Below are positions 1 through 64,000 of a stretch of DNA of 64,000 nt, in pieces. Both the position numbers and the translations under genes were made by a program. The notes under the pieces were generated by a model that saw only the letters and a list, made by a program, of their open reading frames with translations, was not told the DNA's origin and made no database searches. Source of the stretch: Longitalea luteola (GTDB lineage: Bacteria; Bacteroidota; Bacteroidia; Chitinophagales; Chitinophagaceae); NCBI RefSeq assembly GCF_017356035.1, contig NZ_JAFIQX010000003.1, positions 620,001-684,000 of the forward strand. Reading direction: 5' to 3'. Position 1 is the stretch's first letter; every line of letters begins with the position of its first letter.

Positions 1-397
1 TTTCAATGGCAGCTTCCACGGCGGCCGACATGGTGCCTGAGTAAATAACGTTGATCGAGTGATTGGCCCCGTGATTGATGCCGCTCAAACACAGATCGGG
101 TTTACGGCGCAGGATCTTGTCAACGGCCAGCTTAACGCAATCAACCGGCGTGCCGGAGCACTGGTAGGCTTCAACCCCATCAAAGAACGTGCTCACCGGG
201 CTCAGCCGCAGGGGCTGACCAATGGTAATGGCATGACCCATGCCTGATTGTGGTTTATCGGGGGCAACAACAATTATCTTTCCGAGATCTTTAACTGCTT
301 CTACCAGATTGTGTATACCCGGTGCTGTTATACCATCGTCATTAGTTACCAGAATAACGGGTTTCGCTGCATTTGCTGCTTTCTTCTTTTTTGCCAT
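1..397 (-). CDS. surE: 5'/3'-nucleotidase SurE (N-terminal part)
   Basis: SurE is a metal-dependent phosphatase that dephosphorylates nucleoside monophosphates in the cytoplasm. About 132 codons are visible; the gene runs off the left edge, and the family is usually about 250 residues. The metal-binding NDDG motif is at residues 19-22. It is followed by the family blocks APDKPQSGMG, CSGTPVDCVK and SGINHGANHSINVIYSGTM, all in the expected order. The ATG at 397 begins with a lysine-rich MAKKKK segment before the conserved VILVTNDDG strand, and no closer start fits. It is divergent from atpG across a 478-bp gap. Identity is clear from the motifs; only completeness is limited. Confidence 0.95.
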   Translation of the reverse strand, partial: MAKKKKAANAAKPVILVTNDDGITAPGIHNLVEAVKDLGKIIVVAPDKPQSGMGHAITIGQPLRLSPVSTFFDGVEAYQCSGTPVDCVKLAVDKILRRKPDLCLSGINHGANHSINVIYSGTMSAAVEAAIE

Positions 398-875
398 ATC
401 TTATAACAAAAATGCTGAAAATTTCCATCAATTACGTTAAATACACGAAATAAGTGCAAGGCAGATCGATCCCGTGAATTATGGTTTGGATATCCTTACC
501 TCCTGATTAAAACGATATTATTCCACGAACATTATAAATCTGCATACTATTTTATCGGCAATCGTCAAACGGCAGGATGGCAATGCCTGTCGCCATGCAC
601 CGCGAGGTACCGATCCGTGACCGGCGTTGGGGAAAGAACCCCGGTTTCCGGCCGGTAAAAAGCGGCGACCACACACCTTGAACTTTGAACCGGGAACTGT
701 AAGCTCACCACTGTGAAGTGGTTTACGGGGGTAAAATTTCGTGGAATTTTGGCAGCTTTCCGCTACCTTTGCAGCCGATTAAAACTACAGGTAGGTTTAT
801 TGATTGTATTTCATTGATTTTTAAAATGTTACAGAAGAATTTACCTGGCAGTGATCAACTAATCAACTTTGCAAC
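398..875. other. 478-bp divergent intergenic region, surE/atpG
   Basis: No reading frame here looks like a gene. The left half is AT-rich. The middle has a G/C-rich stretch with short self-complementary runs, including GGGG-AAAGAA-CCCC near 632-645. At about 677-700 lies a small array of the TGAACYT heptamer type also seen at 19.76, 27.8 and 41.13 kb. A promoter-like box (764-771) precedes atpG. The size of the gap means atpG is not the distal gene of a directly adjoining ATP-synthase operon. Confidence 0.6.
764..771 (+). promoter_or_regulatory. Bacteroidota-type -7 box TACCTTTG upstream of atpG
   Basis: TACCTTTG matches the Bacteroidota -7 consensus TAnnTTTG exactly and lies about 105 bp upstream of the atpG start codon. 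A clear -33 TTTG at the expected distance is not present; TTTCG at 737-741 is the nearest candidate. The box is seen directly; its function as a promoter is inferred. Confidence 0.5.
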
Positions 876-1757
876 ATGGCAGGTCAGTTAAAAGAAGTTC
901 GTAATAAGATCAAGGCAACCCAGAATATGCAGCAGATTACCAAAGCAATGAAAATGGTAAGCGCTGCCAAATTGAGAAAAGCCCAGGATGCTATCGTTCA
1001 GATGCGTCCTTATGCCCGCAAATTGCAGGAGGTGCTGAGCAATATCGTCAGCAGTGCAGAAAGTGATGCAGGCATGTCACTGGCCGTAGAACGTCCGGTA
1101 GAAAAAGTGTTACTGATCGTTATTACCAGCGACCGCGGATTGTGCGGAGCTTATAATGCCAATGTAATTAAACTGGCCCGTACCACCATCCAGGAAAAAT
1201 ATGCAGCCCAGCAGGCCAAAGGCAACCTGCATATCTGGGGCATTGGTAAAAAAGGAACTGAATTCTTCCAGAAAAATAAATACAAGGTCAGCGATGCGCA
1301 CAAAGACCTGTTCCTGAACCTGAAGTTCGAGAACGTACAGGCTGTTGCCCAGGCTGCTGTAAAAGCATTCGAGGCAAAAGAGTACGATGTAATTGAGCTG
1401 ATCTACAGCGAGTTCCGTAATGCAGCCGTGCAACGTTTCGCAGTAGAGCGTTTCCTGCCTATTCCTAAAGTTGAAAAGAAAGAAGGCGCTAAAAAGAGCG
1501 ACTTCATTTTCGAACCTGCCAAAGACCAGCTGATCGCTGAGCTGATGCCCAAGATCCTGAATACACAATTGTACAAAGCAGTACTCGATGCCAATGCTTC
1601 TGAACATGGCGCACGGATGACTGCTATGGATAAAGCCAGCGAAAACGCCAATGAATTATTAAAGCACTATAAAATATCTTACAACCGGGCTCGTCAGGCA
1701 GCCATCACGACCGAGTTGACAGAGATCGTGAGTGGTGCAGCGGCATTACAAGGTTAA
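876..1757 (+). CDS. atpG: F1F0 ATP synthase gamma subunit
   Basis: The gamma subunit is the central rotor shaft of the F1 sector and couples proton flow to catalysis in the alpha/beta hexamer on the cytoplasmic face of the inner membrane. The 293 residues match the usual family length. The N-terminal coiled-coil helix (residues 1-60) contains the conserved run IKATQNMQQITKAMKMVSAAK. The Rossmann-like middle begins with ITSDRGLCGAYN near residue 85. The C-terminal helix ends with the signature ITTELTEIVSGAAALQG. The usual neighbours (atpA, atpH, atpD) are absent: surE lies upstream on the other strand and scpB follows 71 bp downstream. The rest of the synthase must therefore be encoded elsewhere. 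Confidence 0.98.
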   Translation: MAGQLKEVRNKIKATQNMQQITKAMKMVSAAKLRKAQDAIVQMRPYARKLQEVLSNIVSSAESDAGMSLAVERPVEKVLLIVITSDRGLCGAYNANVIKLARTTIQEKYAAQQAKGNLHIWGIGKKGTEFFQKNKYKVSDAHKDLFLNLKFENVQAVAQAAVKAFEAKEYDVIELIYSEFRNAAVQRFAVERFLPIPKVEKKEGAKKSDFIFEPAKDQLIAELMPKILNTQLYKAVLDANASEHGARMTAMDKASENANELLKHYKISYNRARQAAITTELTEIVSGAAALQG

Positions 1758-1828
1758 GACAGTTTATAGTTTATAGTTGTTGTTACCTGCTAACAACAGC
1801 TATAAACCGCAAATAATAAACTTCAATA

Positions 1829-2995
1829 ATGGAAATTTCCAACCTGATACCCCATATAGAGGCGTTAATCTTTGCCAGTGAAAAGCCACTCACAACTTTG
1901 GAGATCACTGACCTCATCAATAATGCCTTTGGCTTTATGGAGGATAAGATCACGCTCGATCAGATTGAATCGGCCATTGAAGGGATACTCGAAAAGTATA
2001 AAGCAGAATTCTATCCCTTTGAAGTACGCGAAAGCGGGGGTGGTTGGCAGTTCCTTACCAAAAGAGATTTCCATAAGACCGTTGCCCAGTTAAACGGTGA
2101 TAAATTCCTGAAGCGCCTGTCTACAGCTGCACTGGAAACCTTAAGTATCATTGCTTACAAACAACCGGTCACCAAGTCTGAAATAGAGGCCATCCGCGGG
2201 GTGAGCAGTGATTACGCAATTCAAAAATTACTTGAAAAGGACCTCATTGTTATAACAGGCCGTAATGAAAACCTGCCCGGCCATCCGCTGGTGTATGGTA
2301 CCTCCAAGAACTTTATGGACTATTTCGGCCTCAACTCGCCCGAGGACCTGCCCAAACTGAAAGAAGTATTCGACGATAGTATTGTAGTACCTACACCTGT
2401 TGAAGGCGCCAACCCGGCTGCACCCGCCGAAAGCAGCGAGGCTGAGGCGGAAGGCATCCTGCCTTCTGAGAACGGCGCCTACCTGAATGGTACTGAAATA
2501 ACCTTTACAGAAGAAGAGACGGAAGACGAAGGCGCTACACCGGCCGAAGGCCAGGAGGCATCGGATATTGTAGATGAAAGCGAGATGGCCGAAGATACCT
2601 ACGAACAGGATACCGATGAAGAGGCCATAGCCGAAGAGGCCGAAGCACTGGATGAAGAAGCAGATGAAGTGCTGGATCAGATCGCAGAGGAAGGCTATGA
2701 AGAGGATGAAGAAGAAAGCTCCGAAGGCTTTGAAGAAGAAGAACCATACATTACGCCGGAAGCGGAGGACGAGGAATATGCCGGTGATGATTCTACCTCC
2801 TTTAAAGTAGACGACAATGGCGAGCTCATAGAAGAACCTGCAGCATCGGAAGATGCGGAGGAAGAGGAAGAAGACGAGGATGAGGACGATGAGGCAGAAG
2901 ACGATAAAGAGGCTGAAGAAGAGGCGGATGATGACGACGAGGATGAGGAAGGGGAGGATGACGGAACTGAAGAAAAGGACGGGGATAAAAAGTAA
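1829..2995 (+). CDS. scpB: Segregation and condensation protein B with long acidic tail
   Basis: ScpB is the kleisin-associated winged-helix subunit of the SMC-ScpAB complex that compacts and segregates the chromosome. Residues 1-175 hold the two winged-helix domains, with family features such as IEALIFASEKPLT, LSIIAYKQPVTKSEIEAIRGV and GHPLVYGTSKNFMDYFGL. From about residue 195 to 388 the protein is an extremely acidic, low-complexity tail of Glu/Asp runs ending in DGDKK, roughly doubling the usual length of about 190-200 residues. The tail is presumably disordered. No scpA is visible. The gene is 71 bp after atpG on the same strand, so co-transcription is possible, and a strong terminator follows at 3019. 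Confidence 0.93.
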   Translation: MEISNLIPHIEALIFASEKPLTTLEITDLINNAFGFMEDKITLDQIESAIEGILEKYKAEFYPFEVRESGGGWQFLTKRDFHKTVAQLNGDKFLKRLSTAALETLSIIAYKQPVTKSEIEAIRGVSSDYAIQKLLEKDLIVITGRNENLPGHPLVYGTSKNFMDYFGLNSPEDLPKLKEVFDDSIVVPTPVEGANPAAPAESSEAEAEGILPSENGAYLNGTEITFTEEETEDEGATPAEGQEASDIVDESEMAEDTYEQDTDEEAIAEEAEALDEEADEVLDQIAEEGYEEDEEESSEGFEEEEPYITPEAEDEEYAGDDSTSFKVDDNGELIEEPAASEDAEEEEEDEDEDDEAEDDKEAEEEADDDDEDEEGEDDGTEEKDGDKK

Positions 2996-3018
2996 AAAGA
3001 ACAATTTATACAAACGAG

Positions 3019-3049
3019 CGCATCGGCCAACCGGCCGATGCGTTTTTTT
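3019..3049 (+). terminator. Rho-independent terminator after scpB
   Basis: A perfect 10-bp stem CGCATCGGCC / GGCCGATGCG encloses an AACC loop and is followed immediately by six or more T residues. It lies 24 bp after the scpB stop and ends the atpG-scpB transcript. Confidence 0.93.
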
Positions 3050-3164
3050 ATGCCCGATGCTTAAGGCCCGTGATGCCCGCCGCCATCGAATTTCGGGTTT
3101 TTGCGTTCAGCCTTAGGCCTTGGGCATTCAGCGTTTTCGCTTTTGTTCTTATATTCGCATACTT

Positions 3165-4379
3165 ATGGCACAGCAATTATCAAGAGAGTTTTTAACGCAG
3201 GTAGCTAATGAATTCGGTACCCCTGTGTATGTTTACCATGCCGAAAAGATCAAAGAGCAATATGAAAAGCTGCAAACCGCTTTTTCAAAGATCAATGCCC
3301 GTTTTTATTATGCCTGTAAGGCGCTTACCAATATTAATGTTTTAAAGTATGTAAACAGCCTCGGCGCCGGGGTAGATTGTGTGAGCATTTATGAAGTAAA
3401 GCTGGCCCTGAAAGCAGGTTTCGATCCTAAAAACATTCTTTATACACCCAACTGTGTCGACTTCCAGGAAATTGTGGCCGCCAAGGAACTGGGTGTTAAT
3501 ATCAATATTGATAATATCTCCATCCTGGAGCAGTTCGGTAACAAGTTTGGGGGAAGTTATCCTATTTGCATCCGCCTCAACCCGCACATTATGGCCGGTG
3601 GTAATTTCAAGATCTCTACCGGGCACGTAGATAGCAAATTCGGGATCTCCATTCACCAGATCAGGCATATCGAGCGCATTATAAAAAGTGCGAAATTGAA
3701 AGTAACCGGCGTACATATGCATACCGGTAGCGAGATCAAAGATATTGGTGTATTCATGGAAGGACTGGAAGTGATGTTTGAAATAACCAGCCATTTCCCT
3801 GACCTGGAGTTCATTGACCTGGGCAGCGGCTTTAAAGTACCTTACCAGCCCGATGATCCGGAAACAGATGTAAATACGCTGGGCCAGAAAATGGCGGTGG
3901 CCTTTAAGAATTTTGAGAAAGAAAGCGGTAGAAAACTGCAGGTATGGTTCGAACCGGGTAAATACCTGGTAAGCCAGTGCGGTTACTTCGTGGTTAAGAC
4001 CAACGTGGTAAAACAAACTCCGGCTACCGTTTTTGCAGGCGTGAACAGCGGTTTCAACCATCTTATCCGGCCGATGTTCTATGACGCCTATCATCATATC
4101 GAAAATATTTCCAACCCCAACGGCCCTGAAAGGATCTATACGGTTGTAGGTAATATTTGTGAGACCGATACTTTTGCCTGGGACCGTAAACTGCATGAAG
4201 TGCGCGAAGGCGATTACCTGGTGTTCTACAATGCAGGTGCCTATGGATTTGAAATGTCATCCAACTTCAATAGCCGCCTGAAACCGGCCGAAGTACTGGT
4301 GAAAGACGGCAAACCGCACCTCATACGCAAACGCGACGAGTTTGAAGACCTGTTAAAAAATCAGATTGAAGTTTTATAG
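3165..4379 (+). CDS. lysA: Diaminopimelate decarboxylase
   Basis: This PLP-dependent enzyme decarboxylates meso-diaminopimelate to L-lysine in the last step of lysine synthesis. It is a fold-type III decarboxylase: the PLP lysine is K52 in FYYACKALTN, the phosphate/His region is GVHMHTGSEI, the barrel end carries WFEPGKYLV, and the C-terminal beta domain has the substrate Cys motif ICETDTFAWDR and YGFEMSSNFNSRLKP. The ATG at 3165 gives 404 residues, starting MAQQLSREFL. An upstream in-frame TTG at 3120 would add residues encoded by repeat-like DNA and is rejected. It is flanked by terminators on both sides, so it is probably monocistronic. A related amino-acid decarboxylase is conceivable, but the CETDTF motif favours LysA. 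Confidence 0.92.
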   Translation: MAQQLSREFLTQVANEFGTPVYVYHAEKIKEQYEKLQTAFSKINARFYYACKALTNINVLKYVNSLGAGVDCVSIYEVKLALKAGFDPKNILYTPNCVDFQEIVAAKELGVNINIDNISILEQFGNKFGGSYPICIRLNPHIMAGGNFKISTGHVDSKFGISIHQIRHIERIIKSAKLKVTGVHMHTGSEIKDIGVFMEGLEVMFEITSHFPDLEFIDLGSGFKVPYQPDDPETDVNTLGQKMAVAFKNFEKESGRKLQVWFEPGKYLVSQCGYFVVKTNVVKQTPATVFAGVNSGFNHLIRPMFYDAYHHIENISNPNGPERIYTVVGNICETDTFAWDRKLHEVREGDYLVFYNAGAYGFEMSSNFNSRLKPAEVLVKDGKPHLIRKRDEFEDLLKNQIEVL

Positions 4380-4382
4380 AAT

Positions 4383-4414
4383 AATCCCGACGATACCGTC
4401 GGGATTTTATTTTA
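4383..4414 (+). terminator. Rho-independent terminator after lysA
   Basis: The stem AATCCCGACG / CGTCGGGATT encloses an ATAC loop and is followed by TTATTTTA. It starts 4 bp after the lysA stop codon. Confidence 0.9.
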
Positions 4415-4419
4415 TATTC

Positions 4420-4584
4420 ACTTATTCTAAGTTTTAAGTATTAAGTTCTAAGTTTTAAGTTATTCAGTTCATAAGTTATTAAGTTCATGAGTTTGCAATT
4501 AATCGCGAGACTGAATAACTGAACAACTGAATAACTGAACAACTGAATAACTGAACAACTGAATAACTGAACAACTGAATAACT
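4420..4584. repeat. Octamer array, inverted halves (AAGTTATT / CTGAATAA)
   Basis: The right half (4511-4584) is a tandem array of a 16-bp unit built from the octamers CTGAATAA and CTGAACAA, 4.6 copies. The left half (about 4420-4495) has degenerate octamers such as AAGTTATT and CAGTTCAT, which are the reverse complement of the same family; for example GTTATTCAGTT at 4459-4469 pairs with AACTGAATAAC in the right half. The whole could fold as a long imperfect hairpin. The array ends only 5 bp before the next start codon. Confidence 0.9.
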
Positions 4585-4589
4585 ATTCA

Positions 4590-5072
4590 ATGCCAAACAA
4601 ATTCATACAACAACTCAGCAATCCGGTATTATTCAGGTTATACCTTTTCTGGAAGCTGCCTGCCGCTTTTTTTTCGGGTGTGCGCGTCAGGGAGATCGAT
4701 GAACAGCATTGTATAGTGACGGTTCCGTATAAATGGTTCTCGCAAAATCCTTTCCGCTCAACTTATTTTGCGTGCCTGGCGATGGCGGCGGAAATGAGTT
4801 CGGGGTCGCTGGCAATGGCGCATGTATATGGCCGCAAGCCGGCCGTCTCTATGCTGGTAGTGAAGTTTGAGGCCAGTTATTTTAAAAAAGCCACCGGGCG
4901 CACCCGCTTCGAGTGCCGGGATGGAAAATTGTTATCAGGTGCCATCGAGCAGGCCATTGCCACCGGGGAGCCGCAGGTTTGCACCACAACGTCGACCGGC
5001 ATAAACAAACAAGGTGATAAAGTAGCAGAATGTTTGATAACCTGGTCGTTCAAAACGAGGGTTCGTGAATGA
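4590..5072 (+). CDS. DUF4442-type hotdog-fold protein (thioesterase-like)
   Basis: A 160-residue protein resembling the DUF4442/PaaI-like hotdog families, which include acyl-CoA thioesterases, though DUF4442 members lack a proven substrate. The fold is suggested by FSGVRVREIDEQHCIVTVPYKWFSQNPFRSTYF, then the helix AMAAEMSSGSLAMAH (residues 68-82), then beta strands including VSMLVVKFEASYFKKATG and a C-terminal CLITWSFKTR. There is no signal peptide. The start codon directly follows an octamer repeat array, leaving almost no room for a normal promoter or ribosome-binding site. Function is unassigned; an acyl-thioester hydrolase role is only a family-level guess. Confidence 0.8.
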   Translation: MPNKFIQQLSNPVLFRLYLFWKLPAAFFSGVRVREIDEQHCIVTVPYKWFSQNPFRSTYFACLAMAAEMSSGSLAMAHVYGRKPAVSMLVVKFEASYFKKATGRTRFECRDGKLLSGAIEQAIATGEPQVCTTTSTGINKQGDKVAECLITWSFKTRVRE

Positions 5073-5091
5073 TGAATAGTAAATGGGTTGG

Positions 5092-5190
5092 TTACCGGTG
5101 CCCGGTTTCCAGAGCCTTAAAGCAGGACGCCTGCCAATACTCGGATTGCTTTAATTTTTCCCGGTAACTGGTACCCGTTATCTGGAAACC
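5092..5190. repeat. Inverted repeat with GGTAAC-family sequence
   Basis: GGTTTCCAGA at 5104-5113 is the exact reverse complement of TCTGGAAACC at 5181-5190. Flanking GGTTACCGGTG and CCCGGTAACTGG extend the similarity, and AAAGCA/TGCTTT lie inside. It belongs to the same GGTAACC family seen at 19.7, 45.25 and 48.1 kb. Confidence 0.7.
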
Positions 5191-5260
5191 GTTTAGAAAA
5201 AACGAAGGCAACCAGGCAAAGCTTTGCAAACTAAAAACGCTAAACAAGAAATTACTGTAA

Positions 5261-6664
5261 ATGAAGATCGCATTTCATGGCGCCGCCCGCACGGTTACGG
5301 GATCGAAGCACCTGCTTACATTGAGCAATGGCCGCAAATATTTACTCGATTGTGGTATGTTCCAGGGATTGGGCCAGGCCACGAGCGGGTTGAATCGTCA
5401 CTGGGGCTTTAATCCGTCAGAAATACATCACCTGATCTTGTCGCATGCGCATATCGATCACAGCGGATTGATCCCCAAACTTACCAAAGACGGGTTCACC
5501 GGGAATATTTATTGTACGCCGGCAACCAGGGAACTTACCGAGATCCTGTTGGTAGATTCGGCCGAAATTCAGGAAGACGATATCAAGTATGTAAATAAGA
5601 AAAGAGCCGCAGAACGCCAGCCCTACCTGCAACCACTGTATACGGTTGAAGACGCGGAAAATGCATTCCAGTTCCTGAAAGCAGTTGATTATGGCCAGTG
5701 GCATGCGATCGATGACTTTGTTGAGCTGATGTATACCGATGCCGGTCATATCATTGGCAGTGCCGCGATCAACCTGCGCATTAAGGAAAATGGTAAGGTA
5801 ACGCACCTTACGTTCAGTGGCGATGTAGGCCGTTATCGTGATGTGATCCTGCGTTCACCGGCTGTATTTCCGCAGGCCGATTATATCATCCTGGAAAGCA
5901 CCTATGGCAACAGCCTGCATGAACTGAATGTAACCACACCCGATCAACTGCTGCAGTGGATTGAAAGGACCTGCCTGCAAAAAAGGGGGAAACTGATCAT
6001 TCCCGCCTTCAGTGTGGGCCGCACACAGGAATTGTTGTATCATTTGAACCAGCTGGAGCTGGAACGCCGCCTGCCCGATCTGGATTATTTTGTTGACAGT
6101 CCGTTAAGCGTAAAGACCACGGAACTGGTTAAACGTTACCCGGCATATTTTAATAAGAACATTCAAAAGGTGCTGGAGGCTGATGCTGATCCGTTTGCTT
6201 TTAAGGGATTGAGATTTGTAAAAACGGTACAGGAGTCGAAACTGCTGAACTTCCGCAATGAGCCCTGCGTGATTATTTCCGCCAGCGGTATGGCCGAAGC
6301 CGGACGGGTAAAACACCATATCAGTAATAATATCGAGAACAGCCGCAACACCATTCTTATGACGGGCTATTGCGAGCCCGAATCATTGGGTGGCCGATTG
6401 TTATCGGGTCGTAAGGAAGTGCACATTTTCGGGGTAGAACACGAAGTGCATGCCGAAGTATCGGCCATTCATAGTATGAGCGCCCATGGCGATTATGAAG
6501 ACCTGAGCCAGTTCCTGGCCTGCCAGGATCCGCGTCAGGTGAAGCGTTTATTCCTGGTGCATGGCGAATACAACGTACAGCAGCAGTTCAGACAGCGCTT
6601 ACTTAAAAAAGGGTTCACTGATGTTGAGATACCGGAGGTGCATTATGAGATAGGATTGACGTAA
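5261..6664 (+). CDS. MBL-fold beta-CASP RNA-processing exonuclease
   Basis: This 467-residue protein belongs to the metallo-beta-lactamase/beta-CASP family of RNA nucleases (CPSF73/YsiA-like branch). The metal motif is SHAHIDHSG (H62, H64, D66, H67). Further metal ligands lie in TDAGHIIGSA and FSGDVGR. The beta-CASP region follows, with PAFSVGRTQELL, VDSPLSVKTTELVKRYP, IISASGMAEAGRVKHHI and ILMTGYCEPESLGGRLL. The C-terminal His is in HSMSAHGDYEDL. The ATG at 5261 gives the family's characteristic N-terminus, MKIAFHGAARTVTGSKHLL. It is probably cytoplasmic and acts in RNA maturation or decay. It is monocistronic, with repeats before and 1 kb of non-coding DNA after it. Confidence 0.93.
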   Translation: MKIAFHGAARTVTGSKHLLTLSNGRKYLLDCGMFQGLGQATSGLNRHWGFNPSEIHHLILSHAHIDHSGLIPKLTKDGFTGNIYCTPATRELTEILLVDSAEIQEDDIKYVNKKRAAERQPYLQPLYTVEDAENAFQFLKAVDYGQWHAIDDFVELMYTDAGHIIGSAAINLRIKENGKVTHLTFSGDVGRYRDVILRSPAVFPQADYIILESTYGNSLHELNVTTPDQLLQWIERTCLQKRGKLIIPAFSVGRTQELLYHLNQLELERRLPDLDYFVDSPLSVKTTELVKRYPAYFNKNIQKVLEADADPFAFKGLRFVKTVQESKLLNFRNEPCVIISASGMAEAGRVKHHISNNIENSRNTILMTGYCEPESLGGRLLSGRKEVHIFGVEHEVHAEVSAIHSMSAHGDYEDLSQFLACQDPRQVKRLFLVHGEYNVQQQFRQRLLKKGFTDVEIPEVHYEIGLT

Positions 6665-6794
6665 TACAATTGGCTAGTTTGATAATTTGTTGACGTGCTA
6701 TGTCTTAAGCATGTGAGTGTTTTAAAAGCGAAGCTCAATTGCAAGCCTTATTGGACTTTGTATTCCATTAGCACATTGGCTCCTCAGCACATAC

Positions 6795-6818
6795 AAAAAG
6801 CCGCCTCACGGGGCGGCT
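6795..6818 (-). terminator. Minus-strand terminator without an annotated gene
   Basis: Read on the minus strand, the stem AGCCGCC / GGCGGCT is followed directly by TTTTT. On the plus strand the hairpin is followed by CTTAAATT, a poor U-run, so it does not fit as the terminator of the gene ending at 6664. It implies a short minus-strand transcript from about 7.1 kb. Confidence 0.7.
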
Positions 6819-7248
6819 CTTAAATTCTATGATCTTTGGGTAGTCTCTGAGTAAATTTCAATTCATCTATAGGTCCAGATTTTCTTGGGTTGGTTTCTTT
6901 CGGATTGTTGGATCTTAAACGGTTGGATTTTTCATCGGATCAGATTGTTTAGGGTTTTTTCTCGAGGAGATTTTTTTGTTGGTTTTCATGGATTGTTGGA
7001 CAAAACGGGTACTAGGTCTTTCGGGATCTGAAGGCTCCGTGACGCCTCCCTTTGGATTTCCCTTTTAGGATTTTGGTTTTCACAGGAATTTCGATCTTCT
7101 ACAAAGGTGATCAATCTTTACCCTTCGTTCAATTTTATTCGACTAATAAGTGGAAACCTTCGATATTTAGGCGTAAAACGCCTAAAGCTTCAGCTAAAGG
7201 TTTAATGCTGCTTCCGTATTTGCGACTGCTGAACCTTTGGCCTTGCTG

Positions 7249-7316
7249 GTTGAGCGCCTGCCTGCCGGTAGGCAGGTTTTGCGTTGAGCGCCTGCCTGCC
7301 GGTAGGCAGGTTTTGC
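7249..7316. repeat. Two tandem copies of a 34-bp palindromic unit
   Basis: The units 7249-7282 and 7283-7316 are identical. Each contains the near-perfect palindrome CCTGCCTGCCGGTAGGCAGG. They run straight into the GCGTT heptamer array. A related CCTGCC...GGCAGG hairpin beside the same heptamer family is at 26132-26169. Confidence 0.93.
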
Positions 7317-7391
7317 GTTAAGCGTTAAGCGTTCGGCGTTCAGCGTTGAGCGTTGAGCGTTCAGCGTTTTGCGTTTTGCGTTGAGCGTTCC
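7315..7391. repeat. GCGTTNN heptamer array (11 copies)
   Basis: Eleven contiguous 7-bp units all begin GCGTT and vary at the last two positions (AA, AA, CG, CA, GA, GA, CA, TT, TT, GA, CC). Related arrays are at 11715-11756 and 26165-26220. Confidence 0.95.
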
Positions 7392-7394
7392 GCG

Positions 7395-7430
7395 TAAAAA
7401 AAGAAACCGATCCACTTTTGGCAGATCGGT
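7395..7430 (-). terminator. Minus-strand hairpin with T-run
   Basis: On the minus strand ACCGATC pairs with GATCGGT across an 11-nt loop and is followed by TTTCTTTTTTT. It lies about 260 bp beyond the LytTR regulator stop, so it could terminate that operon or a small transcript between 7.4 and 7.7 kb. Confidence 0.6.
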
Positions 7431-7694
7431 ACCTTTAATGAAATCCGTTTCATGAGCAGGCTGGAGATTTAGTTCACACTAGTTTTCATAGCGTATGGAT
7501 TCCACTTTTCTTCCGTTTCAGGGATAGGGTTTATAATTGATAACCGTCACAATTAATACTTTATAGAGATATTCAGGGTTCGGTGATTAGGGGCTGTCGC
7601 CTGAACAAAGATGGTCAGGAACACCGGCAAAGAGAAAAATATTAGCTCTTTGGGGTCATAATGCCGGTAAATAACTCGAAAACTTCGATGAAAA

Positions 7695-8387
7695 TCAGAT
7701 GATGTTTAAACGCTTTAAAACGTCGGCTTTGTGCGCCTTACTAACAGGGATCTCGTTCCCCTTGATAAACAGATCGTTCTCGCGGATATCGTCTATCTTA
7801 TTGATATTTATGATGTAAGAACGGTGAACCTTGATAAAGCACTGGCGGTTCACTTTCTCTTCCAGGTTCTTGATCGTGTTATGGGTAATGTACTTTTTGT
7901 CGGGGGTCACAAACTTTACATAATCGCCCATGCTTTCAATAAATAATATATCATCATTGTTCAGCCGAACGAGCTTGCCGTCGCATTTAATAAAAATATG
8001 ATCGGTTGCCGTACTGCTGATATTATTTTCTCCCGCAGCTGTTGTGAGTTTGTTCAACGCTTCCTGGAAACGCTGATACGTAAACGGCTTTTTCAAAAAA
8101 TCTGTGACATTGTATTCAAATGCGTTATAGGCGTATTCAGATTTGGACGTGGTAAGTATTACTTTGGGATAATAAGCCAGTTGATCGAGCAGGTCAAAGC
8201 CGGTAGCACCGGGCATTTCAACATCCAGGAACAATATGTCAACGGAATTTTTGTTGAGGTACTCCAGCGCCTGTTCTACATTGGTGAAATGTCCTTTCAC
8301 TTGCAGCAATCCACTCTTCTCACAGCATTTAACCAAATAATCGGCAGCTACTTGCAGGTCTTCAACAATGACACAGGTCCATTTCAT
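7695..8387 (-). CDS. LytTR-family response regulator
   Basis: A 230-residue two-domain regulator (LytR/AlgR family). The N-terminal receiver domain (1-120) has acidic residues E9/D10, the phospho-acceptor D55 in ILFLDVEMPG, and a conserved Lys in FLKKPFTYQRF. The C-terminal LytTR DNA-binding domain (about 135-230) shows FIKCDGKLVRLNNDDILFIESMGDYVKF and FIKVHRSYIININKID. Its start overlaps the stop of the upstream HPt gene by 4 bp (ATGA), indicating translational coupling. With the HPt protein and the divergent hybrid kinase it forms a plausible complete phosphorelay. Targets are unknown; LytTR proteins typically bind direct repeats upstream of promoters. Confidence 0.93.
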   Translation of the reverse strand: MKWTCVIVEDLQVAADYLVKCCEKSGLLQVKGHFTNVEQALEYLNKNSVDILFLDVEMPGATGFDLLDQLAYYPKVILTTSKSEYAYNAFEYNVTDFLKKPFTYQRFQEALNKLTTAAGENNISSTATDHIFIKCDGKLVRLNNDDILFIESMGDYVKFVTPDKKYITHNTIKNLEEKVNRQCFIKVHRSYIININKIDDIRENDLFIKGNEIPVSKAHKADVLKRLNII

Positions 8388-8788
8388 AGTAAATTGGAAT
8401 TGAATTCTTTCAACTTATTATACTCCGATGCGATCAGTTCCTTGCTGGCTGCTAATGTAACCACAATTTGCTGATATTCTGACGTCAATTCATTCGAAGT
8501 AGTTGCTTTTTGACAAAAATCTTCAAATTCCTTGCACGATTGCTGCACCGTTGGCAATCCAACAAAACCAAACGTCGGTTTCATTTTATGTATTGCCTTT
8601 CTAAGGTCAGATAAATTACCGGCGGTAAAAGCCTGTTGAATGGCATAAAGATCATTATCAAAATGCGTGAGGGTGGTGCTGAAGATCTCTTCTATGTACT
8701 GGTAATCATCTTCATACAGGCTATAAAGATAATCACTATCAATTTTTTCGTTGAAAATGAATTTTTTAGAGAAATTTGATCCACTCAT
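8384..8788 (-). CDS. HPt-domain phosphotransfer protein
   Basis: A 134-residue all-helical protein with the HPt motif RKAIHKMKPTFGFVGLP; the probable phospho-accepting histidine is H67. The four-helix arrangement and the HKxKP-x-FG-x-VG pattern are typical of Bacteroidota HPt proteins. The ATG at 8788 (MSGSNFSKKF) is chosen; a GTG at 8842 in the same frame would leave only 24 bp to the divergent kinase gene. HPt proteins shuttle phosphate between the receiver of a hybrid kinase and a terminal response regulator. Here these are the divergent kinase and the LytTR regulator whose gene overlaps this one by 4 bp. Confidence 0.85.
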   Translation of the reverse strand: MSGSNFSKKFIFNEKIDSDYLYSLYEDDYQYIEEIFSTTLTHFDNDLYAIQQAFTAGNLSDLRKAIHKMKPTFGFVGLPTVQQSCKEFEDFCQKATTSNELTSEYQQIVVTLAASKELIASEYNKLKEFNSNLL

Positions 8789-8866
8789 TGGAAAATAGTT
8801 TATCCATTTTTTCGTTAAATTAGTTGTCCGTAGACAGAACACCTTTCGTTCTAATCCAATAACTCT

Positions 8867-11002
8867 ATGAAGGAGAAAATATTATATCTTGTCTGGTCTA
8901 TTTACAGGGATATAGTGCACACTGGCCTGCATGAGGGTGTTTCCAAAGACTTACGTAAAAGGATCATCCGCTTCAACCAGTTCATACTGCTTGCTCTGCT
9001 GTTGAACTTTTTCTCCGTTTTTTCCTATTTCTATCACAAGCTATATATAAGTGCGTTAGTAAATATAACGGCTGCTTATTTTTTTCTGCTGGCATTTTAT
9101 TTCGGTTCCAAACGAAAGCTCGAGACCGGCCGCATCATTGCAGTGATCAATATAAACCTATACCTGATCGTAATATGTTATATTGAAGGGTTGCGGGCAG
9201 GGGAGTACCTGCTGTATTTTCCCTACTTCGTGGTGCTGACGTTTGTGGTTAGTATCCGCCGCAATTTTAAAGAACTGTTATCGGTATATTCCATCACGGT
9301 CATAGCGTCGTTGTGTTGTGTGAAGATTTGTCCGTACGTAAATAATATCCAGAACATCAACGAAGCCCTGTATACCCAGTTGTACAGCGGCAACCTGGTT
9401 ATTTCGCTGGCCATGACCATCATTTTCTCTTATTCCATTTTACAGGTGAATAAAGACAATGAGGTGGCTATTCTGCAGGAAAAAACCTTTGGGGATACCA
9501 TCTTCAACACCTCGCTCGACGGGGTATTTATTATTTTCAGCCAGTCGAATATTATTGCCAGTTGTAATAAACGGGCGTTGGAACTGTTTGAAGTGAGTGA
9601 GAAACGCGAGATAGAAGGCACCAATATAGAAGTATGGTTCGAAGAGCATCACATTAAACAGTTCAACTCAATAAAAGAAAGCCTGTCGGGCGAATCGCGG
9701 CCCTGGCAGGGTGAGCTTACCCTTACGGCCAAAACTGGCCGCACTTTTTATGGCTTCGTGAGTGTGGTGCCTTTTACGTATAAAGATACCGGCTACACCA
9801 AGATCAGTATCCTGGATGTATCGAATGTGAAGATGGCCGAGTTTGAACTGATGAAAGCCAAGGAAAAAGCAGAATCGGCGGCCAGAACCAAATCGCGTTT
9901 CCTCAGTAATATGAGCCATGAGCTGCGTACGCCGCTGAATGGGATCATTGGCGCCTCGAACCTCTTGCTGCAGGAAGAGCACCTGCCATCACAGGTACAG
10001 CACCTCGATATTCTGAAGTTCTCATCAGAACATATGATGATGCTCATCAATGATATTCTCGACTACAACAAAATGGAAGCCGGGAAAGTGGAGCTGGCGG
10101 ATGTGCCTGTAAATATTAAGGAATTCATGCAGAAGCTGGCTTCCCAGTTCTCGCCCCAGATAAAAGCAAAGGGACTGGAATTTAAAGTGGATATTGATGA
10201 CCGGCTCGACCTGGAATTTTATACCGATGAAACACGATTGAACCAGGTGCTGAGCAACCTGCTGGCCAATGCCCTGAAGTTTACGCACCAGGGCACTATC
10301 ACCATGGCGGTTCGTAAATTGTTCTCCTCAAGCGCTAAATCAACGCTGCAGTTCATCGTGATGGACACCGGCATTGGTATTCCGAAGAACAAGCATAAAG
10401 AGATCTTCGACAGCTTTACCCAGGCAGATGTAAATACAACGCGCAAATATGGTGGAACCGGCCTTGGACTGGCCATCACCAAACGCATTGTCAATATGTT
10501 TAACAGCGACCTCTTACTGGAAAGCGAAGAGAATAAAGGCAGTGCTTTTCACTTTACAGTTGAGTTGAAGATCTGTGAGAACAGAAAGCGCTATATTGAA
10601 GAAGAGAACATCAAACACCTTGATAAACTGGAAGGCATCAGGTTGCTCATTGCAGAAGACAACCCGGTTAACCTTTCCATTGCAAAAAGATTTTTAACCA
10701 AGTGGGGCATACAGGTGAGTGAGGCAACCAACGGCCGTGAAGCGCTGGCCCAGTTCAGGAAAGGACAGTTCGACCTGCTGCTGATTGACCTGGAGATGCC
10801 GGAAATGGATGGCGCCACTGCTTTGAAGGAAATTCGCAAGATCAATAATTCAATACCAGCTGTAGCTTTTACGGCAGCGGTATACGATAATATGCAAGCC
10901 GATCTGTTACAGAAAGGATTTACGGATTTTATACATAAACCTTTCCGGCCCGAAGAATTGCATTCGAAGATCTCTTATTTAGTATCCGCATTACGTGCCT
11001 AG
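8867..11002 (+). CDS. Hybrid sensor histidine kinase/response regulator
   Basis: A 711-residue membrane hybrid kinase. Residues 35-195 hold about six hydrophobic segments with no large periplasmic domain. A PAS-like domain follows (about 205-320). The HisKA domain has FLSNMSHELRTPLNGIIG with phospho-acceptor H351. The ATPase domain has the N box QVLSNLLANALKFTHQG, G1 DTGIGIP and G2 GGTGLGLAITKRIV. The C-terminal receiver (about 592-708) starts LLIAEDNPVN with phospho-acceptor D641 in LLLIDLEMPEMDG and the conserved Lys in FIHKPF. Having a receiver but no HPt domain, it needs a separate HPt partner, supplied by the divergent gene. The signal is unknown; the membrane array suggests an intramembrane or envelope cue. 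Confidence 0.93.
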   Translation: MKEKILYLVWSIYRDIVHTGLHEGVSKDLRKRIIRFNQFILLALLLNFFSVFSYFYHKLYISALVNITAAYFFLLAFYFGSKRKLETGRIIAVININLYLIVICYIEGLRAGEYLLYFPYFVVLTFVVSIRRNFKELLSVYSITVIASLCCVKICPYVNNIQNINEALYTQLYSGNLVISLAMTIIFSYSILQVNKDNEVAILQEKTFGDTIFNTSLDGVFIIFSQSNIIASCNKRALELFEVSEKREIEGTNIEVWFEEHHIKQFNSIKESLSGESRPWQGELTLTAKTGRTFYGFVSVVPFTYKDTGYTKISILDVSNVKMAEFELMKAKEKAESAARTKSRFLSNMSHELRTPLNGIIGASNLLLQEEHLPSQVQHLDILKFSSEHMMMLINDILDYNKMEAGKVELADVPVNIKEFMQKLASQFSPQIKAKGLEFKVDIDDRLDLEFYTDETRLNQVLSNLLANALKFTHQGTITMAVRKLFSSSAKSTLQFIVMDTGIGIPKNKHKEIFDSFTQADVNTTRKYGGTGLGLAITKRIVNMFNSDLLLESEENKGSAFHFTVELKICENRKRYIEEENIKHLDKLEGIRLLIAEDNPVNLSIAKRFLTKWGIQVSEATNGREALAQFRKGQFDLLLIDLEMPEMDGATALKEIRKINNSIPAVAFTAAVYDNMQADLLQKGFTDFIHKPFRPEELHSKISYLVSALRA

Positions 11003-11221
11003 AATGTATTCGTTTATTAAGAGGCCGGGGTCAGAAGCCCGAAGTCAGAAGTTAGAGGAGTCTGTTTCCGGCTTCAGACTTCCGACTTCTGAATCTGGGT
11101 AACCTGAGACTAAAAAGAAGGGAAAGGACAAAAAAGAAAGCATAATATTCGCCAACCTTTGTATCTTGCATGCCTGTTCAATTGTATAGCATAGTTCAGT
11201 ATTAGCCGAAAAAACAAAGCC

Positions 11222-11386
11222 ATGAGAAAGATTCCATTGAATGTTTCTTCAATTGATTTAAACTTGCCGCCCCGCCAGGCAGCGCCATTAACCAGCCAAC
11301 TGATCTCATTTCAATGTTGCGCAAGCTGGGTGCTGATTTATCCAATTTGCTTTATTACATTCATTTCCAATTACTTCGCCGGATAA
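11222..11386 (+). CDS. Possible small protein, 54 residues, unknown
   Basis: An ATG-started frame of 54 codons begins MRKIPLNVSSIDLNLPPRQA and ends ITFISNYFAG. The second half (residues 27-53) is hydrophobic with a Cys-Cys pair at 32-33 and could be a membrane segment. It sits between a promoter-like AACCTTTG near 11150 and a strong terminator at 11561 that has no other gene in front of it. No family is recognised. A 54-codon frame can occur by chance, so this is tentative; a non-coding RNA is the main alternative. Confidence 0.25.
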   Translation: MRKIPLNVSSIDLNLPPRQAAPLTSQLISFQCCASWVLIYPICFITFISNYFAG

Positions 11387-11560
11387 TTATATACGGCGGG
11401 AGATGAAGCTTTCGGCCAGCGCTGAACAGCAGTACCAAACCTATCCTTAAGCTTTTACCGACGATAATTCAATTATCATACATCGTTTCCGGGTAAAACA
11501 TAGCCGCAGCAATCTACCCGGGAATTACCACGGTTGCTGCATAATTTTCTCATGTGACTC

Positions 11561-11592
11561 GCAGCCCTGATTCCTCAGGGCTGCCTTTTTTT
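11561..11592 (+). terminator. Strong Rho-independent terminator, no known gene upstream
   Basis: The perfect 10-bp stem GCAGCCCTGA / TCAGGGCTGC with a TTCC loop is followed by CTTTTTTT. It lies 559 bp beyond the kinase gene and within an apparently non-coding region, so it probably ends a small transcript that starts near 11.15 kb. Confidence 0.88.
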
Positions 11593-11714
11593 ACCTCGAC
11601 CGTCGAAGCTTTAGCGCAGGCGGTTCACACCCCCGACGCCTTGCGCAGGTCCGTGTTGAAACTTCCCCCCAAAAGCGGACTTTTTGCCTTCTGTATTTTG
11701 CCTTTCCGCCTTTT

Positions 11715-11756
11715 GCGTTCAGCGTTCAGCGTTCTGCGTTCAGCGTTCTGCGTTTA
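11715..11756. repeat. GCGTTCA heptamer array (6 copies)
   Basis: Six contiguous heptamers: GCGTTCA, GCGTTCA, GCGTTCT, GCGTTCA, GCGTTCT, GCGTTTA. It is preceded by degenerate TTTTGCC/TTTCCGCC-type sequence. It is the same family as 7315-7391 and 26165-26220. Confidence 0.95.
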
Positions 11757-11840
11757 ACAATTCCTTAAATACACTTTCACAAAGCCTTAGAAAAGTGCAC
11801 ATGTTTTTCATCGTACATTATAACAGGTCATATAAACCCA

Positions 11841-11850
11841 AAAAGGAGGA
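11841..11850 (+). promoter_or_regulatory. Unusually strong ribosome-binding site
   Basis: AAAAGGAGGA ends 6 bp before the ATG at 11857, a near-perfect match to the anti-Shine-Dalgarno sequence. Most genes in this window have no recognisable Shine-Dalgarno, as is normal for Bacteroidota, so this one stands out. Confidence 0.75.
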
Positions 11851-11856
11851 ATCAAA

Positions 11857-12438
11857 ATGAGAGTGTTAAAAGCAATACCAGTTCTTTTGCTGCCTGTTTT
11901 GCTCGCCATAGGCTGTGCTACAACCGCCTACGTTGAAAAAGACGAGACGGCCGATTTCAGCCGCTATCAAACTTATGCCTGGATAGATAGCGATAAAAAT
12001 GAGGATAAGAAGAACAGACATGCCGACCTGATGAAAAAGAATGTGCAGGAAGCCGTGAATGCAAAATTGCAGAAGCAGGGCTGGAGGGAAGTCAAAAACA
12101 GACCGGATGTTTTGATCAGCTATGATATGCTGGTAGAAAAATCGACCCGTGAATTATCCAATCCTGTTTACTCGATGCCTTTCCGGCGTGTTTACTATAA
12201 TCCATTCTATCGCCGGTTCGGTACTATTTACTATCCCTCGAGGTTTATGGGATATGATTACAATACAGCCACTGTACAGGAAGGTACATTGACGATCACG
12301 ATGGTTGATGCAAAAACCGATAAGACCATCTGGCAGGGGTGGACAACCGACGATGTGAACAGCCGCAATGTAACCAGGAAGGAAATTCAAAGCAGTGTAA
12401 ACTCTATCTTCCGCAAGTTTGATGTGGTTAAGAAATAA
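11857..12438 (+). CDS. DUF4136 lipoprotein
   Basis: A 193-residue secreted lipoprotein. The signal peptide MRVLKAIPVLLLPVLLAIGC ends in a lipobox with Cys20. The remainder matches the DUF4136 pattern: DFSRYQTYAWIDSD near the start, VQEAVNAKLQKQGWREV in the middle, and at the end a strand-rich section GTLTITMVDAKTDKTIWQGWTTDDV. DUF4136 proteins are periplasmic or outer-membrane-attached, with no known activity. It is preceded by a strong Shine-Dalgarno site, which suggests high expression, and faces the OmpA gene with a shared bidirectional terminator between them. Confidence 0.9.
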   Translation: MRVLKAIPVLLLPVLLAIGCATTAYVEKDETADFSRYQTYAWIDSDKNEDKKNRHADLMKKNVQEAVNAKLQKQGWREVKNRPDVLISYDMLVEKSTRELSNPVYSMPFRRVYYNPFYRRFGTIYYPSRFMGYDYNTATVQEGTLTITMVDAKTDKTIWQGWTTDDVNSRNVTRKEIQSSVNSIFRKFDVVKK

Positions 12439-12456
12439 AACAGAACTGGTTAAAAT

Positions 12457-12490
12457 GAAAAAGCCCCGACGATCACCGTCAGGGCTTTTC
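12457..12490. terminator. Bidirectional terminator, DUF4136/OmpA
   Basis: AAAAGCCCCGACG pairs with CGTCAGGGCTTTT across an ATCAC loop with one mismatch. A-run and T-run flank the stem, so it can act on both converging genes. Confidence 0.88.
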
Positions 12491-12508
12491 TGTATGGGAA
12501 CAGTTCTT

Positions 12509-14758
12509 TTAATTGTAGTTCAAATGCAGTTCAACCCTTCTGTTCTTGGCGCGGCCGGCAGGAGTAGTGTTGGGTGCAATTGGTTGTGAATCACCAAAGC
12601 CCTGTACACTGATGCGGCTGTCGGTTATTCCCTTTTTGATCAGGTAATTCTTGACAGCCTGGGCGCGTTTTGCAGAAAGCTTTAAATTATTGGCGGCATT
12701 ACCTACATTATCCGTATGTCCTTCAATGCTGATGACCAGGGAAGGATCGCTTTTCAGCACTTTAACAACGATGTCGAGTTTGGGATAAGAAACCTTTTGA
12801 ATGATATCCTTGCCAGACATGTAATAAATGCTTTTCGCTGCGATGGCCACTTTTTTGGCCACTTCCTGTTTGATCACCGGGCAACCGTTATTCTCCGGTT
12901 TGCCTGGTGTGTGGGGGCATTTGTCGTCTTCGTCGTTCACACCATCGTTGTCGGTATCGGGTACCGGGCAACCATTGTACTTGGCAATACCTGCCACGGT
13001 AGCACATTTATCGTCTTCATCGTTCAGGCCATCGTTATCGGTATCTGGAATGGGGCAACCTTTATATTTAGCGATACCGGCCACATCAACGCAACTGTCG
13101 TTTTTGTCGGCGATACCATCTTTGTCTTTATCAGGGCAGCCAGCAAGGGTAACTTCACCGGCAATTTCAGGGCACTCATCTTTTTCATCAACAATACCGT
13201 CGTTGTCTTTATCGTGGGTGATCTGAACTTCTTTGATTATTTCCACTTTCTTTTCAACGGTATCCACTTTCGTTTCAACTTTTGTCTCAACTTTAGTTTC
13301 AACAACAGTAACCTCTTTGATAACTTCTTTGGGTTCCTCTCTTACAGGTGCCGGTTTGGTCTTATACCGTTTAGTTTTAACGCGCTGGTAAATCGACATG
13401 GTAACACCGAGGTGAACATCGGCAGAGGTTACATTCTTATTCGAGAACATGTTCGACAGGATAGAGCCTGAACCAACGAAGAACATACCTGCGCGTAAAC
13501 CGGCTCCTACCGCCATTTTCTTATTCAGCGTGTTATAATAGAAGGGGGCATACAGGCTGAACCATTTCTTCTCTAAACGCGGTGTAACGGTGAATGAAGT
13601 TGCGTATTGGGCTGTGGTCTGGTTCTTATCCCGGTTAACGAGGTTAACGATGGCGCCGGCATTAATGAACAGTCTTTTCCAAATGTGGTAATCCGCATCG
13701 ATCCGCAGGGTTGTGGGCAGTTTTACCTTCATGGTCGACTCATGGGCAGTGGGAGTAATGATGCCCATATTTTCCAACCTGGTGAAATATTCTTCGATCG
13801 TTTCACCTTCCTGTTTGTCCAGGTCATCGGTAGTACGGCCAGAAGCATCCAGGCGATAGCTGTCACCATGTTCTGAATTCTTATATTTTACCGAGCCTAT
13901 ATCATTTACCGAGGCGTTTAACCGCAGTTTATAAGGAAGCGGATCGTTCAGTAACCAGTTGTTTTTTTCTGGTCTCCATTCATATGAAAATCCGAGGTCG
14001 AGCCCCCAGCCATAATTATTGTCCAGGTTGTCCATCACATCGCCGAAATCATCGTCCACGTTATCGAGGTTCGATGAGTAACGGGCATTAAGATCACCCT
14101 GCAGCTGGTTAATGAAATCGTTCTTGTCGATGTTCACATTTAATCTGTTGGAGTATACAGAAGCGGCGGCTATGCCCACTACATATTTACCGGTGATACC
14201 CATTTTCAGCAGGTGTTCGGGCGTGCTGTAGATAACCCGGCCATAGGTTAAACCGGCTTCGGCAAAAGCATGGGCTTTTACCTGCAGCTTTTCTTCCTGG
14301 ATGGGGGTATTATACAAAGCTGAATCGCTTCCGAAAAAGCGGAATGTGTTATCGCTGAGGTTGAAAGTATTTACCACCGAGCGCATACGGGTGTACAGAC
14401 CCATACCGCTTTTTTTGCCTGATGTGAACATGAACGAGGGGCCCATGATATCGGTATTCAGCCAAAGGTTCTTTTTGTCGGTATTAGCCGATTTAAAGTA
14501 ATCCTTGTCCTCTGTCAGATCAGAAAAATCGAATTTTTTGAATTTGTCATTCTTAAGCTCGTAAGCGTTGTTTCCCGCAAGGGCGCTTAGGCTGAAGAAA
14601 TTGATGTTCACTTTGTATCTGCTGGCGGCAACAGAAGCCGGGTTCTGCAACATGCCGTGAACACCGGAATAATTGTCGTAGGTATAACCTGTAAATTGTT
14701 GAGATAAGCCAAACAAGGGTACGCAACTTATAAGGCCTAGCGCTAGGCTTTTTTTCAT
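12509..14758 (-). CDS. DUF5723/OmpA-family outer-membrane protein with TSP3 repeats
   Basis: A 749-residue envelope protein. The signal peptide is MKKSLALGLISCVPLFGLSQ. Residues 20-465 form a DUF5723-type region, probably a beta-barrel of the PorV/PorQ kind, starting GYTYDNYSGVHGMLQNPAS. A linker near 475-520 has repeated KVETKV/EVTVVE units. Four calcium-binding thrombospondin type 3 repeats follow, each with a D-x-DxDG(I/L/V)xDxxDxC core. The C-terminal OmpA/MotB-like domain has ISIEGHTDNVGNAANN and NLKLSAKRAQAVKNYL, ending GRAKNRRVELHLNYN, and is expected to bind peptidoglycan. The likely role is anchoring the outer membrane to the wall. Confidence 0.92.
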   Translation of the reverse strand: MKKSLALGLISCVPLFGLSQQFTGYTYDNYSGVHGMLQNPASVAASRYKVNINFFSLSALAGNNAYELKNDKFKKFDFSDLTEDKDYFKSANTDKKNLWLNTDIMGPSFMFTSGKKSGMGLYTRMRSVVNTFNLSDNTFRFFGSDSALYNTPIQEEKLQVKAHAFAEAGLTYGRVIYSTPEHLLKMGITGKYVVGIAAASVYSNRLNVNIDKNDFINQLQGDLNARYSSNLDNVDDDFGDVMDNLDNNYGWGLDLGFSYEWRPEKNNWLLNDPLPYKLRLNASVNDIGSVKYKNSEHGDSYRLDASGRTTDDLDKQEGETIEEYFTRLENMGIITPTAHESTMKVKLPTTLRIDADYHIWKRLFINAGAIVNLVNRDKNQTTAQYATSFTVTPRLEKKWFSLYAPFYYNTLNKKMAVGAGLRAGMFFVGSGSILSNMFSNKNVTSADVHLGVTMSIYQRVKTKRYKTKPAPVREEPKEVIKEVTVVETKVETKVETKVDTVEKKVEIIKEVQITHDKDNDGIVDEKDECPEIAGEVTLAGCPDKDKDGIADKNDSCVDVAGIAKYKGCPIPDTDNDGLNDEDDKCATVAGIAKYNGCPVPDTDNDGVNDEDDKCPHTPGKPENNGCPVIKQEVAKKVAIAAKSIYYMSGKDIIQKVSYPKLDIVVKVLKSDPSLVISIEGHTDNVGNAANNLKLSAKRAQAVKNYLIKKGITDSRISVQGFGDSQPIAPNTTPAGRAKNRRVELHLNYN

Positions 14759-15364
14759 GACTTGGGGTTTGTTGGAGTTAAGTGGTTAAATTATAATGTT
14801 ATTGCTACAATTCAAAGCGCCGCAAGGTAAATTAAATTGTATGTATTATGAAATGTAATGATTTATACATGATATAAATTCACTTATGGTCTGTCAGATA
14901 AGGAATTATGTACATATTACCTGGCGGCAATCGAACAGAGGTGGCGTGAAGCCGTTAACTAACGCGGAAAAGGCCCTGCAATTGTGTGGCAGGGGAAGGT
15001 GCAGTGTACAGGGAATGGGTATGCGAAAGCAAAAAAAAATGTACCTTTAAGTTTCCATCCATTAATCTAACCGCTGAAGTAACGCAACCGTGTCAGCCGG
15101 GCGGCTGCCGGTAAATAACCCTTTTAAAAAACAAATCCGTATGAAAACCTTTACAAATGGCTCCTCCCGGAGTTATCTGAAGCTGTTAGTCAAGATCATT
15201 ATCTGCACATTATGGCTGCTCTGTATTGTATCGGCGGCTACAGCGAAGTGAGACTCAATTAGCAAATGTGCAAATCAAATTAGCAGATTAGCAAATGTGC
15301 AAATGTGCGAATCAAATGTGCAAATGCCCGTTCATTGAGCCTTGCGCCTTCAGCCTTGCGCCTT
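14759..15364. other. 606-bp intergenic region with one small membrane-type frame
   Basis: AT-rich sequence upstream of the OmpA gene probably contains its promoter. Around 14980-15020 there are G-rich hairpin-prone stretches. A box TACCTTTA at about 15042-15049 precedes a G/C-rich stem-forming stretch and a 36-codon frame at 15141. From 15255 to 15335 there is a degenerate octamer array of the GCAAATGT type, then GCCTTGC-type heptamers up to the AraC stop codon. Confidence 0.5.
15141..15251 (+). CDS. Possible 36-residue single-span membrane peptide
   Basis: ATG at 15141 opens a 36-codon frame with a polar, positively charged N-terminus (MKTFTNGSSRSYLKLLVK) and then a hydrophobic stretch IIICTLWLLCIVSAATA, ending at TGA 15251. 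This is the shape of a signal peptide or a small membrane protein. It has an upstream TACCTTTA box. It could also be the remnant of a truncated secreted-protein gene. No family is recognised. Confidence 0.25.
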   Translation: MKTFTNGSSRSYLKLLVKIIICTLWLLCIVSAATAK

Positions 15365-16243
15365 CTAATTCACCTTCTGCATATATTCCGTTAAAAACTT
15401 CTTCGGCGGTTGGCCGGTTATTTTTTTAAATACCCGGTTGAAGGTAACGGCATTGTTAAAGCCGCTTTGATAGGCAACAGCAGCCAGGCTGTCGAAATTC
15501 TCCCCTACAATTTTCTTACAGGCTTCATTAATGCGCACTTCATTCAGGAATGCTACATAGGTTTTCAATGTATGTTTTTTAAAATACCGGCAGAAAGCCT
15601 GCGGCGTGAGGTGGGCCACATCGGCAATTTGTTTAAGCGTAATGTTCTCGGTATAATGCGCCATCGTGTATTGATAGATATCGTTCATGCGCAATCCTTC
15701 CGATTCAGTGATAGAACTTTCGGTATGAGTATCGGAAAGACATCTGTATTGTTTGATGCGGCAGAGAGTTTGTAACAGTTGAATGAAGAAAGCGAGTCTG
15801 ATGCCGTTCCTGGCTTCTTTTACCAACAGCATTTTCTTCGCAATACTTTGCTGCTGTGATGCCGGCACCTGTAACCCTTTGCGGGTAGCTTCCATAAACT
15901 TCTTCACGTTATTCATTTCAGGTAAGTCCATGATCCTGCCAAAGGGACCGCGCAGGTCTACAAACAGGGTAAGGGCATGAATATCTTTCTGGCTGTTCTT
16001 TTCAAAATAATCAGGATCACTTTTGAAGAGGTGGGGTTGATTGGCGCCAAGGATATAGATGTCGCCCGACTGAAAACGCTGCATACCAGTGCCGGCGATG
16101 AGCGTGCCTTCTCCTTTTATGATCCAGGTAAGCTGGGTTTCATTATGGCGGTGCAGGTGATTGTAAAAATGTGGTAACTTATCTTCCTGTACCATAATAG
16201 AATGTTCCTGTGAAACCGGTATGGTGAACTGAACGACTTTCAT
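15365..16243 (-). CDS. AraC-family transcriptional regulator
   Basis: A 292-residue regulator. The N-terminal cupin-like sensing domain (about 10-90) includes HFYNHLHRHNETQLTWIIKGEG and GDIYILGANQPHLF. The C-terminal double helix-turn-helix (about 190-290) includes ITLKQIADVAHLTPQAFCRYFKKHT and the second helix region SLAAVAYQSGFNNAVTFNRVFKKITGQPPKKFL. ATG 16243 (MKVVQFTIPVSQEHS) is chosen over a TTG at 16279. It is divergent from the DapA-family gene and probably controls it; AraC proteins with cupin domains usually bind a small metabolite. Confidence 0.92.
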   Translation of the reverse strand: MKVVQFTIPVSQEHSIMVQEDKLPHFYNHLHRHNETQLTWIIKGEGTLIAGTGMQRFQSGDIYILGANQPHLFKSDPDYFEKNSQKDIHALTLFVDLRGPFGRIMDLPEMNNVKKFMEATRKGLQVPASQQQSIAKKMLLVKEARNGIRLAFFIQLLQTLCRIKQYRCLSDTHTESSITESEGLRMNDIYQYTMAHYTENITLKQIADVAHLTPQAFCRYFKKHTLKTYVAFLNEVRINEACKKIVGENFDSLAAVAYQSGFNNAVTFNRVFKKITGQPPKKFLTEYMQKVN

Positions 16244-16596
16244 GAGCAGGGTTTTGATCTGTTTAACCAATATTACCAATTTTTTCTCAAAGAGTGATGC
16301 AGGAGGTTAATATCGGTTAAGAAGTGATTAATTGTAGAAAACACATCAGTGGCAATAGGCAATAGACCAATAGACAAAACACAACAGGTAAAAAGGCATA
16401 AAGGCAAAAGGGGAAATGAGCAATAAAGATCAGGTGGCAAAAAACAGTTATCAGGTCAGATTTCGTAAGCTATTCACCATTCACCATTCACCATTCACCA
16501 TTCACCATTCACCATGTTAATTTTGGTAACAAACTGATTAAAACAAGCTATCCTATACTAACTGCTTCATAATACCTTTATTAAAAATTAATACGA
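16244..16596. other. 353-bp divergent control region, AraC/DapA-family
   Basis: The left part (about 16340-16420) holds degenerate CAATAGAC-type and AAAGGCA-type heptamers. A clean ATTCACC array is at 16472-16513. The right part is AT-rich, with a TACCTTTA box near 16570 about 20 bp before the aldolase start codon. This region should contain the AraC operator, but no clear pair of direct repeats is visible. Confidence 0.5.
16472..16513. repeat. ATTCACC heptamer array (6 perfect copies)
   Basis: Six exact tandem copies of ATTCACC. It is the least degenerate heptamer array in the window, suggesting recent expansion. Confidence 0.97.
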
Positions 16597-17508
16597 ATGA
16601 GTATATCATGGAAAGGAATATTTCCTGCATTCACAACCAAGTTTACAGCGAACGATACGCTCGATCTGCCGCTGTTTGAAAAAGGATTGCAGTCGCAACT
16701 GGATGCCGGTGTTGATGGTATTGTGCTGGGCGGCAGCCTGGGAGAAGCCAGTACCCTTACAACCGAAGAAAAAGAAACACTGGTAAAGCTGGCCATTGAA
16801 ATTGCTGGTCCGGTACCCGTGGTATTGAACATTGCAGAAGGCGCTACCAAAGAAGCCATCAGGCAGGCGGCTTTGGGTAAAAGCTGGGGCGTTCAGGGAT
16901 TGATGTTATTGCCGCCGATGCGTTATAAGACCGATGCCCGCGAAACGTATACATTTTTCAAAACGGTAGCAGGATCAACCGATCTGCCGATCATGATCTA
17001 TAACAATCCCGTTGATTATAAAACCGAAGTAACACTTGATATTTTTGAACAGCTGATGGAATGTGATAATATCCAGGCGGTGAAAGAATCTACCCGAGAT
17101 GTGTCGAATGTAACTCGGATGATCAGCCGTTTTGGCGATCGCTATAAGATCTTATGTGGGGTAGATACGCTGGCTATGGAAGAATTGGTGATGGGCGCCG
17201 ATGGCTGGGTAGGTGGACTGGTAACGGCTTTCCCGCGAGAAACCGTGGCTGTGTACAGATTGATAAAGGCCGGCATGCTGGAAGAAGCCCGTGCTATTTA
17301 TCGCTGGTTCTTACCGCTGCTGGAGCTGGACATTCATCCCAAGCTGGTGCAGTACATCAAACTGGCCGAAGCACAGGTGGGCTTAGGATCTGAATACGTC
17401 AGAGCGCCCCGTTTGACCCTCGTTGGCGAAGAAAGGGAACGTATTTTAGAGATCATCCGGCAAGGCATTGCTACCCGGCCCGAATTAAAAGCCAATGTAT
17501 TCATTTGA
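16597..17508 (+). CDS. Dihydrodipicolinate synthase (DapA)-family aldolase/lyase
   Basis: A 303-residue class I aldolase of the DapA/NanA superfamily. The barrel shows GIFPAFTTKF near the start, GGSLGEASTLT (phosphate/pyruvate loop), LPIMIYNNPVDYKTEVTL containing the conserved Tyr, and NIQAVKESTRDVSNV with the Schiff-base Lys. The typical NanA motif YNIPxLTG is absent, so N-acetylneuraminate lyase is unlikely. The gene is divergent from an AraC regulator. Similar Bacteroidota genes next to AraC are linked to hydroxyproline degradation (pyrroline-hydroxycarboxylate deaminase), but the partner genes of that pathway are missing here. Substrate unassigned. Confidence 0.88.
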   Translation: MSISWKGIFPAFTTKFTANDTLDLPLFEKGLQSQLDAGVDGIVLGGSLGEASTLTTEEKETLVKLAIEIAGPVPVVLNIAEGATKEAIRQAALGKSWGVQGLMLLPPMRYKTDARETYTFFKTVAGSTDLPIMIYNNPVDYKTEVTLDIFEQLMECDNIQAVKESTRDVSNVTRMISRFGDRYKILCGVDTLAMEELVMGADGWVGGLVTAFPRETVAVYRLIKAGMLEEARAIYRWFLPLLELDIHPKLVQYIKLAEAQVGLGSEYVRAPRLTLVGEERERILEIIRQGIATRPELKANVFI

Positions 17509-17701
17509 AAATGTATCTGATTGATGAGTTATTGAATGAATACCTATTTGGCGCGAAGACAGTAGTGAGGCCAGAAGTTGCGTTTTTGCCGTTTCACTTC
17601 TGCCGTTGGCCGTTTAACGATCGCCGACTTGTCCGCCGGAGCCTTGGCGTAGTCGGATTGCCGATTGCCGATAGTCTTGCCGCTGCATTTCATTAGCTAA
17701 T

Positions 17702-17781
17702 CAGCACATCAGCTAATCAGCACATCAGCTAATCAGCACATCAGCTAATTAGCACATCAGCTAATCAGCACATCAGCAAAT
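17702..17781. repeat. 16-bp tandem array (5 copies) of two octamers
   Basis: Five contiguous copies of CAGCACATCAGCTAAT with single changes in the last two. Each unit consists of two related octamers, CAGCACAT and CAGCTAAT. It ends 23 bp before the DUF885 start codon. There are no spacers of unrelated sequence, so it is not a CRISPR. Confidence 0.95.
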
Positions 17782-17804
17782 TAGCCCATTGACCAACCAC
17801 GCTT

Positions 17805-19517
17805 ATGAGAAAGAAACATATATTAAACCTTGTTGCCTGCCTGTTTACCACCATCGCATGCCTGTCGCAGCAACCGCTTTACCAGCAAACCAGTGAAGTT
17901 AACAACCTGATGGTTCAGTACGATGCCGATCGCGGCAGCCTGAACCGTTTTTATTTTGTAGAAAATGCGCCCGAACGCCGCGAGCGAATGGTTACCGTGG
18001 TGACCCATTATTTGAAGCAGCTACAGCAATTGAATTATGACAAACTGCCCACCGGCAGCAGGGTAGATTATATCCTGTTTAAAAGGAACCTCGATGAACA
18101 GCTGCGACTGCTCGACGTGGAGAAAAAAGAGAATGCCCGGCTGACCAGCTGGTTTCCGTTTGCCGCCGGTATTTATGAAATAGAAAAGATCCGCCGTCGC
18201 GGCGCTCAGCCCGATGCCCGATTATGGGCCACCAGCATGCGAACCATCACTGCCAATATCAACAGCCTGTCAAATTCCCTGGCGAAAGACACCACCATAA
18301 CTATTAACCTCATCCGCCGTGCCCAGGGAACGGTTCGCGGACTGCGGGCTGCGCTGAAATCGGTGAACGAGTTTTATGCAGGATACGATCCTGCTTATAC
18401 CTGGTGGCTGCCTGAACCTTTCAAACAGCTCGACACAGCCCTGGCCGCTTATGCACAGCTTTGGCAACAAAAAGGAAAAGCAGCCCCCGGTGGTAAAGAC
18501 GATGGCAGCGGTATCATCGGTTATCCTATTGGAAAAGAAGAGCTCATCCGTCAATTACAGTTGGAATTTATACCCTACACCCCGGAAGAACTGATCGGCA
18601 TTGCCAACAAGGAATTTGCCTGGTGCGATGCGGAAATGTTGAAAGCATCGCAGGAGATGGGGTTTGGCAAAGACTGGAAAAAAGCGCTTGAAAAAGTAAA
18701 GAATACGTATGTGCCGCCAGGTAAACAACCCGAAACGATTATGAAACTGTACAATGAATCGGTTGCTATTCTGAAAAAGCATGACCTCATTACCATTCCG
18801 CCGGTGGCGGAAGAAACCTGGCGTATGATCATGATGACGCCCGAGCGGCAACTGGTAAATCCCTTTTTTACGGGTGGTGAAGTGTTGAGTATTTCCTATC
18901 CCACCAATACGATGGAAGATGATGATAAAATGATGAGTATGCGCGGCAACAATCCGCATTTCTCCCGGGCCACTGTGCATCATGAACTGATTGCCGGCCA
19001 TCACCTGCAGGGTTTTATGAACAACCGGTATAAAGCATACCGCAATTTCAATACACCATTCTGGATCGAAGGCTGGGCCCTGTATTGGGAAATGATCCTG
19101 TGGGACCAGCATTTTCCTCAATCACCCGAAGATCGTATAGGCATGTTGTTCTGGCGGATGCACCGCTGTGCCCGCATCATTTTCTCCCTGAACTATCATT
19201 TGGGAAAATGGACGCCCCAGCAATGTATCGACTTCCTGGTTGACCGTGTAGGTCATGAACGGGCTAATGCCGAAGGCGAAGTGCGCCGCTCTTTTGTTGG
19301 CTCCTACAGTCCCTTGTACCAGCTGGCCTATATGATCGGTGGCCTGCAATTTTATGCATTGAAAAAAGACCTGGTCGATAGCGGTAAAATGACACTTAAA
19401 CAATACCACGATGCGGTGATGCATGAAAATGCCATGCCGGTGTCAATGGTAAGGGCTATAGTTACGGATCAGCCGCTGCCCGTAGATTATTCCGCGGAAT
19501 GGAAATTTTATAAATAA
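17805..19517 (+). CDS. DUF885-family secreted metallopeptidase-like protein
   Basis: A 570-residue protein with a signal peptide (MRKKHILNLVACLFTTIACLSQ). The C-terminal half carries the zinc motif HHELIAGHHLQGF (near residues 391-403), and FWIEGWALYWEMILW supplies the downstream glutamates, as in DUF885 proteins, which resemble M32-type carboxypeptidases. The long helical N-terminal half is also typical. It probably acts in the periplasm on peptides. It follows the DapA-family gene across a 296-bp gap full of repeats, so co-transcription is uncertain. Family assignment is firm; substrate unknown. Confidence 0.88.
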   Translation: MRKKHILNLVACLFTTIACLSQQPLYQQTSEVNNLMVQYDADRGSLNRFYFVENAPERRERMVTVVTHYLKQLQQLNYDKLPTGSRVDYILFKRNLDEQLRLLDVEKKENARLTSWFPFAAGIYEIEKIRRRGAQPDARLWATSMRTITANINSLSNSLAKDTTITINLIRRAQGTVRGLRAALKSVNEFYAGYDPAYTWWLPEPFKQLDTALAAYAQLWQQKGKAAPGGKDDGSGIIGYPIGKEELIRQLQLEFIPYTPEELIGIANKEFAWCDAEMLKASQEMGFGKDWKKALEKVKNTYVPPGKQPETIMKLYNESVAILKKHDLITIPPVAEETWRMIMMTPERQLVNPFFTGGEVLSISYPTNTMEDDDKMMSMRGNNPHFSRATVHHELIAGHHLQGFMNNRYKAYRNFNTPFWIEGWALYWEMILWDQHFPQSPEDRIGMLFWRMHRCARIIFSLNYHLGKWTPQQCIDFLVDRVGHERANAEGEVRRSFVGSYSPLYQLAYMIGGLQFYALKKDLVDSGKMTLKQYHDAVMHENAMPVSMVRAIVTDQPLPVDYSAEWKFYK

Positions 19518-19518
19518 A

Positions 19519-19595
19519 GGCTCAAGGCTGAAGGCTGAAAGCTGAAGGCTGAAGGCTGAAGGCTGAAGGCAGAAGGCTGAAGGCTGAAGGCTGAA
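19519..19595. repeat. GGCTGAA heptamer array (11 copies)
   Basis: Eleven contiguous heptamers, eight of them exactly GGCTGAA, with variants GGCTCAA, AGCTGAA and GGCAGAA. It begins one base after the DUF885 stop codon. Confidence 0.96.
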
Positions 19596-19639
19596 AGCGG
19601 AGTGTCGTGCCGGCTGATAGCCCTGCAACCTGTATTCCC

Positions 19640-19760
19640 GGCAACCGGCAACCGGCAACCGGCAACCGGCAACCGGCAACCGGTAACCGGTAACTGGTAA
19701 CCGGTAACTGGTAACCGGTAACTTGTATTCCCGGTAACCGGTAACTGGTAACCGGTAACT
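19640..19760. repeat. GGCAACC/GGTAACY heptamer array (16 copies in two blocks)
   Basis: Six GGCAACC units are followed by six GGTAACC/GGTAACT units in strict alternation, then TGTATTCCC, then four more alternating units. TGTATTCCC also precedes the first block, so a compound unit has itself been duplicated. The GGTAACC-GGTAACT pairing forms a 14-bp higher-order repeat. TGAACTT-type heptamers follow up to the GH127 start codon. Confidence 0.96.
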
Positions 19761-19807
19761 ATAAACTTTGAACTTTAAACTATGAACTTTAAACTATTGA
19801 ACCGCAA

Positions 19808-22168
19808 ATGAAAAAGATCATCCTTCCCTTAGTGCTGCTGGTAAGTTTCTGCGCGTATGCGCAAAGTTATGTACCGGAAAGGCGGCAGCCGAAAATGATC
19901 GTTAAGCCGGTTGTTCCCGTGAAGGCATATAGCTTTCACCTGCAGGATGTAACATTACTGGATGGTCCGTTTAAAACGGCAATGGAAGCAGATGTACGTT
20001 ACCTGTCGCTGATAGAACCCGACCGGCTGCTGGCCGATTTTCGTGAACATGCCGGGTTAAAAGCAAAAGGCGCCCGTTATGGGGGATGGGAAAGCTCCGG
20101 ACTGGCAGGACATACCCTTGGCCATTATTTGTCGGCCTGTGCCATGCATTATGCGGTTACAAAAGATAAACGCTTTCTCGACAAAGTAAATTATATAGTA
20201 GATGAACTGGCCGAATGCCAGCCCAAACGTGATGGTTATGTGGGCGCCATTCCCAAAGAAGACAGTGTGTGGGCAGAAGTGAAAAAAGGGAATATCCGCT
20301 CGCGGGGGTTCGACCTCAACGGCGCCTGGTCGCCCTGGTACACCGTACACAAGATCATGGCGGGCTTGCTGGATGCTTATCTGTATTGCGACAATAAAAA
20401 AGCTTTGATTGTAGAGACCGGCATCGCCAAATGGACGGCCAACCTGCTGAAGGACCTGCCCGACAGCTCACTGCAACGGATGCTGTTTTGTGAGTACGGA
20501 GGTATGAACGATGTGCTGGTGAATACATATGCGCTTACTGGCGAAAAACAATACCTCGACCTGTCGTATAAATTCCATGACAAACGGATCCTCGATTCAC
20601 TGGCTATGCAGCTGGATATTCTTCCCGGAAAACACTCCAATACGCAGATCCCAAAAGTGATAGGCTGCATCCGCCGGTACCAGTTAACGGCAAATGCCAA
20701 AGACAAAACCATTGCTGATTTCTTCTGGCAAACGGTGGTGAACTACCATACCTATGCCCCGGGAGGCAACAGCAACTATGAATATTTGGGACAGCCCGGC
20801 AAGCTCAGTGAAACGCTTACCGACAATACCATGGAAACCTGCAATACATACAATATGCTGAAGCTGACACGCCATTTATTCACCTTGCAGCCTTCGGCCA
20901 GCCTGATGGATTATTATGAGCGCGCTCTGTGCAATCACATCCTTTCTTCGCAAAACCCAAGCAATGGCATGATGTGCTATTTTGTACCGCTGCGCATGGG
21001 CACCCAAAAAGAATTCAGCGATTCATTCAATACATTTACCTGTTGTGTGGGCTCGGGCATGGAAAACCATGTGAAGTATGGTGAAAGTATTTATTTCCAG
21101 GGTGAAGATGGCAGCCTGTACGTAAACCTCTTTATTGCCTCCCGCCTGAACTGGAAAGACAAAGGTGTTGTTATCGAGCAGCAGACCCGGTTGCCTGTGG
21201 ATAACCGCGTGCAGTTTACAATCAATGCCACAAAGCCGGTTTCATTTCCCTTGCGCATTCGAAATCCCTACTGGTCGAAACAGCGGGTAGTGGTGGCTGT
21301 TAATGGAAAGGTGCAGTCAGAGACCGCAGCGCCTGATACCAGTGGTTATTTCACGCTTACCCGCACCTGGAAAACGGGTGATGTTGTTGAATTCAGGCCG
21401 GAACTGAGCTTGTACACCCAGTCAATGCCCGACAATCCCAACCGTATAGCCGTGTTATATGGGCCGCTGGTGCTGGCCGGTGTATTTGGCAATAAGGAAC
21501 CTGATCCGGTTACTGGTATTCCCGTGCTGGTTTCAAAAGAAACCGATCCGGCCAAATGGTTCAAACAGGATGATGATCGGCCCCTGGTTTTTCATTCTGT
21601 GAATACCGGGCAGCCGCAGGAGGTTACGCTGATGCCTTTTAACCAGGTGCAGAAAGAATTCTATAGTGTGTACTGGGACCTGTTCACGCCACAGGCCTGG
21701 GCCCAACAGCAGAAAGTATATGAAGAGGAACGAAAAAAGCGACATGAAGTGGAAGCCAAAACCGTTGACCTGCTGCGGCTGGGTGAAATGCAGCCTGAGC
21801 GCGACCATGAATTTGCCGGTGAGAAAGTGAATACAGGAGAAGATCATACCAAAAAGTACCGGGTGGCTTATCCCGGTGGCCATTTCTCTTTTCAATTGAA
21901 AGTTGATCCGTCGGCTGCCAACAGCCTGCTGTGTACCTATTGGGGTATGGATAACCGGGGCAGAAAGTTTGACATTTTAGTGAATGGTGTAAAGGTTGCT
22001 ACAGAAGATCTGAATAAATACAAGGCCAGTAAATTCTATGAGATTGTATATCCCATTCCCGTTGATCTTACGAGAGGAAAAGACAAAGTGATGGTAAGCT
22101 TTAAACCGGCGCCCGATAATATGGTTGGACCGGTTTATGGCGAAGTGAGAATGATGAGGAGAGAATAG
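19808..22168 (+). CDS. GH127 beta-L-arabinofuranosidase-like glycoside hydrolase
   Basis: A 786-residue secreted protein of the DUF1680/GH127 family, which releases beta-L-arabinofuranose from plant hydroxyproline-rich glycans. The signal peptide is MKKIILPLVLLVSFCAYAQ. The (alpha/alpha)6 barrel is seen in GGWESSGLAGHTLGHYLSA, YVGAIPKED and SPWYTVHKIMAGLLDAY. The catalytic region has TMETCNTYNMLKLTRHLF and the Cys motif NTFTCCVGSGMENHVKYGESIYF. Beta domains follow from about residue 500. It has its own terminator and is probably transcribed alone or with the DUF885 gene. If the DapA-like gene acts on hydroxyproline products, the neighbourhood would suit extensin-type glycoprotein use; that link is speculative. 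Confidence 0.92.
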   Translation: MKKIILPLVLLVSFCAYAQSYVPERRQPKMIVKPVVPVKAYSFHLQDVTLLDGPFKTAMEADVRYLSLIEPDRLLADFREHAGLKAKGARYGGWESSGLAGHTLGHYLSACAMHYAVTKDKRFLDKVNYIVDELAECQPKRDGYVGAIPKEDSVWAEVKKGNIRSRGFDLNGAWSPWYTVHKIMAGLLDAYLYCDNKKALIVETGIAKWTANLLKDLPDSSLQRMLFCEYGGMNDVLVNTYALTGEKQYLDLSYKFHDKRILDSLAMQLDILPGKHSNTQIPKVIGCIRRYQLTANAKDKTIADFFWQTVVNYHTYAPGGNSNYEYLGQPGKLSETLTDNTMETCNTYNMLKLTRHLFTLQPSASLMDYYERALCNHILSSQNPSNGMMCYFVPLRMGTQKEFSDSFNTFTCCVGSGMENHVKYGESIYFQGEDGSLYVNLFIASRLNWKDKGVVIEQQTRLPVDNRVQFTINATKPVSFPLRIRNPYWSKQRVVVAVNGKVQSETAAPDTSGYFTLTRTWKTGDVVEFRPELSLYTQSMPDNPNRIAVLYGPLVLAGVFGNKEPDPVTGIPVLVSKETDPAKWFKQDDDRPLVFHSVNTGQPQEVTLMPFNQVQKEFYSVYWDLFTPQAWAQQQKVYEEERKKRHEVEAKTVDLLRLGEMQPERDHEFAGEKVNTGEDHTKKYRVAYPGGHFSFQLKVDPSAANSLLCTYWGMDNRGRKFDILVNGVKVATEDLNKYKASKFYEIVYPIPVDLTRGKDKVMVSFKPAPDNMVGPVYGEVRMMRRE

Positions 22169-22200
22169 ATCTGGATATTAAATAACAAGCGATCACCAAG

Positions 22201-22227
22201 GCTCTACTGTGCAGTAGAGCTTTTTTG
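22201..22227 (+). terminator. Rho-independent terminator after GH127
   Basis: GCTCTACT / AGTAGAGC with a GTGC loop, followed by TTTTTT. It lies 32 bp after the GH127 stop. Confidence 0.92.
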
Positions 22228-22845
22228 TTATGTTAATGAAGACCAGCTGCGGAGCATTTTGTGGTTTTTTTGCACGGCTTAACTATTAACCATGTTAGGG
22301 CAAAAATATAAACGTCTTACAATTAAGATTTTAGCGAGCCTTGCCACAGATTACTATCCGGGCATGGGATTTTATTTCTTCCAACTAAATGCGCAAAGCA
22401 GGTCAATAAGTGAAGTGTGAAAACAACGGTAAGTGTAAATTAGTAAGGCGTTCATGGGATAAAAACCAACTTTTGATCGTTTAAGACCATCATTGCAAAA
22501 TAGGTGATAATATCTTTAGCAGGTTGATGGGATAACACAAATACCTCCGGCAACGTTGCCGGCAAAAAATGGCAGGGTGCTACAGTTGATATGAAACAAA
22601 TGCAGCCAGAGACGGGTTGTTGCAGCAAGGGATTTGATAATATACGTGTTCAATGTCCCTGCATGTAAAAAATATCACTTTAGTTCTTATCTTCGACGCC
22701 TGTTTAAACAATAGATTTCGGTTAATGGCAAACGGAATATTATTATCGTACTTCACACAATAAACTAATATATAGTACGGTTAATGGCCTGTTGGTTTTG
22801 ATATATAGTAAAAGCATCTTTTTAAACTACTTATTTTTTTATTGA
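22228..22845. other. 618-bp intergenic region upstream of the SET-domain gene
   Basis: AT-rich, without heptamer arrays, unlike most gaps here. A perfect 16-bp palindrome CCGGCAACGTTGCCGG is at 22547-22562, followed by CAAAAAAT. A 25-codon Cys-rich frame starts at 22591 (MKQMQPETGCCSKGF..., ending CPCM at 22668); it may be chance. The last 100 bp are rich in TATA-like runs but lack a convincing TAnnTTTG box. Confidence 0.45.
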
Positions 22846-23469
22846 ATGGCATTCCTGGAGAAACAGTTGTACGTTAAAAAATCGACCTTACCCAACGCTG
22901 GAAAAGGATTATTTACCAAAAAATTTATTCCTAAAGGAACCCGTATTGTAGAATACAAAGGCCGCACAAGAACCTGGAAAGAAGTGCAGGCCGATGATCA
23001 GGAGAGTCCTTATATCTATTACGTAACACGCAACTTTGTCATCGATGCTTTGAATGATAAGAAAGCCATGGCCCGGTATGCCAACGACGCGCGGGGATTG
23101 GAACGGGTTAAGAACATTAATAATAACGCTGAGTATGTAGAAGATGGTACCCGGGTGTTTATTGAAGCGACCAAAGATATTCCCGCCGGCGGTGAGATCT
23201 TTGTAAGTTATGGCCCGGAATACTGGCAGGTGATCCGCCATAATATGCGGATCGATGAAAAAGAGAAAAAGAAATTGCTGTCCAATGGAACCAAGGTAAA
23301 TGGCAAGGCGTCAAAAGTGAATGGTAAAAAGGTGAATGGAAAGAATGGCCATGCTACCAGGGTAAACGGTAAAAAAGTGAACGGTAAGTCGGTAAAAGTA
23401 AATGGAAAAGCAGCGAAGGCTAATGGAGTTGCCGGTGTAAAGGTGAAGGGAAAGAAATTAGTAAAGTAA
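22846..23469 (+). CDS. SET-domain protein with lysine-rich VNGK-repeat tail
   Basis: A 207-residue protein. Residues 4-128 form a SET domain: NAGKGLFTKKFIPKGTRIVEYKG, a central variant of the cofactor-binding motif (ARYANDARG... NNNAEY, residues 76-97), FIEATKDIPAGGEIFVSYG and a post-SET-like EYW. SET enzymes transfer methyl groups from S-adenosylmethionine to lysines of proteins. From about 140 the chain is highly basic, with six VNGK units, likely disordered and able to bind DNA or RNA. No signal peptide, so cytoplasmic. It is transcribed alone and followed by a terminator. Methyltransferase activity is inferred; the target could be a ribosomal or histone-like protein. Confidence 0.88.
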   Translation: MAFLEKQLYVKKSTLPNAGKGLFTKKFIPKGTRIVEYKGRTRTWKEVQADDQESPYIYYVTRNFVIDALNDKKAMARYANDARGLERVKNINNNAEYVEDGTRVFIEATKDIPAGGEIFVSYGPEYWQVIRHNMRIDEKEKKKLLSNGTKVNGKASKVNGKKVNGKNGHATRVNGKKVNGKSVKVNGKAAKANGVAGVKVKGKKLVK

Positions 23470-23510
23470 TGTGCTGACGAGTTCAGCTATTGAATACAAG
23501 AGAAATGCAT

Positions 23511-23549
23511 TGCCACGGTATTTAACCTAAACCGTGGCATTGTTGTTTT
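23511..23549 (+). terminator. Terminator after SET gene
   Basis: TGCCACGGT at 23511-23519 pairs with ACCGTGGCA at 23531-23539 across an 11-nt loop, followed by TTGTTGTTTT. It sits between converging genes. Confidence 0.82.
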
Positions 23550-23587
23550 CAGCCGGTAACCATATAACTGGTGACGGGTACCTGCCC

Positions 23588-24373
23588 TTAGCCCATCAAT
23601 TTCTCTATAAACAGGTTGATCACTTCAACGAGGATGAGAATGATAATGATCCATTCCAGCGCCATGCTCTTGCGGTATTGAAGCAGGTCTTTGAACAGGT
23701 CGAGGTTCTCTTTTACTATATCCAGCCCCTCGCGGATGGTTTTGAACCGCGCCTGCAGATCGAAGGTCCTTTTAAGGCCAATGTCTAACCGGTTGAGGTC
23801 CTCGTCTTCCCACGTTTCTTCCGGCGAATCAAAAATATACAGGTTAACCTCGATACGGTTCTTCAGATTCAATGTGCGGCCAATGTATTTTTTAAGATTG
23901 GCGCCCGACAGGTCCAGCCGGCCCTTTCGTTCCAGTTGCTGGGTATGAAAGGTGGTTTCTTCCAGCAGCAGGTTGGTTTGGTGACTAAAATGATCAAGGG
24001 CTACAGATTGGGAAACGTTGAGCATGATCAGCCGGAGGCTGTCGGTAGAGGCTTTTTCAATTTCAAGTTTATTGAACCCGAATTTATTGCGGCCGGCATT
24101 TACCTCAATGTCGAATTCATCACTGATATGCTGGTCGAACGGGTTCTTGCAATAAGGGGTTATGGCCTGAATGAAGCCCATGATCTCCACCTCATTGTAA
24201 CCGAGAAAACTAACAATGCCGTATTTGAATATATAGGCAAATTTTTTTTCCTGCGTTTTCACCCGGTAAAACAGCTCGTCAGAATCGCCATGTAACAATT
24301 CAGCCTTGAATACAGTTTTAAATTGCTTAATATCAATGCTGTCGGCGATCTGTAATGACATTACTTTAAGCAT
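23588..24373 (-). CDS. RMD1/DUF155-family membrane-anchored protein
   Basis: A 261-residue protein of the RMD1/Sif2 (DUF155) family, best known from yeast and from human RMND1, where it supports mitochondrial translation. Visible features are FKYGIVSFLGYNEVEI near residue 50, the helix MLNVSQSVALDHFSHQTNLLLEET, DLSGANLKKYIGRTLNLKNRIEVNLYIFDSPEETWED (160-190), and the C-terminal membrane anchor MALEWIIIILILVEVINLF. This order and the ending LEWIIIILI are typical. The bulk of the protein is probably cytoplasmic. It faces the SET gene with a shared gap. The bacterial role is unknown. Confidence 0.88.
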   Translation of the reverse strand: MLKVMSLQIADSIDIKQFKTVFKAELLHGDSDELFYRVKTQEKKFAYIFKYGIVSFLGYNEVEIMGFIQAITPYCKNPFDQHISDEFDIEVNAGRNKFGFNKLEIEKASTDSLRLIMLNVSQSVALDHFSHQTNLLLEETTFHTQQLERKGRLDLSGANLKKYIGRTLNLKNRIEVNLYIFDSPEETWEDEDLNRLDIGLKRTFDLQARFKTIREGLDIVKENLDLFKDLLQYRKSMALEWIIIILILVEVINLFIEKLMG

Positions 24374-24518
24374 ACCTTAAAGTTACGAAATGCCAAACGC
24401 TTGCCCTAAACGGCTGATGTAAATCGTATTAAGTTTCATTTAAAACAGGGCAGGTGTGTCCTCCGCCATTCGGTATTATCGGTGGCGGATGGCACACCTG
24501 GCCATAAGCATACCCTGG

Positions 24519-24896
24519 TTATAACTGATGTAATTGTACCAGGTTTCCGCAGGTATCGTCGAACACCGCTTCCGTTCCCCAGTCGGTTTGTGTAGGCGCT
24601 TTAGTAAATATCACCCCTTTGTTTTTGAGGCGTTCGTATTCCTCTTCGAGGTTATCCACGCTGAAAATGATCACCGGGATGTTGGCATCGAACAGGGCTT
24701 TCTGATAGGTAGAGGCAATGGGATTGCTGTTGGGTTCCAGCAGCAGCCCTGTACCATTGGGTTCTTCAGGTGAAGCAACAATGGCCAGGTAGCCTTCTGG
24801 TAAATAATACCTTTGAACAAATCCCAGTACTTCTGTATAAAAGGTGTATGCCCTTAATGGATCGTGTACATAAATACTTGTGAGTCTGATTTTCAT
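24519..24896 (-). CDS. VOC (glyoxalase/bleomycin-resistance-like) protein
   Basis: A 125-residue vicinal-oxygen-chelate protein with two beta-alpha-beta-beta-beta modules. The first begins MKIRLTSIYVHDPLRAYTFYTEVLGF; the second has IPVIIFSVDNLEEEYERLKNKGVIF. The end GTEAVFDDTCGNLVQLHQL holds the usual metal-ligand region. Members range from glyoxalases to antibiotic-binding proteins, and no substrate can be named. It lies 15 bp downstream of the DUF4199 gene on the same strand, so the two are very likely co-transcribed. Confidence 0.88.
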   Translation of the reverse strand: MKIRLTSIYVHDPLRAYTFYTEVLGFVQRYYLPEGYLAIVASPEEPNGTGLLLEPNSNPIASTYQKALFDANIPVIIFSVDNLEEEYERLKNKGVIFTKAPTQTDWGTEAVFDDTCGNLVQLHQL

Positions 24897-24911
24897 ACTT
24901 TCCTGTTTTAA

Positions 24912-25463
24912 TCAGGAAGCGATGGCAGCAGCCAGGCCTCCCTGTTTTGGTCTTTTTCGTTTCAGGAGCAGCGCGCTGATCAGGGAAACGACCACACCTA
25001 TTGGCAGTACTTCCACATAGGTCAGCAATACCACGAAGAGCGGATTTTTGTACATTTCCCTGTACCAATTCATTTGTTGATTTGTTTTATTCAACTCCAG
25101 TTGGCTGGCGCCGCTTGCTTTTGCTTCGGTGATCATATGGGTGCAGTATTTATCCATCCAGTCGGGAACGAACAAATAATATTCTATCACCCATACCAGC
25201 ACGTACAAAGTAGAAGCGATGAGGGTGATGAATAATCCGGTCTTGAAAGCCCTGCCAAAACTGATAACACCGCCGTTATACTTGTCACGGTAATTTTTAA
25301 TGCCAACAAAAATGAATGCGAAGGCTACCAGCATACCGGCATACCCCACTATTTCATTGGCTTTAAAATCGGCGTTGAAGTAACAGTTAAGGGTGGAATA
25401 CACCATAAAAGCAGTAATGATCAAACCGGAAAGCAGACCAAATACTAAAGCATTTTTTTTCAT
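24912..25463 (-). CDS. DUF4199 membrane protein
   Basis: A 183-residue inner-membrane protein with four hydrophobic segments: GLLSGLIITAFMVYSTL, IVGYAGMLVAFAFIFVGIK, TGLFITLIASTLYVLVWVIEYY and VVLLTYVEVLPIGVVVSLISALLL. The FVGIKNYRDKYNGGVISFGRAFKTGL pattern is characteristic of the Bacteroidota DUF4199 family. Function is unknown. It is placed upstream of the VOC gene and downstream of the LuxR gene, which may regulate both. Confidence 0.88.
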   Translation of the reverse strand: MKKNALVFGLLSGLIITAFMVYSTLNCYFNADFKANEIVGYAGMLVAFAFIFVGIKNYRDKYNGGVISFGRAFKTGLFITLIASTLYVLVWVIEYYLFVPDWMDKYCTHMITEAKASGASQLELNKTNQQMNWYREMYKNPLFVVLLTYVEVLPIGVVVSLISALLLKRKRPKQGGLAAAIAS

Positions 25464-25607
25464 TTGTTTTTCTTTAAATGATTAAGATCACCAGCCTGGT
25501 ACCGGGGCGGGTTACGCTACAAATGTGAAGTGCGAAACGGAAATTCCGTTCATACTTTCGGGTGATTTTGGTGTCACCCTCCATATTTATACTTCCGGGT
25601 GAATGCT

Positions 25608-26081
25608 TTAAGGAATGAGGTTCAATCTCTTAGCTTTTTCAATAGCCTGTGTCCGGCGTTTTACATCGAGTTTTTCAAAGATGCGGGAAGAATGGGTCTT
25701 TATGGTGTTCAGTGATACAAATAGTCGGGCGGCGATCTCCTGGTTGCTCAAACCCTCCGCAATTAATTGCAGTACTTCCAGTTCCCTTTTGCTCAATCCC
25801 AGTTTTTCCAGTTCAGCTTCATTGGTAGTGAAATCGGGCGACGGCATTTTATACACTTCCTTTTCGACGATCACGGTCTGCACTTTTGGCCTGGCCAGTT
25901 TCAACGCCAGCCAAATACCCAGGGCGGTAAAAATAAGGGCAATGGCGCCGATATAGATTTCGAGCGCATGATCCATTATGAGAAAACGCAATTCGAGCCA
26001 CTTCAAAATAAAAAGTAATACGGCCATTGAAACGCCATACAGGATCGGGTGTTTATATTTTGCCAGTTGCCTGAAAGCCAT
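25608..26081 (-). CDS. Membrane-anchored LuxR-type transcriptional regulator
   Basis: A 157-residue protein with two N-terminal hydrophobic segments ([19 protein letters not shown] and [19 protein letters not shown]) and a C-terminal LuxR helix-turn-helix (residues 92-157): [45 protein letters not shown]. There is no receiver domain; the membrane segments imply sensing at or in the inner membrane. It is encoded 144 bp upstream of the DUF4199-VOC pair on the same strand and probably regulates it. It is one of several Bacteroidota regulators of the type two-TM plus LuxR. Confidence 0.9.
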
Positions 26082-26131
26082 CTTGTAATTATTAACGGAT
26101 CGGTATTATAAAAATACAGTATTTAAAGGAA

Positions 26132-26220
26132 AACGCAGAACCTGCCTGGGGGCAGGCGGGTTCTGCGTTCAGCGTTCAGCGTTCTTCGTTCTGCGTTAAG
26201 CGTTCAGCGTTCAGCGTTCT
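26132..26220. repeat. Hairpin plus GCGTTCA heptamer array
   Basis: AACGCAGAACC (26132-26142) and GGTTCTGCGTT (26159-26169) are exact reverse complements enclosing CCTGCC/GGCAGG, forming a long hairpin. The right arm merges into eight heptamers (GCGTTCA, GCGTTCA, GCGTTCT, TCGTTCT, GCGTTAA, GCGTTCA, GCGTTCA, GCGTTCT) at 26165-26220. The array ends 5 bp from the stop codon of the next gene, at its 3' end. Confidence 0.93.
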
Positions 26221-26225
26221 GCGTA

Positions 26226-27431
26226 TTATTCCATAGTCACCGGTATAAATACCAATGGTGTAGGTAAACACGAAGCGCCGGGCGGAGAATAGGTTAATTT
26301 GATCGTTTGCTCCTCGCCGTTGGCCGCAGGCGGAAATACCTGTATCAGCACGGCTTCAGGCGCCTTTTTGGTTACCAGTTTATCGGCTGGTAATTGTATA
26401 ATGCCTTCTTTGAACTTTCCTTTACTTACTACCATGGTGTTAGCCATAGCCCCACACCATTGTCCGTTATCGCTGCGGGCGTTCCAGGTAACAAGGGCCA
26501 GTCCGCGCCCATCGGTGCTCTTCCATTTGATCTCCATATTATACAATACACCGTAGTTGCCGGCCAGGGTGGCAATGCGGCCACTGTTGCTTTCTTTACC
26601 CAACACCCAGCCATCCTGTTTGCCATCGGCTACAATGATCTGTGAAATTCCATCTTTGGTATCGATGGTATTTTGAGTGAGCAGCCGGTAATTACTTACG
26701 CCAAAAATGCCACGGCCTGCGCCGCTCTGGCTTTTTGACGGCAGTATATTTTTGATGCGCGCATAGGCAGCAGCCGTAGAAGAAGTAGTATTGGTTTGTA
26801 ACACGCTTACTTCACCGGGCTGATCGATCACAAATTCATAAAAACCATGCACCAGTTCATCGTATTTCACCGTAAACTTTTCCTGCGCCGGATCTATGGC
26901 CATAACACTGCCTGGTTGAATGGTGCGGAAACTGCTTTGCGGGGTAGAAGCAAAGAAATCGGCCAACCCCTGCTTGCCCGCATGAAAATAACTGGTAGTT
27001 GGTTTTTGCGAAGAGTATTTCAGCATGCGAAGCCGCATAGGTGCTTTCCCGGTATTTTTTATTACCGCTACGATCCGGGTGGTGATCTTTGCCGGCTCTT
27101 TAACCCCGTTTACATTATAAACATACAACCTGACCGTGCCGGGTTCAACCGCTTCTCGGAATGCGATGGCTTCCGGTACCCGGATATACTCCGGATCATC
27201 GGAGATCAGGTACTGGGGGCCCGGCAGCACGATCTTCTGGTAAGGGTTCTGCGGCAGTTTTTCTGTTAATATGCCCGGCAGTTCCACTACAGTGCCCTGG
27301 GGAGCGTTCACCAGTTTCTTATTTAATTCCGCATCGATCGTCGATTGCGCATGGGCAAGGGTTTGAACGAGCAGTGAAATGCCCAACGCCAGCATGTATC
27401 TTGAAAGGCTTTTCTTTGGCAGCAGTTTCAT
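26226..27431 (-). CDS. Secreted protein of unknown function (401 residues)
   Basis: I do not recognise a named family. A signal peptide (about 1-29, ending LVQTLAHAQS) is clear. Residues 30-220 look beta-rich, with TRIVAVIKNTGKAPMRLRMLKYSS and PGEVSVLQTNTTSS, suggesting an immunoglobulin-like or copper-protein-like fold. Residues 240-400 include GGRIFGV-like loops, DGWVLGKESNSGRIATLAGNYGVLYNMEIKW and CGAMANTMVVSKGKFKEG. Cysteines are few. It lies downstream of the ROK gene on the same strand, and an ATTTATAAAT palindrome identical in core to that at the ROK/AGE promoter lies 67 bp upstream. It may therefore belong to the amino-sugar regulon. Confidence 0.75.
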   Translation of the reverse strand: MKLLPKKSLSRYMLALGISLLVQTLAHAQSTIDAELNKKLVNAPQGTVVELPGILTEKLPQNPYQKIVLPGPQYLISDDPEYIRVPEAIAFREAVEPGTVRLYVYNVNGVKEPAKITTRIVAVIKNTGKAPMRLRMLKYSSQKPTTSYFHAGKQGLADFFASTPQSSFRTIQPGSVMAIDPAQEKFTVKYDELVHGFYEFVIDQPGEVSVLQTNTTSSTAAAYARIKNILPSKSQSGAGRGIFGVSNYRLLTQNTIDTKDGISQIIVADGKQDGWVLGKESNSGRIATLAGNYGVLYNMEIKWKSTDGRGLALVTWNARSDNGQWCGAMANTMVVSKGKFKEGIIQLPADKLVTKKAPEAVLIQVFPPAANGEEQTIKLTYSPPGASCLPTPLVFIPVTME

Positions 27432-27497
27432 AATAATAGGGATGAAAATGATTGAAGTAAATAAAAAATATTATTAATTAAAGCAAACTTAATTATA

Positions 27498-27511
27498 ATA
27501 TTTATAAATAT
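27498..27511. promoter_or_regulatory. Candidate ROK operator ATATTTATAAATAT
   Basis: A perfect 14-bp palindrome 67 bp upstream of the secreted-protein start codon. Its core ATTTATAAAT is shared with the larger palindrome at 29216-29235. AT-rich palindromes are typical operators of ROK repressors such as NagC and Mlc. Regulation is inferred. Confidence 0.45.
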
Positions 27512-27621
27512 CGGCTGTAAGCGGCATTAAAATTTGGGAGATCTAGGGGCGTAATAGCTGTTAACCTTTTTCGGGACTGAGCAAAGACACAGCTTACCCT
27601 TCTTCGCAAATCCTTCGCAAG

Positions 27622-27643
27622 TTCTTCGCAAATTTGCGAAGAA
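27622..27643. repeat. Perfect 22-bp palindrome
   Basis: TTCTTCGCAAA and its exact reverse complement TTTGCGAAGAA are directly joined with no loop. Further copies of the arms lie at about 27600-27609 and 27677-27687, so several alternative foldings are possible. It lies at the 3' side of the ROK gene. Confidence 0.92.
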
Positions 27644-27860
27644 GCCTAAGAGAGATCTAAGAGAAGTCTAAGAGAAGTTGCGAAGAAATTTACCGCTTTT
27701 TATCCTGTCTGATGCCGAAGAAGCCGGGCAGAAGCGGAGACTGTCAGGCTATCCGATACGCTGCCACCGACTTTTACAATGACAACGAGACTCTGAATTT
27801 CGAACCATACACTTTGAACCTTGAACTGTGAACTTACAACTGTGAACTTTAAACTAATAG

Positions 27861-29096
27861 TTAAGAGTTGATAGCCAGCAACTTATCCCTGGCGATCAAA
27901 CAGCCGCCGATAACGCCGGCCTGTTCATGGAGTTTCGACATGTGCAGTTGTGTATCGTTATTCACCAGGCTGAGGGAGTATTTGTTCAATGCACTGCGGA
28001 TCGGCAGCCGGATGTAATCACCGGTTTCGGCCAGGGTTCCGCCCAGGATCACCAGCTCGGGGTTGAAAATATTGATGATCACCGAAATACCGCGGCCGAT
28101 CTTTTCACCAATGCCGGCAATCAGTTCTATGCTCAGTACGTCCTCGTTTTTCGTTGCCTGAATGATATCTGCCAGGCGCAGATCATCGGGCAGTTTATGG
28201 TTCGTGAGCAGGGAAGAAGAAGACCCCTGTTCTATCTTTTCTTTGAACAACCGGATCAATGCCTGGCCGCTGGCCTCGGTTTCGAGGCAGCCTTTTTTGC
28301 CGCAATGGCAGATAATTTCGTTCGAGAACAGCGGTATATGCCCGAATTCGCCCCCAAAACCCGATTTGCCACGATAGATCTTGCCGTCGATCATGATGCC
28401 CAAACCGATGCCGTAATCGAGGTTAACGAACAGCACATTCTTTTCGTCGCGCACGATCCCGTTATGGAATTCTCCATAGGCCATCGCCCTGGAGTCGTTC
28501 TCGATGAACGTCCGGATGCCGATGGCCTTCTCCAGCGTGGCGCTCAGCGGCTCCTCATGAAAATGGAAAAAACTGTAGCTATAGCCACTTTCGCTGTTAA
28601 TGCGGCCCGACAGGTTTACACACATCGCCAGGATATTGCGGCTTTGCACCGGCAGGGTGCCGATAAAATGCTGGATGATCTTAAGCAGTTGGTCGAACGA
28701 TTCCTGCGTATTGGCAAGCACATACGGTACATGCATTTCAGCCGTCACCAGGTTCTTTTTGAAATCCAACAGGCCCAGGTTCACATAATAATGCTTCACA
28801 TCTACCCCGATAAAAAAGCCCGACTCCGCTACCAGTCCGTACATGCTGGCCCTTCTTCCTCCTTTTGAATCCACCTTCCCGTAATCCTTTACCAGTCCGT
28901 CTGTAATCAAATCATTGATGAGGCTGGTGATCTTCGGAACGCTGATGTTCAATGCCTGGGCCAGGTCGGTGATGGTCGTATTGCCATTCGCATCGAGATG
29001 ATTGATGATCGTGCGCTTCAGGGCCTTGTTCTTAAAAGCCACGCCCGACGTGGTCTCATCTGAAAACAGTTCAAATATGCTTTGCTGGCCGGTCAT
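27861..29096 (-). CDS. ROK-family transcriptional repressor
   Basis: A 411-residue NagC/Mlc/XylR-type repressor. Residues 25-85 form a winged helix-turn-helix (LKRTIINHLDANGNTTITDLAQALNISVPKITSLINDL...). Residues 92-405 are a ROK sugar-binding domain: FIGVDVKHYYVNLGLLDF, IENDSRAMAYGEFHNG, NLDYGIGLGIMIDGKIYRGKSGFGGEFGHIPL, and the zinc motif CHCGKKGCLETEASG. The presence of a DNA-binding domain marks it as a regulator rather than a kinase. It is divergent from the epimerase gene, and the 177-bp gap carries an AT-rich palindrome. An amino sugar or its phosphate is the expected inducer; this is inferred from context. Confidence 0.93.
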   Translation of the reverse strand: MTGQQSIFELFSDETTSGVAFKNKALKRTIINHLDANGNTTITDLAQALNISVPKITSLINDLITDGLVKDYGKVDSKGGRRASMYGLVAESGFFIGVDVKHYYVNLGLLDFKKNLVTAEMHVPYVLANTQESFDQLLKIIQHFIGTLPVQSRNILAMCVNLSGRINSESGYSYSFFHFHEEPLSATLEKAIGIRTFIENDSRAMAYGEFHNGIVRDEKNVLFVNLDYGIGLGIMIDGKIYRGKSGFGGEFGHIPLFSNEIICHCGKKGCLETEASGQALIRLFKEKIEQGSSSSLLTNHKLPDDLRLADIIQATKNEDVLSIELIAGIGEKIGRGISVIINIFNPELVILGGTLAETGDYIRLPIRSALNKYSLSLVNNDTQLHMSKLHEQAGVIGGCLIARDKLLAINS

Positions 29097-29215
29097 GGAG
29101 GATGAAAGTTTTTAATAATTTTTTAATTATCTAAGGTAAAAGGATGATTCTTAAGTAGAAACCCTGGTTACCGCCTTTTTGTAAATAAAATATTTTAGTA
29201 ATGATTACTTGATAA

Positions 29216-29235
29216 TAAATTTATTTATAAATTTA
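29216..29235. promoter_or_regulatory. Candidate ROK operator between ROK and AGE genes
   Basis: An 18-of-20 palindrome with arms TAAATTTAT and ATAAATTTA, centred about 48 bp upstream of the epimerase start codon. It contains the core ATTTATAAAT also found at 27498-27511. The location in the divergent gap fits autoregulation by the ROK protein plus control of the epimerase. Seen directly as a palindrome; function inferred. Confidence 0.5.
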
Positions 29236-29273
29236 CTCAGCAAAGATAAAATAAATTAAAATAACACCGAACT

Positions 29274-30485
29274 ATGACTGCTGATGAACGGAATGTAGGC
29301 CTTGTAGCGGAGAAAAAGACCAAAAACAACCAGGAAGGGGTTGAATATGCAGCCCTTTACCGCCAGGAACTGCTGGAAAGTGTGCTGCCCTTCTGGATGA
29401 AGTACAGTAAAGATGAACAGCATGGCGGTTATTTTACCTGTCTCGACCGGGAAGGAAAAGTATACGACACCGATAAGTTCATGTGGTTGCAGGGTCGCGA
29501 AGTATGGTGCTTCAGCTATATGTATAATAATGTAGCGAAAAACGATAGTTGGCTGAACATGGCCCTGCATGGCGCCGCCTTTATGGAAAAACATGGCCGC
29601 GATGCGGAAGGCAACTGGTACTTCTCCCTTACCGCCGATGGCAAACCCCTGGTGCAGCCTTACAACATTTTCAGCGATTGCTTTGCCGCCATGGCCTTTG
29701 CCTCCCTCGATAAAGCATTGCCTGCCGACCGGTATAAAGAAATAGCAGTTACCACATTCGAAAATATTATCCGCCGCCAGCACAACTGGAAAGGCGTATA
29801 TAATAAAGCCTATCCGGGCACCCGCGCTTTGAAGAGTTTCAGTCTGCCCATGATCCTGTGCAACCTTTCATTGGAGTTGGAGCACATTATAGGTACCACC
29901 CGGGTAAATGAACTCGCACCGGCAGTGATCCATGAAGTGATGGACATCTTCTATAAACAGGAATACGGCTTGATCCTGGAGAACGTTCACGCGAATGGCC
30001 AGTTCTGCAACAGCTTTGAGGGCCGGCTGATCAATCCGGGTCATACCATCGAGGCCATGTGGTTCATTATGGACCTGGCCAAACGCTTCAATGATCAGCA
30101 ATTGATCAAAAAAGCTGTTGACATTATGCTGCACACGCTGGAATATGGCTGGGATAAAGAATTTGGCGGCATCCTCTATTTCATGGATGTGTTGGGCCAT
30201 CCGCCGCAGCAATTGGAGTGGGATCAGAAATTGTGGTGGGTGCATGCGGAAGCACTTGTAGCGCTTGCCAAGGGCTTTACGCTTACCGGCGACGAACGTT
30301 GCTGGAAATGGTTTAAGAAAGTACACGACTATACCTGGAAACACTTCCGCGATGAACAATATGGCGAATGGTTCGGCTACCTCAACCGCCAGGGCGATGT
30401 ATTGCTGAACCAGAAGGGCGGTAAATGGAAGGGATGTTTTCATGTTCCCAGGGCGCTCTATCAGGTGTGGAAGACGTTGGGTTAA
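29274..30485 (+). CDS. N-acylglucosamine 2-epimerase (AGE family)
   Basis: A 403-residue (alpha/alpha)6-barrel protein of the AGE/renin-binding-protein family, which interconverts N-acetylmannosamine and N-acetylglucosamine. Family marks are [28 protein letters not shown] near residue 45-75, the catalytic His region [15 protein letters not shown] near 254 and [14 protein letters not shown] near 320, then [26 protein letters not shown] at the end. It is cytoplasmic, without signal peptide. It is divergent from the ROK repressor and heads the plus-strand locus. Related cellobiose or mannose 2-epimerases cannot be excluded by motif alone, but the NagB, NagX-like and ROK context supports an N-acetylated substrate. 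Confidence 0.9.
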
Positions 30486-30690
30486 ATAGTTAACCAGTTG
30501 ACCAGTTGATAAGGTTGACAAGTTGATACGGAGACAAAGTTAATAAGTTGATAAAGGAAGGTAAACTAAGAATTTTGAAGTATGAGGTAAAAAATAGGAG
30601 GCAGGCAGACAATAAAGATGTACAAAATTCGAGCGTTTTCTTTTAGCCTTCTGCTTTTTGCCTTTAGCCTTTTGCCTTTCGATAACGATT
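30486..30690. repeat. Octamer/heptamer repeat gap (GTTGACCA, GCCTTTT)
   Basis: The 284-bp gap after the epimerase gene starts with degenerate octamers (AGTTGACC, AGTTGATA, GGTTGACA, AGTTAATA) at 30486-30560. A GCCTTTT/GCCTTCT heptamer run lies at about 30645-30680. The remainder before the FAD oxidoreductase start has no clear feature. Confidence 0.75.
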
Positions 30691-30769
30691 GCTGCCTTGC
30701 AGCTATTACCATTGACCATTTGTACGCCGAAACCTTTCAGTAAAGGATTCACAAAAAATAATCGCTGCA

Positions 30770-32620
30770 ATGAAATATAAACTGATACTACTGCTGGTAC
30801 TGCTTAACAGTCTGCTGCTCCGGGCACAACCTGTTTACAAAACAGATGTGCTGATCATTGGTGGCGGAGCCAGCGGAACAATGGCGGGCATACAATCGGC
30901 CCGTTTGGGCGTCAACACGGTCATCGTGGAAGCCACCAACTGGTTAGGCGGCATGTTAACAGCAGCAGGTGTATCGGCCATCGATGGCAACCATCGCATG
31001 CCCTCCGGCTTATGGGGCGAATTCAGGCAGCACTTATATGATCATTATGGCGGTCCCGATTCTGTAGAGACCGGTTGGGTAAGCAACACCCTGTTTGAAC
31101 CGCATGTAGGCAATCAGCTCCTTCAAAAAATGGCCGCCGCAGAAAAAGCGCTGCAGGTATGGTTCAACACCCAATGGTTATCGGTAAAGCGCGAACAACA
31201 ACAATGGACCGTAACCGTAACACAGGGAAAGAAACAACGTATTATTTCAGCCAGGATATTGATCGATGCTACCGAACTGGGCGATGTGCTGGCCGCAGCC
31301 GGCGCCGGTTACCGCATCGGAATGGATAGCCGCTTTGATACCAGGGAAGAACAGGCGCCGGAAAAAGCCAATGATATTATCCAGGACCTCACCTATGTGG
31401 CCGTATTAAAAGATTATGGCGCCAAAGCCGATAAGACGATCCCCAAACCAGCAGGTTATGACGCGAGTGTATTCGGTTGCTCCTGCGACGTAAGTGACCC
31501 TGCATCGTTCGATAGTCCGCAGAACAACTGTTTCCGCATGATGCAATATGGCCGGTTGCCCCGCAATAAATACATGATCAACTGGCCTAAGTGCGGCAAC
31601 GACTATTACGTAAACCTTATAGAGAAAAGCCCGGCAGAAAGGGAGCAGGCGTTAAAAGAAGCCAAATTGCATACGCTGCGTTTTGTGTATTACCTGCAAA
31701 CCGCATTAGGCTATAAACACCTCGGACTGGCCGATGATGAGTTTGCCACCGCCGATAAGCTGCCGATGATCCCGTATCACCGGGAGTCGCGCCGGGTAAA
31801 AGGGCTGGTAACTTTCACCCTGCCACATGTAGCCACACCTTATGAAACGCCCATGCCCTTATACCGTACCGGTATAGCCGTAGGCGATTATACAATAGAT
31901 CATCATCACCTGAAGAATCCTTCAGCGCCAGCCATTGACTTTGTGAAGATCAAAGTGCCATCGTATAATGTACCCATGGGCAGCTTGATTCCCCAGGGTG
32001 TTGATGGATTGATCGTTGCAGAAAAAAGCATCAGTGTTAGCAATATCGTCAATGGCGCTACGCGGTTGCAGCCCGTTGTAATGCAGCTGGGCCAGGCGGC
32101 AGGGGTTATGGCAGCCCTGTGTGTGCAGCAACAGGTGCAACCCGCGCAGTTGAAAGTACGTGACGTGCAAACAGCGTTACTAAAAGCAAAAGGGTACATC
32201 ATGCCTTTCATAGACGTACCGGCCACTGATCCGCATTTCAGCATCATTCAGAAAATAGGTGCTGCCGGTTTGTTGAAAGGAACAGGTGTGCCGTATATGT
32301 GGGCCAACCAAACCTGGTTTTATCCCGAACAACCCATACCGGCCTACGAGCTGGTGCAGGCGCTACGGTTGTACTATCCATCATTGAAAAATTACTGGTC
32401 TGCTTCCGGCGCCTTGTGCACGGTGCCGGAGTTCGTAAAGATCATAAAGCAGGCCGGTATGGTTATATCAGAGCAACAGGCTGTTAACGATCTGAAAAGC
32501 GCCGGTATACAACCCGCCGGCCTTTCAGATCACCTGAGCAGGCGGGCTATTGCCGTACTGCTTGACAAATACCTTCATCCTTTCGAAAAGCCGGTAAAAA
32601 TTTCAGGCGATTTGAAATAA
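30770..32620 (+). CDS. Secreted FAD-dependent oxidoreductase with C-terminal SLH-like segment
   Basis: A 616-residue exported flavoprotein. The signal peptide is MKYKLILLLVLLNSLLLRAQ. The Rossmann dinucleotide motif VLIIGGGASGTMAGIQSARLG is at about residues 28-48, followed by WLGGMLTAAGVSAIDG. Later it has ATELGDVLAAAGAGYRIGMDS and GVDGLIVAEKSISVSNIVNGATRLQPVVMQLGQAAGVMAAL, typical of the PF12831 FAD_oxidored family. From residue 478 the segment FIDVPATDPHFSIIQKIG... FYPEQPIPAYELVQALRLYYP resembles an S-layer homology repeat. It probably oxidises a sugar or modifies a glycan in the periplasm; the substrate is unknown. It precedes susC by 49 bp, so it is likely in the same operon. Confidence 0.86.
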   Translation: MKYKLILLLVLLNSLLLRAQPVYKTDVLIIGGGASGTMAGIQSARLGVNTVIVEATNWLGGMLTAAGVSAIDGNHRMPSGLWGEFRQHLYDHYGGPDSVETGWVSNTLFEPHVGNQLLQKMAAAEKALQVWFNTQWLSVKREQQQWTVTVTQGKKQRIISARILIDATELGDVLAAAGAGYRIGMDSRFDTREEQAPEKANDIIQDLTYVAVLKDYGAKADKTIPKPAGYDASVFGCSCDVSDPASFDSPQNNCFRMMQYGRLPRNKYMINWPKCGNDYYVNLIEKSPAEREQALKEAKLHTLRFVYYLQTALGYKHLGLADDEFATADKLPMIPYHRESRRVKGLVTFTLPHVATPYETPMPLYRTGIAVGDYTIDHHHLKNPSAPAIDFVKIKVPSYNVPMGSLIPQGVDGLIVAEKSISVSNIVNGATRLQPVVMQLGQAAGVMAALCVQQQVQPAQLKVRDVQTALLKAKGYIMPFIDVPATDPHFSIIQKIGAAGLLKGTGVPYMWANQTWFYPEQPIPAYELVQALRLYYPSLKNYWSASGALCTVPEFVKIIKQAGMVISEQQAVNDLKSAGIQPAGLSDHLSRRAIAVLLDKYLHPFEKPVKISGDLK

Positions 32621-32669
32621 TGACCGGAATAAAAACCAGCAACCTCCACTTTTTAACCAATGTAACTGT

Positions 32670-35600
32670 ATGAGACATTTGCGGCATTTAATGTTGGCAG
32701 TACGCGCAATGAGTGTTTGCGCCATCTTACTTCTCTGCCACTATCTTAGCTATGGCCAAACAAGAACAGTGACTGGTACTGTAACCACTGTTGAAGGCCT
32801 CCCCCTTGAAAGAGCATCTGTACAGGTAAAAGGAAGCAAGCAGGGAACGGTTACCGATGCGTCGGGTAAATTCACGCTGAACATCCCTGGCGACAAAGCC
32901 GTGCTCGATATCTCCATGGCCGGCTATGCGGCCCAGTCGGTCAGCGCAAAAGCAGGCGAACCACTTACCATTACGATGAACCCCGGGGCCGACAACATGG
33001 AGGAAGTAATGGTAGTAGCTTATGGTAAACAGAAGAAAGGAACGGTAGTGGGTTCGGTTACTCAGATCAGTGGCACTGAACTCAAAAAAGCGCCTTCCAT
33101 GAACGTTACCAATATGCTGGCAGGCCGTGTACCTGGTCTGATGGCGGTGCAGCAATCGGGCCGTCCCGGTAATGATGATGCCACCTTGCGCATCAGGGGC
33201 GTAAGCAGTTACGTAAATGCAGGGCCGCTGGTGATCATCGACAACGTGCAACGCGCTTCCTTTAGTAACCTGGACCCCAACGAAATTGAAAGCATCACAT
33301 TCTTAAAAGATGCGGTATCAACAGCCGTGTATGGTTTGCAGGCTGCCAATGGTATTATCCTCATCACCACCAAAAGAGGTAAAAGCGGCAAACCGGTGAT
33401 CAGCTATGATGGCGCCGCCACTGCCAACTCGAATACCCGCTTTCCCAAATTTTTGAACGGGCCCGATTATATGGAATGGTATAACAAGGGCATTGAAGTA
33501 GATAACGATTACAACGATCATGTAGGTGCAAGCCTGAAAGCCCCGGTGTATTCAAAAGAGCAGATAGAATCTGTGCGCAATGGCACCAATACCAACCCCC
33601 TGCTGGGTAATACCGACTGGGTGGGTATGTTGGTCGACAACCGGGCTACCAGCCAGCAGCACAGTATAAGCGTGCGCGGCGGTACTGATAAAATAAAATA
33701 TTTTTCCAACCTGGCTTATTTAGACCAGGAAGGGGTTGTGAAGAATACCGATTTCAAAAGATATAATGTTCGTACTAACATAGATGCGCAAATGAATGAA
33801 GTGTTGTCGGTAGCCCTGGACCTTGGTGTTCGCCGTGAGATGGGCAATACGCCTGGTATTACGCCTGATAACACTTCATACATGAACCCGTTTTACCAGG
33901 CCGTACGAATGCTGCCGAATTTGCCTATGTATGCCCCCAATGGTTTACCGGTGGCGCACCAGGCCGGCGCCGGCTGGGTGAACCCCATTGCATCCGTTGA
34001 GAAGTCGGGTTATCAGCGTACGGAACGAAATGTATTCCTCGGGAACATGACCGCTACCGTAAAAGTGCCCTGGGTAAAAGGCCTGGAAGGTAAATTGCTG
34101 GTGGCGTATGATAAAACAGCTACAGAAACAAAAGGCTGGTTAACGCCTTATCAACTGATGGGCCGTCCGCGCGACGTGGTGGCCGGCGACTATGTTACAG
34201 TGGCCAACCCGCCCGGTATTGCCAAGAATTCACTGCGGCAGTCTTATGCACAGAATAACCGGCAGACGTTCCAGCCCAGTATAACTTATAATAATCACTT
34301 CGGTGATCATAATATTTCAGTGCTGGCTTTGTATGAGTGGTCGCAATACCGGACCAATGTGTTTTCAACCGGCGCCAGCAATTTCCCCATCACCGACATT
34401 CAGGAAATTGATTTTGGCAGCACGGCTACTGCCGACTTTATTGCACCAACAGGCTCCAGCACTATAGAAAGACGCGCCGGTGTGGTTGGCCGTTTGAACT
34501 ACAGCTTTAAGCAGAAATACCTGCTGGAGCTGGCCAACCGCTGGGATGCTTCTACCAAATTTGCGCCGCACAACCGTTGGGATATGTTCCCTGCCGTTGG
34601 TTTAGGCTGGGTCATCAGCAAAGAGAACTTTTTTGAACCGTTGACCACGACCGTTACTTCGTTGAAATTGAAAGGGTCCATTGGTCGTTTGGGCTATGAG
34701 CAAAGCACCACTTCCTTTGGTTACCTGCAAACCTATGCGCTTACCGACAAACCGGTGGTGGTGTTTGGTGGAGCCCCCGTATCTGCCATTTATACCAGTG
34801 CGCCGCCGAACGTTGATATTCACTGGGAAACGGCCGTGTTAACGAACGGTGGTTTTGAAGCGGTTTTCTGGAATGGATTACTGGGTGTTGATTTTGAAGT
34901 GTTCTATAAAACAACCAATGATATTATCAGTGGTGTAGGCGGGCTGTACCCGCAGACAATAGGCGGATATTATCCGGCCAGCGTGAACTATGGGAAGGTG
35001 GATAACAAAGGATTCGATCTGCAGATCAGGCATAATCATCATATTGGTGAGTTTCAGTATAGTGTTACCGGTAACCTGAACTGGGCAAAGAACAAGATCA
35101 TCCGTCGTAATGAAAGCGCCGGTTTGCCTGCCTGGATGCGCACCGTTGGCAGAAGTGTAGGCGAGAAGGTTGGATTTGTAGTGGATGGCATGTACCAGAA
35201 CTGGGAAGAAGCTTCCAATGGTATTTCCCCCAGTGGTGGAACCATTGCACCAGGTTTCTTTAAATATAAAGACCTGAATGGTGATGGCCGCCTTACCCGT
35301 ACAGATGATTTCACTTTTATTGGCCGCAGCAATATTCCCGAGCTAATGTATGGTCTGAATATCGACCTGCGTTACAAAGGATTCGATTTCTCTGCTTTGT
35401 TTCAGGGCGCTGCGCTTGTGAATGTGAGCCTGGCCGGAACCTATGAAGGCGCCAGTGGCGTGGAGGGAATAGATGACAACACGCCATTCACAAAACCATT
35501 CTACAATTTTGGTAACTCACCGTATTTCCTGGTAGAAAATGCCTGGACGCCTGACAATCCGAATGCAGCATTCCCGCGCCTCAGTTCTTATCAGGCGACA

Positions 35601-35864
35601 TTATCGGCTCATAACGCCCATGCCAACTCCGGCTGGATCCGGGATGGATCATACCTGAGATTGAAATCGGCCCAATTAGGTTATACACTGCCTAAAAAAT
35701 GGCTTAACACCGCAAAGATCAATACGATCCGGGTGTATGTATCAGGGTTCAACCTGTTCACCTGGGATAAGTTGAAATACCTCGATCCTGAAATGCCAAA
35801 CGTGAACAATGGATTTTATCCGCAACAAAGAATGATGTCGGGCGGCGTAAACATTACTTTCTAA
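32670..35864 (+). CDS. SusC/RagA-family TonB-linked outer-membrane transporter
   Basis: A 1064-residue outer-membrane glycan transporter. The signal peptide is followed by a CarboxypepD_reg domain (about 32-105: TVTGTVTTVEGLPLERASVQVKGSKQGTVTD...), the TonB box region MEEVMVVAYGKQKKGTVVGSV, a plug domain with LRIRGVSSYVNAGPLVIIDNV and VSTAVYGLQAANGIILITTKRG, then a 22-strand barrel with the C-terminal ending GGVNITF. It imports oligosaccharides together with the SusD lipoprotein encoded 10 bp downstream. Its place inside the amino-sugar locus suggests a GlcNAc- or ManNAc-containing glycan. Confidence 0.95.
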   Translation: MRHLRHLMLAVRAMSVCAILLLCHYLSYGQTRTVTGTVTTVEGLPLERASVQVKGSKQGTVTDASGKFTLNIPGDKAVLDISMAGYAAQSVSAKAGEPLTITMNPGADNMEEVMVVAYGKQKKGTVVGSVTQISGTELKKAPSMNVTNMLAGRVPGLMAVQQSGRPGNDDATLRIRGVSSYVNAGPLVIIDNVQRASFSNLDPNEIESITFLKDAVSTAVYGLQAANGIILITTKRGKSGKPVISYDGAATANSNTRFPKFLNGPDYMEWYNKGIEVDNDYNDHVGASLKAPVYSKEQIESVRNGTNTNPLLGNTDWVGMLVDNRATSQQHSISVRGGTDKIKYFSNLAYLDQEGVVKNTDFKRYNVRTNIDAQMNEVLSVALDLGVRREMGNTPGITPDNTSYMNPFYQAVRMLPNLPMYAPNGLPVAHQAGAGWVNPIASVEKSGYQRTERNVFLGNMTATVKVPWVKGLEGKLLVAYDKTATETKGWLTPYQLMGRPRDVVAGDYVTVANPPGIAKNSLRQSYAQNNRQTFQPSITYNNHFGDHNISVLALYEWSQYRTNVFSTGASNFPITDIQEIDFGSTATADFIAPTGSSTIERRAGVVGRLNYSFKQKYLLELANRWDASTKFAPHNRWDMFPAVGLGWVISKENFFEPLTTTVTSLKLKGSIGRLGYEQSTTSFGYLQTYALTDKPVVVFGGAPVSAIYTSAPPNVDIHWETAVLTNGGFEAVFWNGLLGVDFEVFYKTTNDIISGVGGLYPQTIGGYYPASVNYGKVDNKGFDLQIRHNHHIGEFQYSVTGNLNWAKNKIIRRNESAGLPAWMRTVGRSVGEKVGFVVDGMYQNWEEASNGISPSGGTIAPGFFKYKDLNGDGRLTRTDDFTFIGRSNIPELMYGLNIDLRYKGFDFSALFQGAALVNVSLAGTYEGASGVEGIDDNTPFTKPFYNFGNSPYFLVENAWTPDNPNAAFPRLSSYQATLSAHNAHANSGWIRDGSYLRLKSAQLGYTLPKKWLNTAKINTIRVYVSGFNLFTWDKLKYLDPEMPNVNNGFYPQQRMMSGGVNITF

Positions 35865-35874
35865 TTCAAAAACC

Positions 35875-37578
35875 ATGGAAGCTATGAGCAAATTACAATC
35901 AACTATAAAATGTGCGGTGCTGGCAGCAGGGATCCTGGCAATGACGCCCGGGTGTAAGGTAGATGTGTTTCCCACCGACCGCTATACGGAAGAATCAATA
36001 TATAACAATGCCGCCAATATGGAACTCTATATTGCCGGCATGTATGCCGAGTTTCAGAAATTTCAGTTTGGCCAGTTCCCCATCGGCTACAATAATGCCA
36101 CTGATGCGCTCACCGATATTATGAAATACACCTCATCGGTAGCAGGCAATGGCACGGTGAACATTCTGGCAACGGATGCTTCGCGGGTGAATGCGGCAGG
36201 TCCGCAATTGAATTACTGGACAGACGGTTACACCCGTATTCGCCGGATCAATGAATTCCTGCAAGGCCTTAACAAATATGCGAAAGTAGATGAGGATACG
36301 AAAAAGCAATATGAAGCAGAGGCGCGCTTCATCAGGGGTTATTGTTATTTCTGGCTGGTGAAGCTGCATGGCAGTGTGGTGTTGTTGGATAACCTTGACC
36401 AGTACACTACAAAGGAACACCAGCGTTCTTCTGAGGAAGATTGCTACAAATTCATCGCAGCCGATTTTCAGTTTGCTGCTGAGAACCTGCCCAAGCAATG
36501 GGGTACTGCCAAAACCGGCCGGGCTACCAAAGGCGCCGCTTATGGTATGCTGGCGCGCACCTGGTTGTATGCTGCTTCCATTGCTGAGTATGACAAAAAA
36601 CAGTTTAACCAGGATGAGCTTACCGGCGTAACGACCGCGAATGCGCAAACGTATTATCAAAATGCGGCCACAGCTGCTGAAGCGGTGATGGACCTGGCCG
36701 ACGAGGGTTATCATGCACTGGAAAGCAGCTTTACCAGTGTTTTCTACAATAAGAACACGAAAGAAGCACTGTTTAAACTGGATTATGTATCGCCCCAGCT
36801 TACCCATGGTTTCGACCTCGGCAATACGCCGCCGCGTGATGCGCCTGGTCAAAGCCTCGTATATGGCGTGCCTACCGCAGAACTGGTGAACGAATTTGAA
36901 AGGATCGATGGCACCAGGTTCCTGTGGAGTAATCCGGTGCATGCCGCCAATCCTTATGAAAACCGCGATCCCCGCTTTTATGCCACTATCCTCTACAATG
37001 GTTCAAAATGGAAAAACCGAACCATCAATACCACACCTTCCGATGCAATAGAAGGATTTGCAGAATACGCATCTACTACCGAACCGCGTAAAACGGTTAC
37101 CGGCTATTACATCAAGAAAATGCTTGATTCTACAAATACCACGTTCGTGCAAAATGGCAGCACCCAGCACTGGATAGAGATGCGCTATGCCGAAGTATTG
37201 CTGATTCATGCAGAGGCGAAAACAAAATTGAATGATATCAATGGCGCCCAGCAATCGCTGAACAAGGTGCGTACCCGTGCCGGCTTACCCAATACCACGG
37301 CCAGTACCGTCGCGCAAATGATGGAGGCCATAGAACATGAGCGTAAGGTGGAGCTGGCCTTCGAAGGACATCGCTATTGGGATCTGAGAAGATGGCGCAA
37401 AGCGCATATTGTATTGAACGGCGTCAAATTTACCGGTCACCGCATTACCGGTTCTACTTACGAAGTGGTGCCTGCCGATAATGTTAACCGGCAGTTTACC
37501 CCGGCGCTGTATTACATACCCATTCCTGCGGTTGAACTGCAGAACAACCTGGCGTTAACCCAAATTAAAGGATGGTAG
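35875..37578 (+). CDS. SusD/RagB-family outer-membrane lipoprotein
   Basis: A 567-residue surface glycan-binding lipoprotein that acts as the lid of the SusC transporter. The lipobox LAMTPGC gives Cys27. The SusD fold shows RYTEESIYNNAANMELYIAGMYAEF, the TPR helices EARFIRGYCYFWLVKLHGSVVLLD and RATKGAAYGMLARTWLYAAS, and the C-terminal RagB motif EHERKVELAFEGHRYWDLRRW. Start could be ATG 35875 or the in-frame ATG 35884; both leave a signal peptide. It follows susC by 10 bp. Confidence 0.95.
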   Translation: MEAMSKLQSTIKCAVLAAGILAMTPGCKVDVFPTDRYTEESIYNNAANMELYIAGMYAEFQKFQFGQFPIGYNNATDALTDIMKYTSSVAGNGTVNILATDASRVNAAGPQLNYWTDGYTRIRRINEFLQGLNKYAKVDEDTKKQYEAEARFIRGYCYFWLVKLHGSVVLLDNLDQYTTKEHQRSSEEDCYKFIAADFQFAAENLPKQWGTAKTGRATKGAAYGMLARTWLYAASIAEYDKKQFNQDELTGVTTANAQTYYQNAATAAEAVMDLADEGYHALESSFTSVFYNKNTKEALFKLDYVSPQLTHGFDLGNTPPRDAPGQSLVYGVPTAELVNEFERIDGTRFLWSNPVHAANPYENRDPRFYATILYNGSKWKNRTINTTPSDAIEGFAEYASTTEPRKTVTGYYIKKMLDSTNTTFVQNGSTQHWIEMRYAEVLLIHAEAKTKLNDINGAQQSLNKVRTRAGLPNTTASTVAQMMEAIEHERKVELAFEGHRYWDLRRWRKAHIVLNGVKFTGHRITGSTYEVVPADNVNRQFTPALYYIPIPAVELQNNLALTQIKGW

Positions 37579-37744
37579 GATCAATAGGCAAATGACAACA
37601 GGCAATAGACAATGGGCAGTAGACAATAGACAAAGGACAAGGGACTAAATAATAAGCAGGATGAAATAGCAGGGACGCACACAAATAAGCATTGCCAATT
37701 GCTAATTGCCAATTGCGATTTCCACAAAGCATAAATAATGACAA

Positions 37745-39436
37745 ATGAAGAATATAATCTCTAATATAATAGTATTCACTTTGGCTGGTTCTTTGGTTTC
37801 CTCCTGCCGTAAAGTAGATGCCGTTCCCCGGCAAAGCGGAAAACTGCTCAGTGATATCTATGCCACTGTTGAAGGCAATGGCGGCATCAGGTTATTTGAG
37901 CCACGGTATAGCAACGATACCATTTACTTTGAGGTCCCATATTTCTATCCGGCCGACTCTGATAACCCAACCGATCTGTCGAAAATAATTTTCAGGTCCA
38001 CCATTCCGCAGGATGCCACCATGTCGCCGCAGCTGGGCAACCTGATGGACGTACGCGAGCCTGTACAATTAACAGTTACAGCCGGTACAGGTGAAACCAG
38101 TAATTATGTGCTGGTGGTTAAAAATGTGGCCGATGTGTTATTGCGTACGGCGGTCATTACATTTAATGACAATGGCGCCCAGCAATCACTGGAAGGGGTA
38201 GTTGATAATACCACCGGCGAAGTGAAATTTTATGTAGTGCCCGGTCTCGATGTATCGCAGGCAGCATTGACAACGACTATGAGTCCGCATGCAGCACCCT
38301 CCATTGCCAATGGCACTGTTATTAACCTCACACAGGATGTACCTTTTACTGTAACCGGCAATGACGGTACTAAAAAGAATTATACACTCAGGTCGGTAGA
38401 GCCGGTAAAGCTCGACTATGGTGTGGGCATCAGCCGCCTGTTATGGAAAAAAGGCGCCTCTGAAATAACCGGCTTTACCACTAATGATAATAACCGCTCG
38501 ATGGCCATCAGTGGCAATTACCTGGTATTGTCATTAAGCACAACACCCAATTCTACTTATAAAATATACGATCGAAGAACCGGCGCCTATGTGCAGGATA
38601 TGGTAGCGCCGCCCGGTCCACTGCGGAGTTTTGCCATTGCCAATGATTCGGCTGGTCATATCCTCGTTACCTCCTGGGCGCCGAAGAATGCAACTTTCTA
38701 TGTATATAAATACAATGATCCGTTTGATGCCAGTCCGGTGAAATTGATCCAATGGACCAATAACAACCCCACCGGCATAACCGGTGACGGCGGTGTGGGC
38801 AGAAGGATAAATGTTTATGGCGATGTAAACAAGAATGCCGTACTGGCGGCTACCGCAGGGGTATCGAATATTGTGTACAACTGGCGGATTGAAAATGGCG
38901 TGCTGGTAAGCAATACGCCTGTGCCGCTGGCCTACCAATCGGTAACTGGTGGTACTACCTGGTCATTTTATGCAGAAGCCCAACCGGTATCCACAGCCGC
39001 GAATGGCAACTACTTCATAAACTATGCGGCTGAAATAGCCCTGGTAAATGGTTCAGGCAACAGCCGTGCCGTGGCCTTCACATCCGAATCGTCAGTGATT
39101 GGAATGAACCATATGCCTATGGAGTATTTCCATTTCAATAATGCCAATTACCTGGCGATCGTGCGGTTTACCAACGGTACCAGCAGCAAAGCCGGCATGA
39201 GCCTGTTCGATGTTACTAAAACATCCAATATTGGTCTTACCTCAACGGCGGCTGGGTTTAACGAATTCAGAGTATTTGCCTCACCCGATGCCAATGACCT
39301 TACGGCCAGCGCCAATGGCAATGGAGCCGGTGATATTTGCTCGGTGTATTCAGAAGACCGGGAAAGGGTATGTGTGTATATGTTGCTGACCAATGGCGGT
39401 ATAATGGCATACGAGTTCACCAAATATGCCCCTTAG
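37745..39436 (+). CDS. DUF5018-like surface lipoprotein
   Basis: A 563-residue lipoprotein (lipobox ending at Cys21 in LAGSLVSSC). The N-terminal 220 residues hold two Ig-like repeats of the type seen in DUF5018 proteins, with TFNDNGAQQSLEGVVDNTTGEVKFYV and DVPFTVTGNDGTKKNYTLRSV. The C-terminal part (from about 235) is beta-rich and propeller-like, with NRSMAISGNYLVLSLST and FAIANDSAGHILVTSWAP. Such proteins accompany SusCD pairs as surface glycan-binding proteins. It is separated from susD by 166 bp of TAGACAA-type repeats, yet is collinear. Confidence 0.8.
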   Translation: MKNIISNIIVFTLAGSLVSSCRKVDAVPRQSGKLLSDIYATVEGNGGIRLFEPRYSNDTIYFEVPYFYPADSDNPTDLSKIIFRSTIPQDATMSPQLGNLMDVREPVQLTVTAGTGETSNYVLVVKNVADVLLRTAVITFNDNGAQQSLEGVVDNTTGEVKFYVVPGLDVSQAALTTTMSPHAAPSIANGTVINLTQDVPFTVTGNDGTKKNYTLRSVEPVKLDYGVGISRLLWKKGASEITGFTTNDNNRSMAISGNYLVLSLSTTPNSTYKIYDRRTGAYVQDMVAPPGPLRSFAIANDSAGHILVTSWAPKNATFYVYKYNDPFDASPVKLIQWTNNNPTGITGDGGVGRRINVYGDVNKNAVLAATAGVSNIVYNWRIENGVLVSNTPVPLAYQSVTGGTTWSFYAEAQPVSTAANGNYFINYAAEIALVNGSGNSRAVAFTSESSVIGMNHMPMEYFHFNNANYLAIVRFTNGTSSKAGMSLFDVTKTSNIGLTSTAAGFNEFRVFASPDANDLTASANGNGAGDICSVYSEDRERVCVYMLLTNGGIMAYEFTKYAP

Positions 39437-39447
39437 GAGATTTTGAG

Positions 39448-39517
39448 ATTTCTGATTTCGGGATTTAAATCTCAAAATCTCAAAATCTCAAAATCTCAAA
39501 ATCTCGAAATCAGAAAT
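39448..39517. repeat. CTCAAAAT octamer array within an inverted repeat
   Basis: ATTTCTGATTTCG at 39448-39460 is the exact reverse complement of CGAAATCAGAAAT at 39505-39517. Between them are about five CTCAAAAT octamers. It begins about 10 bp after the stop codon of the preceding gene and can fold into a hairpin. A related CGATTTCGAGAT/ATTTCTCG stretch occurs at 59400-59462. Confidence 0.93.
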
Positions 39518-39568
39518 AGATCTACTCTGCTATGAAAACGGATCCTATAATCAACTAATTACTATCAG

Positions 39569-40975
39569 ATGAAACTACACGTGCCTGTAATTGTATTGGC
39601 AGCGTTGGTGCTGTCATTGACCTTGTCCTGTAAAAAGAGCAGTTCACCCGGTGGGGGTGGTACCGGTGGAAGCGATTCAACCAAACTTGATACCGCGCGG
39701 CACCGGAATGTGCTGGTATGGATCGATTGCCGGGCGAACGTGTACAGCAACAGCGGCCGCTTCAATGATACCAACAAGATCAAGCTGGTGATGGATACGA
39801 TGCAGAACGTAGGGGTTACCGGACTGGTGCTGGATGTAAAAGGAAGTGCCGGGTACACCATGTATCCGAGCGCTTATGCCAAACAGTATACCTCCATTGG
39901 CGGCATCAGCTTTACGCCGAATGTAGATTACGTGGAGTTCATGATCAGGGAAGCGCATAAGCGGAATTTCAAGATCTATGCCTCAACCGTAACTTTTGTA
40001 GAAGGCGATGCCAGCCGCGGTATGGGTACCCTGTATGACGATGCAGCTTTCAGGTCTGATTATGAATCCATCGTTTGTGATGTGAACGGCAACCGGGTGC
40101 CTATCACCAGTACGGGCCGCAATGGCTTTGTGAATCCGGCGCAACCAGCAGTACAGGAGCGGGCGTTGAATATTGTAAAAGAGATAGCCACCAAATACAA
40201 TGTAGACGGCATCATACTCGACTATGCCCGTTATGCAGATATCTATGCCGATTTCTCCGACTTCAGCAAAGCGAAGTTTATCGAGTTCCTCAAAGAAAGG
40301 TTCAACGATGCCGGCGCCGCTACTATGAAATTCCCCGGTGATATTGTGGCTTCCTGGAAAACGAGCAGCGGGGTAGTGCTGCCCAATACCACCGGTAAGT
40401 ATTACCAGAAATGGCTGTTGTACCGGTCATCGGTCATCTATGATTTCTTCAAACGGGCGCGTGCTGCGGTAAAAGCCATTAAGCCCAACATCAGTTTTGG
40501 TGTGTATGTGGGCGCCTGGTATGGTAGCTATTACCAGGTGGGCGTGAACTGGGCGAGCCAGGAGTATGATCCTTTCAGCGATCAGGCCATCCGCTTTGAC
40601 TGGGCTTATCCAAAATATAATGAGACCGGTTATGCCGAGCAGCTGGATATCCTGATGACCGGCAACTACTTCACCCAGATCATGCTATCGGAGAATTCGG
40701 CTACCGCCAACCTCAAATACCATTGGTGGAGCATAGAAGGATCTTTGAACGGCATCAAATACGTTACCAAAAATAAAGTGCCATTATATGGCAGTATCGA
40801 TATGGGTAACCTGTCGTGGTCCTCTAAATCAGAAATTACCCGGGCCATCAAATATATTCTTAACAATACATCTGGCGGCATCATGTTGTTTGATGTGGTA
40901 CATGCCTATGCACCCGAAACCAATATGTTGAAACAGCCGCTGTGGGATGCCATTGCTGAGGGTATTAAAAAGTAA
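39569..40975 (+). CDS. GHL10-like glycoside-hydrolase-fold lipoprotein
   Basis: A 468-residue lipoprotein (Cys21 in LVLSLTLSC, then a Ser/Gly-rich linker) with a TIM-barrel resembling glycosyl hydrolase-like family GHL10/DUF187. Signature segments are RHRNVLVWIDCRANVYS, VGVTGLVLDVKGSAGYTMYPS, YNVDGIILDYARYADIYADF and NISFGVYVGAWYGSYYQ, plus IRFDWAYPKYNETGYAEQLDILMTGNYF. Asp and Glu side chains at strand ends are suitable for hydrolysis, but GHL10 activity is known for few members. It probably acts at the cell surface or in the periplasm on the imported glycan. Confidence 0.8.
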   Translation: MKLHVPVIVLAALVLSLTLSCKKSSSPGGGGTGGSDSTKLDTARHRNVLVWIDCRANVYSNSGRFNDTNKIKLVMDTMQNVGVTGLVLDVKGSAGYTMYPSAYAKQYTSIGGISFTPNVDYVEFMIREAHKRNFKIYASTVTFVEGDASRGMGTLYDDAAFRSDYESIVCDVNGNRVPITSTGRNGFVNPAQPAVQERALNIVKEIATKYNVDGIILDYARYADIYADFSDFSKAKFIEFLKERFNDAGAATMKFPGDIVASWKTSSGVVLPNTTGKYYQKWLLYRSSVIYDFFKRARAAVKAIKPNISFGVYVGAWYGSYYQVGVNWASQEYDPFSDQAIRFDWAYPKYNETGYAEQLDILMTGNYFTQIMLSENSATANLKYHWWSIEGSLNGIKYVTKNKVPLYGSIDMGNLSWSSKSEITRAIKYILNNTSGGIMLFDVVHAYAPETNMLKQPLWDAIAEGIKK

Positions 40976-41016
40976 GTTGATGAGTTGATAGAGGTGATAA
41001 AGTTGATAAAGTCAAC

Positions 41017-41117
41017 GAGTTTGTAAGTTATTAAGTTAATCAGTTCTTGAGTTTTTCAGTTAAACTCGTTACTGGTTTTCAACTCATGAATTTACGAACT
41101 GAATAACTTACAAACTC
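41017..41117. repeat. Perfect 16-bp inverted repeat from the octamer family
   Basis: GAGTTTGTAAGTTATT at 41017-41032 pairs exactly with AATAACTTACAAACTC at 41102-41117. Inner parts CAGTTC/GAACTG and GAGTT/AACTC also pair. The octamers are those found at 4420-4584. Upstream (40975-41015) are AGTTGATA octamers and downstream (41127-41160) TGAACTT heptamers, filling the whole gap between two genes. Confidence 0.93.
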
Positions 41118-41189
41118 AATAACTAATGAACTGTGAACTTTAAACCGTGAACTTTAAACTGTTTTCTGCCTTCTGCCCATTCACGAGCT

Positions 41190-42587
41190 ATGAACGAAAG
41201 AAACAAAAGTCTTGATGCGTTACGAGGGGCTGCAATACTCGCAATGGTATTGTCAAGCAGCATTGCCTTTGGCGTTTTGCCTGGCTGGATGTACCATGCG
41301 CAAACCCCGCCGCCTTCGCATGCGTTCAATCCCGGGTTGCCTGGCATCACCTGGGTAGACCTCGTATTTCCTTTTTTCCTGTTCAGCATGGGAGCAGCTA
41401 TTCCACTGGCTTTACATAAAAAAGTAAAGGAAGGAAAAAGCGCAGCCGCCGTGCTGTACACTGCGGCACGCCGGTTTATGGCGTTGGTGTTCTTTGCGCT
41501 GTTCACGGTGCATGCGCGCAGTGCAGTAATGAGTGGCGAGCCCGCCGCCTGGCATCATGGATTATCGGTCGCCGCTTTTGTATTGTTGTTCTTTCAGTGG
41601 TATAGTCCGGCCGGAACAGCACAAAAAACAAAGTGGCTGGTAATTAAAGTAGCTGCTTTTGCGGGCGCCGGTTTGCTGTTATTGCTGTTGCCTTTCAAAG
41701 ACGGTAAAGGATTTTCTTTGTACCGCAGCGATATCATCATTATTGTGCTGGCGAATATGGCCTTGTTCGGTACGGTCATCTGGTGGTTCACCCGCAGCCG
41801 GCCATGGCTGCGGATCGGTTTACTGCCCTTTGTTTTGGCGATCTTCCTGGGCGCCCAATTTCCCGGTACGTGGAACGAACGCGTGTTTCAATGGTCGCCG
41901 GCGCCCTGGATATACAAGTTCTATCATCTGAAGTATTTGTTCATTATCATCCCCGGCACCCTGGCTGGCGACTGGTTGGCGGCAGATGCCGGTACAAAGA
42001 AAGCAGGGCAGGGCTTGCCGCCGGCAAACCTGAAAATTATTGCCGCCATATCGTTCATTATTATAGCAGCGAATGTTATATTGCTGTTTGACCGCCATAC
42101 AACAATAAATGTTCTCCTTACAATTGGCTGTTGCGGCGCCGGTTATTTTATCCTACAGAAAATACAACAGGAACACACTTCCCTGATACACAGGTTCTTT
42201 AAAGCTGGTACTTATTTGTTATTGCTGGGACTTTTTTTTGAAGCCTGGGAAGGCGGCATCAAAAAAGACCCTTCTACATTCAGCTATTATTTTGTTACTG
42301 CGGGACTTGCCTTTTTTATGTTAATGGCTTTTCACGGGTTACAATTAACAAAGATGGGTGCGCCACTGGTTGAATATTTCAGCCACAATGGCAAAAACCC
42401 CATGGTAGCGTATGTAACCGGTAATTTGTTATTGTTGCCGCTCCTGCACCTGAGTGGCGGATATTCGTTGTATGTAAATATGCAAAAGAATGTACCCGGT
42501 GGTGTGTTGAGTGGCTTTCTGTTCACCGGTATCGTATCCCTGGTAACGGTGGCATTCACAAAAAAGGGATGGTTTTGGAAAACGTAA
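41190..42587 (+). CDS. NagX/HGSNAT-like membrane acetyltransferase (DUF5009)
   Basis: A 465-residue polytopic membrane protein with about 11 hydrophobic segments. It starts with the family signature RNKSLDALRGAAILAMVL, followed by HAFNPGLPGITWVDLVFPFFLFSMGAAIPLAL. It ends with FSHNGKNPMVAYVTGNLLLLPLL. It is related to eukaryotic heparan-alpha-glucosaminide N-acetyltransferase, which moves acetyl groups from cytosolic acetyl-CoA to glucosamine across a membrane, and to NagX of bacterial GlcNAc regulons. The expected role is acetylation or transport of glucosamine residues at the inner membrane. It lies 83 bp upstream of the symporter gene, with a hairpin (42614-42640) between. Confidence 0.87.
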   Translation: MNERNKSLDALRGAAILAMVLSSSIAFGVLPGWMYHAQTPPPSHAFNPGLPGITWVDLVFPFFLFSMGAAIPLALHKKVKEGKSAAAVLYTAARRFMALVFFALFTVHARSAVMSGEPAAWHHGLSVAAFVLLFFQWYSPAGTAQKTKWLVIKVAAFAGAGLLLLLLPFKDGKGFSLYRSDIIIIVLANMALFGTVIWWFTRSRPWLRIGLLPFVLAIFLGAQFPGTWNERVFQWSPAPWIYKFYHLKYLFIIIPGTLAGDWLAADAGTKKAGQGLPPANLKIIAAISFIIIAANVILLFDRHTTINVLLTIGCCGAGYFILQKIQQEHTSLIHRFFKAGTYLLLLGLFFEAWEGGIKKDPSTFSYYFVTAGLAFFMLMAFHGLQLTKMGAPLVEYFSHNGKNPMVAYVTGNLLLLPLLHLSGGYSLYVNMQKNVPGGVLSGFLFTGIVSLVTVAFTKKGWFWKT

Positions 42588-42670
42588 AAAGCAATCGATC
42601 GTAGTAGACCGCAGCCCGTCCGGCCGGTCATCCGGCGGGCATCTGGCCAAACAACAAATATTATTTTCAA

Positions 42671-44533
42671 ATGAATCTATCGACTATTGACGTAGTGATC
42701 ATTATTCTGTACCTGGTGGTGATCATTGGCCTCGGATTCTGGATCTCGAAGAAAGCCTCGAAGAACATGCAGTCGTACTTCCTCGGCGATAACAATATCA
42801 AATGGTATTGGCTGGGATTCAGTAACAGCAGTGGCATGTTCGATGTAAGCGGTACGGCGTTTTATGTAGCGTTACTCTTTATTTATGGATTTAAAGCCGC
42901 CTGGCTGCCCTGGTTATGGCCCATCTGGAACCAGATCTTCGTAATGGTATTCCTGGCCGTATGGATCCGGCGAAGTAATGCCCTCACCGGCGCCGACTGG
43001 ATCATCAAACGTTTTGGTGACGACAGCAGCGGCCGCCTGGCGCACATGATCGTGGTGATCTTTGCTATCGTCAGTGTGATCGGTTTTATAGGGTATGTCT
43101 TTGTAGGTATCGGCAAATTTGCCGCGGGCATTCTGCCCTGGGACCTTACCAATTCTGTATTCACCAATGAACAAACCTATGCCTTCATCATTGTTACCTT
43201 AACTACATTATATACCGTAAAAGGAGGGATGTACAGTGTGGTAGCTACCGAGGTGTTGCAATATGGCATTCTGGTGGTTAGTTGCATACTCGTCGTGATT
43301 TTTGCAGTAAAAGGAATTAATTACGATCAGCTGCACCAACAGTTGCCTGATGGCTGGGCTTCGTTCTGGCCGCAATGGAAGCTGGATGTAAGCTGGGGTA
43401 ATACATTTCCGCAAGCCAATGATAAAATAGCAGAAGATGGCTTCACCTGGTTTGGCGCCCTGGTGCTCATGATGATCGGCAAGGGAATATTCGCAAGTCT
43501 GGCAGGGCCTGTGCCCGGCTTCGATATGCAACGCATCCTCAGCGCCAAAAAGCCGTGGGAAGCAGCCAAGCTGAGTGGCTTCACCAACCTCGTATTGTAT
43601 ATTCCGCTGTTTATGATGGTGAGCGCACTGACCCTGATCGCATTCAATTCCTTCATGCCCGTATTGCAGGGACAAACAAGACCCGATTTTGAAGTGATCC
43701 TCAGCCAGGTGGTTAGTAATTATCTGCCCGCAGGTATTCGTGGTATTGTGCTCGCCGGTTTGCTGGCATCTTTTATGAGCACCTTCTCAGCCTTTGTAAA
43801 TGCAGCGCCTGCTTACCTGGTAAATGACTTCTATAAAAAATATTTCCGACCAAACGAACCGCCCCGCCATTATGTGAAGTGCAGTTATTTAACATCGGTA
43901 ACAATCATTGCCATCGGATGTTTTTTCGGGTTGTTCGCCGACTCCCTCAGCTCCCTCACGTTATGGATATCATCGGCCCTGTATGGAGGTTATGCAGCCG
44001 CCAACGTATTGAAATGGATCTGGTGGCGCTTTAATGGTTATGGTTATTTCGCCGGTATGCTGGCCGGATTATTATCGGCCACCTTTGTACCGAAACTGAT
44101 GGCCTGGTTAAGCTCTGCGTATTTTACCAATTATCAAGAGTTGTTTGGCAGCGGTATCGGTACACTGATCTCTTTCTTCATCATCCTGGTGCTTTCGATG
44201 GCGGCCAGTATCATTGGTTGTTTGTTAACACCCATGCCAGATAAACAGGTACTGCAAAAGTTCTATACCAATACAAAACCCTGGGGCTTTTGGAACCCCG
44301 TCTTACAATGGGTAAAAAAGGTGGAACCTGCATTTGAACCCAATCGCCAGTTTAAATGGGATATGCTGAATGTGCTGGTGGGTATTTGCTGGCAGATGAG
44401 CATGGTCATCATGCCTGTATTCTTTGTGTTCGGCTATTTCAATTATGGCTTTATGGCTATGGGTATATGGCTGACCTGTATGATCATTTTAAAATTTACC
44501 TGGTACGACAGACTTAAAATTACAGCTGCATGA
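42671..44533 (+). CDS. Sodium:solute symporter (SSS family)
   Basis: A 620-residue inner-membrane transporter of the SSS/SGLT family with about 14 hydrophobic segments. Typical parts are TIDVVIIILYLVVIIGLGFWISKKASKNMQSYFLGDNNIKW, AGPVPGFDMQRILSAKKPWEAAKLSG and GIRGIVLAGLLASFMSTFSAFVNAAPAYLVNDFY, the last with the Ser/Thr sodium-site region. The length suits sugar transporters of the family. In context it should import an amino sugar or sialic-acid-like compound. It overlaps the next gene by 4 bp (ATGA), showing translational coupling. Confidence 0.92.
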   Translation: MNLSTIDVVIIILYLVVIIGLGFWISKKASKNMQSYFLGDNNIKWYWLGFSNSSGMFDVSGTAFYVALLFIYGFKAAWLPWLWPIWNQIFVMVFLAVWIRRSNALTGADWIIKRFGDDSSGRLAHMIVVIFAIVSVIGFIGYVFVGIGKFAAGILPWDLTNSVFTNEQTYAFIIVTLTTLYTVKGGMYSVVATEVLQYGILVVSCILVVIFAVKGINYDQLHQQLPDGWASFWPQWKLDVSWGNTFPQANDKIAEDGFTWFGALVLMMIGKGIFASLAGPVPGFDMQRILSAKKPWEAAKLSGFTNLVLYIPLFMMVSALTLIAFNSFMPVLQGQTRPDFEVILSQVVSNYLPAGIRGIVLAGLLASFMSTFSAFVNAAPAYLVNDFYKKYFRPNEPPRHYVKCSYLTSVTIIAIGCFFGLFADSLSSLTLWISSALYGGYAAANVLKWIWWRFNGYGYFAGMLAGLLSATFVPKLMAWLSSAYFTNYQELFGSGIGTLISFFIILVLSMAASIIGCLLTPMPDKQVLQKFYTNTKPWGFWNPVLQWVKKVEPAFEPNRQFKWDMLNVLVGICWQMSMVIMPVFFVFGYFNYGFMAMGIWLTCMIILKFTWYDRLKITAA

Positions 44534-45210
44534 AAAAAGGGATGATTCTTTTACTATCGATGGTGGCTGCATTGGCTACAGCATCGGCACAAACCGAACC
44601 GGTTGACAGCAGTTACGCCAACAATTACTATGTAGAACGGATGAAATTCTTCGAGCAGTTACATCCTGCTCCAAAGCCGGTCGTATTTCTTGGAAACAGT
44701 ATCACAGAAGCAGGGCCCTGGAGCGAAGTGTTGCCCGGCATTAATGTAGTCAACCGCGGCATCAGTGGTGATAATTCCTGGGGCGTACTTGCCCGCCTTC
44801 ACCAGGTCGGCCAGTTGAAACCGGCAAAGATCTTTTTACTGATTGGCGTAAACGATCTTAAACGCGGCGTACCCGTTGAATATATTATCCGTAACTATGA
44901 TCGCATTACCGCTACCCTAAAAAAGACATTGCCAAAAACAACCCTGTACCTGCAAAGCGTATTACCGGTGGCGGAGCCCATGCTGGCGAATATCTATGCA
45001 AAGATCAGCAATGAAAAGATCCAACAACTGAACGAAGGATTGAAACAGGTAGCGCAGAAATATAATTGTCCGTTCATTGACCTGTACCATGAAGTATTTA
45101 TCGATGAAAAAGGACAAATGCGCACAGCGTATACAACGGATGGATTGCATTGCAAACCGGCGGGATACCTGGCCTGGGCTGCATACTTAAAGAAAAAAGG
45201 ATACTTATAA
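44530..45210 (+). CDS. Secreted SGNH/GDSL esterase, first of a tandem pair
   Basis: A 226-residue secreted esterase. The signal peptide is MKKGMILLLSMVAALATASA. SGNH blocks are visible: VVFLGNSITE (nucleophile Ser), NRGISGDNS (Gly block), FLLIGVNDLKRG (Asn block) and DGLHCKPAGY (Asp-His). The compact GNSI form is typical of sialate O-acetylesterase-like and platelet-activating-factor hydrolase-like SGNH enzymes. It probably removes O-acetyl groups from sugars in the periplasm. It overlaps the symporter gene by 4 bp and is followed by a paralogue. Confidence 0.9.
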   Translation: MKKGMILLLSMVAALATASAQTEPVDSSYANNYYVERMKFFEQLHPAPKPVVFLGNSITEAGPWSEVLPGINVVNRGISGDNSWGVLARLHQVGQLKPAKIFLLIGVNDLKRGVPVEYIIRNYDRITATLKKTLPKTTLYLQSVLPVAEPMLANIYAKISNEKIQQLNEGLKQVAQKYNCPFIDLYHEVFIDEKGQMRTAYTTDGLHCKPAGYLAWAAYLKKKGYL

Positions 45211-45338
45211 AACATAGTTTATTTATGGTAAGAAGTTTCACGTGCCGGGTACCGGTTACCGGTTGCCGGTCAACTAAAACCGTGTCACGGATAACTGTGC
45301 TCAGGGGCATTTCGCGATTGGCAATTGTCCCTGCCCTG

Positions 45339-46070
45339 ATGACCCGGCCGAACCGGAATTGTAGATTGTCGGCAGCCGTTTCACGTTTCACCTTTGCCGT
45401 TTGCCGATCAACGGTACTCGTTTTAAGTACGTTGGCATCTTTTGCACAGGAAGGCTCAAAAAAGATCGACAGCAACTACAACAATGCCTACTACCAGGGT
45501 CGCATGGAATTGTTCAATACATTGACCCCGCCGAAAAATGCCATTGTATTTTTAGGGAACAGTATTAGCGAACGGGGCGCCTGGAGCGAGTTACTGCCGG
45601 GGCAACCCGTTATGAACCGGGGCATTGGTGGCGATAATACGTTCGGCGTACTGGCCAGACTGGAAGGAGTGGTAAAAGCAAAACCAAAGAAGATCTTTCT
45701 GTTGATCGGCATTAATGACCTCAGCCGCGGATTGCCAAAAGAAGTGATCATTAATAACTATCATCGCATCATCAGGTATCTTACCGCTTTTACGCCGAAA
45801 ACAAAAATATATCTCCAGAGTGTATTGCCCCTGAATGAGCCAATGACAACTCCGGCCTACCTGAAAAATAAGAAAGACAGCATCCTGCAATTGAATAGAG
45901 GTATAAAACAGGTGGCGGAACAATATCATTTACCGTATATCAACCTGCATGATATCTTTGCCGATGCCAATGGTGATCTGAAGAAAGAGCTTACCATGGA
46001 TGGCATTCATCTTAGACCTGCGGCTTATGTGTTGTGGGTGGATTTTCTTAAGAAGAAGAACTATTTATAA
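45339..46070 (+). CDS. Secreted SGNH/GDSL esterase, second of a tandem pair
   Basis: A 243-residue paralogue of the preceding gene, with the same blocks: IVFLGNSISERG, NRGIGGDNT, FLLIGINDLSRG and DGIHLRPAAY. The frame is open upstream to 45150, but that part overlaps the previous gene and GGTTACCGG-type repeat DNA. ATG 45339 is chosen because it leaves a workable signal peptide (MTRPNRNCRLSAAV..., hydrophobic FTFAVCRSTVLVLSTLASFA, then QEG). The N-region is unusually Arg/Cys-rich and looks derived from intergenic repeat sequence. ATG 45225 is an alternative. Likely an O-acetyl esterase with a shifted specificity. Confidence 0.82.
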   Translation: MTRPNRNCRLSAAVSRFTFAVCRSTVLVLSTLASFAQEGSKKIDSNYNNAYYQGRMELFNTLTPPKNAIVFLGNSISERGAWSELLPGQPVMNRGIGGDNTFGVLARLEGVVKAKPKKIFLLIGINDLSRGLPKEVIINNYHRIIRYLTAFTPKTKIYLQSVLPLNEPMTTPAYLKNKKDSILQLNRGIKQVAEQYHLPYINLHDIFADANGDLKKELTMDGIHLRPAAYVLWVDFLKKKNYL

Positions 46071-46191
46071 GTTGCCCTGGCACGGATCCAAACGGTGACA
46101 CGGTAGCAGATAGAAGTCGGAAGCCGGAAATCAGAAGTTGGTAGTAAGTGAGAAGTCGGATGTCTGAGGCAAGAAGTTATAAAATCAGTAT

Positions 46192-47088
46192 ATGTTCAAA
46201 GTAAAGCTATATTCGATCCTGTTATTCTTACTCGGAAGCCTGCAGGTGGCAGGGCAGGCGCAAAAACCAGTACGTATAACGTATGCAGTAAAAGATACCA
46301 GCACCTTATGGTTCGACTGGTACAAGCCAACGGCAAAAGCCAATGGCATGTCGGTATTGTTCATTCATGGCGGCGCCTTTACCGGTGGTGATCCGGAGAA
46401 CCAGCGTCCCATGGCCGAAGGATTGAACAAATTAGGCTACAATGTATTTGTGATCAAATACCGCTTGTACCTGAAAGGGAAAAGTTTTGGGTGCGATATG
46501 GTATTGCCCGAAAAATTAAAAGCCATCCGGCAAGGCGTGGAAGATGGACGCGATGCAACGGCTTATTTAATAAACCATGCCGGCGAGCTGCAGGTAGATA
46601 CCTCAAAACTGTTTCTTGCAGGCAGCAGTGCCGGTGCAGAAGCCGTGTTGAACCTGGTATTTAATCCATTTACCCGCAAGAATGATACTGCCTACAACCT
46701 GTACAGGACATTCCGCTATGCCGGAGTGCTGTCATTTGCCGGCGCCGTGCTCGACATCAATACCGTGTATGCACATGCACCCGTACCTGTGTTTATGATG
46801 CATGGAACCAACGACCAGCTGGTGCCCTATGCAACAGCGGCCCATCGCTTTTGTAAAGCAGTTGATCCCGGGTGGATGATCATGTTTGGCGCCCGGACCC
46901 TGTACGAGGAAATGTATAAAAGAAAATGGCCGGTGGTATTGTACTCCTATGAAGGAAGTGGACATGAAGTGAGTAGTTATATGTTCCGCAAGTTTACCGA
47001 GATGGACAGCTTTATGCAACAGGCCGTTAAACAAAAAGTAAAAGCAGCACATCTGGTGGTTAAAAGAAACGACCAACCAAAAAAATAA
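46192..47088 (+). CDS. Secreted alpha/beta hydrolase (esterase-like)
   Basis: A 298-residue alpha/beta hydrolase with a signal peptide (MFKVKLYSILLFLLGSLQVAGQA). The oxyanion motif is FIHGGAFTGG. The nucleophile is S146 in LAGSSAGAE, the acid D208 in MMHGTNDQLVPY, and the base H258 in GSGHEVSS. It resembles feruloyl/acetyl-xylan esterase-like BD-FAE proteins. In this locus it is expected to deacylate glycans in the periplasm; the substrate is not identifiable. It is followed 9 bp later by the DUF4434 gene. Confidence 0.9.
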   Translation: MFKVKLYSILLFLLGSLQVAGQAQKPVRITYAVKDTSTLWFDWYKPTAKANGMSVLFIHGGAFTGGDPENQRPMAEGLNKLGYNVFVIKYRLYLKGKSFGCDMVLPEKLKAIRQGVEDGRDATAYLINHAGELQVDTSKLFLAGSSAGAEAVLNLVFNPFTRKNDTAYNLYRTFRYAGVLSFAGAVLDINTVYAHAPVPVFMMHGTNDQLVPYATAAHRFCKAVDPGWMIMFGARTLYEEMYKRKWPVVLYSYEGSGHEVSSYMFRKFTEMDSFMQQAVKQKVKAAHLVVKRNDQPKK

Positions 47089-47097
47089 GCAGGTATT

Positions 47098-48033
47098 ATG
47101 AAGATAACGGGAACTTTTATTGATGAGATCAGTCACGACATCCCTCATCAGAACTGGGGCGCCGCAGAATGGCGTCGTGATTTTGAATACATGAAAGCCA
47201 TTGGTATCGATACCGTCATTTTGATCCGCAGTGGTTACCGCCGGTTCATTACCTATCCTTCGGCTTATTTGATAAAAGAATACGGTTGCTACCAGCCGCC
47301 GGTTGACCTGGTGGAGCTGTTCCTGCAATTGTCTGACGAACTGGGTATGAACTTCTACTTTGGTTTATACGACAGCGGTAAGTACTGGGACACCGGTAAT
47401 ATGCAGCATGAAATTGACAGCAACCGTTTTGTGATTGATGAAGTATGGAAAAAATACGGACAGTATAAAAGTTTTAAAGGCTGGTACCTGAGTATGGAGA
47501 TCAGCCGTAAAACAAAAGGGGCTACCGAAGCTTTTAAAACGTTGGGGTTGCAATGCAAACAGGCAAGTAATGGATTGCCCACACTTATTTCGCCCTGGAT
47601 AGATGGGAAGAAAGCGGTCATGGCCGCGTCTGCTTCACTGACCAAAGAAGAAGCCGTCTCTCTAAAAGAACATGAGCAGGAGTGGAGCGAGATCTTTGCG
47701 GGTGTACAGGGCGCCGTGGATGCAGTCGCCTTCCAGGATGGCCACATCGATTACCATGAGCTGGATGATTTCTTCGCCATCAACAAGAAAATGGCCGACC
47801 GTTTCGGGCTCCAATGCTGGACGAATGCCGAATCTTTCGACCGTGACATGCCGATAAAATTTCTGCCCATTAAATTCGAAAAGCTGCGCCTGAAGCTGGA
47901 AGCAGCAAAGCGGGCCGGTTATGATAAGGCCATTACATTTGAGTTTTCTCATTTTATGAGTCCGCAGTCCGCGTATCTGCAGGCGGGACATTTGTACAAT
48001 CGATATCGGGAGTATATCTCGGTGACTGGTTGA
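47098..48033 (+). CDS. DUF4434 protein (glycosidase-like TIM barrel)
   Basis: A 311-residue protein of the DUF4434 family. It starts MKITGTFIDEISHDIPHQNW, followed by MKAIGIDTVILIRSGYRRFITYPSAYL, GMNFYFGLYDSGKYW and FKGWYLSMEISRK, then GVQGAVDAVAFQDGHIDYHELDDFF. The TIM-barrel pattern with conserved Glu (in YLSMEIS) and Asp (in AFQDGHID) resembles glycoside hydrolases. No signal peptide is visible, so it may be cytoplasmic. The 9-bp spacing from the hydrolase gene indicates co-transcription. Activity is unproven for the family. Confidence 0.85.
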   Translation: MKITGTFIDEISHDIPHQNWGAAEWRRDFEYMKAIGIDTVILIRSGYRRFITYPSAYLIKEYGCYQPPVDLVELFLQLSDELGMNFYFGLYDSGKYWDTGNMQHEIDSNRFVIDEVWKKYGQYKSFKGWYLSMEISRKTKGATEAFKTLGLQCKQASNGLPTLISPWIDGKKAVMAASASLTKEEAVSLKEHEQEWSEIFAGVQGAVDAVAFQDGHIDYHELDDFFAINKKMADRFGLQCWTNAESFDRDMPIKFLPIKFEKLRLKLEAAKRAGYDKAITFEFSHFMSPQSAYLQAGHLYNRYREYISVTG

Positions 48034-48109
48034 CCAGTTGACCCGTTAACTGGTTAACTGGTTGATAAGGTTGAAACAGCTGATATCCAAAAACGGGAGC
48101 GGATAAACC

Positions 48110-48165
48110 GGTAACTGGCAACCGGTAACTGGTAACCGGTGACCGGCAACCGGTGACTGGTAACC
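48110..48165. repeat. GGTAACY/GGCAACC heptamer array (8 copies)
   Basis: Eight contiguous heptamers: GGTAACT, GGCAACC, GGTAACT, GGTAACC, GGTGACC, GGCAACC, GGTGACT, GGTAACC. It is preceded at 48030-48070 by GGTTGACC/GTTAACTG octamers. The same family is at 19640-19760, about 28 kb away. Confidence 0.95.
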
Positions 48166-48215
48166 GGTATCGCTTTCAAAAGTAATCAGGCCAATCCTTT
48201 TAACAATAACGTTCT

Positions 48216-50135
48216 ATGATAACCACAGCATTAAAAAAACGAACAGTAAGTTTTGAAAAGATCCAGGTAGAACAATATGCAACCGCAGCGGAAGCATCTG
48301 TACAGGTAGCGCAGGAAATAGCGGCGCTCATCAGGGAGAAACAGGCCAAAGGTCAGCGTGCCGTATTGGGATTGGCAACCGGTTCTACCCCAAAAAAAGT
48401 ATATAAAGAACTGATCCGTTTACACCGCGAGGAAGGTTTGAGTTTTCACAACGTCATTGCCTTTAACCTCGATGAGTATTATCCCATGCAGCCAACCGCC
48501 TGGCAAAGCTATAAGCGGTTCATGAAAGAAAATTTATTCGATCATATAGACATCGATCAGCAGGATTGCCATATTCCTGATGGCAGCCTGCCGCAGGAAC
48601 TGGTAAAAGCTTATTGTGAACAATATGAAAGAAGGATAGAGGAAGCCGGTGGTATCGATTTTCAGTTGCTGGGCATTGGCCGTAACGGGCATATCGGTTT
48701 CAATGAACCCGGTTCGCACAACAGTTCTGTTACCCGGCTGATAACCCTTGATATCAGTACCCGGCTCGATGCAGCACCAGAATTTGGCGGCACTATCAAT
48801 GTGCCTAAAAAAGCCATTACCATGGGCGTCAGCACCATCCTGAAAGCCCGCAGGATCGTTTTGCTGGCCTGGGGTGAAACGAAAGCCGGTATCATACAAC
48901 AGTCGGTTGAAGGTCCCGTCACCGAGCTGGTGCCGGCGTCCTATCTGCAGGCACATCCCAACGTGAAATTCGTATTAGACGATGCCTGCGCCCTGGAGTT
49001 GACCCGCAACAAAGCGCCTTGGTTAACTGATAATGTGGTGTGGGACCGGGGCATGATCAAAAAAGCAGTGACCCACCTGGCGCTCACAGTGAACAAACCG
49101 ATCCTGAAACTCACGAATAACGACTATAACGAAAATGGATTGAGCGAACTGCTGGCTTTATACGGACAGGCATACGATATCAATATAGATGTCTTCAACT
49201 GGCTGCAGCATACCATTACCGGCTGGCCGGGTGGTAAACCCAATGCCGATGATACGAATCGTCCTGAGCGCGCTCTACCACATAAAAAGCGAATATTGTT
49301 ATTCAGTCCGCACCCCGATGATGATATTATTTCCATGGGCGGAACTTTTCAGCGCCTGGTCGATCAGGGACATGAAGTGCATGTAGCTTACCAAACATCC
49401 GGAAACATTGCGGTGGCCGATGATGAGGCCTTTCGCTTTATGCAGTTTGTGACCGATTTCAACCAGCAATTCGGCGTTGCCAATAAAGAAAGCGTGGCGT
49501 TGTATGAAAAAGCAGCCCGTTTTCTGAGATCAAAAGCAAAAGGCGAGAAGGATATTGATGAGCTGCGTTACGTAAAAGGACTCATTCGCCGGGGCGAAGC
49601 GCTGAATACGTGCCGTTATACCGGTGTGCCCGATGATCAGGTACATTTTCTGAATATGCCCTTTTATGAAACCGGACTGGTAGAAAAGAAACCGTTGAGT
49701 GAGGAAGATTACGTTATAATAATGGAACTGATAGAAAGAGTGCAGCCGCACCAGGTATATGCTGCCGGTGACCTGGCCGATCCGCATGGTACGCACAAGG
49801 TTTGCCTCGATGCCATACTGGAAGCCATGAAACGGTTAAAGCATAAATCTTATATGAAAGATTGCTGGCTGTGGTTGTACAAAGGCGCCTGGGCTGAATG
49901 GGATATTCACCAGATTGAAATGGCCGTGCCTCTGAGCCCAGACCAGGTATTGAAAAAGCGGGGCGGTATATTTAAACACCAGTCGCAAAAAGATGGGGTG
50001 GTGTTCCAGGGCAGCGACAGCCGGGAATTCTGGCAGCGCGCCGAGGAACGTAATAAGGCCACTGCTGGCTTGTATAATCAGTTAGGGTTGGCAGAGTATG
50101 CGGCTATGGAAGCATTTGTACGCTGGGAATATTAG
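48216..50135 (+). CDS. nagB: Glucosamine-6-phosphate deaminase fused to a PIG-L deacetylase
   Basis: A 639-residue two-domain cytoplasmic enzyme. Residues 20-275 are NagB-like: LGLATGSTPKKVYKELI, FNLDEYYPM with D86, and LGIGRNGHIGFNEPGS with H159 and E164. The Asp of the usual NDGH motif is Asn157 here. Residues 357-600 are a PIG-L/LmbE deacetylase: FSPHPDDDIISMGGTF (366-370 is HPDDD) and DLADPHGTHKVC, with H524 and H527 as metal ligands. NagB converts GlcN-6-P to fructose-6-P and ammonia; PIG-L enzymes remove N-acetyl groups. The fusion could thus do both the NagA and NagB steps. No nagA is visible. A terminator follows. Confidence 0.9.
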   Translation: MITTALKKRTVSFEKIQVEQYATAAEASVQVAQEIAALIREKQAKGQRAVLGLATGSTPKKVYKELIRLHREEGLSFHNVIAFNLDEYYPMQPTAWQSYKRFMKENLFDHIDIDQQDCHIPDGSLPQELVKAYCEQYERRIEEAGGIDFQLLGIGRNGHIGFNEPGSHNSSVTRLITLDISTRLDAAPEFGGTINVPKKAITMGVSTILKARRIVLLAWGETKAGIIQQSVEGPVTELVPASYLQAHPNVKFVLDDACALELTRNKAPWLTDNVVWDRGMIKKAVTHLALTVNKPILKLTNNDYNENGLSELLALYGQAYDINIDVFNWLQHTITGWPGGKPNADDTNRPERALPHKKRILLFSPHPDDDIISMGGTFQRLVDQGHEVHVAYQTSGNIAVADDEAFRFMQFVTDFNQQFGVANKESVALYEKAARFLRSKAKGEKDIDELRYVKGLIRRGEALNTCRYTGVPDDQVHFLNMPFYETGLVEKKPLSEEDYVIIMELIERVQPHQVYAAGDLADPHGTHKVCLDAILEAMKRLKHKSYMKDCWLWLYKGAWAEWDIHQIEMAVPLSPDQVLKKRGGIFKHQSQKDGVVFQGSDSREFWQRAEERNKATAGLYNQLGLAEYAAMEAFVRWEY

Positions 50136-50153
50136 TGTTCTATAAATGCAACG

Positions 50154-50188
50154 GGTGGGTGCTCTTGTAAAGGGCGCTCACCTTTTTT
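50154..50188 (+). terminator. Rho-independent terminator after nagB
   Basis: GGTGGGTGCTC pairs with GGGCGCTCACC, all 11 positions if G-U pairs are counted, across a 7-nt loop, followed by TTTTTT. It is 18 bp after the nagB stop. Confidence 0.85.
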
Positions 50189-50226
50189 ATTGTAAAGGAT
50201 ATCCTTATTTTAGCTGCATAAAAAAG

Positions 50227-50571
50227 ATGACTATGATCCAAAGCAGCGAGTTCCAGTTTGAGCAGGATATCCCCTGGGAAGATGTAGGTGGTGGCATTCA
50301 ACGGCAGATCTATGGTTATGATGACCGCGTAATGCTGGTGAAGGCCAAATTTGAGAAGGGCGGTATCGGAGCGCTGCATCAGCACCCGCATTCACAGGCA
50401 ACCTATGTAGAAAGCGGTGTATTTGAAATGACCATTGGTAATGAGAAAAAGATCATTCGCAAGGGCGATGGTTATTACGTACCGCCAAATATCATTCATG
50501 GCTGTGTGTGCCTCGAAGCAGGTATGCTCGTGGATGTGTTTTCCCCGCACCGGGAAGACTTTCTGAAATAG
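50227..50571 (+). CDS. Small cupin-domain protein
   Basis: A 114-residue single-domain cupin. Cupin motif 1 is GALHQHPHSQATYVESGVFEM, with His ligands and a Glu; motif 2 is YVPPNIIHGCVCLEAG. The start is ATG 50227; a more distal ATG at 50146 lies inside the nagB terminator and is rejected. KdgF-like cupins of this size act in uronate metabolism by opening unsaturated sugar rings, but metal-bound cupins have many functions. It is separated from nagB by a terminator, so it is perhaps transcribed alone. Confidence 0.85.
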   Translation: MTMIQSSEFQFEQDIPWEDVGGGIQRQIYGYDDRVMLVKAKFEKGGIGALHQHPHSQATYVESGVFEMTIGNEKKIIRKGDGYYVPPNIIHGCVCLEAGMLVDVFSPHREDFLK

Positions 50572-50909
50572 TAATAGCCGGCTGTTTGCCGCAGCTCCTG
50601 CTGTATTTTACAAGCTTACAATATCTTCATCATAAGATAACACTGCTATTTTTTTCTTACAGATATTTTTACAGGTATGCCCCTGCCATCAGTAATATAA
50701 AAATTAACGTTGGCGGCACTGGTGGTAATTACCCGAACACCCGTATTATAGAATGGCCTTGCCTTTAAACGGGTAACAGGCACTGCAATGAACGCATAGT
50801 TCCTGGTTGTAAGGAACAGGATAACGTGTATCCGTATTATACGATCGAACATCAAAGAAACTGGTTACGGGTTTTATTCGGAAATCTCATTCATTAAATA
50901 TTAAGTAAA
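50572..50909. other. 338-bp intergenic region before second susC
   Basis: I see no gene, no heptamer array and no clear hairpin. The sequence is moderately AT-rich; the final 40 bp (ATTAAATATTAAGTAAA) are the likeliest promoter-proximal part for the second SusC operon, but no TAnnTTTG box is visible. Confidence 0.5.
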
Positions 50910-53900
50910 ATGACACAACGCTACAACGTAGTGAAAGGGTGTGCCATGCCCTTTACAAAAGGCCGGTTGATAGTAAGCTGGTTATTGCCGGTGCTTTTAC
51001 ATGTCTTGCTGGTTTTGCCCGTACTCGCGCAGAACGCGAACCCGGCGATCAAAGGGGTGGTAGAGAATGAAAAGGGCGAACCCCTTGAAGGAGTGACCAT
51101 CGACATGAAGAATGAGGCAGGCGATCTCAAGCGCTCCGCCGTAACTACAAAAAAAGGGGCATTTACATTCGATAATCCCGGCGTTAAAGGCACTTATATT
51201 TTTACCATTTCGCATATCGGGTATGTAACGCAGGTGGTGCGCAAAGAAAATTTTGATCCGCAAAAAGAAGAAACGATCTCCATTGTGTTGAAAGCAAATG
51301 CTGCGGATCTTGAAGTGGTCGTGGTGAGCTATGGTAAACAACGTAAGCAGGAAGTGACTGGTTCTATCGTACAACAGAATGCGGCTGAATTGCAGGATAT
51401 GCCGGTAGGACAGTTTGCCCAACAACTGCAGGGAAAAGTAGCAGGCGTACAGGTGGGCCAGAACAGTGGAACACCCGGCCGTGGTATGGAATTCCGCATT
51501 CGCGGCGCTGCTTCTTTTGCTTCAGATAACCAACCATTATTTGTAGTGGATGGAATTCCCATCACCGGTAGTATCAATAATATCAATCCCTCGGAAATAG
51601 AGAGCTTTACCATCCTGAAAGACGCTGCTGCCAGCTCCTTATATGGTTCCAGGGCAGCCAATGGCGTAGTGCTGATCACTACCAAACATGCTAAAGCCGG
51701 TGATGCCAAAGTGGAGTTCAACACATTTTACGGCAGCCAGGTGATCCCTAAAAAAGGGAGGCCCGATATGATGACCGCCCGCGAATTTGCCGAGTTTCAG
51801 AATGAATATTATGAAGACCGGGTAAAATATGAAGGATTTACCGGTACGTTGAATCCTGTATACCAGAACCCCGAGCGGTATGGCGATGGTACCAACTGGT
51901 TTGATGTATTAACGCGTAATGCGCCAATTCAAAACTATGATCTCACTGTTTCTTCCGCTACCGGCAGATCTTCTTCTACAGTGATGGCCGGTTACCAGGA
52001 CCAGCAGGGCGTGATCCTGAACACAGGTACCAAATTATTCTCCTTGCGCTATAACCAGGACTTTACCCTGGTGAATAATAAATTGAAAATTGGATTTGGC
52101 ATAGCGCCCAGCTATCGTTTAGATCACAATAACCGCCTGGGAACAGAAGGTGTTAACAACCTGATTGAAAAGATCGTAGAGGCCAGTCCGTTAATAGCTC
52201 CCGTAGACAGTAACGGCAATATGCCGCTTTATGTACATTCACCCGGGATGGTCGCGAATGTAAACCCCTATGCGCAATTCACGCAAATAAAGGATGATTA
52301 CAAAACGACCAGGATCCTGGGAAATGCGTATGTGAATTATGAGTTATTGAAGGGCCTGAGCATAAAGGGTTACCTGGCAGTGGACAAAGGCGCAGAAACC
52401 CGCAGCCGTTATTCGCCTGCCAGCATTTCCACAACGAATATTGCCACCGGTACCAGCAGTTCCGTTGACAATTATTCCTGGACCACCGAGGCCACCCTCA
52501 ACTATTCAAAAACATTATTTAACGATCATCATATCGAGTTGCTGGCCGGTTATTCAGCGCAGCAGTTTGAACAGGAGAGCAATGCAATAAACGGTACCAA
52601 TTTTCCCAGTGATGATGTGCAGTTCCTGAGTGCAGCCACTTCCATCACCTCCGGCGCCAGTAACGCTACGGCTTATTCACTCGTTTCTACAATCGGAAGG
52701 TTGAATTATAATTTTAGGGGTAAATACCTGCTGTCAGGAGCTATACGTCGCGATGGTTCTTCGCGCTTTGGTGTTAATACTAAATACGGTAATTTTCCTT
52801 CCATCTCGGCCGGCTGGGTTATCAGCAATGAGAACTTCATGGAAAGGTTCCGTACCTTCAGCTTTCTAAAATTGCGCGCCAGCTACGGTATCACCGGAAA
52901 CAATAATATCGGTAATTATACCAGTATTCCTCAGGTAGCCTATAGTAATTATGTATTTAATGGCGCCCTGGTATCAGGAGCCACCATTGCTACCCTGCAA
53001 AACCCCGGCCTTCAATGGGAGCGTAACAAACAATTCGACATAGGTGTTGATCTTACTCTTTTCAATAACCGCCTTTCGTTCACCTACGACTATTATCACA
53101 AATTATCCGATGGGCTGATCCAGGACAGGCCCATTCCCCGCGCATCTGGTTATACCAGTGTTTCTTCCAATGTGGGCATCCTGGAATTCTGGGGGCACGA
53201 GTTCACGCTGAGTGGCGCGATCCTTACCGGTAAGGTGACCTGGAACGCTTCTGTTAATATGACGTTCGACCGCAACAAGATAAAAAAACTGTTGGCCCCC
53301 GGTTTCATCCGCCGGAACAATACCATTACTTCCGATTACTACAGGAACCAGGAGGGACATGCGCTGGGTGAATTTTACGGATTTGTTTTTGATGGCTTGT
53401 ATAAAGATGCAGAGGACCTGGCCAATTCACCTAAATACGGTTCTGCCTCCGACGTAGGTACCATCAAAATGAAAGACGTAACGCCCGATAAAGTGATCAA
53501 TGAAAGCGACCGTACTTTTATCGGCAACCCCAATCCCGATTTTCTTTTTGGTACCAGTCATCAGTTAAGCTATAAGAATTTTGATCTGTCGATAACAGTA
53601 GCAGGCTCCTATGGCGGTAAGATCCTGAATCCTTCCAAATGGGCTTATCTCACGAACCTCGATGGCGCCCGTGGTTTGTTGGCTGCCGTAAAGGATCGCT
53701 GGCGGTCACCCGAGAATCCCGGGTCAGGCGTATATCCCAGGACAAAGACCGGTACAACAGCTATAGGCCGTTCGGTGAACAGCCAGTGGGTTGAAGACGG
53801 TTCGTATTTAGCGGTAAAGAATATTGCGCTCGGCTATTCCATACCGCTGAAGGGAAATACGGCATTCAAAAGCCTTCGCGTATTTGGTTCCATCCAAAAC

Positions 53901-54041
53901 GCTTTGATCCTGACAAAATACTCTGGTATCAATCCGGAGATCAGTCTCAACGGATTGAATGGCTACGGTATAGGTATCGATGAGAATGCCTATCCGGTTC
54001 CGAGAGTCTTTGCGATCGGTTTATCAACAAGCTTTAAATAA
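50910..54041 (+). CDS. SusC/RagA-family TonB-linked transporter (second)
   Basis: A 1043-residue outer-membrane transporter. After a signal peptide (hydrophobic LIVSWLLPVLLHVLLVLPVLAQ), a CarboxypepD_reg domain (AIKGVVENEKGEPLEGVTIDM), TonB region LEVVVVSYGKQRKQEVTGSIV, plug with FRIRGAASFASDNQPLFVVDGIPI and AAASSLYGSRAANGVVLITTKHA, and a barrel ending FAIGLSTSFK. Start ATG 50910 or the in-frame ATG 50946 (MPFTKGRL); the second gives a more standard signal peptide. It forms a pair with the SusD downstream. No glycan-degrading genes adjoin, so its substrate is unknown. Confidence 0.95.
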   Translation: MTQRYNVVKGCAMPFTKGRLIVSWLLPVLLHVLLVLPVLAQNANPAIKGVVENEKGEPLEGVTIDMKNEAGDLKRSAVTTKKGAFTFDNPGVKGTYIFTISHIGYVTQVVRKENFDPQKEETISIVLKANAADLEVVVVSYGKQRKQEVTGSIVQQNAAELQDMPVGQFAQQLQGKVAGVQVGQNSGTPGRGMEFRIRGAASFASDNQPLFVVDGIPITGSINNINPSEIESFTILKDAAASSLYGSRAANGVVLITTKHAKAGDAKVEFNTFYGSQVIPKKGRPDMMTAREFAEFQNEYYEDRVKYEGFTGTLNPVYQNPERYGDGTNWFDVLTRNAPIQNYDLTVSSATGRSSSTVMAGYQDQQGVILNTGTKLFSLRYNQDFTLVNNKLKIGFGIAPSYRLDHNNRLGTEGVNNLIEKIVEASPLIAPVDSNGNMPLYVHSPGMVANVNPYAQFTQIKDDYKTTRILGNAYVNYELLKGLSIKGYLAVDKGAETRSRYSPASISTTNIATGTSSSVDNYSWTTEATLNYSKTLFNDHHIELLAGYSAQQFEQESNAINGTNFPSDDVQFLSAATSITSGASNATAYSLVSTIGRLNYNFRGKYLLSGAIRRDGSSRFGVNTKYGNFPSISAGWVISNENFMERFRTFSFLKLRASYGITGNNNIGNYTSIPQVAYSNYVFNGALVSGATIATLQNPGLQWERNKQFDIGVDLTLFNNRLSFTYDYYHKLSDGLIQDRPIPRASGYTSVSSNVGILEFWGHEFTLSGAILTGKVTWNASVNMTFDRNKIKKLLAPGFIRRNNTITSDYYRNQEGHALGEFYGFVFDGLYKDAEDLANSPKYGSASDVGTIKMKDVTPDKVINESDRTFIGNPNPDFLFGTSHQLSYKNFDLSITVAGSYGGKILNPSKWAYLTNLDGARGLLAAVKDRWRSPENPGSGVYPRTKTGTTAIGRSVNSQWVEDGSYLAVKNIALGYSIPLKGNTAFKSLRVFGSIQNALILTKYSGINPEISLNGLNGYGIGIDENAYPVPRVFAIGLSTSFK

Positions 54042-54135
54042 TCTAGAAAGTGTGCCCCGCTTTTTCAATACACCGGGGAAGTGTGGCACACCTTGATCTC
54101 TGAATAATTCATCCTGGTCACTATAAAACAGAATT

Positions 54136-55692
54136 ATGAACAAGATATTTATGATAGCGGTACTGGCCCTGACCGTTATATCCTGTAAAAAAGATTTTAT
54201 CGAGCTGGCGCCCGAAGATCAGATCGGCGAGCCTAATTTCTATAAAACGGAAGCGCAATTCAGGATGGCGCTGACGGCCGCTTATACGCCCCTGCGCGAC
54301 CTTTTTGAAAATGATTTCTATACTAATGAAATGAGATCAGATAATACGCATTATGAGTATTACCAGATCAACCGGGGTACCGCCTATACCATGCGCGAGA
54401 ATATTGCTGATTTCACCGACGACCCTTCCAACAGCTATAGCAATGCCGTGTATTTTCATTGCTTCAAAGGCATTTCCCGGGCAAATATCATTCTGGACCG
54501 CATTGATGGCGGCACACTCAGTGATGCAGCAAAAAATGACATTGTAGGCCAGGCAAAATTCCTGCGGGCCTTCAACTTCTTTAAACTGGTACGATACTTC
54601 GGCGGCGTGCCCCTGTTTATACATGAGGTTACAGAAGCGGAACAGTCTTTCCTGCCGCGTTCTTCTGCAGCAGAAGTATATGCGCAGATCATCGATGACG
54701 CAAAAGACGCTATTGCCCGACTGAGCAATCCGGTTTTTGTATCCGGTAAACAATCAGGCCAGGCTACCAAAGGGGCGGCCACTATGTTGCTGGCGGAAGT
54801 GTATATGACGCAGCAGCATTATGCGGAAGCGGAAACCTTGCTTAATTCCCTGGCCGGAATGGGCTACGATCTGCTGCCCAAATACGCCGATGTATTTTCA
54901 ACGAACAATAAGAACAGCAGGGAATCCATCTTTGAGATACAATACCTGGAAGGTTTGCAGGGTGGACAGCAAAGTAATTTCATTTACCTGTTCCTGCCCC
55001 GCTCGCAGAATACTACTTTAATAACCGGCGTTAAGACCGATAACAGTGGTATCGGTGGCTGGAATACGCCTACCAAAGATCTCATCGACGCCTATGAACC
55101 TGGTGATACCCTTCGCAAAGATGCTTCCATAGCAATGGCAGAGGGAACTTATAATGCAAGTAACCTGTTCACATTTACTGCTAACAAAAGCATCCTGAAT
55201 TATAAACCGGCAGCCGGCAGGGTAGGCGTACCATACATTAAGAAGTACCTGAACCTGCATACGAATCCTAACAATACCAATGATAACTGGCCGGTATACC
55301 GCTATGCCGATGCCCTGTTGTTGCTGGCCGAAGCAAGAAATTTGCAGGGAAAACCCGCTGAAGCACTGGCGCCGCTGAATAAAGTGCGCGCCCGGGGCTT
55401 CGGCAATGCTACCCATAATATAACAACGACCGATCAAACCGCATTGACCGACATCATTGCACATGAAAGAAGGATAGAGCTGGCATTTGAAAATCACCGC
55501 TGGCACGACCTGGTACGTACCGGCAAGGCGGTAGAAGTGATGAATGCGCATGGTGCCCAACTGAAGCAATTGTACACTTACTTACCGGCGTCTTCCTACC
55601 AGGTAGATCAGAACCGGTTGCTTTATCCCATTCCGCAATCGGAAAGAGAATTGAATATTGATCTTACGCAAAATACCGGATATCCGCAGTAA
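54136..55692 (+). CDS. SusD/RagB-family lipoprotein (second)
   Basis: A 518-residue surface lipoprotein with the lipobox LALTVISC (Cys17) and the SusD start KKDFIELAPEDQIGEPNFYKTEAQF. TPR-like helices include GQAKFLRAFNFFKLVRYFGGVPLF and ATKGAATMLLAEVYMTQQHYAEAETLLNSL; the end has HERRIELAFENHRWHDLVRTG and LYPIPQSERELN. It partners the preceding SusC. The 94-bp gap between them has a GTGTGCC/GGCACAC inverted repeat (54050-54091), which could dampen or protect the downstream message. Confidence 0.95.
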   Translation: MNKIFMIAVLALTVISCKKDFIELAPEDQIGEPNFYKTEAQFRMALTAAYTPLRDLFENDFYTNEMRSDNTHYEYYQINRGTAYTMRENIADFTDDPSNSYSNAVYFHCFKGISRANIILDRIDGGTLSDAAKNDIVGQAKFLRAFNFFKLVRYFGGVPLFIHEVTEAEQSFLPRSSAAEVYAQIIDDAKDAIARLSNPVFVSGKQSGQATKGAATMLLAEVYMTQQHYAEAETLLNSLAGMGYDLLPKYADVFSTNNKNSRESIFEIQYLEGLQGGQQSNFIYLFLPRSQNTTLITGVKTDNSGIGGWNTPTKDLIDAYEPGDTLRKDASIAMAEGTYNASNLFTFTANKSILNYKPAAGRVGVPYIKKYLNLHTNPNNTNDNWPVYRYADALLLLAEARNLQGKPAEALAPLNKVRARGFGNATHNITTTDQTALTDIIAHERRIELAFENHRWHDLVRTGKAVEVMNAHGAQLKQLYTYLPASSYQVDQNRLLYPIPQSERELNIDLTQNTGYPQ

Positions 55693-55743
55693 GAAGAACG
55701 AAGTCGGAAGTCGGAGTGACAGAAGTCGGAAGTAAAAGAATAA

Positions 55744-55790
55744 AGAGGTAAGAAGTTTAGGATTGTTCATACATCCTGCTTCTTACCTCT
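55744..55790. repeat. Hairpin of AGAGGTAAGAAG arms after second susD
   Basis: AGAGGTAAGAAG at 55744-55755 and CTTCTTACCTCT at 55779-55790 are exact complements. Inside, AGGAT/ATCCT extends the stem. Left of it (55690-55735) are AGTCGGA heptamers. It is the probable 3' structure of the SusCD transcript, though lacking a long T-run. Confidence 0.85.
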
Positions 55791-55870
55791 TACTTCTTAT
55801 ATCTGTAAACTGTGGATTTTTCCTTTTATACAGGGAAAAAAAGTGTACCAACAAACAGGCAGGAATCCCC

Positions 55871-55878
55871 TATATTTG
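55871..55878 (+). promoter_or_regulatory. Bacteroidota -7 box TATATTTG before TonB receptor gene
   Basis: TATATTTG is an exact TAnnTTTG match 46 bp upstream of the start codon at 55924. No clean -33 TTTG is found at the standard distance, so strength is uncertain. Confidence 0.6.
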
Positions 55879-55923
55879 TAGCGTTGTATATTCAAAGAAA
55901 TAACGATTCAACTGCTTACAGGT

Positions 55924-58488
55924 ATGCTTTTCGATCAGCGGGCCTCATCTGTTGGAAAAATATTATATGGCGTGTTATGCCTGTACTTTCCCATTGCCGG
56001 TGTTGCCCAGGAAAGCCAGCCGCCAACAGATACGGCTCATAAAGTGCAGCTATTGCAGGAGATCGTGATCTCGGCTTCCCGCCTACAGGAAAAGCAGTTG
56101 ACGGCCCCTGTGAGCATTTCAAAACTAAGTTCATCTCAAATACAACAAACTGCTGCACCCGGATTCTTTGATGCCATAGCCAGCATGAAAGGCGTTCACA
56201 TGATCGTACCCGGCATGGGCTTCAGGATCATTAACACCCGTGGATTTTCCAATACAACGAATGTGCGGTTTGTGCAAATGATCGACAATATCGATAACCA
56301 AAGCCCACATATTGGCGCACCCATTGCCAATGCTTTGTCACCCGGCGATCTGGATATCGATCATGTTGAAGTCATTCAGGGCGTGGCTTCTGCTTTATAT
56401 GGCATGAACGCTACGAATGGACTGGCCAACTTTACTACTAAAGATCCGTTTACCACGCAGGGATTCAGTATACAACAGCAGGTAGCCATTAATCATGTGA
56501 ACGATCCCAATGAGGTGGCTGCCCAACTGTATAATGAGACCAGCATTCGCTGGGCGAAAGTAGTTGGTAAGCAATGGGCCATTAAAATTAATGCCGGTTA
56601 TAACCGTGGTTATGACTGGATCGCCGATAACCGCGGCGACCTGAATCCAATGGCAAATGAAACCACCGGTTTAGTGGGTACTGATAATCCGGCTTACGAT
56701 GCAGTGAACGGGTATGGCAATGAAAGCAGCAACCGCCGAACACTTTCATTGGGTGGAAAGAACTATGTAGTGGCGCGCACTGGGTATAACGAACGCGAGG
56801 TAGCGGATTACCGGCTCCGGAATGTCAAAGGAGATGTTTCACTATATTTCCGTCCATCAGCAGGAACGACCCTCTCATATACCTATCGCACCGCTTTTTT
56901 AAATAACATCTATCAACGGTCGAACCGTTTTCGTTTGCAGGATTACTGGTTGCAGCAGCATATCGTTCAATTCAAGAATGAGCTTGTACAGGCACGGGCT
57001 TACATAAATTCAGAGAATACAGGTCATTCCTATAACCTGCGTTCTATAGCCGAAAATATGGATGTGAATTTTAAGGACAATAACAACTGGTTTCTGGATC
57101 ATACAAATGCCTATAACAATGCTATAACTGCCAATGCCAACGTAGCAGATGCCCACCAACAGGCAAGAGCGGCGGCAGATGAAGGGCGTTGGCAGCCTGG
57201 TAGCGGTGCTTTTAAAGATAAGCTGAAAGCATTACAGGAAATTAACAATTGGGATATTGGTGCCGCTTTAAAAGTAAAGGCGCACCTGGTGCATACAGAA
57301 GCGGCCCTTGACCTGGGGAAATTATTGCACACAAATTATGACCTGAAAATAGGCGCCGATTTCAGGGATTATATCATTGTGCCGGATGGAAATTATTTTA
57401 TCAATCCAACTGATTCAGCTGCTGATTTAAATTATACCAGCTATGGCTTCTATGTGCAGGCTGCTAAAAAATTGCTACACGAGCGATTACAGCTCAGTGT
57501 GGTATTGCGTGGCACCGGTTACGAATATTTTGATCTTAAATGGAATCCGCGCCTGACGGCTGTATATGAGGTGGCCCGCAATAACGCTATTCGCTTTTCT
57601 TATCAGAATGGTTATCGCTTTCCCAGCATTTTTGAAGGATTTTCCAATATAAACAGTGGTGGGGTAAAACGGGTAGGCGGATTGAAAGTGATGTCCGATG
57701 GCATTTTTGAGAATTCCTGGTTAAAGAGTTCTATCGATGCTTTTACCGCCGCAGTAAATAAGGATGTAAATAACCAGGGTGTAAGTCAGGCAGCTGCCAT
57801 TGAAAACAACAAAGGACTATTGCAACGTAATACATATTCATATTTGGAGCCTGAACAAATGCATTCGTTTGAAGCGGGGTACAGGTCCTTGCTGATGAAT
57901 AACCGGCTGTCGGTTGATGCCGACCTGTACTACAATTTGTATTCTAATTTCATCGCCCAGATAGAAGTCAGTGTTCCCAATACTACTGACAGCGCCCGGA
58001 TGCCTGCGTATTTGTATGACAGGAATAAACAGGCCCGCTACCGCCTGTGGACCAATTCAAAGACCATCGTACATAATTATGGCGCCGCCATCGAGCTGTT
58101 GTACATGATCAATAAACAATATGTTGTATGGGGCAATGCCAGTTATCAAACCCTGAAAAAAACAAATACCAGCGACGGACTGGAAGATGGTTTTAATACG
58201 CCCAAATGGATGGTGAATGCCGGCATCAGGGCAAAGAACGTATATAAGTCGCTTGGATGTAACCTGACCGCCAGGTACCAGCCAGCTTTTTACTGGCAAT
58301 CGTTTCTGATCAATGGAAATGTGCCGGCTATTTTCAATGCCGATGTTATGGTGCAATGTTCTTTTATCAATCCGCAGCTGCAGGTGAAGCTGGGCGCAAC
58401 CAATGTGCTGAACCATTATTATTATTCCATCTTGGGCGGCCCGCAAATCGGCGGTTTTTATTATACCACACTTTCTTATTCTTTTTAA
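55924..58488 (+). CDS. TonB-dependent outer-membrane receptor
   Basis: An 854-residue receptor without the CarboxypepD_reg domain of SusC proteins. After a signal peptide (ILYGVLCLYFPIAGVAQ) comes the TonB-like region VQLLQEIVISASRLQEKQLTAPVSIS, then a plug (FFDAIASMKGVHMIVPGMGFRIINTRGFSNTTNVRFVQMIDNIDN, DIDHVEVIQGVASALYGMNATNGLANFTTKDP). The barrel ends with FYYTTLSYSF. It resembles siderophore or cobalamin receptors more than glycan transporters, but the ligand cannot be read. It has its own promoter-like box, so it is probably separate from the upstream SusCD genes. Confidence 0.92.
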   Translation: MLFDQRASSVGKILYGVLCLYFPIAGVAQESQPPTDTAHKVQLLQEIVISASRLQEKQLTAPVSISKLSSSQIQQTAAPGFFDAIASMKGVHMIVPGMGFRIINTRGFSNTTNVRFVQMIDNIDNQSPHIGAPIANALSPGDLDIDHVEVIQGVASALYGMNATNGLANFTTKDPFTTQGFSIQQQVAINHVNDPNEVAAQLYNETSIRWAKVVGKQWAIKINAGYNRGYDWIADNRGDLNPMANETTGLVGTDNPAYDAVNGYGNESSNRRTLSLGGKNYVVARTGYNEREVADYRLRNVKGDVSLYFRPSAGTTLSYTYRTAFLNNIYQRSNRFRLQDYWLQQHIVQFKNELVQARAYINSENTGHSYNLRSIAENMDVNFKDNNNWFLDHTNAYNNAITANANVADAHQQARAAADEGRWQPGSGAFKDKLKALQEINNWDIGAALKVKAHLVHTEAALDLGKLLHTNYDLKIGADFRDYIIVPDGNYFINPTDSAADLNYTSYGFYVQAAKKLLHERLQLSVVLRGTGYEYFDLKWNPRLTAVYEVARNNAIRFSYQNGYRFPSIFEGFSNINSGGVKRVGGLKVMSDGIFENSWLKSSIDAFTAAVNKDVNNQGVSQAAAIENNKGLLQRNTYSYLEPEQMHSFEAGYRSLLMNNRLSVDADLYYNLYSNFIAQIEVSVPNTTDSARMPAYLYDRNKQARYRLWTNSKTIVHNYGAAIELLYMINKQYVVWGNASYQTLKKTNTSDGLEDGFNTPKWMVNAGIRAKNVYKSLGCNLTARYQPAFYWQSFLINGNVPAIFNADVMVQCSFINPQLQVKLGATNVLNHYYYSILGGPQIGGFYYTTLSYSF

Positions 58489-58625
58489 ATGTTGAATGTT
58501 GTGCTGGGAATGAGTAGCAAATGACAGGTTACCAGTTGCCTGCAGTTTTAAGGTTCAAGGTCCGGAAACCGGTATCCGGTAACTGGCAAACGGGTATATC
58601 TTTTGCCTATTTTTGATTAAAAAAT

Positions 58626-59396
58626 ATGGTCTTTCCCATTGGAGATGACAACCGGGACAGGAAAAGTATACCTGTCGTCAATTACCTCCTTATAGCGTTG
58701 AATATTTTTGCATATGTGTACTGGCAGGGGCTGGGCCTGAACGACCAGGTTACCTTTGCCTATTCCACAGTGCCAGCCGAAATATTAACCGGTCATGATA
58801 TTGTAACCGATTCTAAGATTGCGGTGAACCCGTATGATGGGGAACGGTACAAGATACCGGGATTGGAGGTAACCAATATTCCGGTTTTCTTTACATTGAT
58901 CACTTCCATGTTCATGCATGGCGGCCTTGCCCACCTGGCTGGTAACATGCTTTACCTGTGGATCTTCGGTGATAATATTGAAGACGCATTAGGCCATCTG
59001 AAATATCTTTTATTTTATTTATTGTGCGGTGTGCTCGCGGGTTTAAGCCATGTGTTCAGCACCGCGATCTTCGGACAAAATCTGTTGATACCCAGCCTGG
59101 GCGCTTCGGGCGCCATATCGGGCATGTTAGGCGCTTACCTGCGATTGTTTCCCGGCAAAGGCATCCACCTCTGGATCTTCTTTATCATTCTTACGGTGCC
59201 GGCATTTATTGCGGTGGGTATCTGGTTCGCTTTCCAGGTTATGAATGGTTTAGGTGCATTGGGCGGCGAAGAAGCAGGTGGTGTAGCCTATGCGGCTCAC
59301 ATTGGCGGGTTTATAGCCGGATTGCTACTGATAGGCACATTTGCCAAAGATTTTCTGGCCCGGCGAAGAGCGGCTTCCAGGAGGGGCTGGATCTGA
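58626..59396 (+). CDS. Rhomboid-family intramembrane serine protease
   Basis: A 256-residue membrane protein with about six hydrophobic segments. The catalytic Ser161 is in SLGASGAISGMLGAYL and His225 in YAAHIGGFIAGLLL. The substrate-gate loop after FFTLITSMFMHGGLAHLAGNMLYLWIFGDNIED has the conserved HxxxN pattern. Rhomboids cleave transmembrane helices of substrate proteins within the membrane. A TATTTTTG box (58608-58615) ends only 10 bp before the ATG, which would give a very short leader. Substrate unknown. Confidence 0.93.
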   Translation: MVFPIGDDNRDRKSIPVVNYLLIALNIFAYVYWQGLGLNDQVTFAYSTVPAEILTGHDIVTDSKIAVNPYDGERYKIPGLEVTNIPVFFTLITSMFMHGGLAHLAGNMLYLWIFGDNIEDALGHLKYLLFYLLCGVLAGLSHVFSTAIFGQNLLIPSLGASGAISGMLGAYLRLFPGKGIHLWIFFIILTVPAFIAVGIWFAFQVMNGLGALGGEEAGGVAYAAHIGGFIAGLLLIGTFAKDFLARRRAASRRGWI

Positions 59397-59466
59397 TTTC
59401 CAGATTTCTCGATTTCGAGATATTCGGATTTATGAAATCTCAAATCCAAAAATCAAAATTTGCGAT

Positions 59467-60135
59467 TTACTTTTCAAATACCACCAGATCCGGCTGTGCA
59501 CCCAGTTTTTCCAGAATAGCATTAATATCTGTGATCATTTTGTCAGGACCGCACACATAAAAATGTTTGTTGAAATCGGTTACGTGTGAACGCAGGAACT
59601 CGATATTGATGATGCCAAACTCATAACCCGTTTTACGCTCGCGGCTTAAAATGTATTGTGCGTTGCTGCCCATCATGCCTGTCAATTCGTCTTCATAAAT
59701 AACATCAGCGGCTGTTTTGTTCGAAAAGAACAGCGTGTTGCCAGCGAGCTGGTTGTCGCGATGCAATTGCCGGAGGATCGCAATAAACGGCGTGATGCCG
59801 GCGCCACCGGCAATAAAATAACCGGGGCCTTTGTATTCAATGGCGCCCCACACATCATGCAGGATGATCTCATCGCCTGCCACCAGTTGATGAAGCTTCT
59901 GAGTAACACCTTTGTGATCGGCATATTGCTTTATCGTAAGTTCAAGTGTAGGCTCATGGGCTAATGATGTAAAAGTAAAAGGCCGCCTTTCTTCCTGCCA
60001 GCCCGGTTGGTTGATGGCTATTTCTGTCGCCTGTCCCGGAACAAAGTTATAACCGGTTGGTTTTTCAACGCGAAAGCTTTTAACATCGTGTGTTACCTGT
60101 TGAATGGCAATAATTTTAACAATATGCGATTCCAT
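59467..60135 (-). CDS. FAD-binding ferredoxin/flavodoxin-reductase-like oxidoreductase
   Basis: A 222-residue FNR-family flavoprotein. The FAD domain has RPFTFTS (FAD binding) and FVPGQATEIAIN; the NAD(P)H domain has FIAGGAGITPFIAILRQL and FYVCGPDKMITDINAILEKLG. There is no 2Fe-2S domain, so electrons must be passed to a separate acceptor. ATG 60135 (MESHIVKIIAI) is chosen; an upstream TTG at 60165 is unlikely. Likely roles are reduction of flavodoxin/ferredoxin or of a small molecule. It is encoded alone between two convergent or divergent plus-strand genes. Confidence 0.9.
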   Translation of the reverse strand: MESHIVKIIAIQQVTHDVKSFRVEKPTGYNFVPGQATEIAINQPGWQEERRPFTFTSLAHEPTLELTIKQYADHKGVTQKLHQLVAGDEIILHDVWGAIEYKGPGYFIAGGAGITPFIAILRQLHRDNQLAGNTLFFSNKTAADVIYEDELTGMMGSNAQYILSRERKTGYEFGIINIEFLRSHVTDFNKHFYVCGPDKMITDINAILEKLGAQPDLVVFEK

Positions 60136-60304
60136 GAAACAGTTGTTTAAGCAGCAATCTACCAATTAAAATCATTCAGCCCCAATTATTTCCACAGTGC
60201 GAAGAATCTATTATTCAATAATTTACAAGCATGGTATGTTTGCAAAACAATGCTGGTACCGGGTTTGCAATAAGTAAGGTGTATTGTTAAATTAAACCAG
60301 CTTT

Positions 60305-60868
60305 ATGAAGAGGATCATTTTTTCAGCAGTGTTGTTACTGCTGATCAACGCTGCCATTGCGCAGCATGTTGAGTATGGTATTAAAGGCGGTGTAAATTTT
60401 GCAAACCTGAATAATGACGCCGCTGATAATGATGTTGATGCCAAAACCGGATTTCATGTTGGCGCTTTGGCCCATATTCATGTAACCCGCGTATTTGCCA
60501 TTCAACCCGAGATCATGTACAGCACGCAAGGTGCTAAATTCGGGAACGACAAACTGAAATTGAATTATGTTAATGTACCTGTATTGGCACAGTACATGTT
60601 TGGCAATGGTTTTAGAATACAAACCGGTCCGCAGTTGGGTATATTAACTACTTCTGAGTGGGAAAGAGGAGACGTAGAAACGGATGTTGACAACCTGAGC
60701 AATGCCGATTTTTCCTGGAGCTTTGGCGCGGGCTTTGTCGGCCGCAACGGTTTAGGTGTGGATGCGCGTTACAATCTGGGGCTTACCGATGTAACTAAAA
60801 GTAATACTACCGATTGGCAGAACCGCGTTTGGCAGTTCGGGCTTTTTTATCAGTTCAAACATCACTAG
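60305..60868 (+). CDS. Small outer-membrane beta-barrel (porin-family) protein
   Basis: A 187-residue secreted protein with signal peptide MKRIIFSAVLLLLINAAIAQ. The mature part starts HVEYGIKGGVNFANLNND, then alternates strands such as TGFHVGALAHIHVTRVFAIQPEIMYSTQGAKF and VNVPVLAQYMFGNGFRIQTGPQLGIL, ending QFGLFYQFKHH. It matches the Bacteroidota porin/PorT-like eight-strand barrel. Function is unknown; probably structural. Confidence 0.9.
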   Translation: MKRIIFSAVLLLLINAAIAQHVEYGIKGGVNFANLNNDAADNDVDAKTGFHVGALAHIHVTRVFAIQPEIMYSTQGAKFGNDKLKLNYVNVPVLAQYMFGNGFRIQTGPQLGILTTSEWERGDVETDVDNLSNADFSWSFGAGFVGRNGLGVDARYNLGLTDVTKSNTTDWQNRVWQFGLFYQFKHH

Positions 60869-60905
60869 TGTTTTTTTAATTTCAAAAAGCTAAACTTTAA
60901 ATGAA

Positions 60906-60948
60906 AGCGGCGCAGCTTTGCAGAATAATTTCTGCCGGCTGCGCCGCT
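60906..60948. terminator. Bidirectional hairpin between converging genes
   Basis: AGCGGCGCAGC (60906-60916) and GCTGCGCCGCT (60938-60948) are exact complements, with inner GCAGA/TCTGC. Flanking A- and T-rich stretches are short, so termination efficiency is uncertain. Confidence 0.8.
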
Positions 60949-60970
60949 GCTTTATGTAGTGTGTTACTTA

Positions 60971-63900
60971 TTAAAAACCATAGCGGATACCTACCTGTAT
61001 CTGCCAGGGATTACCGCCTGGTGTAATAACACCTGAGTTGGCGTTTACCCTGTAATTGTAATTTTGGGTGGCTACATCAAATCCGCTCGCGGGGTCAAGG
61101 GAATAGATGTTCTGTTTGCCCAGGTTTTTACTGGCGCCCCAGCTTTTGTTAAGCAGGTTTTCCAGGTTGAAAATGTCGCCGGATAATTCAATGTATTGCT
61201 TTTTCCATACGTTGAATTTTTTAGCTACCCGAACATCCCATACGCCATTAAAACGGTTGATGCCACCATTTCGTTCAGCAATGCCGCCCATGCTTTTTCG
61301 CAGATAGGTCTTCAGGCTCTTGCTGGCATTGGGATTATTCAGAATGCTGTTTATACCGGTGCGGTATTTCTCTGCTACCTTGACATCGTTGACATCGAAG
61401 ATGTAAGCGAGGTCATTGGAAGCTACGAAATCGCCATTCACATTTCCGTCTACGGCTAAGGAATAGCGGGTGCCGCCAATGCCTGAATAACGTACACCTA
61501 CACTAATGCCATAGAAAGTTGGCAATGTACCATAGAATACCACTTTATGTCTGAACTGTCCGTCGGAGTAAGACATCCTGCTCAGGTTGCGGGGATCATC
61601 ATTCACCATCAGCGATAATGTAGCGGTATTGGCTACGTCGCCGTTATAAGAGGTATTGTCTTTGGAATCGTTCCAGGTATAGCTCCAGGAAATTTCTCCA
61701 TCTCTGAAATAACGCCAGGTTCCATCTACTACAAAAGCAAACTGGTTTATTTTGCCTTCGCTGTTCAGTTCCAGTACACGGCCTACGTTAGTGCTTTTAC
61801 GGCCTTTCATCCAGTCAGCTACGCCGTTGGTGGGATTGATGGTGTTTGCAGGCACGTATACACCGCGGTTGCCTTCATTCGATAAGGTAAAGTAGGGCGC
61901 ATCCACCATGTTCTTGTCAACATACATATAGTTGTTGCGTGCAAGCGTTGCATACACCGTTACCCCCATTTTCAGGTTATTGGTGATAAAGCGGCTGTAC
62001 GACAGGTTGGCTTTATACACCACAGGGATGCGTGCGTCCTTACCATTCATATTAATAGTGGCCAAACGGGGAACGCCTGCATCGAACAATTCCTTACCAG
62101 GCGCTGTAGACGGGTCGTTACGGTAGCCGGGGAAATTGGGTGTTGGAATGCCTGACTGAATATCTACCGACAATACCTTGGTTCCATCGAACACCATGTT
62201 ATTGATCATGGCGTAGTTATTAATATCAGAGCCAAATACACCGGCGCCTAAACGCACGTAATCGCGGTGTTTTTCATTGATATCCCAATTGAACTGGATG
62301 CGCGGTTGTAGCTGGAAAGTTCCCAGTGAGCGGTTGGTAACCAGTCCCAGTTCATCGAACACCAGCTGGTTAAAGTTAGGTTTGTTGAAGTAGTTGGTGT
62401 AATCGGCCCGTAAACCGGCTGTCATTTCAAGACCAGGCATTAATTGCGTTTTCATCTGGGCGTATAATGCCGCGTTCAAAACGTTCTGTTTTACGCTGGG
62501 GTCATCTGCCAATGCCACTTCCCGTGCATAGCGGTAGGGGATAAGACTGTCAAATTTATTGAGTCCGACAAAGTAAAAGCGGCCGTTCATTTCACTGCCA
62601 TACAAAGAGTTCATATGCGTATACTGGATGTCGGTACCAAACGTATAATTGAACTTGTTTGTATTGTAGTATAGGTTATTCACCAGTTGAAACACGTTGT
62701 TGTAAAAATGTTCCGGTGAATACCGTTGCCCGCCAAGCTGAATATTGGTTCGCAATGTAGACCCTTCCACGGTGCTTTCAATGCGTTCTACAATTGCCCG
62801 CGGAATATTTTGTTTGGGCAGCTGGCTGCCCGGGGTGCTTTCTTCGAAAGTATAGAGGTGCTGTAATTTTAATTCATTGGTCACCTTTGAATTCACCACC
62901 GTACGCAAGGTAGCGAGGAAGCTGTTGTTCCAGGCGTGCGCATCGGCATATACTTCATACAGGTTGATGGCAGTATTGTCATCCCGGCCCAGCGGTGCGC
63001 GGTCGTTCACATAGTTATTCCGAAGGGTTAGCAGGTTCTTTTGATTCAACTGCCAGTCTACCCGCAGGAAGGCGGCATCAGTATGTCTTTTCTTATCAAA
63101 AGAACCGGTCTGCTTTTCCTCAGACACGCCATATTTGGTTCTGGCAATTTGCAGAAAGCGGTTGAGCGTAGTTCCGGAAATGCCTAACCGCCTTTGATCA
63201 GCAATTGTTTGAGTATCTGCTATCAGTAAAGGCCGGGCATCGTCCTGCCGGTCCCAGGCAATAAAGAAGTGCACTTTGTTCTTGATGATGGGGCCGCCTA
63301 TTGAAAAACCATACTGATTGGTAGAGAAGTCGTTGAAACGGCGGTTGCCACGCATGTCATACTTGCTCGATAACCAGTCGGCCCGAGAATACATGAAGGC
63401 GCTGCCCGATAATGTATTGGTGCCCGATTTGGTAACGGTGCTGATGGTGCCGCCGCCGCTGCGGCCAAAGGTAACATCGTACTGGTTGGTAACTACTTTG
63501 AATTCCCGGATGGCTTCCATCGACATGGCGTATGGGCCGCCGATACGGGTATTGGTACCACTGCTGCTGGTGGGGTTCTTGGCCGATGTGCCATCGATGG
63601 TTATATTGGTTGAAGAACCCAACATGCCACTCAGGTTGTTGCCACTGCTTAATGGCGACAGGTCGATCAGTGAGGTGAAGTTACGGCCATTCACCGGCAG
63701 CCTCGAAATATCGCGTGCTGTTACAGACGTTGCGGCGCCAAAGTTTTCGGTTTTTTTCCGCTGGCCCGTAGCGGTTACAGTAACTTCATTCATGCTGGCA
63801 GCAGAAACCTGCATGGTAATGTTAACACGCAAGAGATCACCCTGGTTCAGCGAATAGTCGGTACGCTTCTGTTCACCATAGCCAACAAACGTCGCTTTAA

Positions 63901-64000
63901 TGGTGTAGGGACCGCCCAGGGGCAGTTCTTTAAAAATGTACTCACCTTTTGCATTGGTGAGTGTTGCAGTTGTAAATCCGGTTGATTCGTTGGTCAGCTG
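60971..64000 (-). CDS. Oar-like TonB-dependent receptor (N-terminus outside window)
   Basis: At least 1009 residues are visible. The frame is open to the right edge, so the signal peptide and start lie outside. The visible N-terminus is a CarboxypepD_reg domain (TNAKGEYIFKELPLGGPYTIKATFVGYGEQKR), then the plug with VNGRNFTSLIDLSPLSSGNNL and FGRSGGGTISTVTKSGTN typical of Oar-like receptors, and the C-terminal barrel ending WQIQVGIRYGF. Oar proteins are large TonB-dependent transporters linked to protein or peptide export or uptake. A TTG at 63832 could be read as a start but would delete the regulatory domain. Confidence 0.9.
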   Translation of the reverse strand, partial: QLTNESTGFTTATLTNAKGEYIFKELPLGGPYTIKATFVGYGEQKRTDYSLNQGDLLRVNITMQVSAASMNEVTVTATGQRKKTENFGAATSVTARDISRLPVNGRNFTSLIDLSPLSSGNNLSGMLGSSTNITIDGTSAKNPTSSSGTNTRIGGPYAMSMEAIREFKVVTNQYDVTFGRSGGGTISTVTKSGTNTLSGSAFMYSRADWLSSKYDMRGNRRFNDFSTNQYGFSIGGPIIKNKVHFFIAWDRQDDARPLLIADTQTIADQRRLGISGTTLNRFLQIARTKYGVSEEKQTGSFDKKRHTDAAFLRVDWQLNQKNLLTLRNNYVNDRAPLGRDDNTAINLYEVYADAHAWNNSFLATLRTVVNSKVTNELKLQHLYTFEESTPGSQLPKQNIPRAIVERIESTVEGSTLRTNIQLGGQRYSPEHFYNNVFQLVNNLYYNTNKFNYTFGTDIQYTHMNSLYGSEMNGRFYFVGLNKFDSLIPYRYAREVALADDPSVKQNVLNAALYAQMKTQLMPGLEMTAGLRADYTNYFNKPNFNQLVFDELGLVTNRSLGTFQLQPRIQFNWDINEKHRDYVRLGAGVFGSDINNYAMINNMVFDGTKVLSVDIQSGIPTPNFPGYRNDPSTAPGKELFDAGVPRLATINMNGKDARIPVVYKANLSYSRFITNNLKMGVTVYATLARNNYMYVDKNMVDAPYFTLSNEGNRGVYVPANTINPTNGVADWMKGRKSTNVGRVLELNSEGKINQFAFVVDGTWRYFRDGEISWSYTWNDSKDNTSYNGDVANTATLSLMVNDDPRNLSRMSYSDGQFRHKVVFYGTLPTFYGISVGVRYSGIGGTRYSLAVDGNVNGDFVASNDLAYIFDVNDVKVAEKYRTGINSILNNPNASKSLKTYLRKSMGGIAERNGGINRFNGVWDVRVAKKFNVWKKQYIELSGDIFNLENLLNKSWGASKNLGKQNIYSLDPASGFDVATQNYNYRVNANSGVITPGGNPWQIQVGIRYGF

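What the first reader, a model, noticed from the sequence alone, without database searches (positions are those of the whole stretch)
3090..59470. Many intergenic gaps carry 7- or 8-bp repeat arrays of several distinct families
At least fifteen gaps hold tandem arrays whose unit is 7 bp (GCGTTCA, GGCTGAA, GGTAACC, ATTCACC, TGAACTT, AGTCGGA, GCCTTTT) or 8 bp (CTGAATAA, CAGCACAT, GCAAATGT, AGTTGACC, CTCAAAAT). Each family recurs at separate places (for example GCGTTCA at 7.3, 11.7 and 26.2 kb; GGTAACC at 5.1, 19.7, 45.2 and 48.1 kb). They sit almost only between genes, often starting or ending within a few bases of a stop codon. Cyanobacterial STRR heptamers are a known parallel; I know of no described mechanism for this set in Chitinophagaceae. 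Slipped replication is one possible origin, but movement of short arrays between loci seems needed to explain shared families.
Basis: partly seen in the sequence, partly recalled or inferred. Interest (0 to 1): 0.75.

Follow-up and report, generated by a model that had tools for sequence, protein, structure and literature searches.

The report
Heptamer arrays flank fork-oriented hairpin elements
Many of the 7- and 8-letter repeat runs between this soil bacterium's genes look like arms of small hairpin elements; one family of these, shared across the genus, tends to point the same way as DNA replication, which hints at copying through single-stranded DNA at the replication fork.

Summary
In 864 kb of this genome, arrays of period 7 (114) and 8 (69) lie almost only between genes (107 and 67); periods 2-6, 9 and 10 give 0-3 each. 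At the same gap sister species often hold quite different arrays.

New here: neighbouring arrays are often inverted pairs round a loop. One loop of about 50 nt (GGCGCAAGAT...TCGCGAG) has heptamer arrays at its edges in 25 of 28 copies, random positions in 14 of 410. This core is found 7-71 times in each of nine genus genomes searched, and in none of 14 other genera but for one marginal match. Its strand follows replication (GC skew): 16 of 17 in N. koreensis, 47 of 54 in N. soli, but only 13 of 18 in the window's own genome. It shows no gene-strand bias.

I read the arrays as iterated arms of REP-like elements spread through single-stranded DNA. The candidate enzyme, a syntenic orphan Y1 transposase, has such an element just upstream in 8 of 9 species, but none of 35 relatives outside the genus does: a hypothesis only.

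The parts
4425..4493 (+). left arm, period 7/8 (TAAGTT type)
4494..4509 (+). 16-nt loop TGCAATTAATCGCGAG with the TCGCGAG motif that ends the core in other elements; GCAATTAATCGCGAG recurs at L011 19631. The core model itself has no match in the window
4510..4584 (+). right arm, octamer ACTGAATA/ACTGAACA, inverted relative to 4425-4493; relative G002 has one unit only here
7315..7395 (+). heptamer array GCGTTNN
11030..11056 (+). left arm, heptamer GTCAGAA type
11066..11092 (+). right arm, inverted (CTTCCGACTTCTGA)
11715..11754 (+). heptamer array GCGTTCA
15276..15312 (+). octamer array CAAATTAG/CAAATGTG
16351..16377 (+). left arm, GGCAATA heptamers
16472..16515 (+). right arm, ATTCACC x6.3; the same gap in G005 and G004 has other inverted-pair families (read by eye)
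17692..17785 (+). octamer array ATCAGCAC/ATCAGCTA; orthologous gap has different families in relatives
19517..19601 (+). heptamer array AAGGCTG, starts at the stop codon
19638..19722 (+). heptamer array CCGGCAA/CCGGTAA
19731..19795 (+). heptamer array passing from CCGGTAA to AACTTTA units in one register
26160..26224 (+). heptamer array GCGTTCA/GCGTTCT
27811..27855 (+). heptamer array ACTTTGA type
30481..30509 (+). octamer array AGTTGACC at a stop codon; same family at this place in G005
30646..30679 (+). heptamer array GCCTTTT
37596..37645 (+). left arm, CAATAGA heptamers
37691..37716 (+). right arm, ATTGCCA heptamers (consensus equally near direct and inverted)
39437..39466 (+). left arm, GAGATTTT/GAGATTTC octamers
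39467..39511 (+). right arm, AAATCTCA octamers; the gap is 17-35 nt without array in three relatives
41018..41061 (+). left arm, AAGTTATT-type octamers
41092..41162 (+). right arm, AACTGAAT octamers running into TGAACTT heptamers
45242..45270 (+). heptamer array TTGCCGG/TTACCGG
45377..45406 (+). heptamer array CGTTTCA/CGTTTGC
48023..48063 (+). octamer array GTTGACCA/GTTAACTG at a stop codon
48106..48169 (+). heptamer array AACCGGT/AACTGGT

Best explanation
The arrays are, for a large part, the iterated arms of small non-coding hairpin (fold-back) elements: a left array of 7- or 8-bp units, a loop, and a right array that is roughly the reverse complement of the left. One genus-wide family has a conserved loop, AATTTYNGGCGGCGCAAGAT-N16-18-ATTCGCGAGC. 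Shown: the arrays, the core, their junctions, one case of the same composite in two gaps, fast turnover between species, and strand tied to replication direction in two relatives. Inferred: elements spread through single-stranded DNA on the lagging-strand template, as IS608 and ISDra2 do; slippage and mispairing within and between arms then rewrites the units. Less certain (about 0.3): the enzyme is the syntenic Y1 transposase of 'subclass 1.2', so that the whole would be a REP/RAYT-like pair. Elements remain where they do least harm, after stop codons and in convergent gaps, away from promoters.
For: Period 7/8 only, intergenic. Neighbouring same-period arrays: inverted consensus distance at most 2 in 55% of 64 against 19% at random; 44 inverted pairs, 14 with loops of 44-56 nt. 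Core with an array at its edge in 25 of 28 copies (both edges 12), random 14 of 410. Left unit differs by species beside the core: GGCAATC in 4 of 6 copies of G002, GGTCAAT in 5 of 7 of G001. Core copies (lower bounds: only the best 150 candidates per genome were scored): own 22, G005 19, G004 71, G001 19, G002 49, G003 9, G006 46, G007 7, G009 13; 14 genomes of other genera 0 but one marginal match. Strand follows GC skew: G005 16 of 17, G004 47 of 54; neighbours 5-400 kb apart share strand 46 to 10 in six congeners. Against genes: 9 ++, 9 --, 8 convergent, 2 divergent. Y1 gene: one strong match per genus genome, syntenic, mean dN/dS 0.10, HMH and YIEKQEEHH; nearest solved structures ISDra2 and IS608 TnpA. 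An array-loop-array lies 5' of it in 8 of 9 species (two arrays in 7, one in G001, none in G009), in G002 with a full core. G011 has the gene at the same place with Phe for the catalytic Tyr, and has no core.
Against: In the own genome the strand bias is weak: 13 of 18 by skew, 7 to 6 between neighbours. The window has no core match, and 22 cores cannot account for the roughly 1,500 arrays extrapolated, so most own arrays are tied to the core by form alone. For all 61 neighbouring array pairs, flipping the right arm leaves the folding energy unchanged (30 lower, 30 higher); I think because many neighbours are pieces of one array. Arms from other gaps do fold worse (39 of 61, p 0.004). For the enzyme: of 35 loci outside the genus with the Y---Q--HH signature none has a 7/8 array within 400 bp; G018 has arrays but of PF01797 only a match broken by stops and a weak one; G289 keeps the Tyr (64% identity) yet has no core. 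Seven congeners hold a second or third weak PF01797 match, so Y1 genes are not strictly single there. Arrays in all species at one gap are not rare (4 of 15 gaps), so the array beside the Y1 gene may be chance.
Confidence: 0.5

Rival explanations
1. Arrays arise and turn over in place by replication slippage that favours 7-8 nt steps, with no mobile element; shared families arise by chance convergence or ectopic recombination.
For: Heptamers are the commonest long simple repeat in many bacteria and a 7-nt polymerase footprint was proposed (Mrazek 2007 as reported in PMC4679880, passages). Periods 7 and 8 also lead among periods 4-10 in 73 loci from other Bacteroidota (20 and 6 arrays; 0-1 for 4,5,6,9,10; 5 for 11). 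Perfect species-specific arrays beside diverged cores look like recent local expansion. In gap 4380-4781 the relative has a single ACTGAATAAC unit where the window has nine.
Against: Does not explain a conserved 50-nt core between arrays at many places, replication-tied strand, or the same composite in two gaps of G004.
Confidence: 0.27
2. The arrays are functional 3' ends: bidirectional terminators or mRNA-protecting hairpins kept by selection, with compensating change in the two arms.
For: Excess after stop codons and in convergent gaps (28 of 74 against 14 of 91 divergent); in some gaps arms stay complementary while units change (by eye).
Against: Presence and absence at the same gap among relatives, e.g. 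39437-39568 and 22169-22845. No preference of AA- or TT-strand against transcription (59 to 64); a terminator-like stem stands beside the array at 4386-4409 (by eye).
Confidence: 0.12
3. The core is a polar DNA signal for chromosome processing (like KOPS or Chi), whose strand is set by selection, and arrays merely gather round it.
For: Strand follows replication.
Against: Only 7-71 copies found, about 50 nt long and variable inside, nearly always with arrays at an edge; known polar signals are short and dense (recalled).
Confidence: 0.08

Closest known systems
REP/BIME/REPIN elements with RAYT (TnpA_REP) transposases
   Same: Many dispersed intergenic palindromic elements, inverted pairs, species-specific sequence, a vertically inherited Y1 gene with an element beside it.
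   Different: Arms are 7/8-bp tandem arrays, no GT[AG]G at the foot of the elements looked at, and the Y1 protein is not of the REP class (NF047646 score 23 against cut-off 80; NF033573, IS200, 54.8 against 55).
Cyanobacterial STRR and related heptamer repeats (incl. TAACTGA, GGGNATC)
   Same: Heptamers in tandem between genes, near stop codons or starts, strain-specific; TAACTGA also in five Bacteroidetes (PMC4679880 passages; PMC4692102 abstract and discussion).
   Different: In what I read of those two papers no core, strand rule or enzyme is described; here octamers are frequent too.
IS200/IS605 elements (IS608, ISDra2)
   Same: Y1 HUH enzyme of the nearest fold, hairpins, lagging-strand template targeting (PMC6006769, abstract start and passages).
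   Different: Here the gene is syntenic and not multiplied, and the element copies carry no gene.
TnpA_Y1 subclass 1.2 (PMC6006769)
   Same: Y---Q--HH motif, about 148 aa, low copy number, Cyanobacteria and Bacteroidetes.
   Different: That paper's table lists 'no' REP for the subclass; here an element lies beside it in one genus.
BrickBuilt-type MITE with minisatellite of Porphyromonas gingivalis (PMC4596501, start of abstract in listings only; the name is recalled)
   Same: Bacteroidota palindromic element that contains tandem repeats.
   Different: Repeat form not compared.

Membership tests
REP/REPIN with RAYT | dispersed intergenic palindromic copies | tested here: met
REP/REPIN with RAYT | GTAG or GTGG tetranucleotide at the hairpin foot | tested here: not met
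   eight elements beside the Y1 gene: the motif occurs only inside an arm, in G004 and G006; other elements not scanned
REP/REPIN with RAYT | transposase of the REP class (class 2, Y motif ending in NP) | tested here: not met
   Y---Q motif; NF047646 23.1 bits against cut-off 80
REP/REPIN with RAYT | transposase gene flanked by the element | tested here: met
   8 of 9 species, not G009; only 7 of 9 at the stricter score of 12
REP/REPIN with RAYT | enzyme cleaves the element | not testable with these tools
   needs protein
TnpA_Y1 subclass 1.2 | DH-u-H and Y---Q--HH motifs, about 148 aa | tested here: met
   DHMH (Met where the table has I or V), YIEKQEEHH, 142 aa from the chosen start (definition in PMC6006769)
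TnpA_Y1 subclass 1.2 | specific C-terminal domain | not tested
   no profile held
IS200/IS605 insertion sequence | several near-identical copies that carry tnpA | tested here: not met
   one PF01797 match in the own genome
IS200/IS605 insertion sequence | lagging-strand orientation | tested here: met
   core copies in G005 and G004; own genome inconclusive
STRR heptamer repeats | intergenic tandem heptamers, degenerate units | tested here: met
STRR heptamer repeats | the published STRR unit sequences | not tested
   units recalled only

The most novel reading that the evidence does not exclude
The orphan subclass 1.2 Y1 enzymes, reported from Cyanobacteria and Bacteroidetes and so far without a substrate, make and spread the heptamer and octamer arrays that are known from the same two phyla: an array-building relative of the REP system in which each round on lagging-strand DNA adds or swaps 7-8 nt units.
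Probability: 0.22. Interest if true: 0.88.

Novelty: new variant of a known kind. Interest (0 to 1): 0.72.

Why it matters
Heptamer repeats have been reported for decades without an accepted origin or function. Here some are tied to a recognisable element with a conserved core, a replication-strand rule and a named candidate enzyme, so the question becomes testable. If the enzyme link holds, it also gives a substrate to a class of HUH proteins that has none.

Tried and rejected
Rfam on 10 of the 28 core loci: seven matches, all below gathering score. Rho-site idea (pyrimidine-C every 7-8 nt): dropped on reading the units, since several families lack YC on both strands; not computed. Strand of arrays against transcription: 64 to 59, 6 tied. 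A second loop in the own genome proved two copies 1.5 kb apart. All-against-all BLAST of own gaps: 49 of 2032 hits have 20 nt or more outside arrays; the 25 I looked at are largely low-complexity, palindromes or local copies. Subclass 1.2-like genes across the phylum (166 of 395 genomes match alignment A2; flanks of the best 29 outside loci seen) show no flanking arrays. Plasmids: two weak tblastn matches, not followed. The AACYGG pattern is in 4 of 296 phylum genomes. Array density in genomes with and without the gene could not be compared. No structure prediction was run.

Papers: PMC4679880 passages; PMC4692102 abstract and discussion; PMC6006769 passages and section 18; PMC3751351, PMC6749651, PMC3733652 passages; PMC4596501, PMC3116915 and the rest listings only. 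That I found no paper describing these elements rests on nine answered searches of an open-access library.

Full report
OBSERVATION. The window is G000:C33:620001-684000 of a 7.30 Mb genome in 43 contigs. On 864 kb (window plus 40 stretches of 20 kb; genes called by my own codon-usage caller, 81% coding) the local period scan gives 114 arrays of period 7 and 69 of period 8, then their multiples (14, 16, 21, 24, 28), and 0-5 for every other period up to 13; shuffled sequence gives none. 107 of 114 and 67 of 69 are intergenic. Extrapolated, the genome holds about 1,500.

CONTEXT. Of 513 gaps of 30 bp or more, arrays sit in 28 of 74 convergent, 89 of 348 tandem and 14 of 91 divergent gaps. Within tandem gaps they crowd at the upstream stop (46 of 129 within 20 nt, 25 expected), not at the start codon. 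In pooled families change is concentrated in certain unit positions, e.g. GCGTT followed by two variable bases.

ORTHOLOGOUS GAPS. Genes at about 15-48 kb of the window are syntenic in G002, G004 and G005. Two contig lengths equal those of Niastella sp. OAS944 and N. soli records, and G005 has the size given for N. koreensis GR20-10 in PMC3751351. Of 15 gaps with data in own and all three, 4 hold arrays in all four, 5 in none, 6 in some. Where several have arrays these are often of different families, though some ends agree, e.g. AGTTGAC units after the stop in gap 30486-30769. The conserved gaps 29097-29273 and 32621-32768 have none in four species, 8789-8914 none in three. In gap 16271-16596 I read, by eye, different inverted pairs in own, G005 and G004.

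INVERTED PAIRS. Of 64 neighbouring same-period arrays in one gap, 32 are nearer to each other inverted, 17 direct, 15 tied; inverted distance at most 2 in 55% against 19% for random pairs, direct at most 2 in 39% against 17%. A looser scan gives 44 inverted pairs; loops of 44-56 nt are 14 of 44. Against this, folding energy over all 61 pairs (span 420 or less) does not differ between true and flipped right arm, so pairing is a feature of a part, not of all.

CORE. In G004 gaps 16271-16596 and 17509-17804 carry the same composite: (GGCAGAA)n, a 50-nt sequence, then TTTGCCG/TCTGCCG units. A 22-nt piece of that core has 34 places in G004 within three mismatches, 0-4 in nine other genomes. The pattern GGCGCNNNATN{14,24}TCGCGAG finds 28 copies in 7 of 10 genomes, reversed control 1. 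In their alignment the 14 invariant columns are exactly the pattern's fixed bases, so by construction; mean column identity is 73%. Arrays touch 25 of 28 copies. A sequence-only model of these gives 7-71 copies in each of nine genus genomes searched, own included, G005 19 although the pattern found none there; one marginal match in 14 genomes of other genera. Only the best 150 first-look candidates per genome were scored. It finds nothing in the window; there only the TCGCGAG end stands at 4503-4509, between two inverted octamer arrays. In gaps of the own sample TCGCGA is 10 times in 31 kb beside arrays and once in 101 kb of gaps without.

STRAND. In complete G005 the core is on + from 0.08 to 3.14 Mb, on - from 3.50 to 7.55 Mb with one exception, and + from 7.85 Mb. 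GC skew of 20 samples changes sign in the same two intervals, with one positive sample inside the negative stretch. Leaving out two copies in the switch zones, 16 of 17 agree (p 3e-4). In G004, 54 of 71 copies lie on four contigs with skew samples; 47 agree (p 2e-8), and on contig 1 both switch between 1.1 and 1.5 Mb; the other 17 were not tested. In six congeners neighbours 5-400 kb apart agree 46 to 10. In the own genome 13 of 18 agree (my count; 1 of 22 set aside, 3 without skew data) and neighbours agree 7 to 6. Against genes there is no bias: 9 ++, 9 --, 8 +-, 2 -+ for the 28 pattern copies. Taking positive skew as the leading strand (recalled rule), the core lies on the lagging-strand template, where IS608 and ISDra2 act (PMC6006769 abstract start; passage).

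CANDIDATE ENZYME. The own genome has one Y1_Tnp match; each of eight congeners has one strong match and seven of them one or two weak ones. Other HUH families were not searched. The strong one is syntenic, 87-94% identical to own, mean dN/dS 0.10, with nearest solved structures ISDra2 and IS608 TnpA. Its motifs and length fit subclass 1.2, for which PMC6006769 reports no REP. Between the preceding gene and this gene, seven of nine species have two arrays, G001 one, G009 none. In G002 the loop is a full core; with 49 copies in about 5,700 gaps (scaled), that is near 1% by chance. G011, of another genus, has the gene at the same place with Phe for the catalytic Tyr, no element there and no core in the genome. 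But G289 keeps the Tyr and has no core, arrays at one gap in all species are not rare, and none of 35 signature-bearing genes outside the genus has flanking arrays. I give the enzyme link about 0.3 for this genus.

MECHANISM. The extruded hairpin on lagging-strand template is cut and joined elsewhere on single-stranded DNA (inferred). Arms made of short units can pair in many registers, so length and unit change fast and the two arms stay alike (inferred). Gaps without promoters tolerate the result. Why 7 and 8 remains open; the same preference is seen at lower density in 73 loci of other Bacteroidota (20 and 6 arrays in 919 kb), and could be a polymerase property.

VERDICT. Real, probably more than slippage, partly explained; REP-like in its supposed working, not a member of the REP family by two tested features.

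Noticed in passing
L042:588-1041 and L040:16106-16309: Blocks of about 35 bp of octamer units alternate with a 14-nt spacer at about 49-bp steps, a higher-order repeat that looks CRISPR-like at first sight.
   Followed up: no
L040:9268-9760: A 198-bp unit made of inverted heptamer arrays (ATGGTTT / AAACCAT) and a 124-nt spacer is repeated in tandem.
   Followed up: no
27602-27687: Period-11 palindromic array around TTCGCAAATTTGCGAAG; period 11 has 5 intergenic cases in the sample, the most of the other periods up to 13.
   Followed up: no
7249-7324: Two 34-bp repeats with the palindrome CCTGCCTGCCGGTAGGCAGG; similar CAGGCAGG palindromes occur in L016 and L045, perhaps a separate dispersed palindrome.
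   Followed up: no
12918-13084: 87-bp tandem repeat inside the gene at 12509-14758 (minus).
   Followed up: no
G018 (C1:1715410-1715755): A genome of another genus with 130 GCGTT pattern matches has a Y1 match broken by stops and one weak match elsewhere.
   Followed up: partly
L209 and orthologues: By eye, the loop of the element beside the Y1 gene reads in opposite directions in two groups of species (own, G001, G006 and perhaps G003 against G002, G004, G005).
   Followed up: no
G002-G009: A second Y1-like protein of about 204 aa gives weak PF01797 matches in several congeners but not in the own genome.
   Followed up: no
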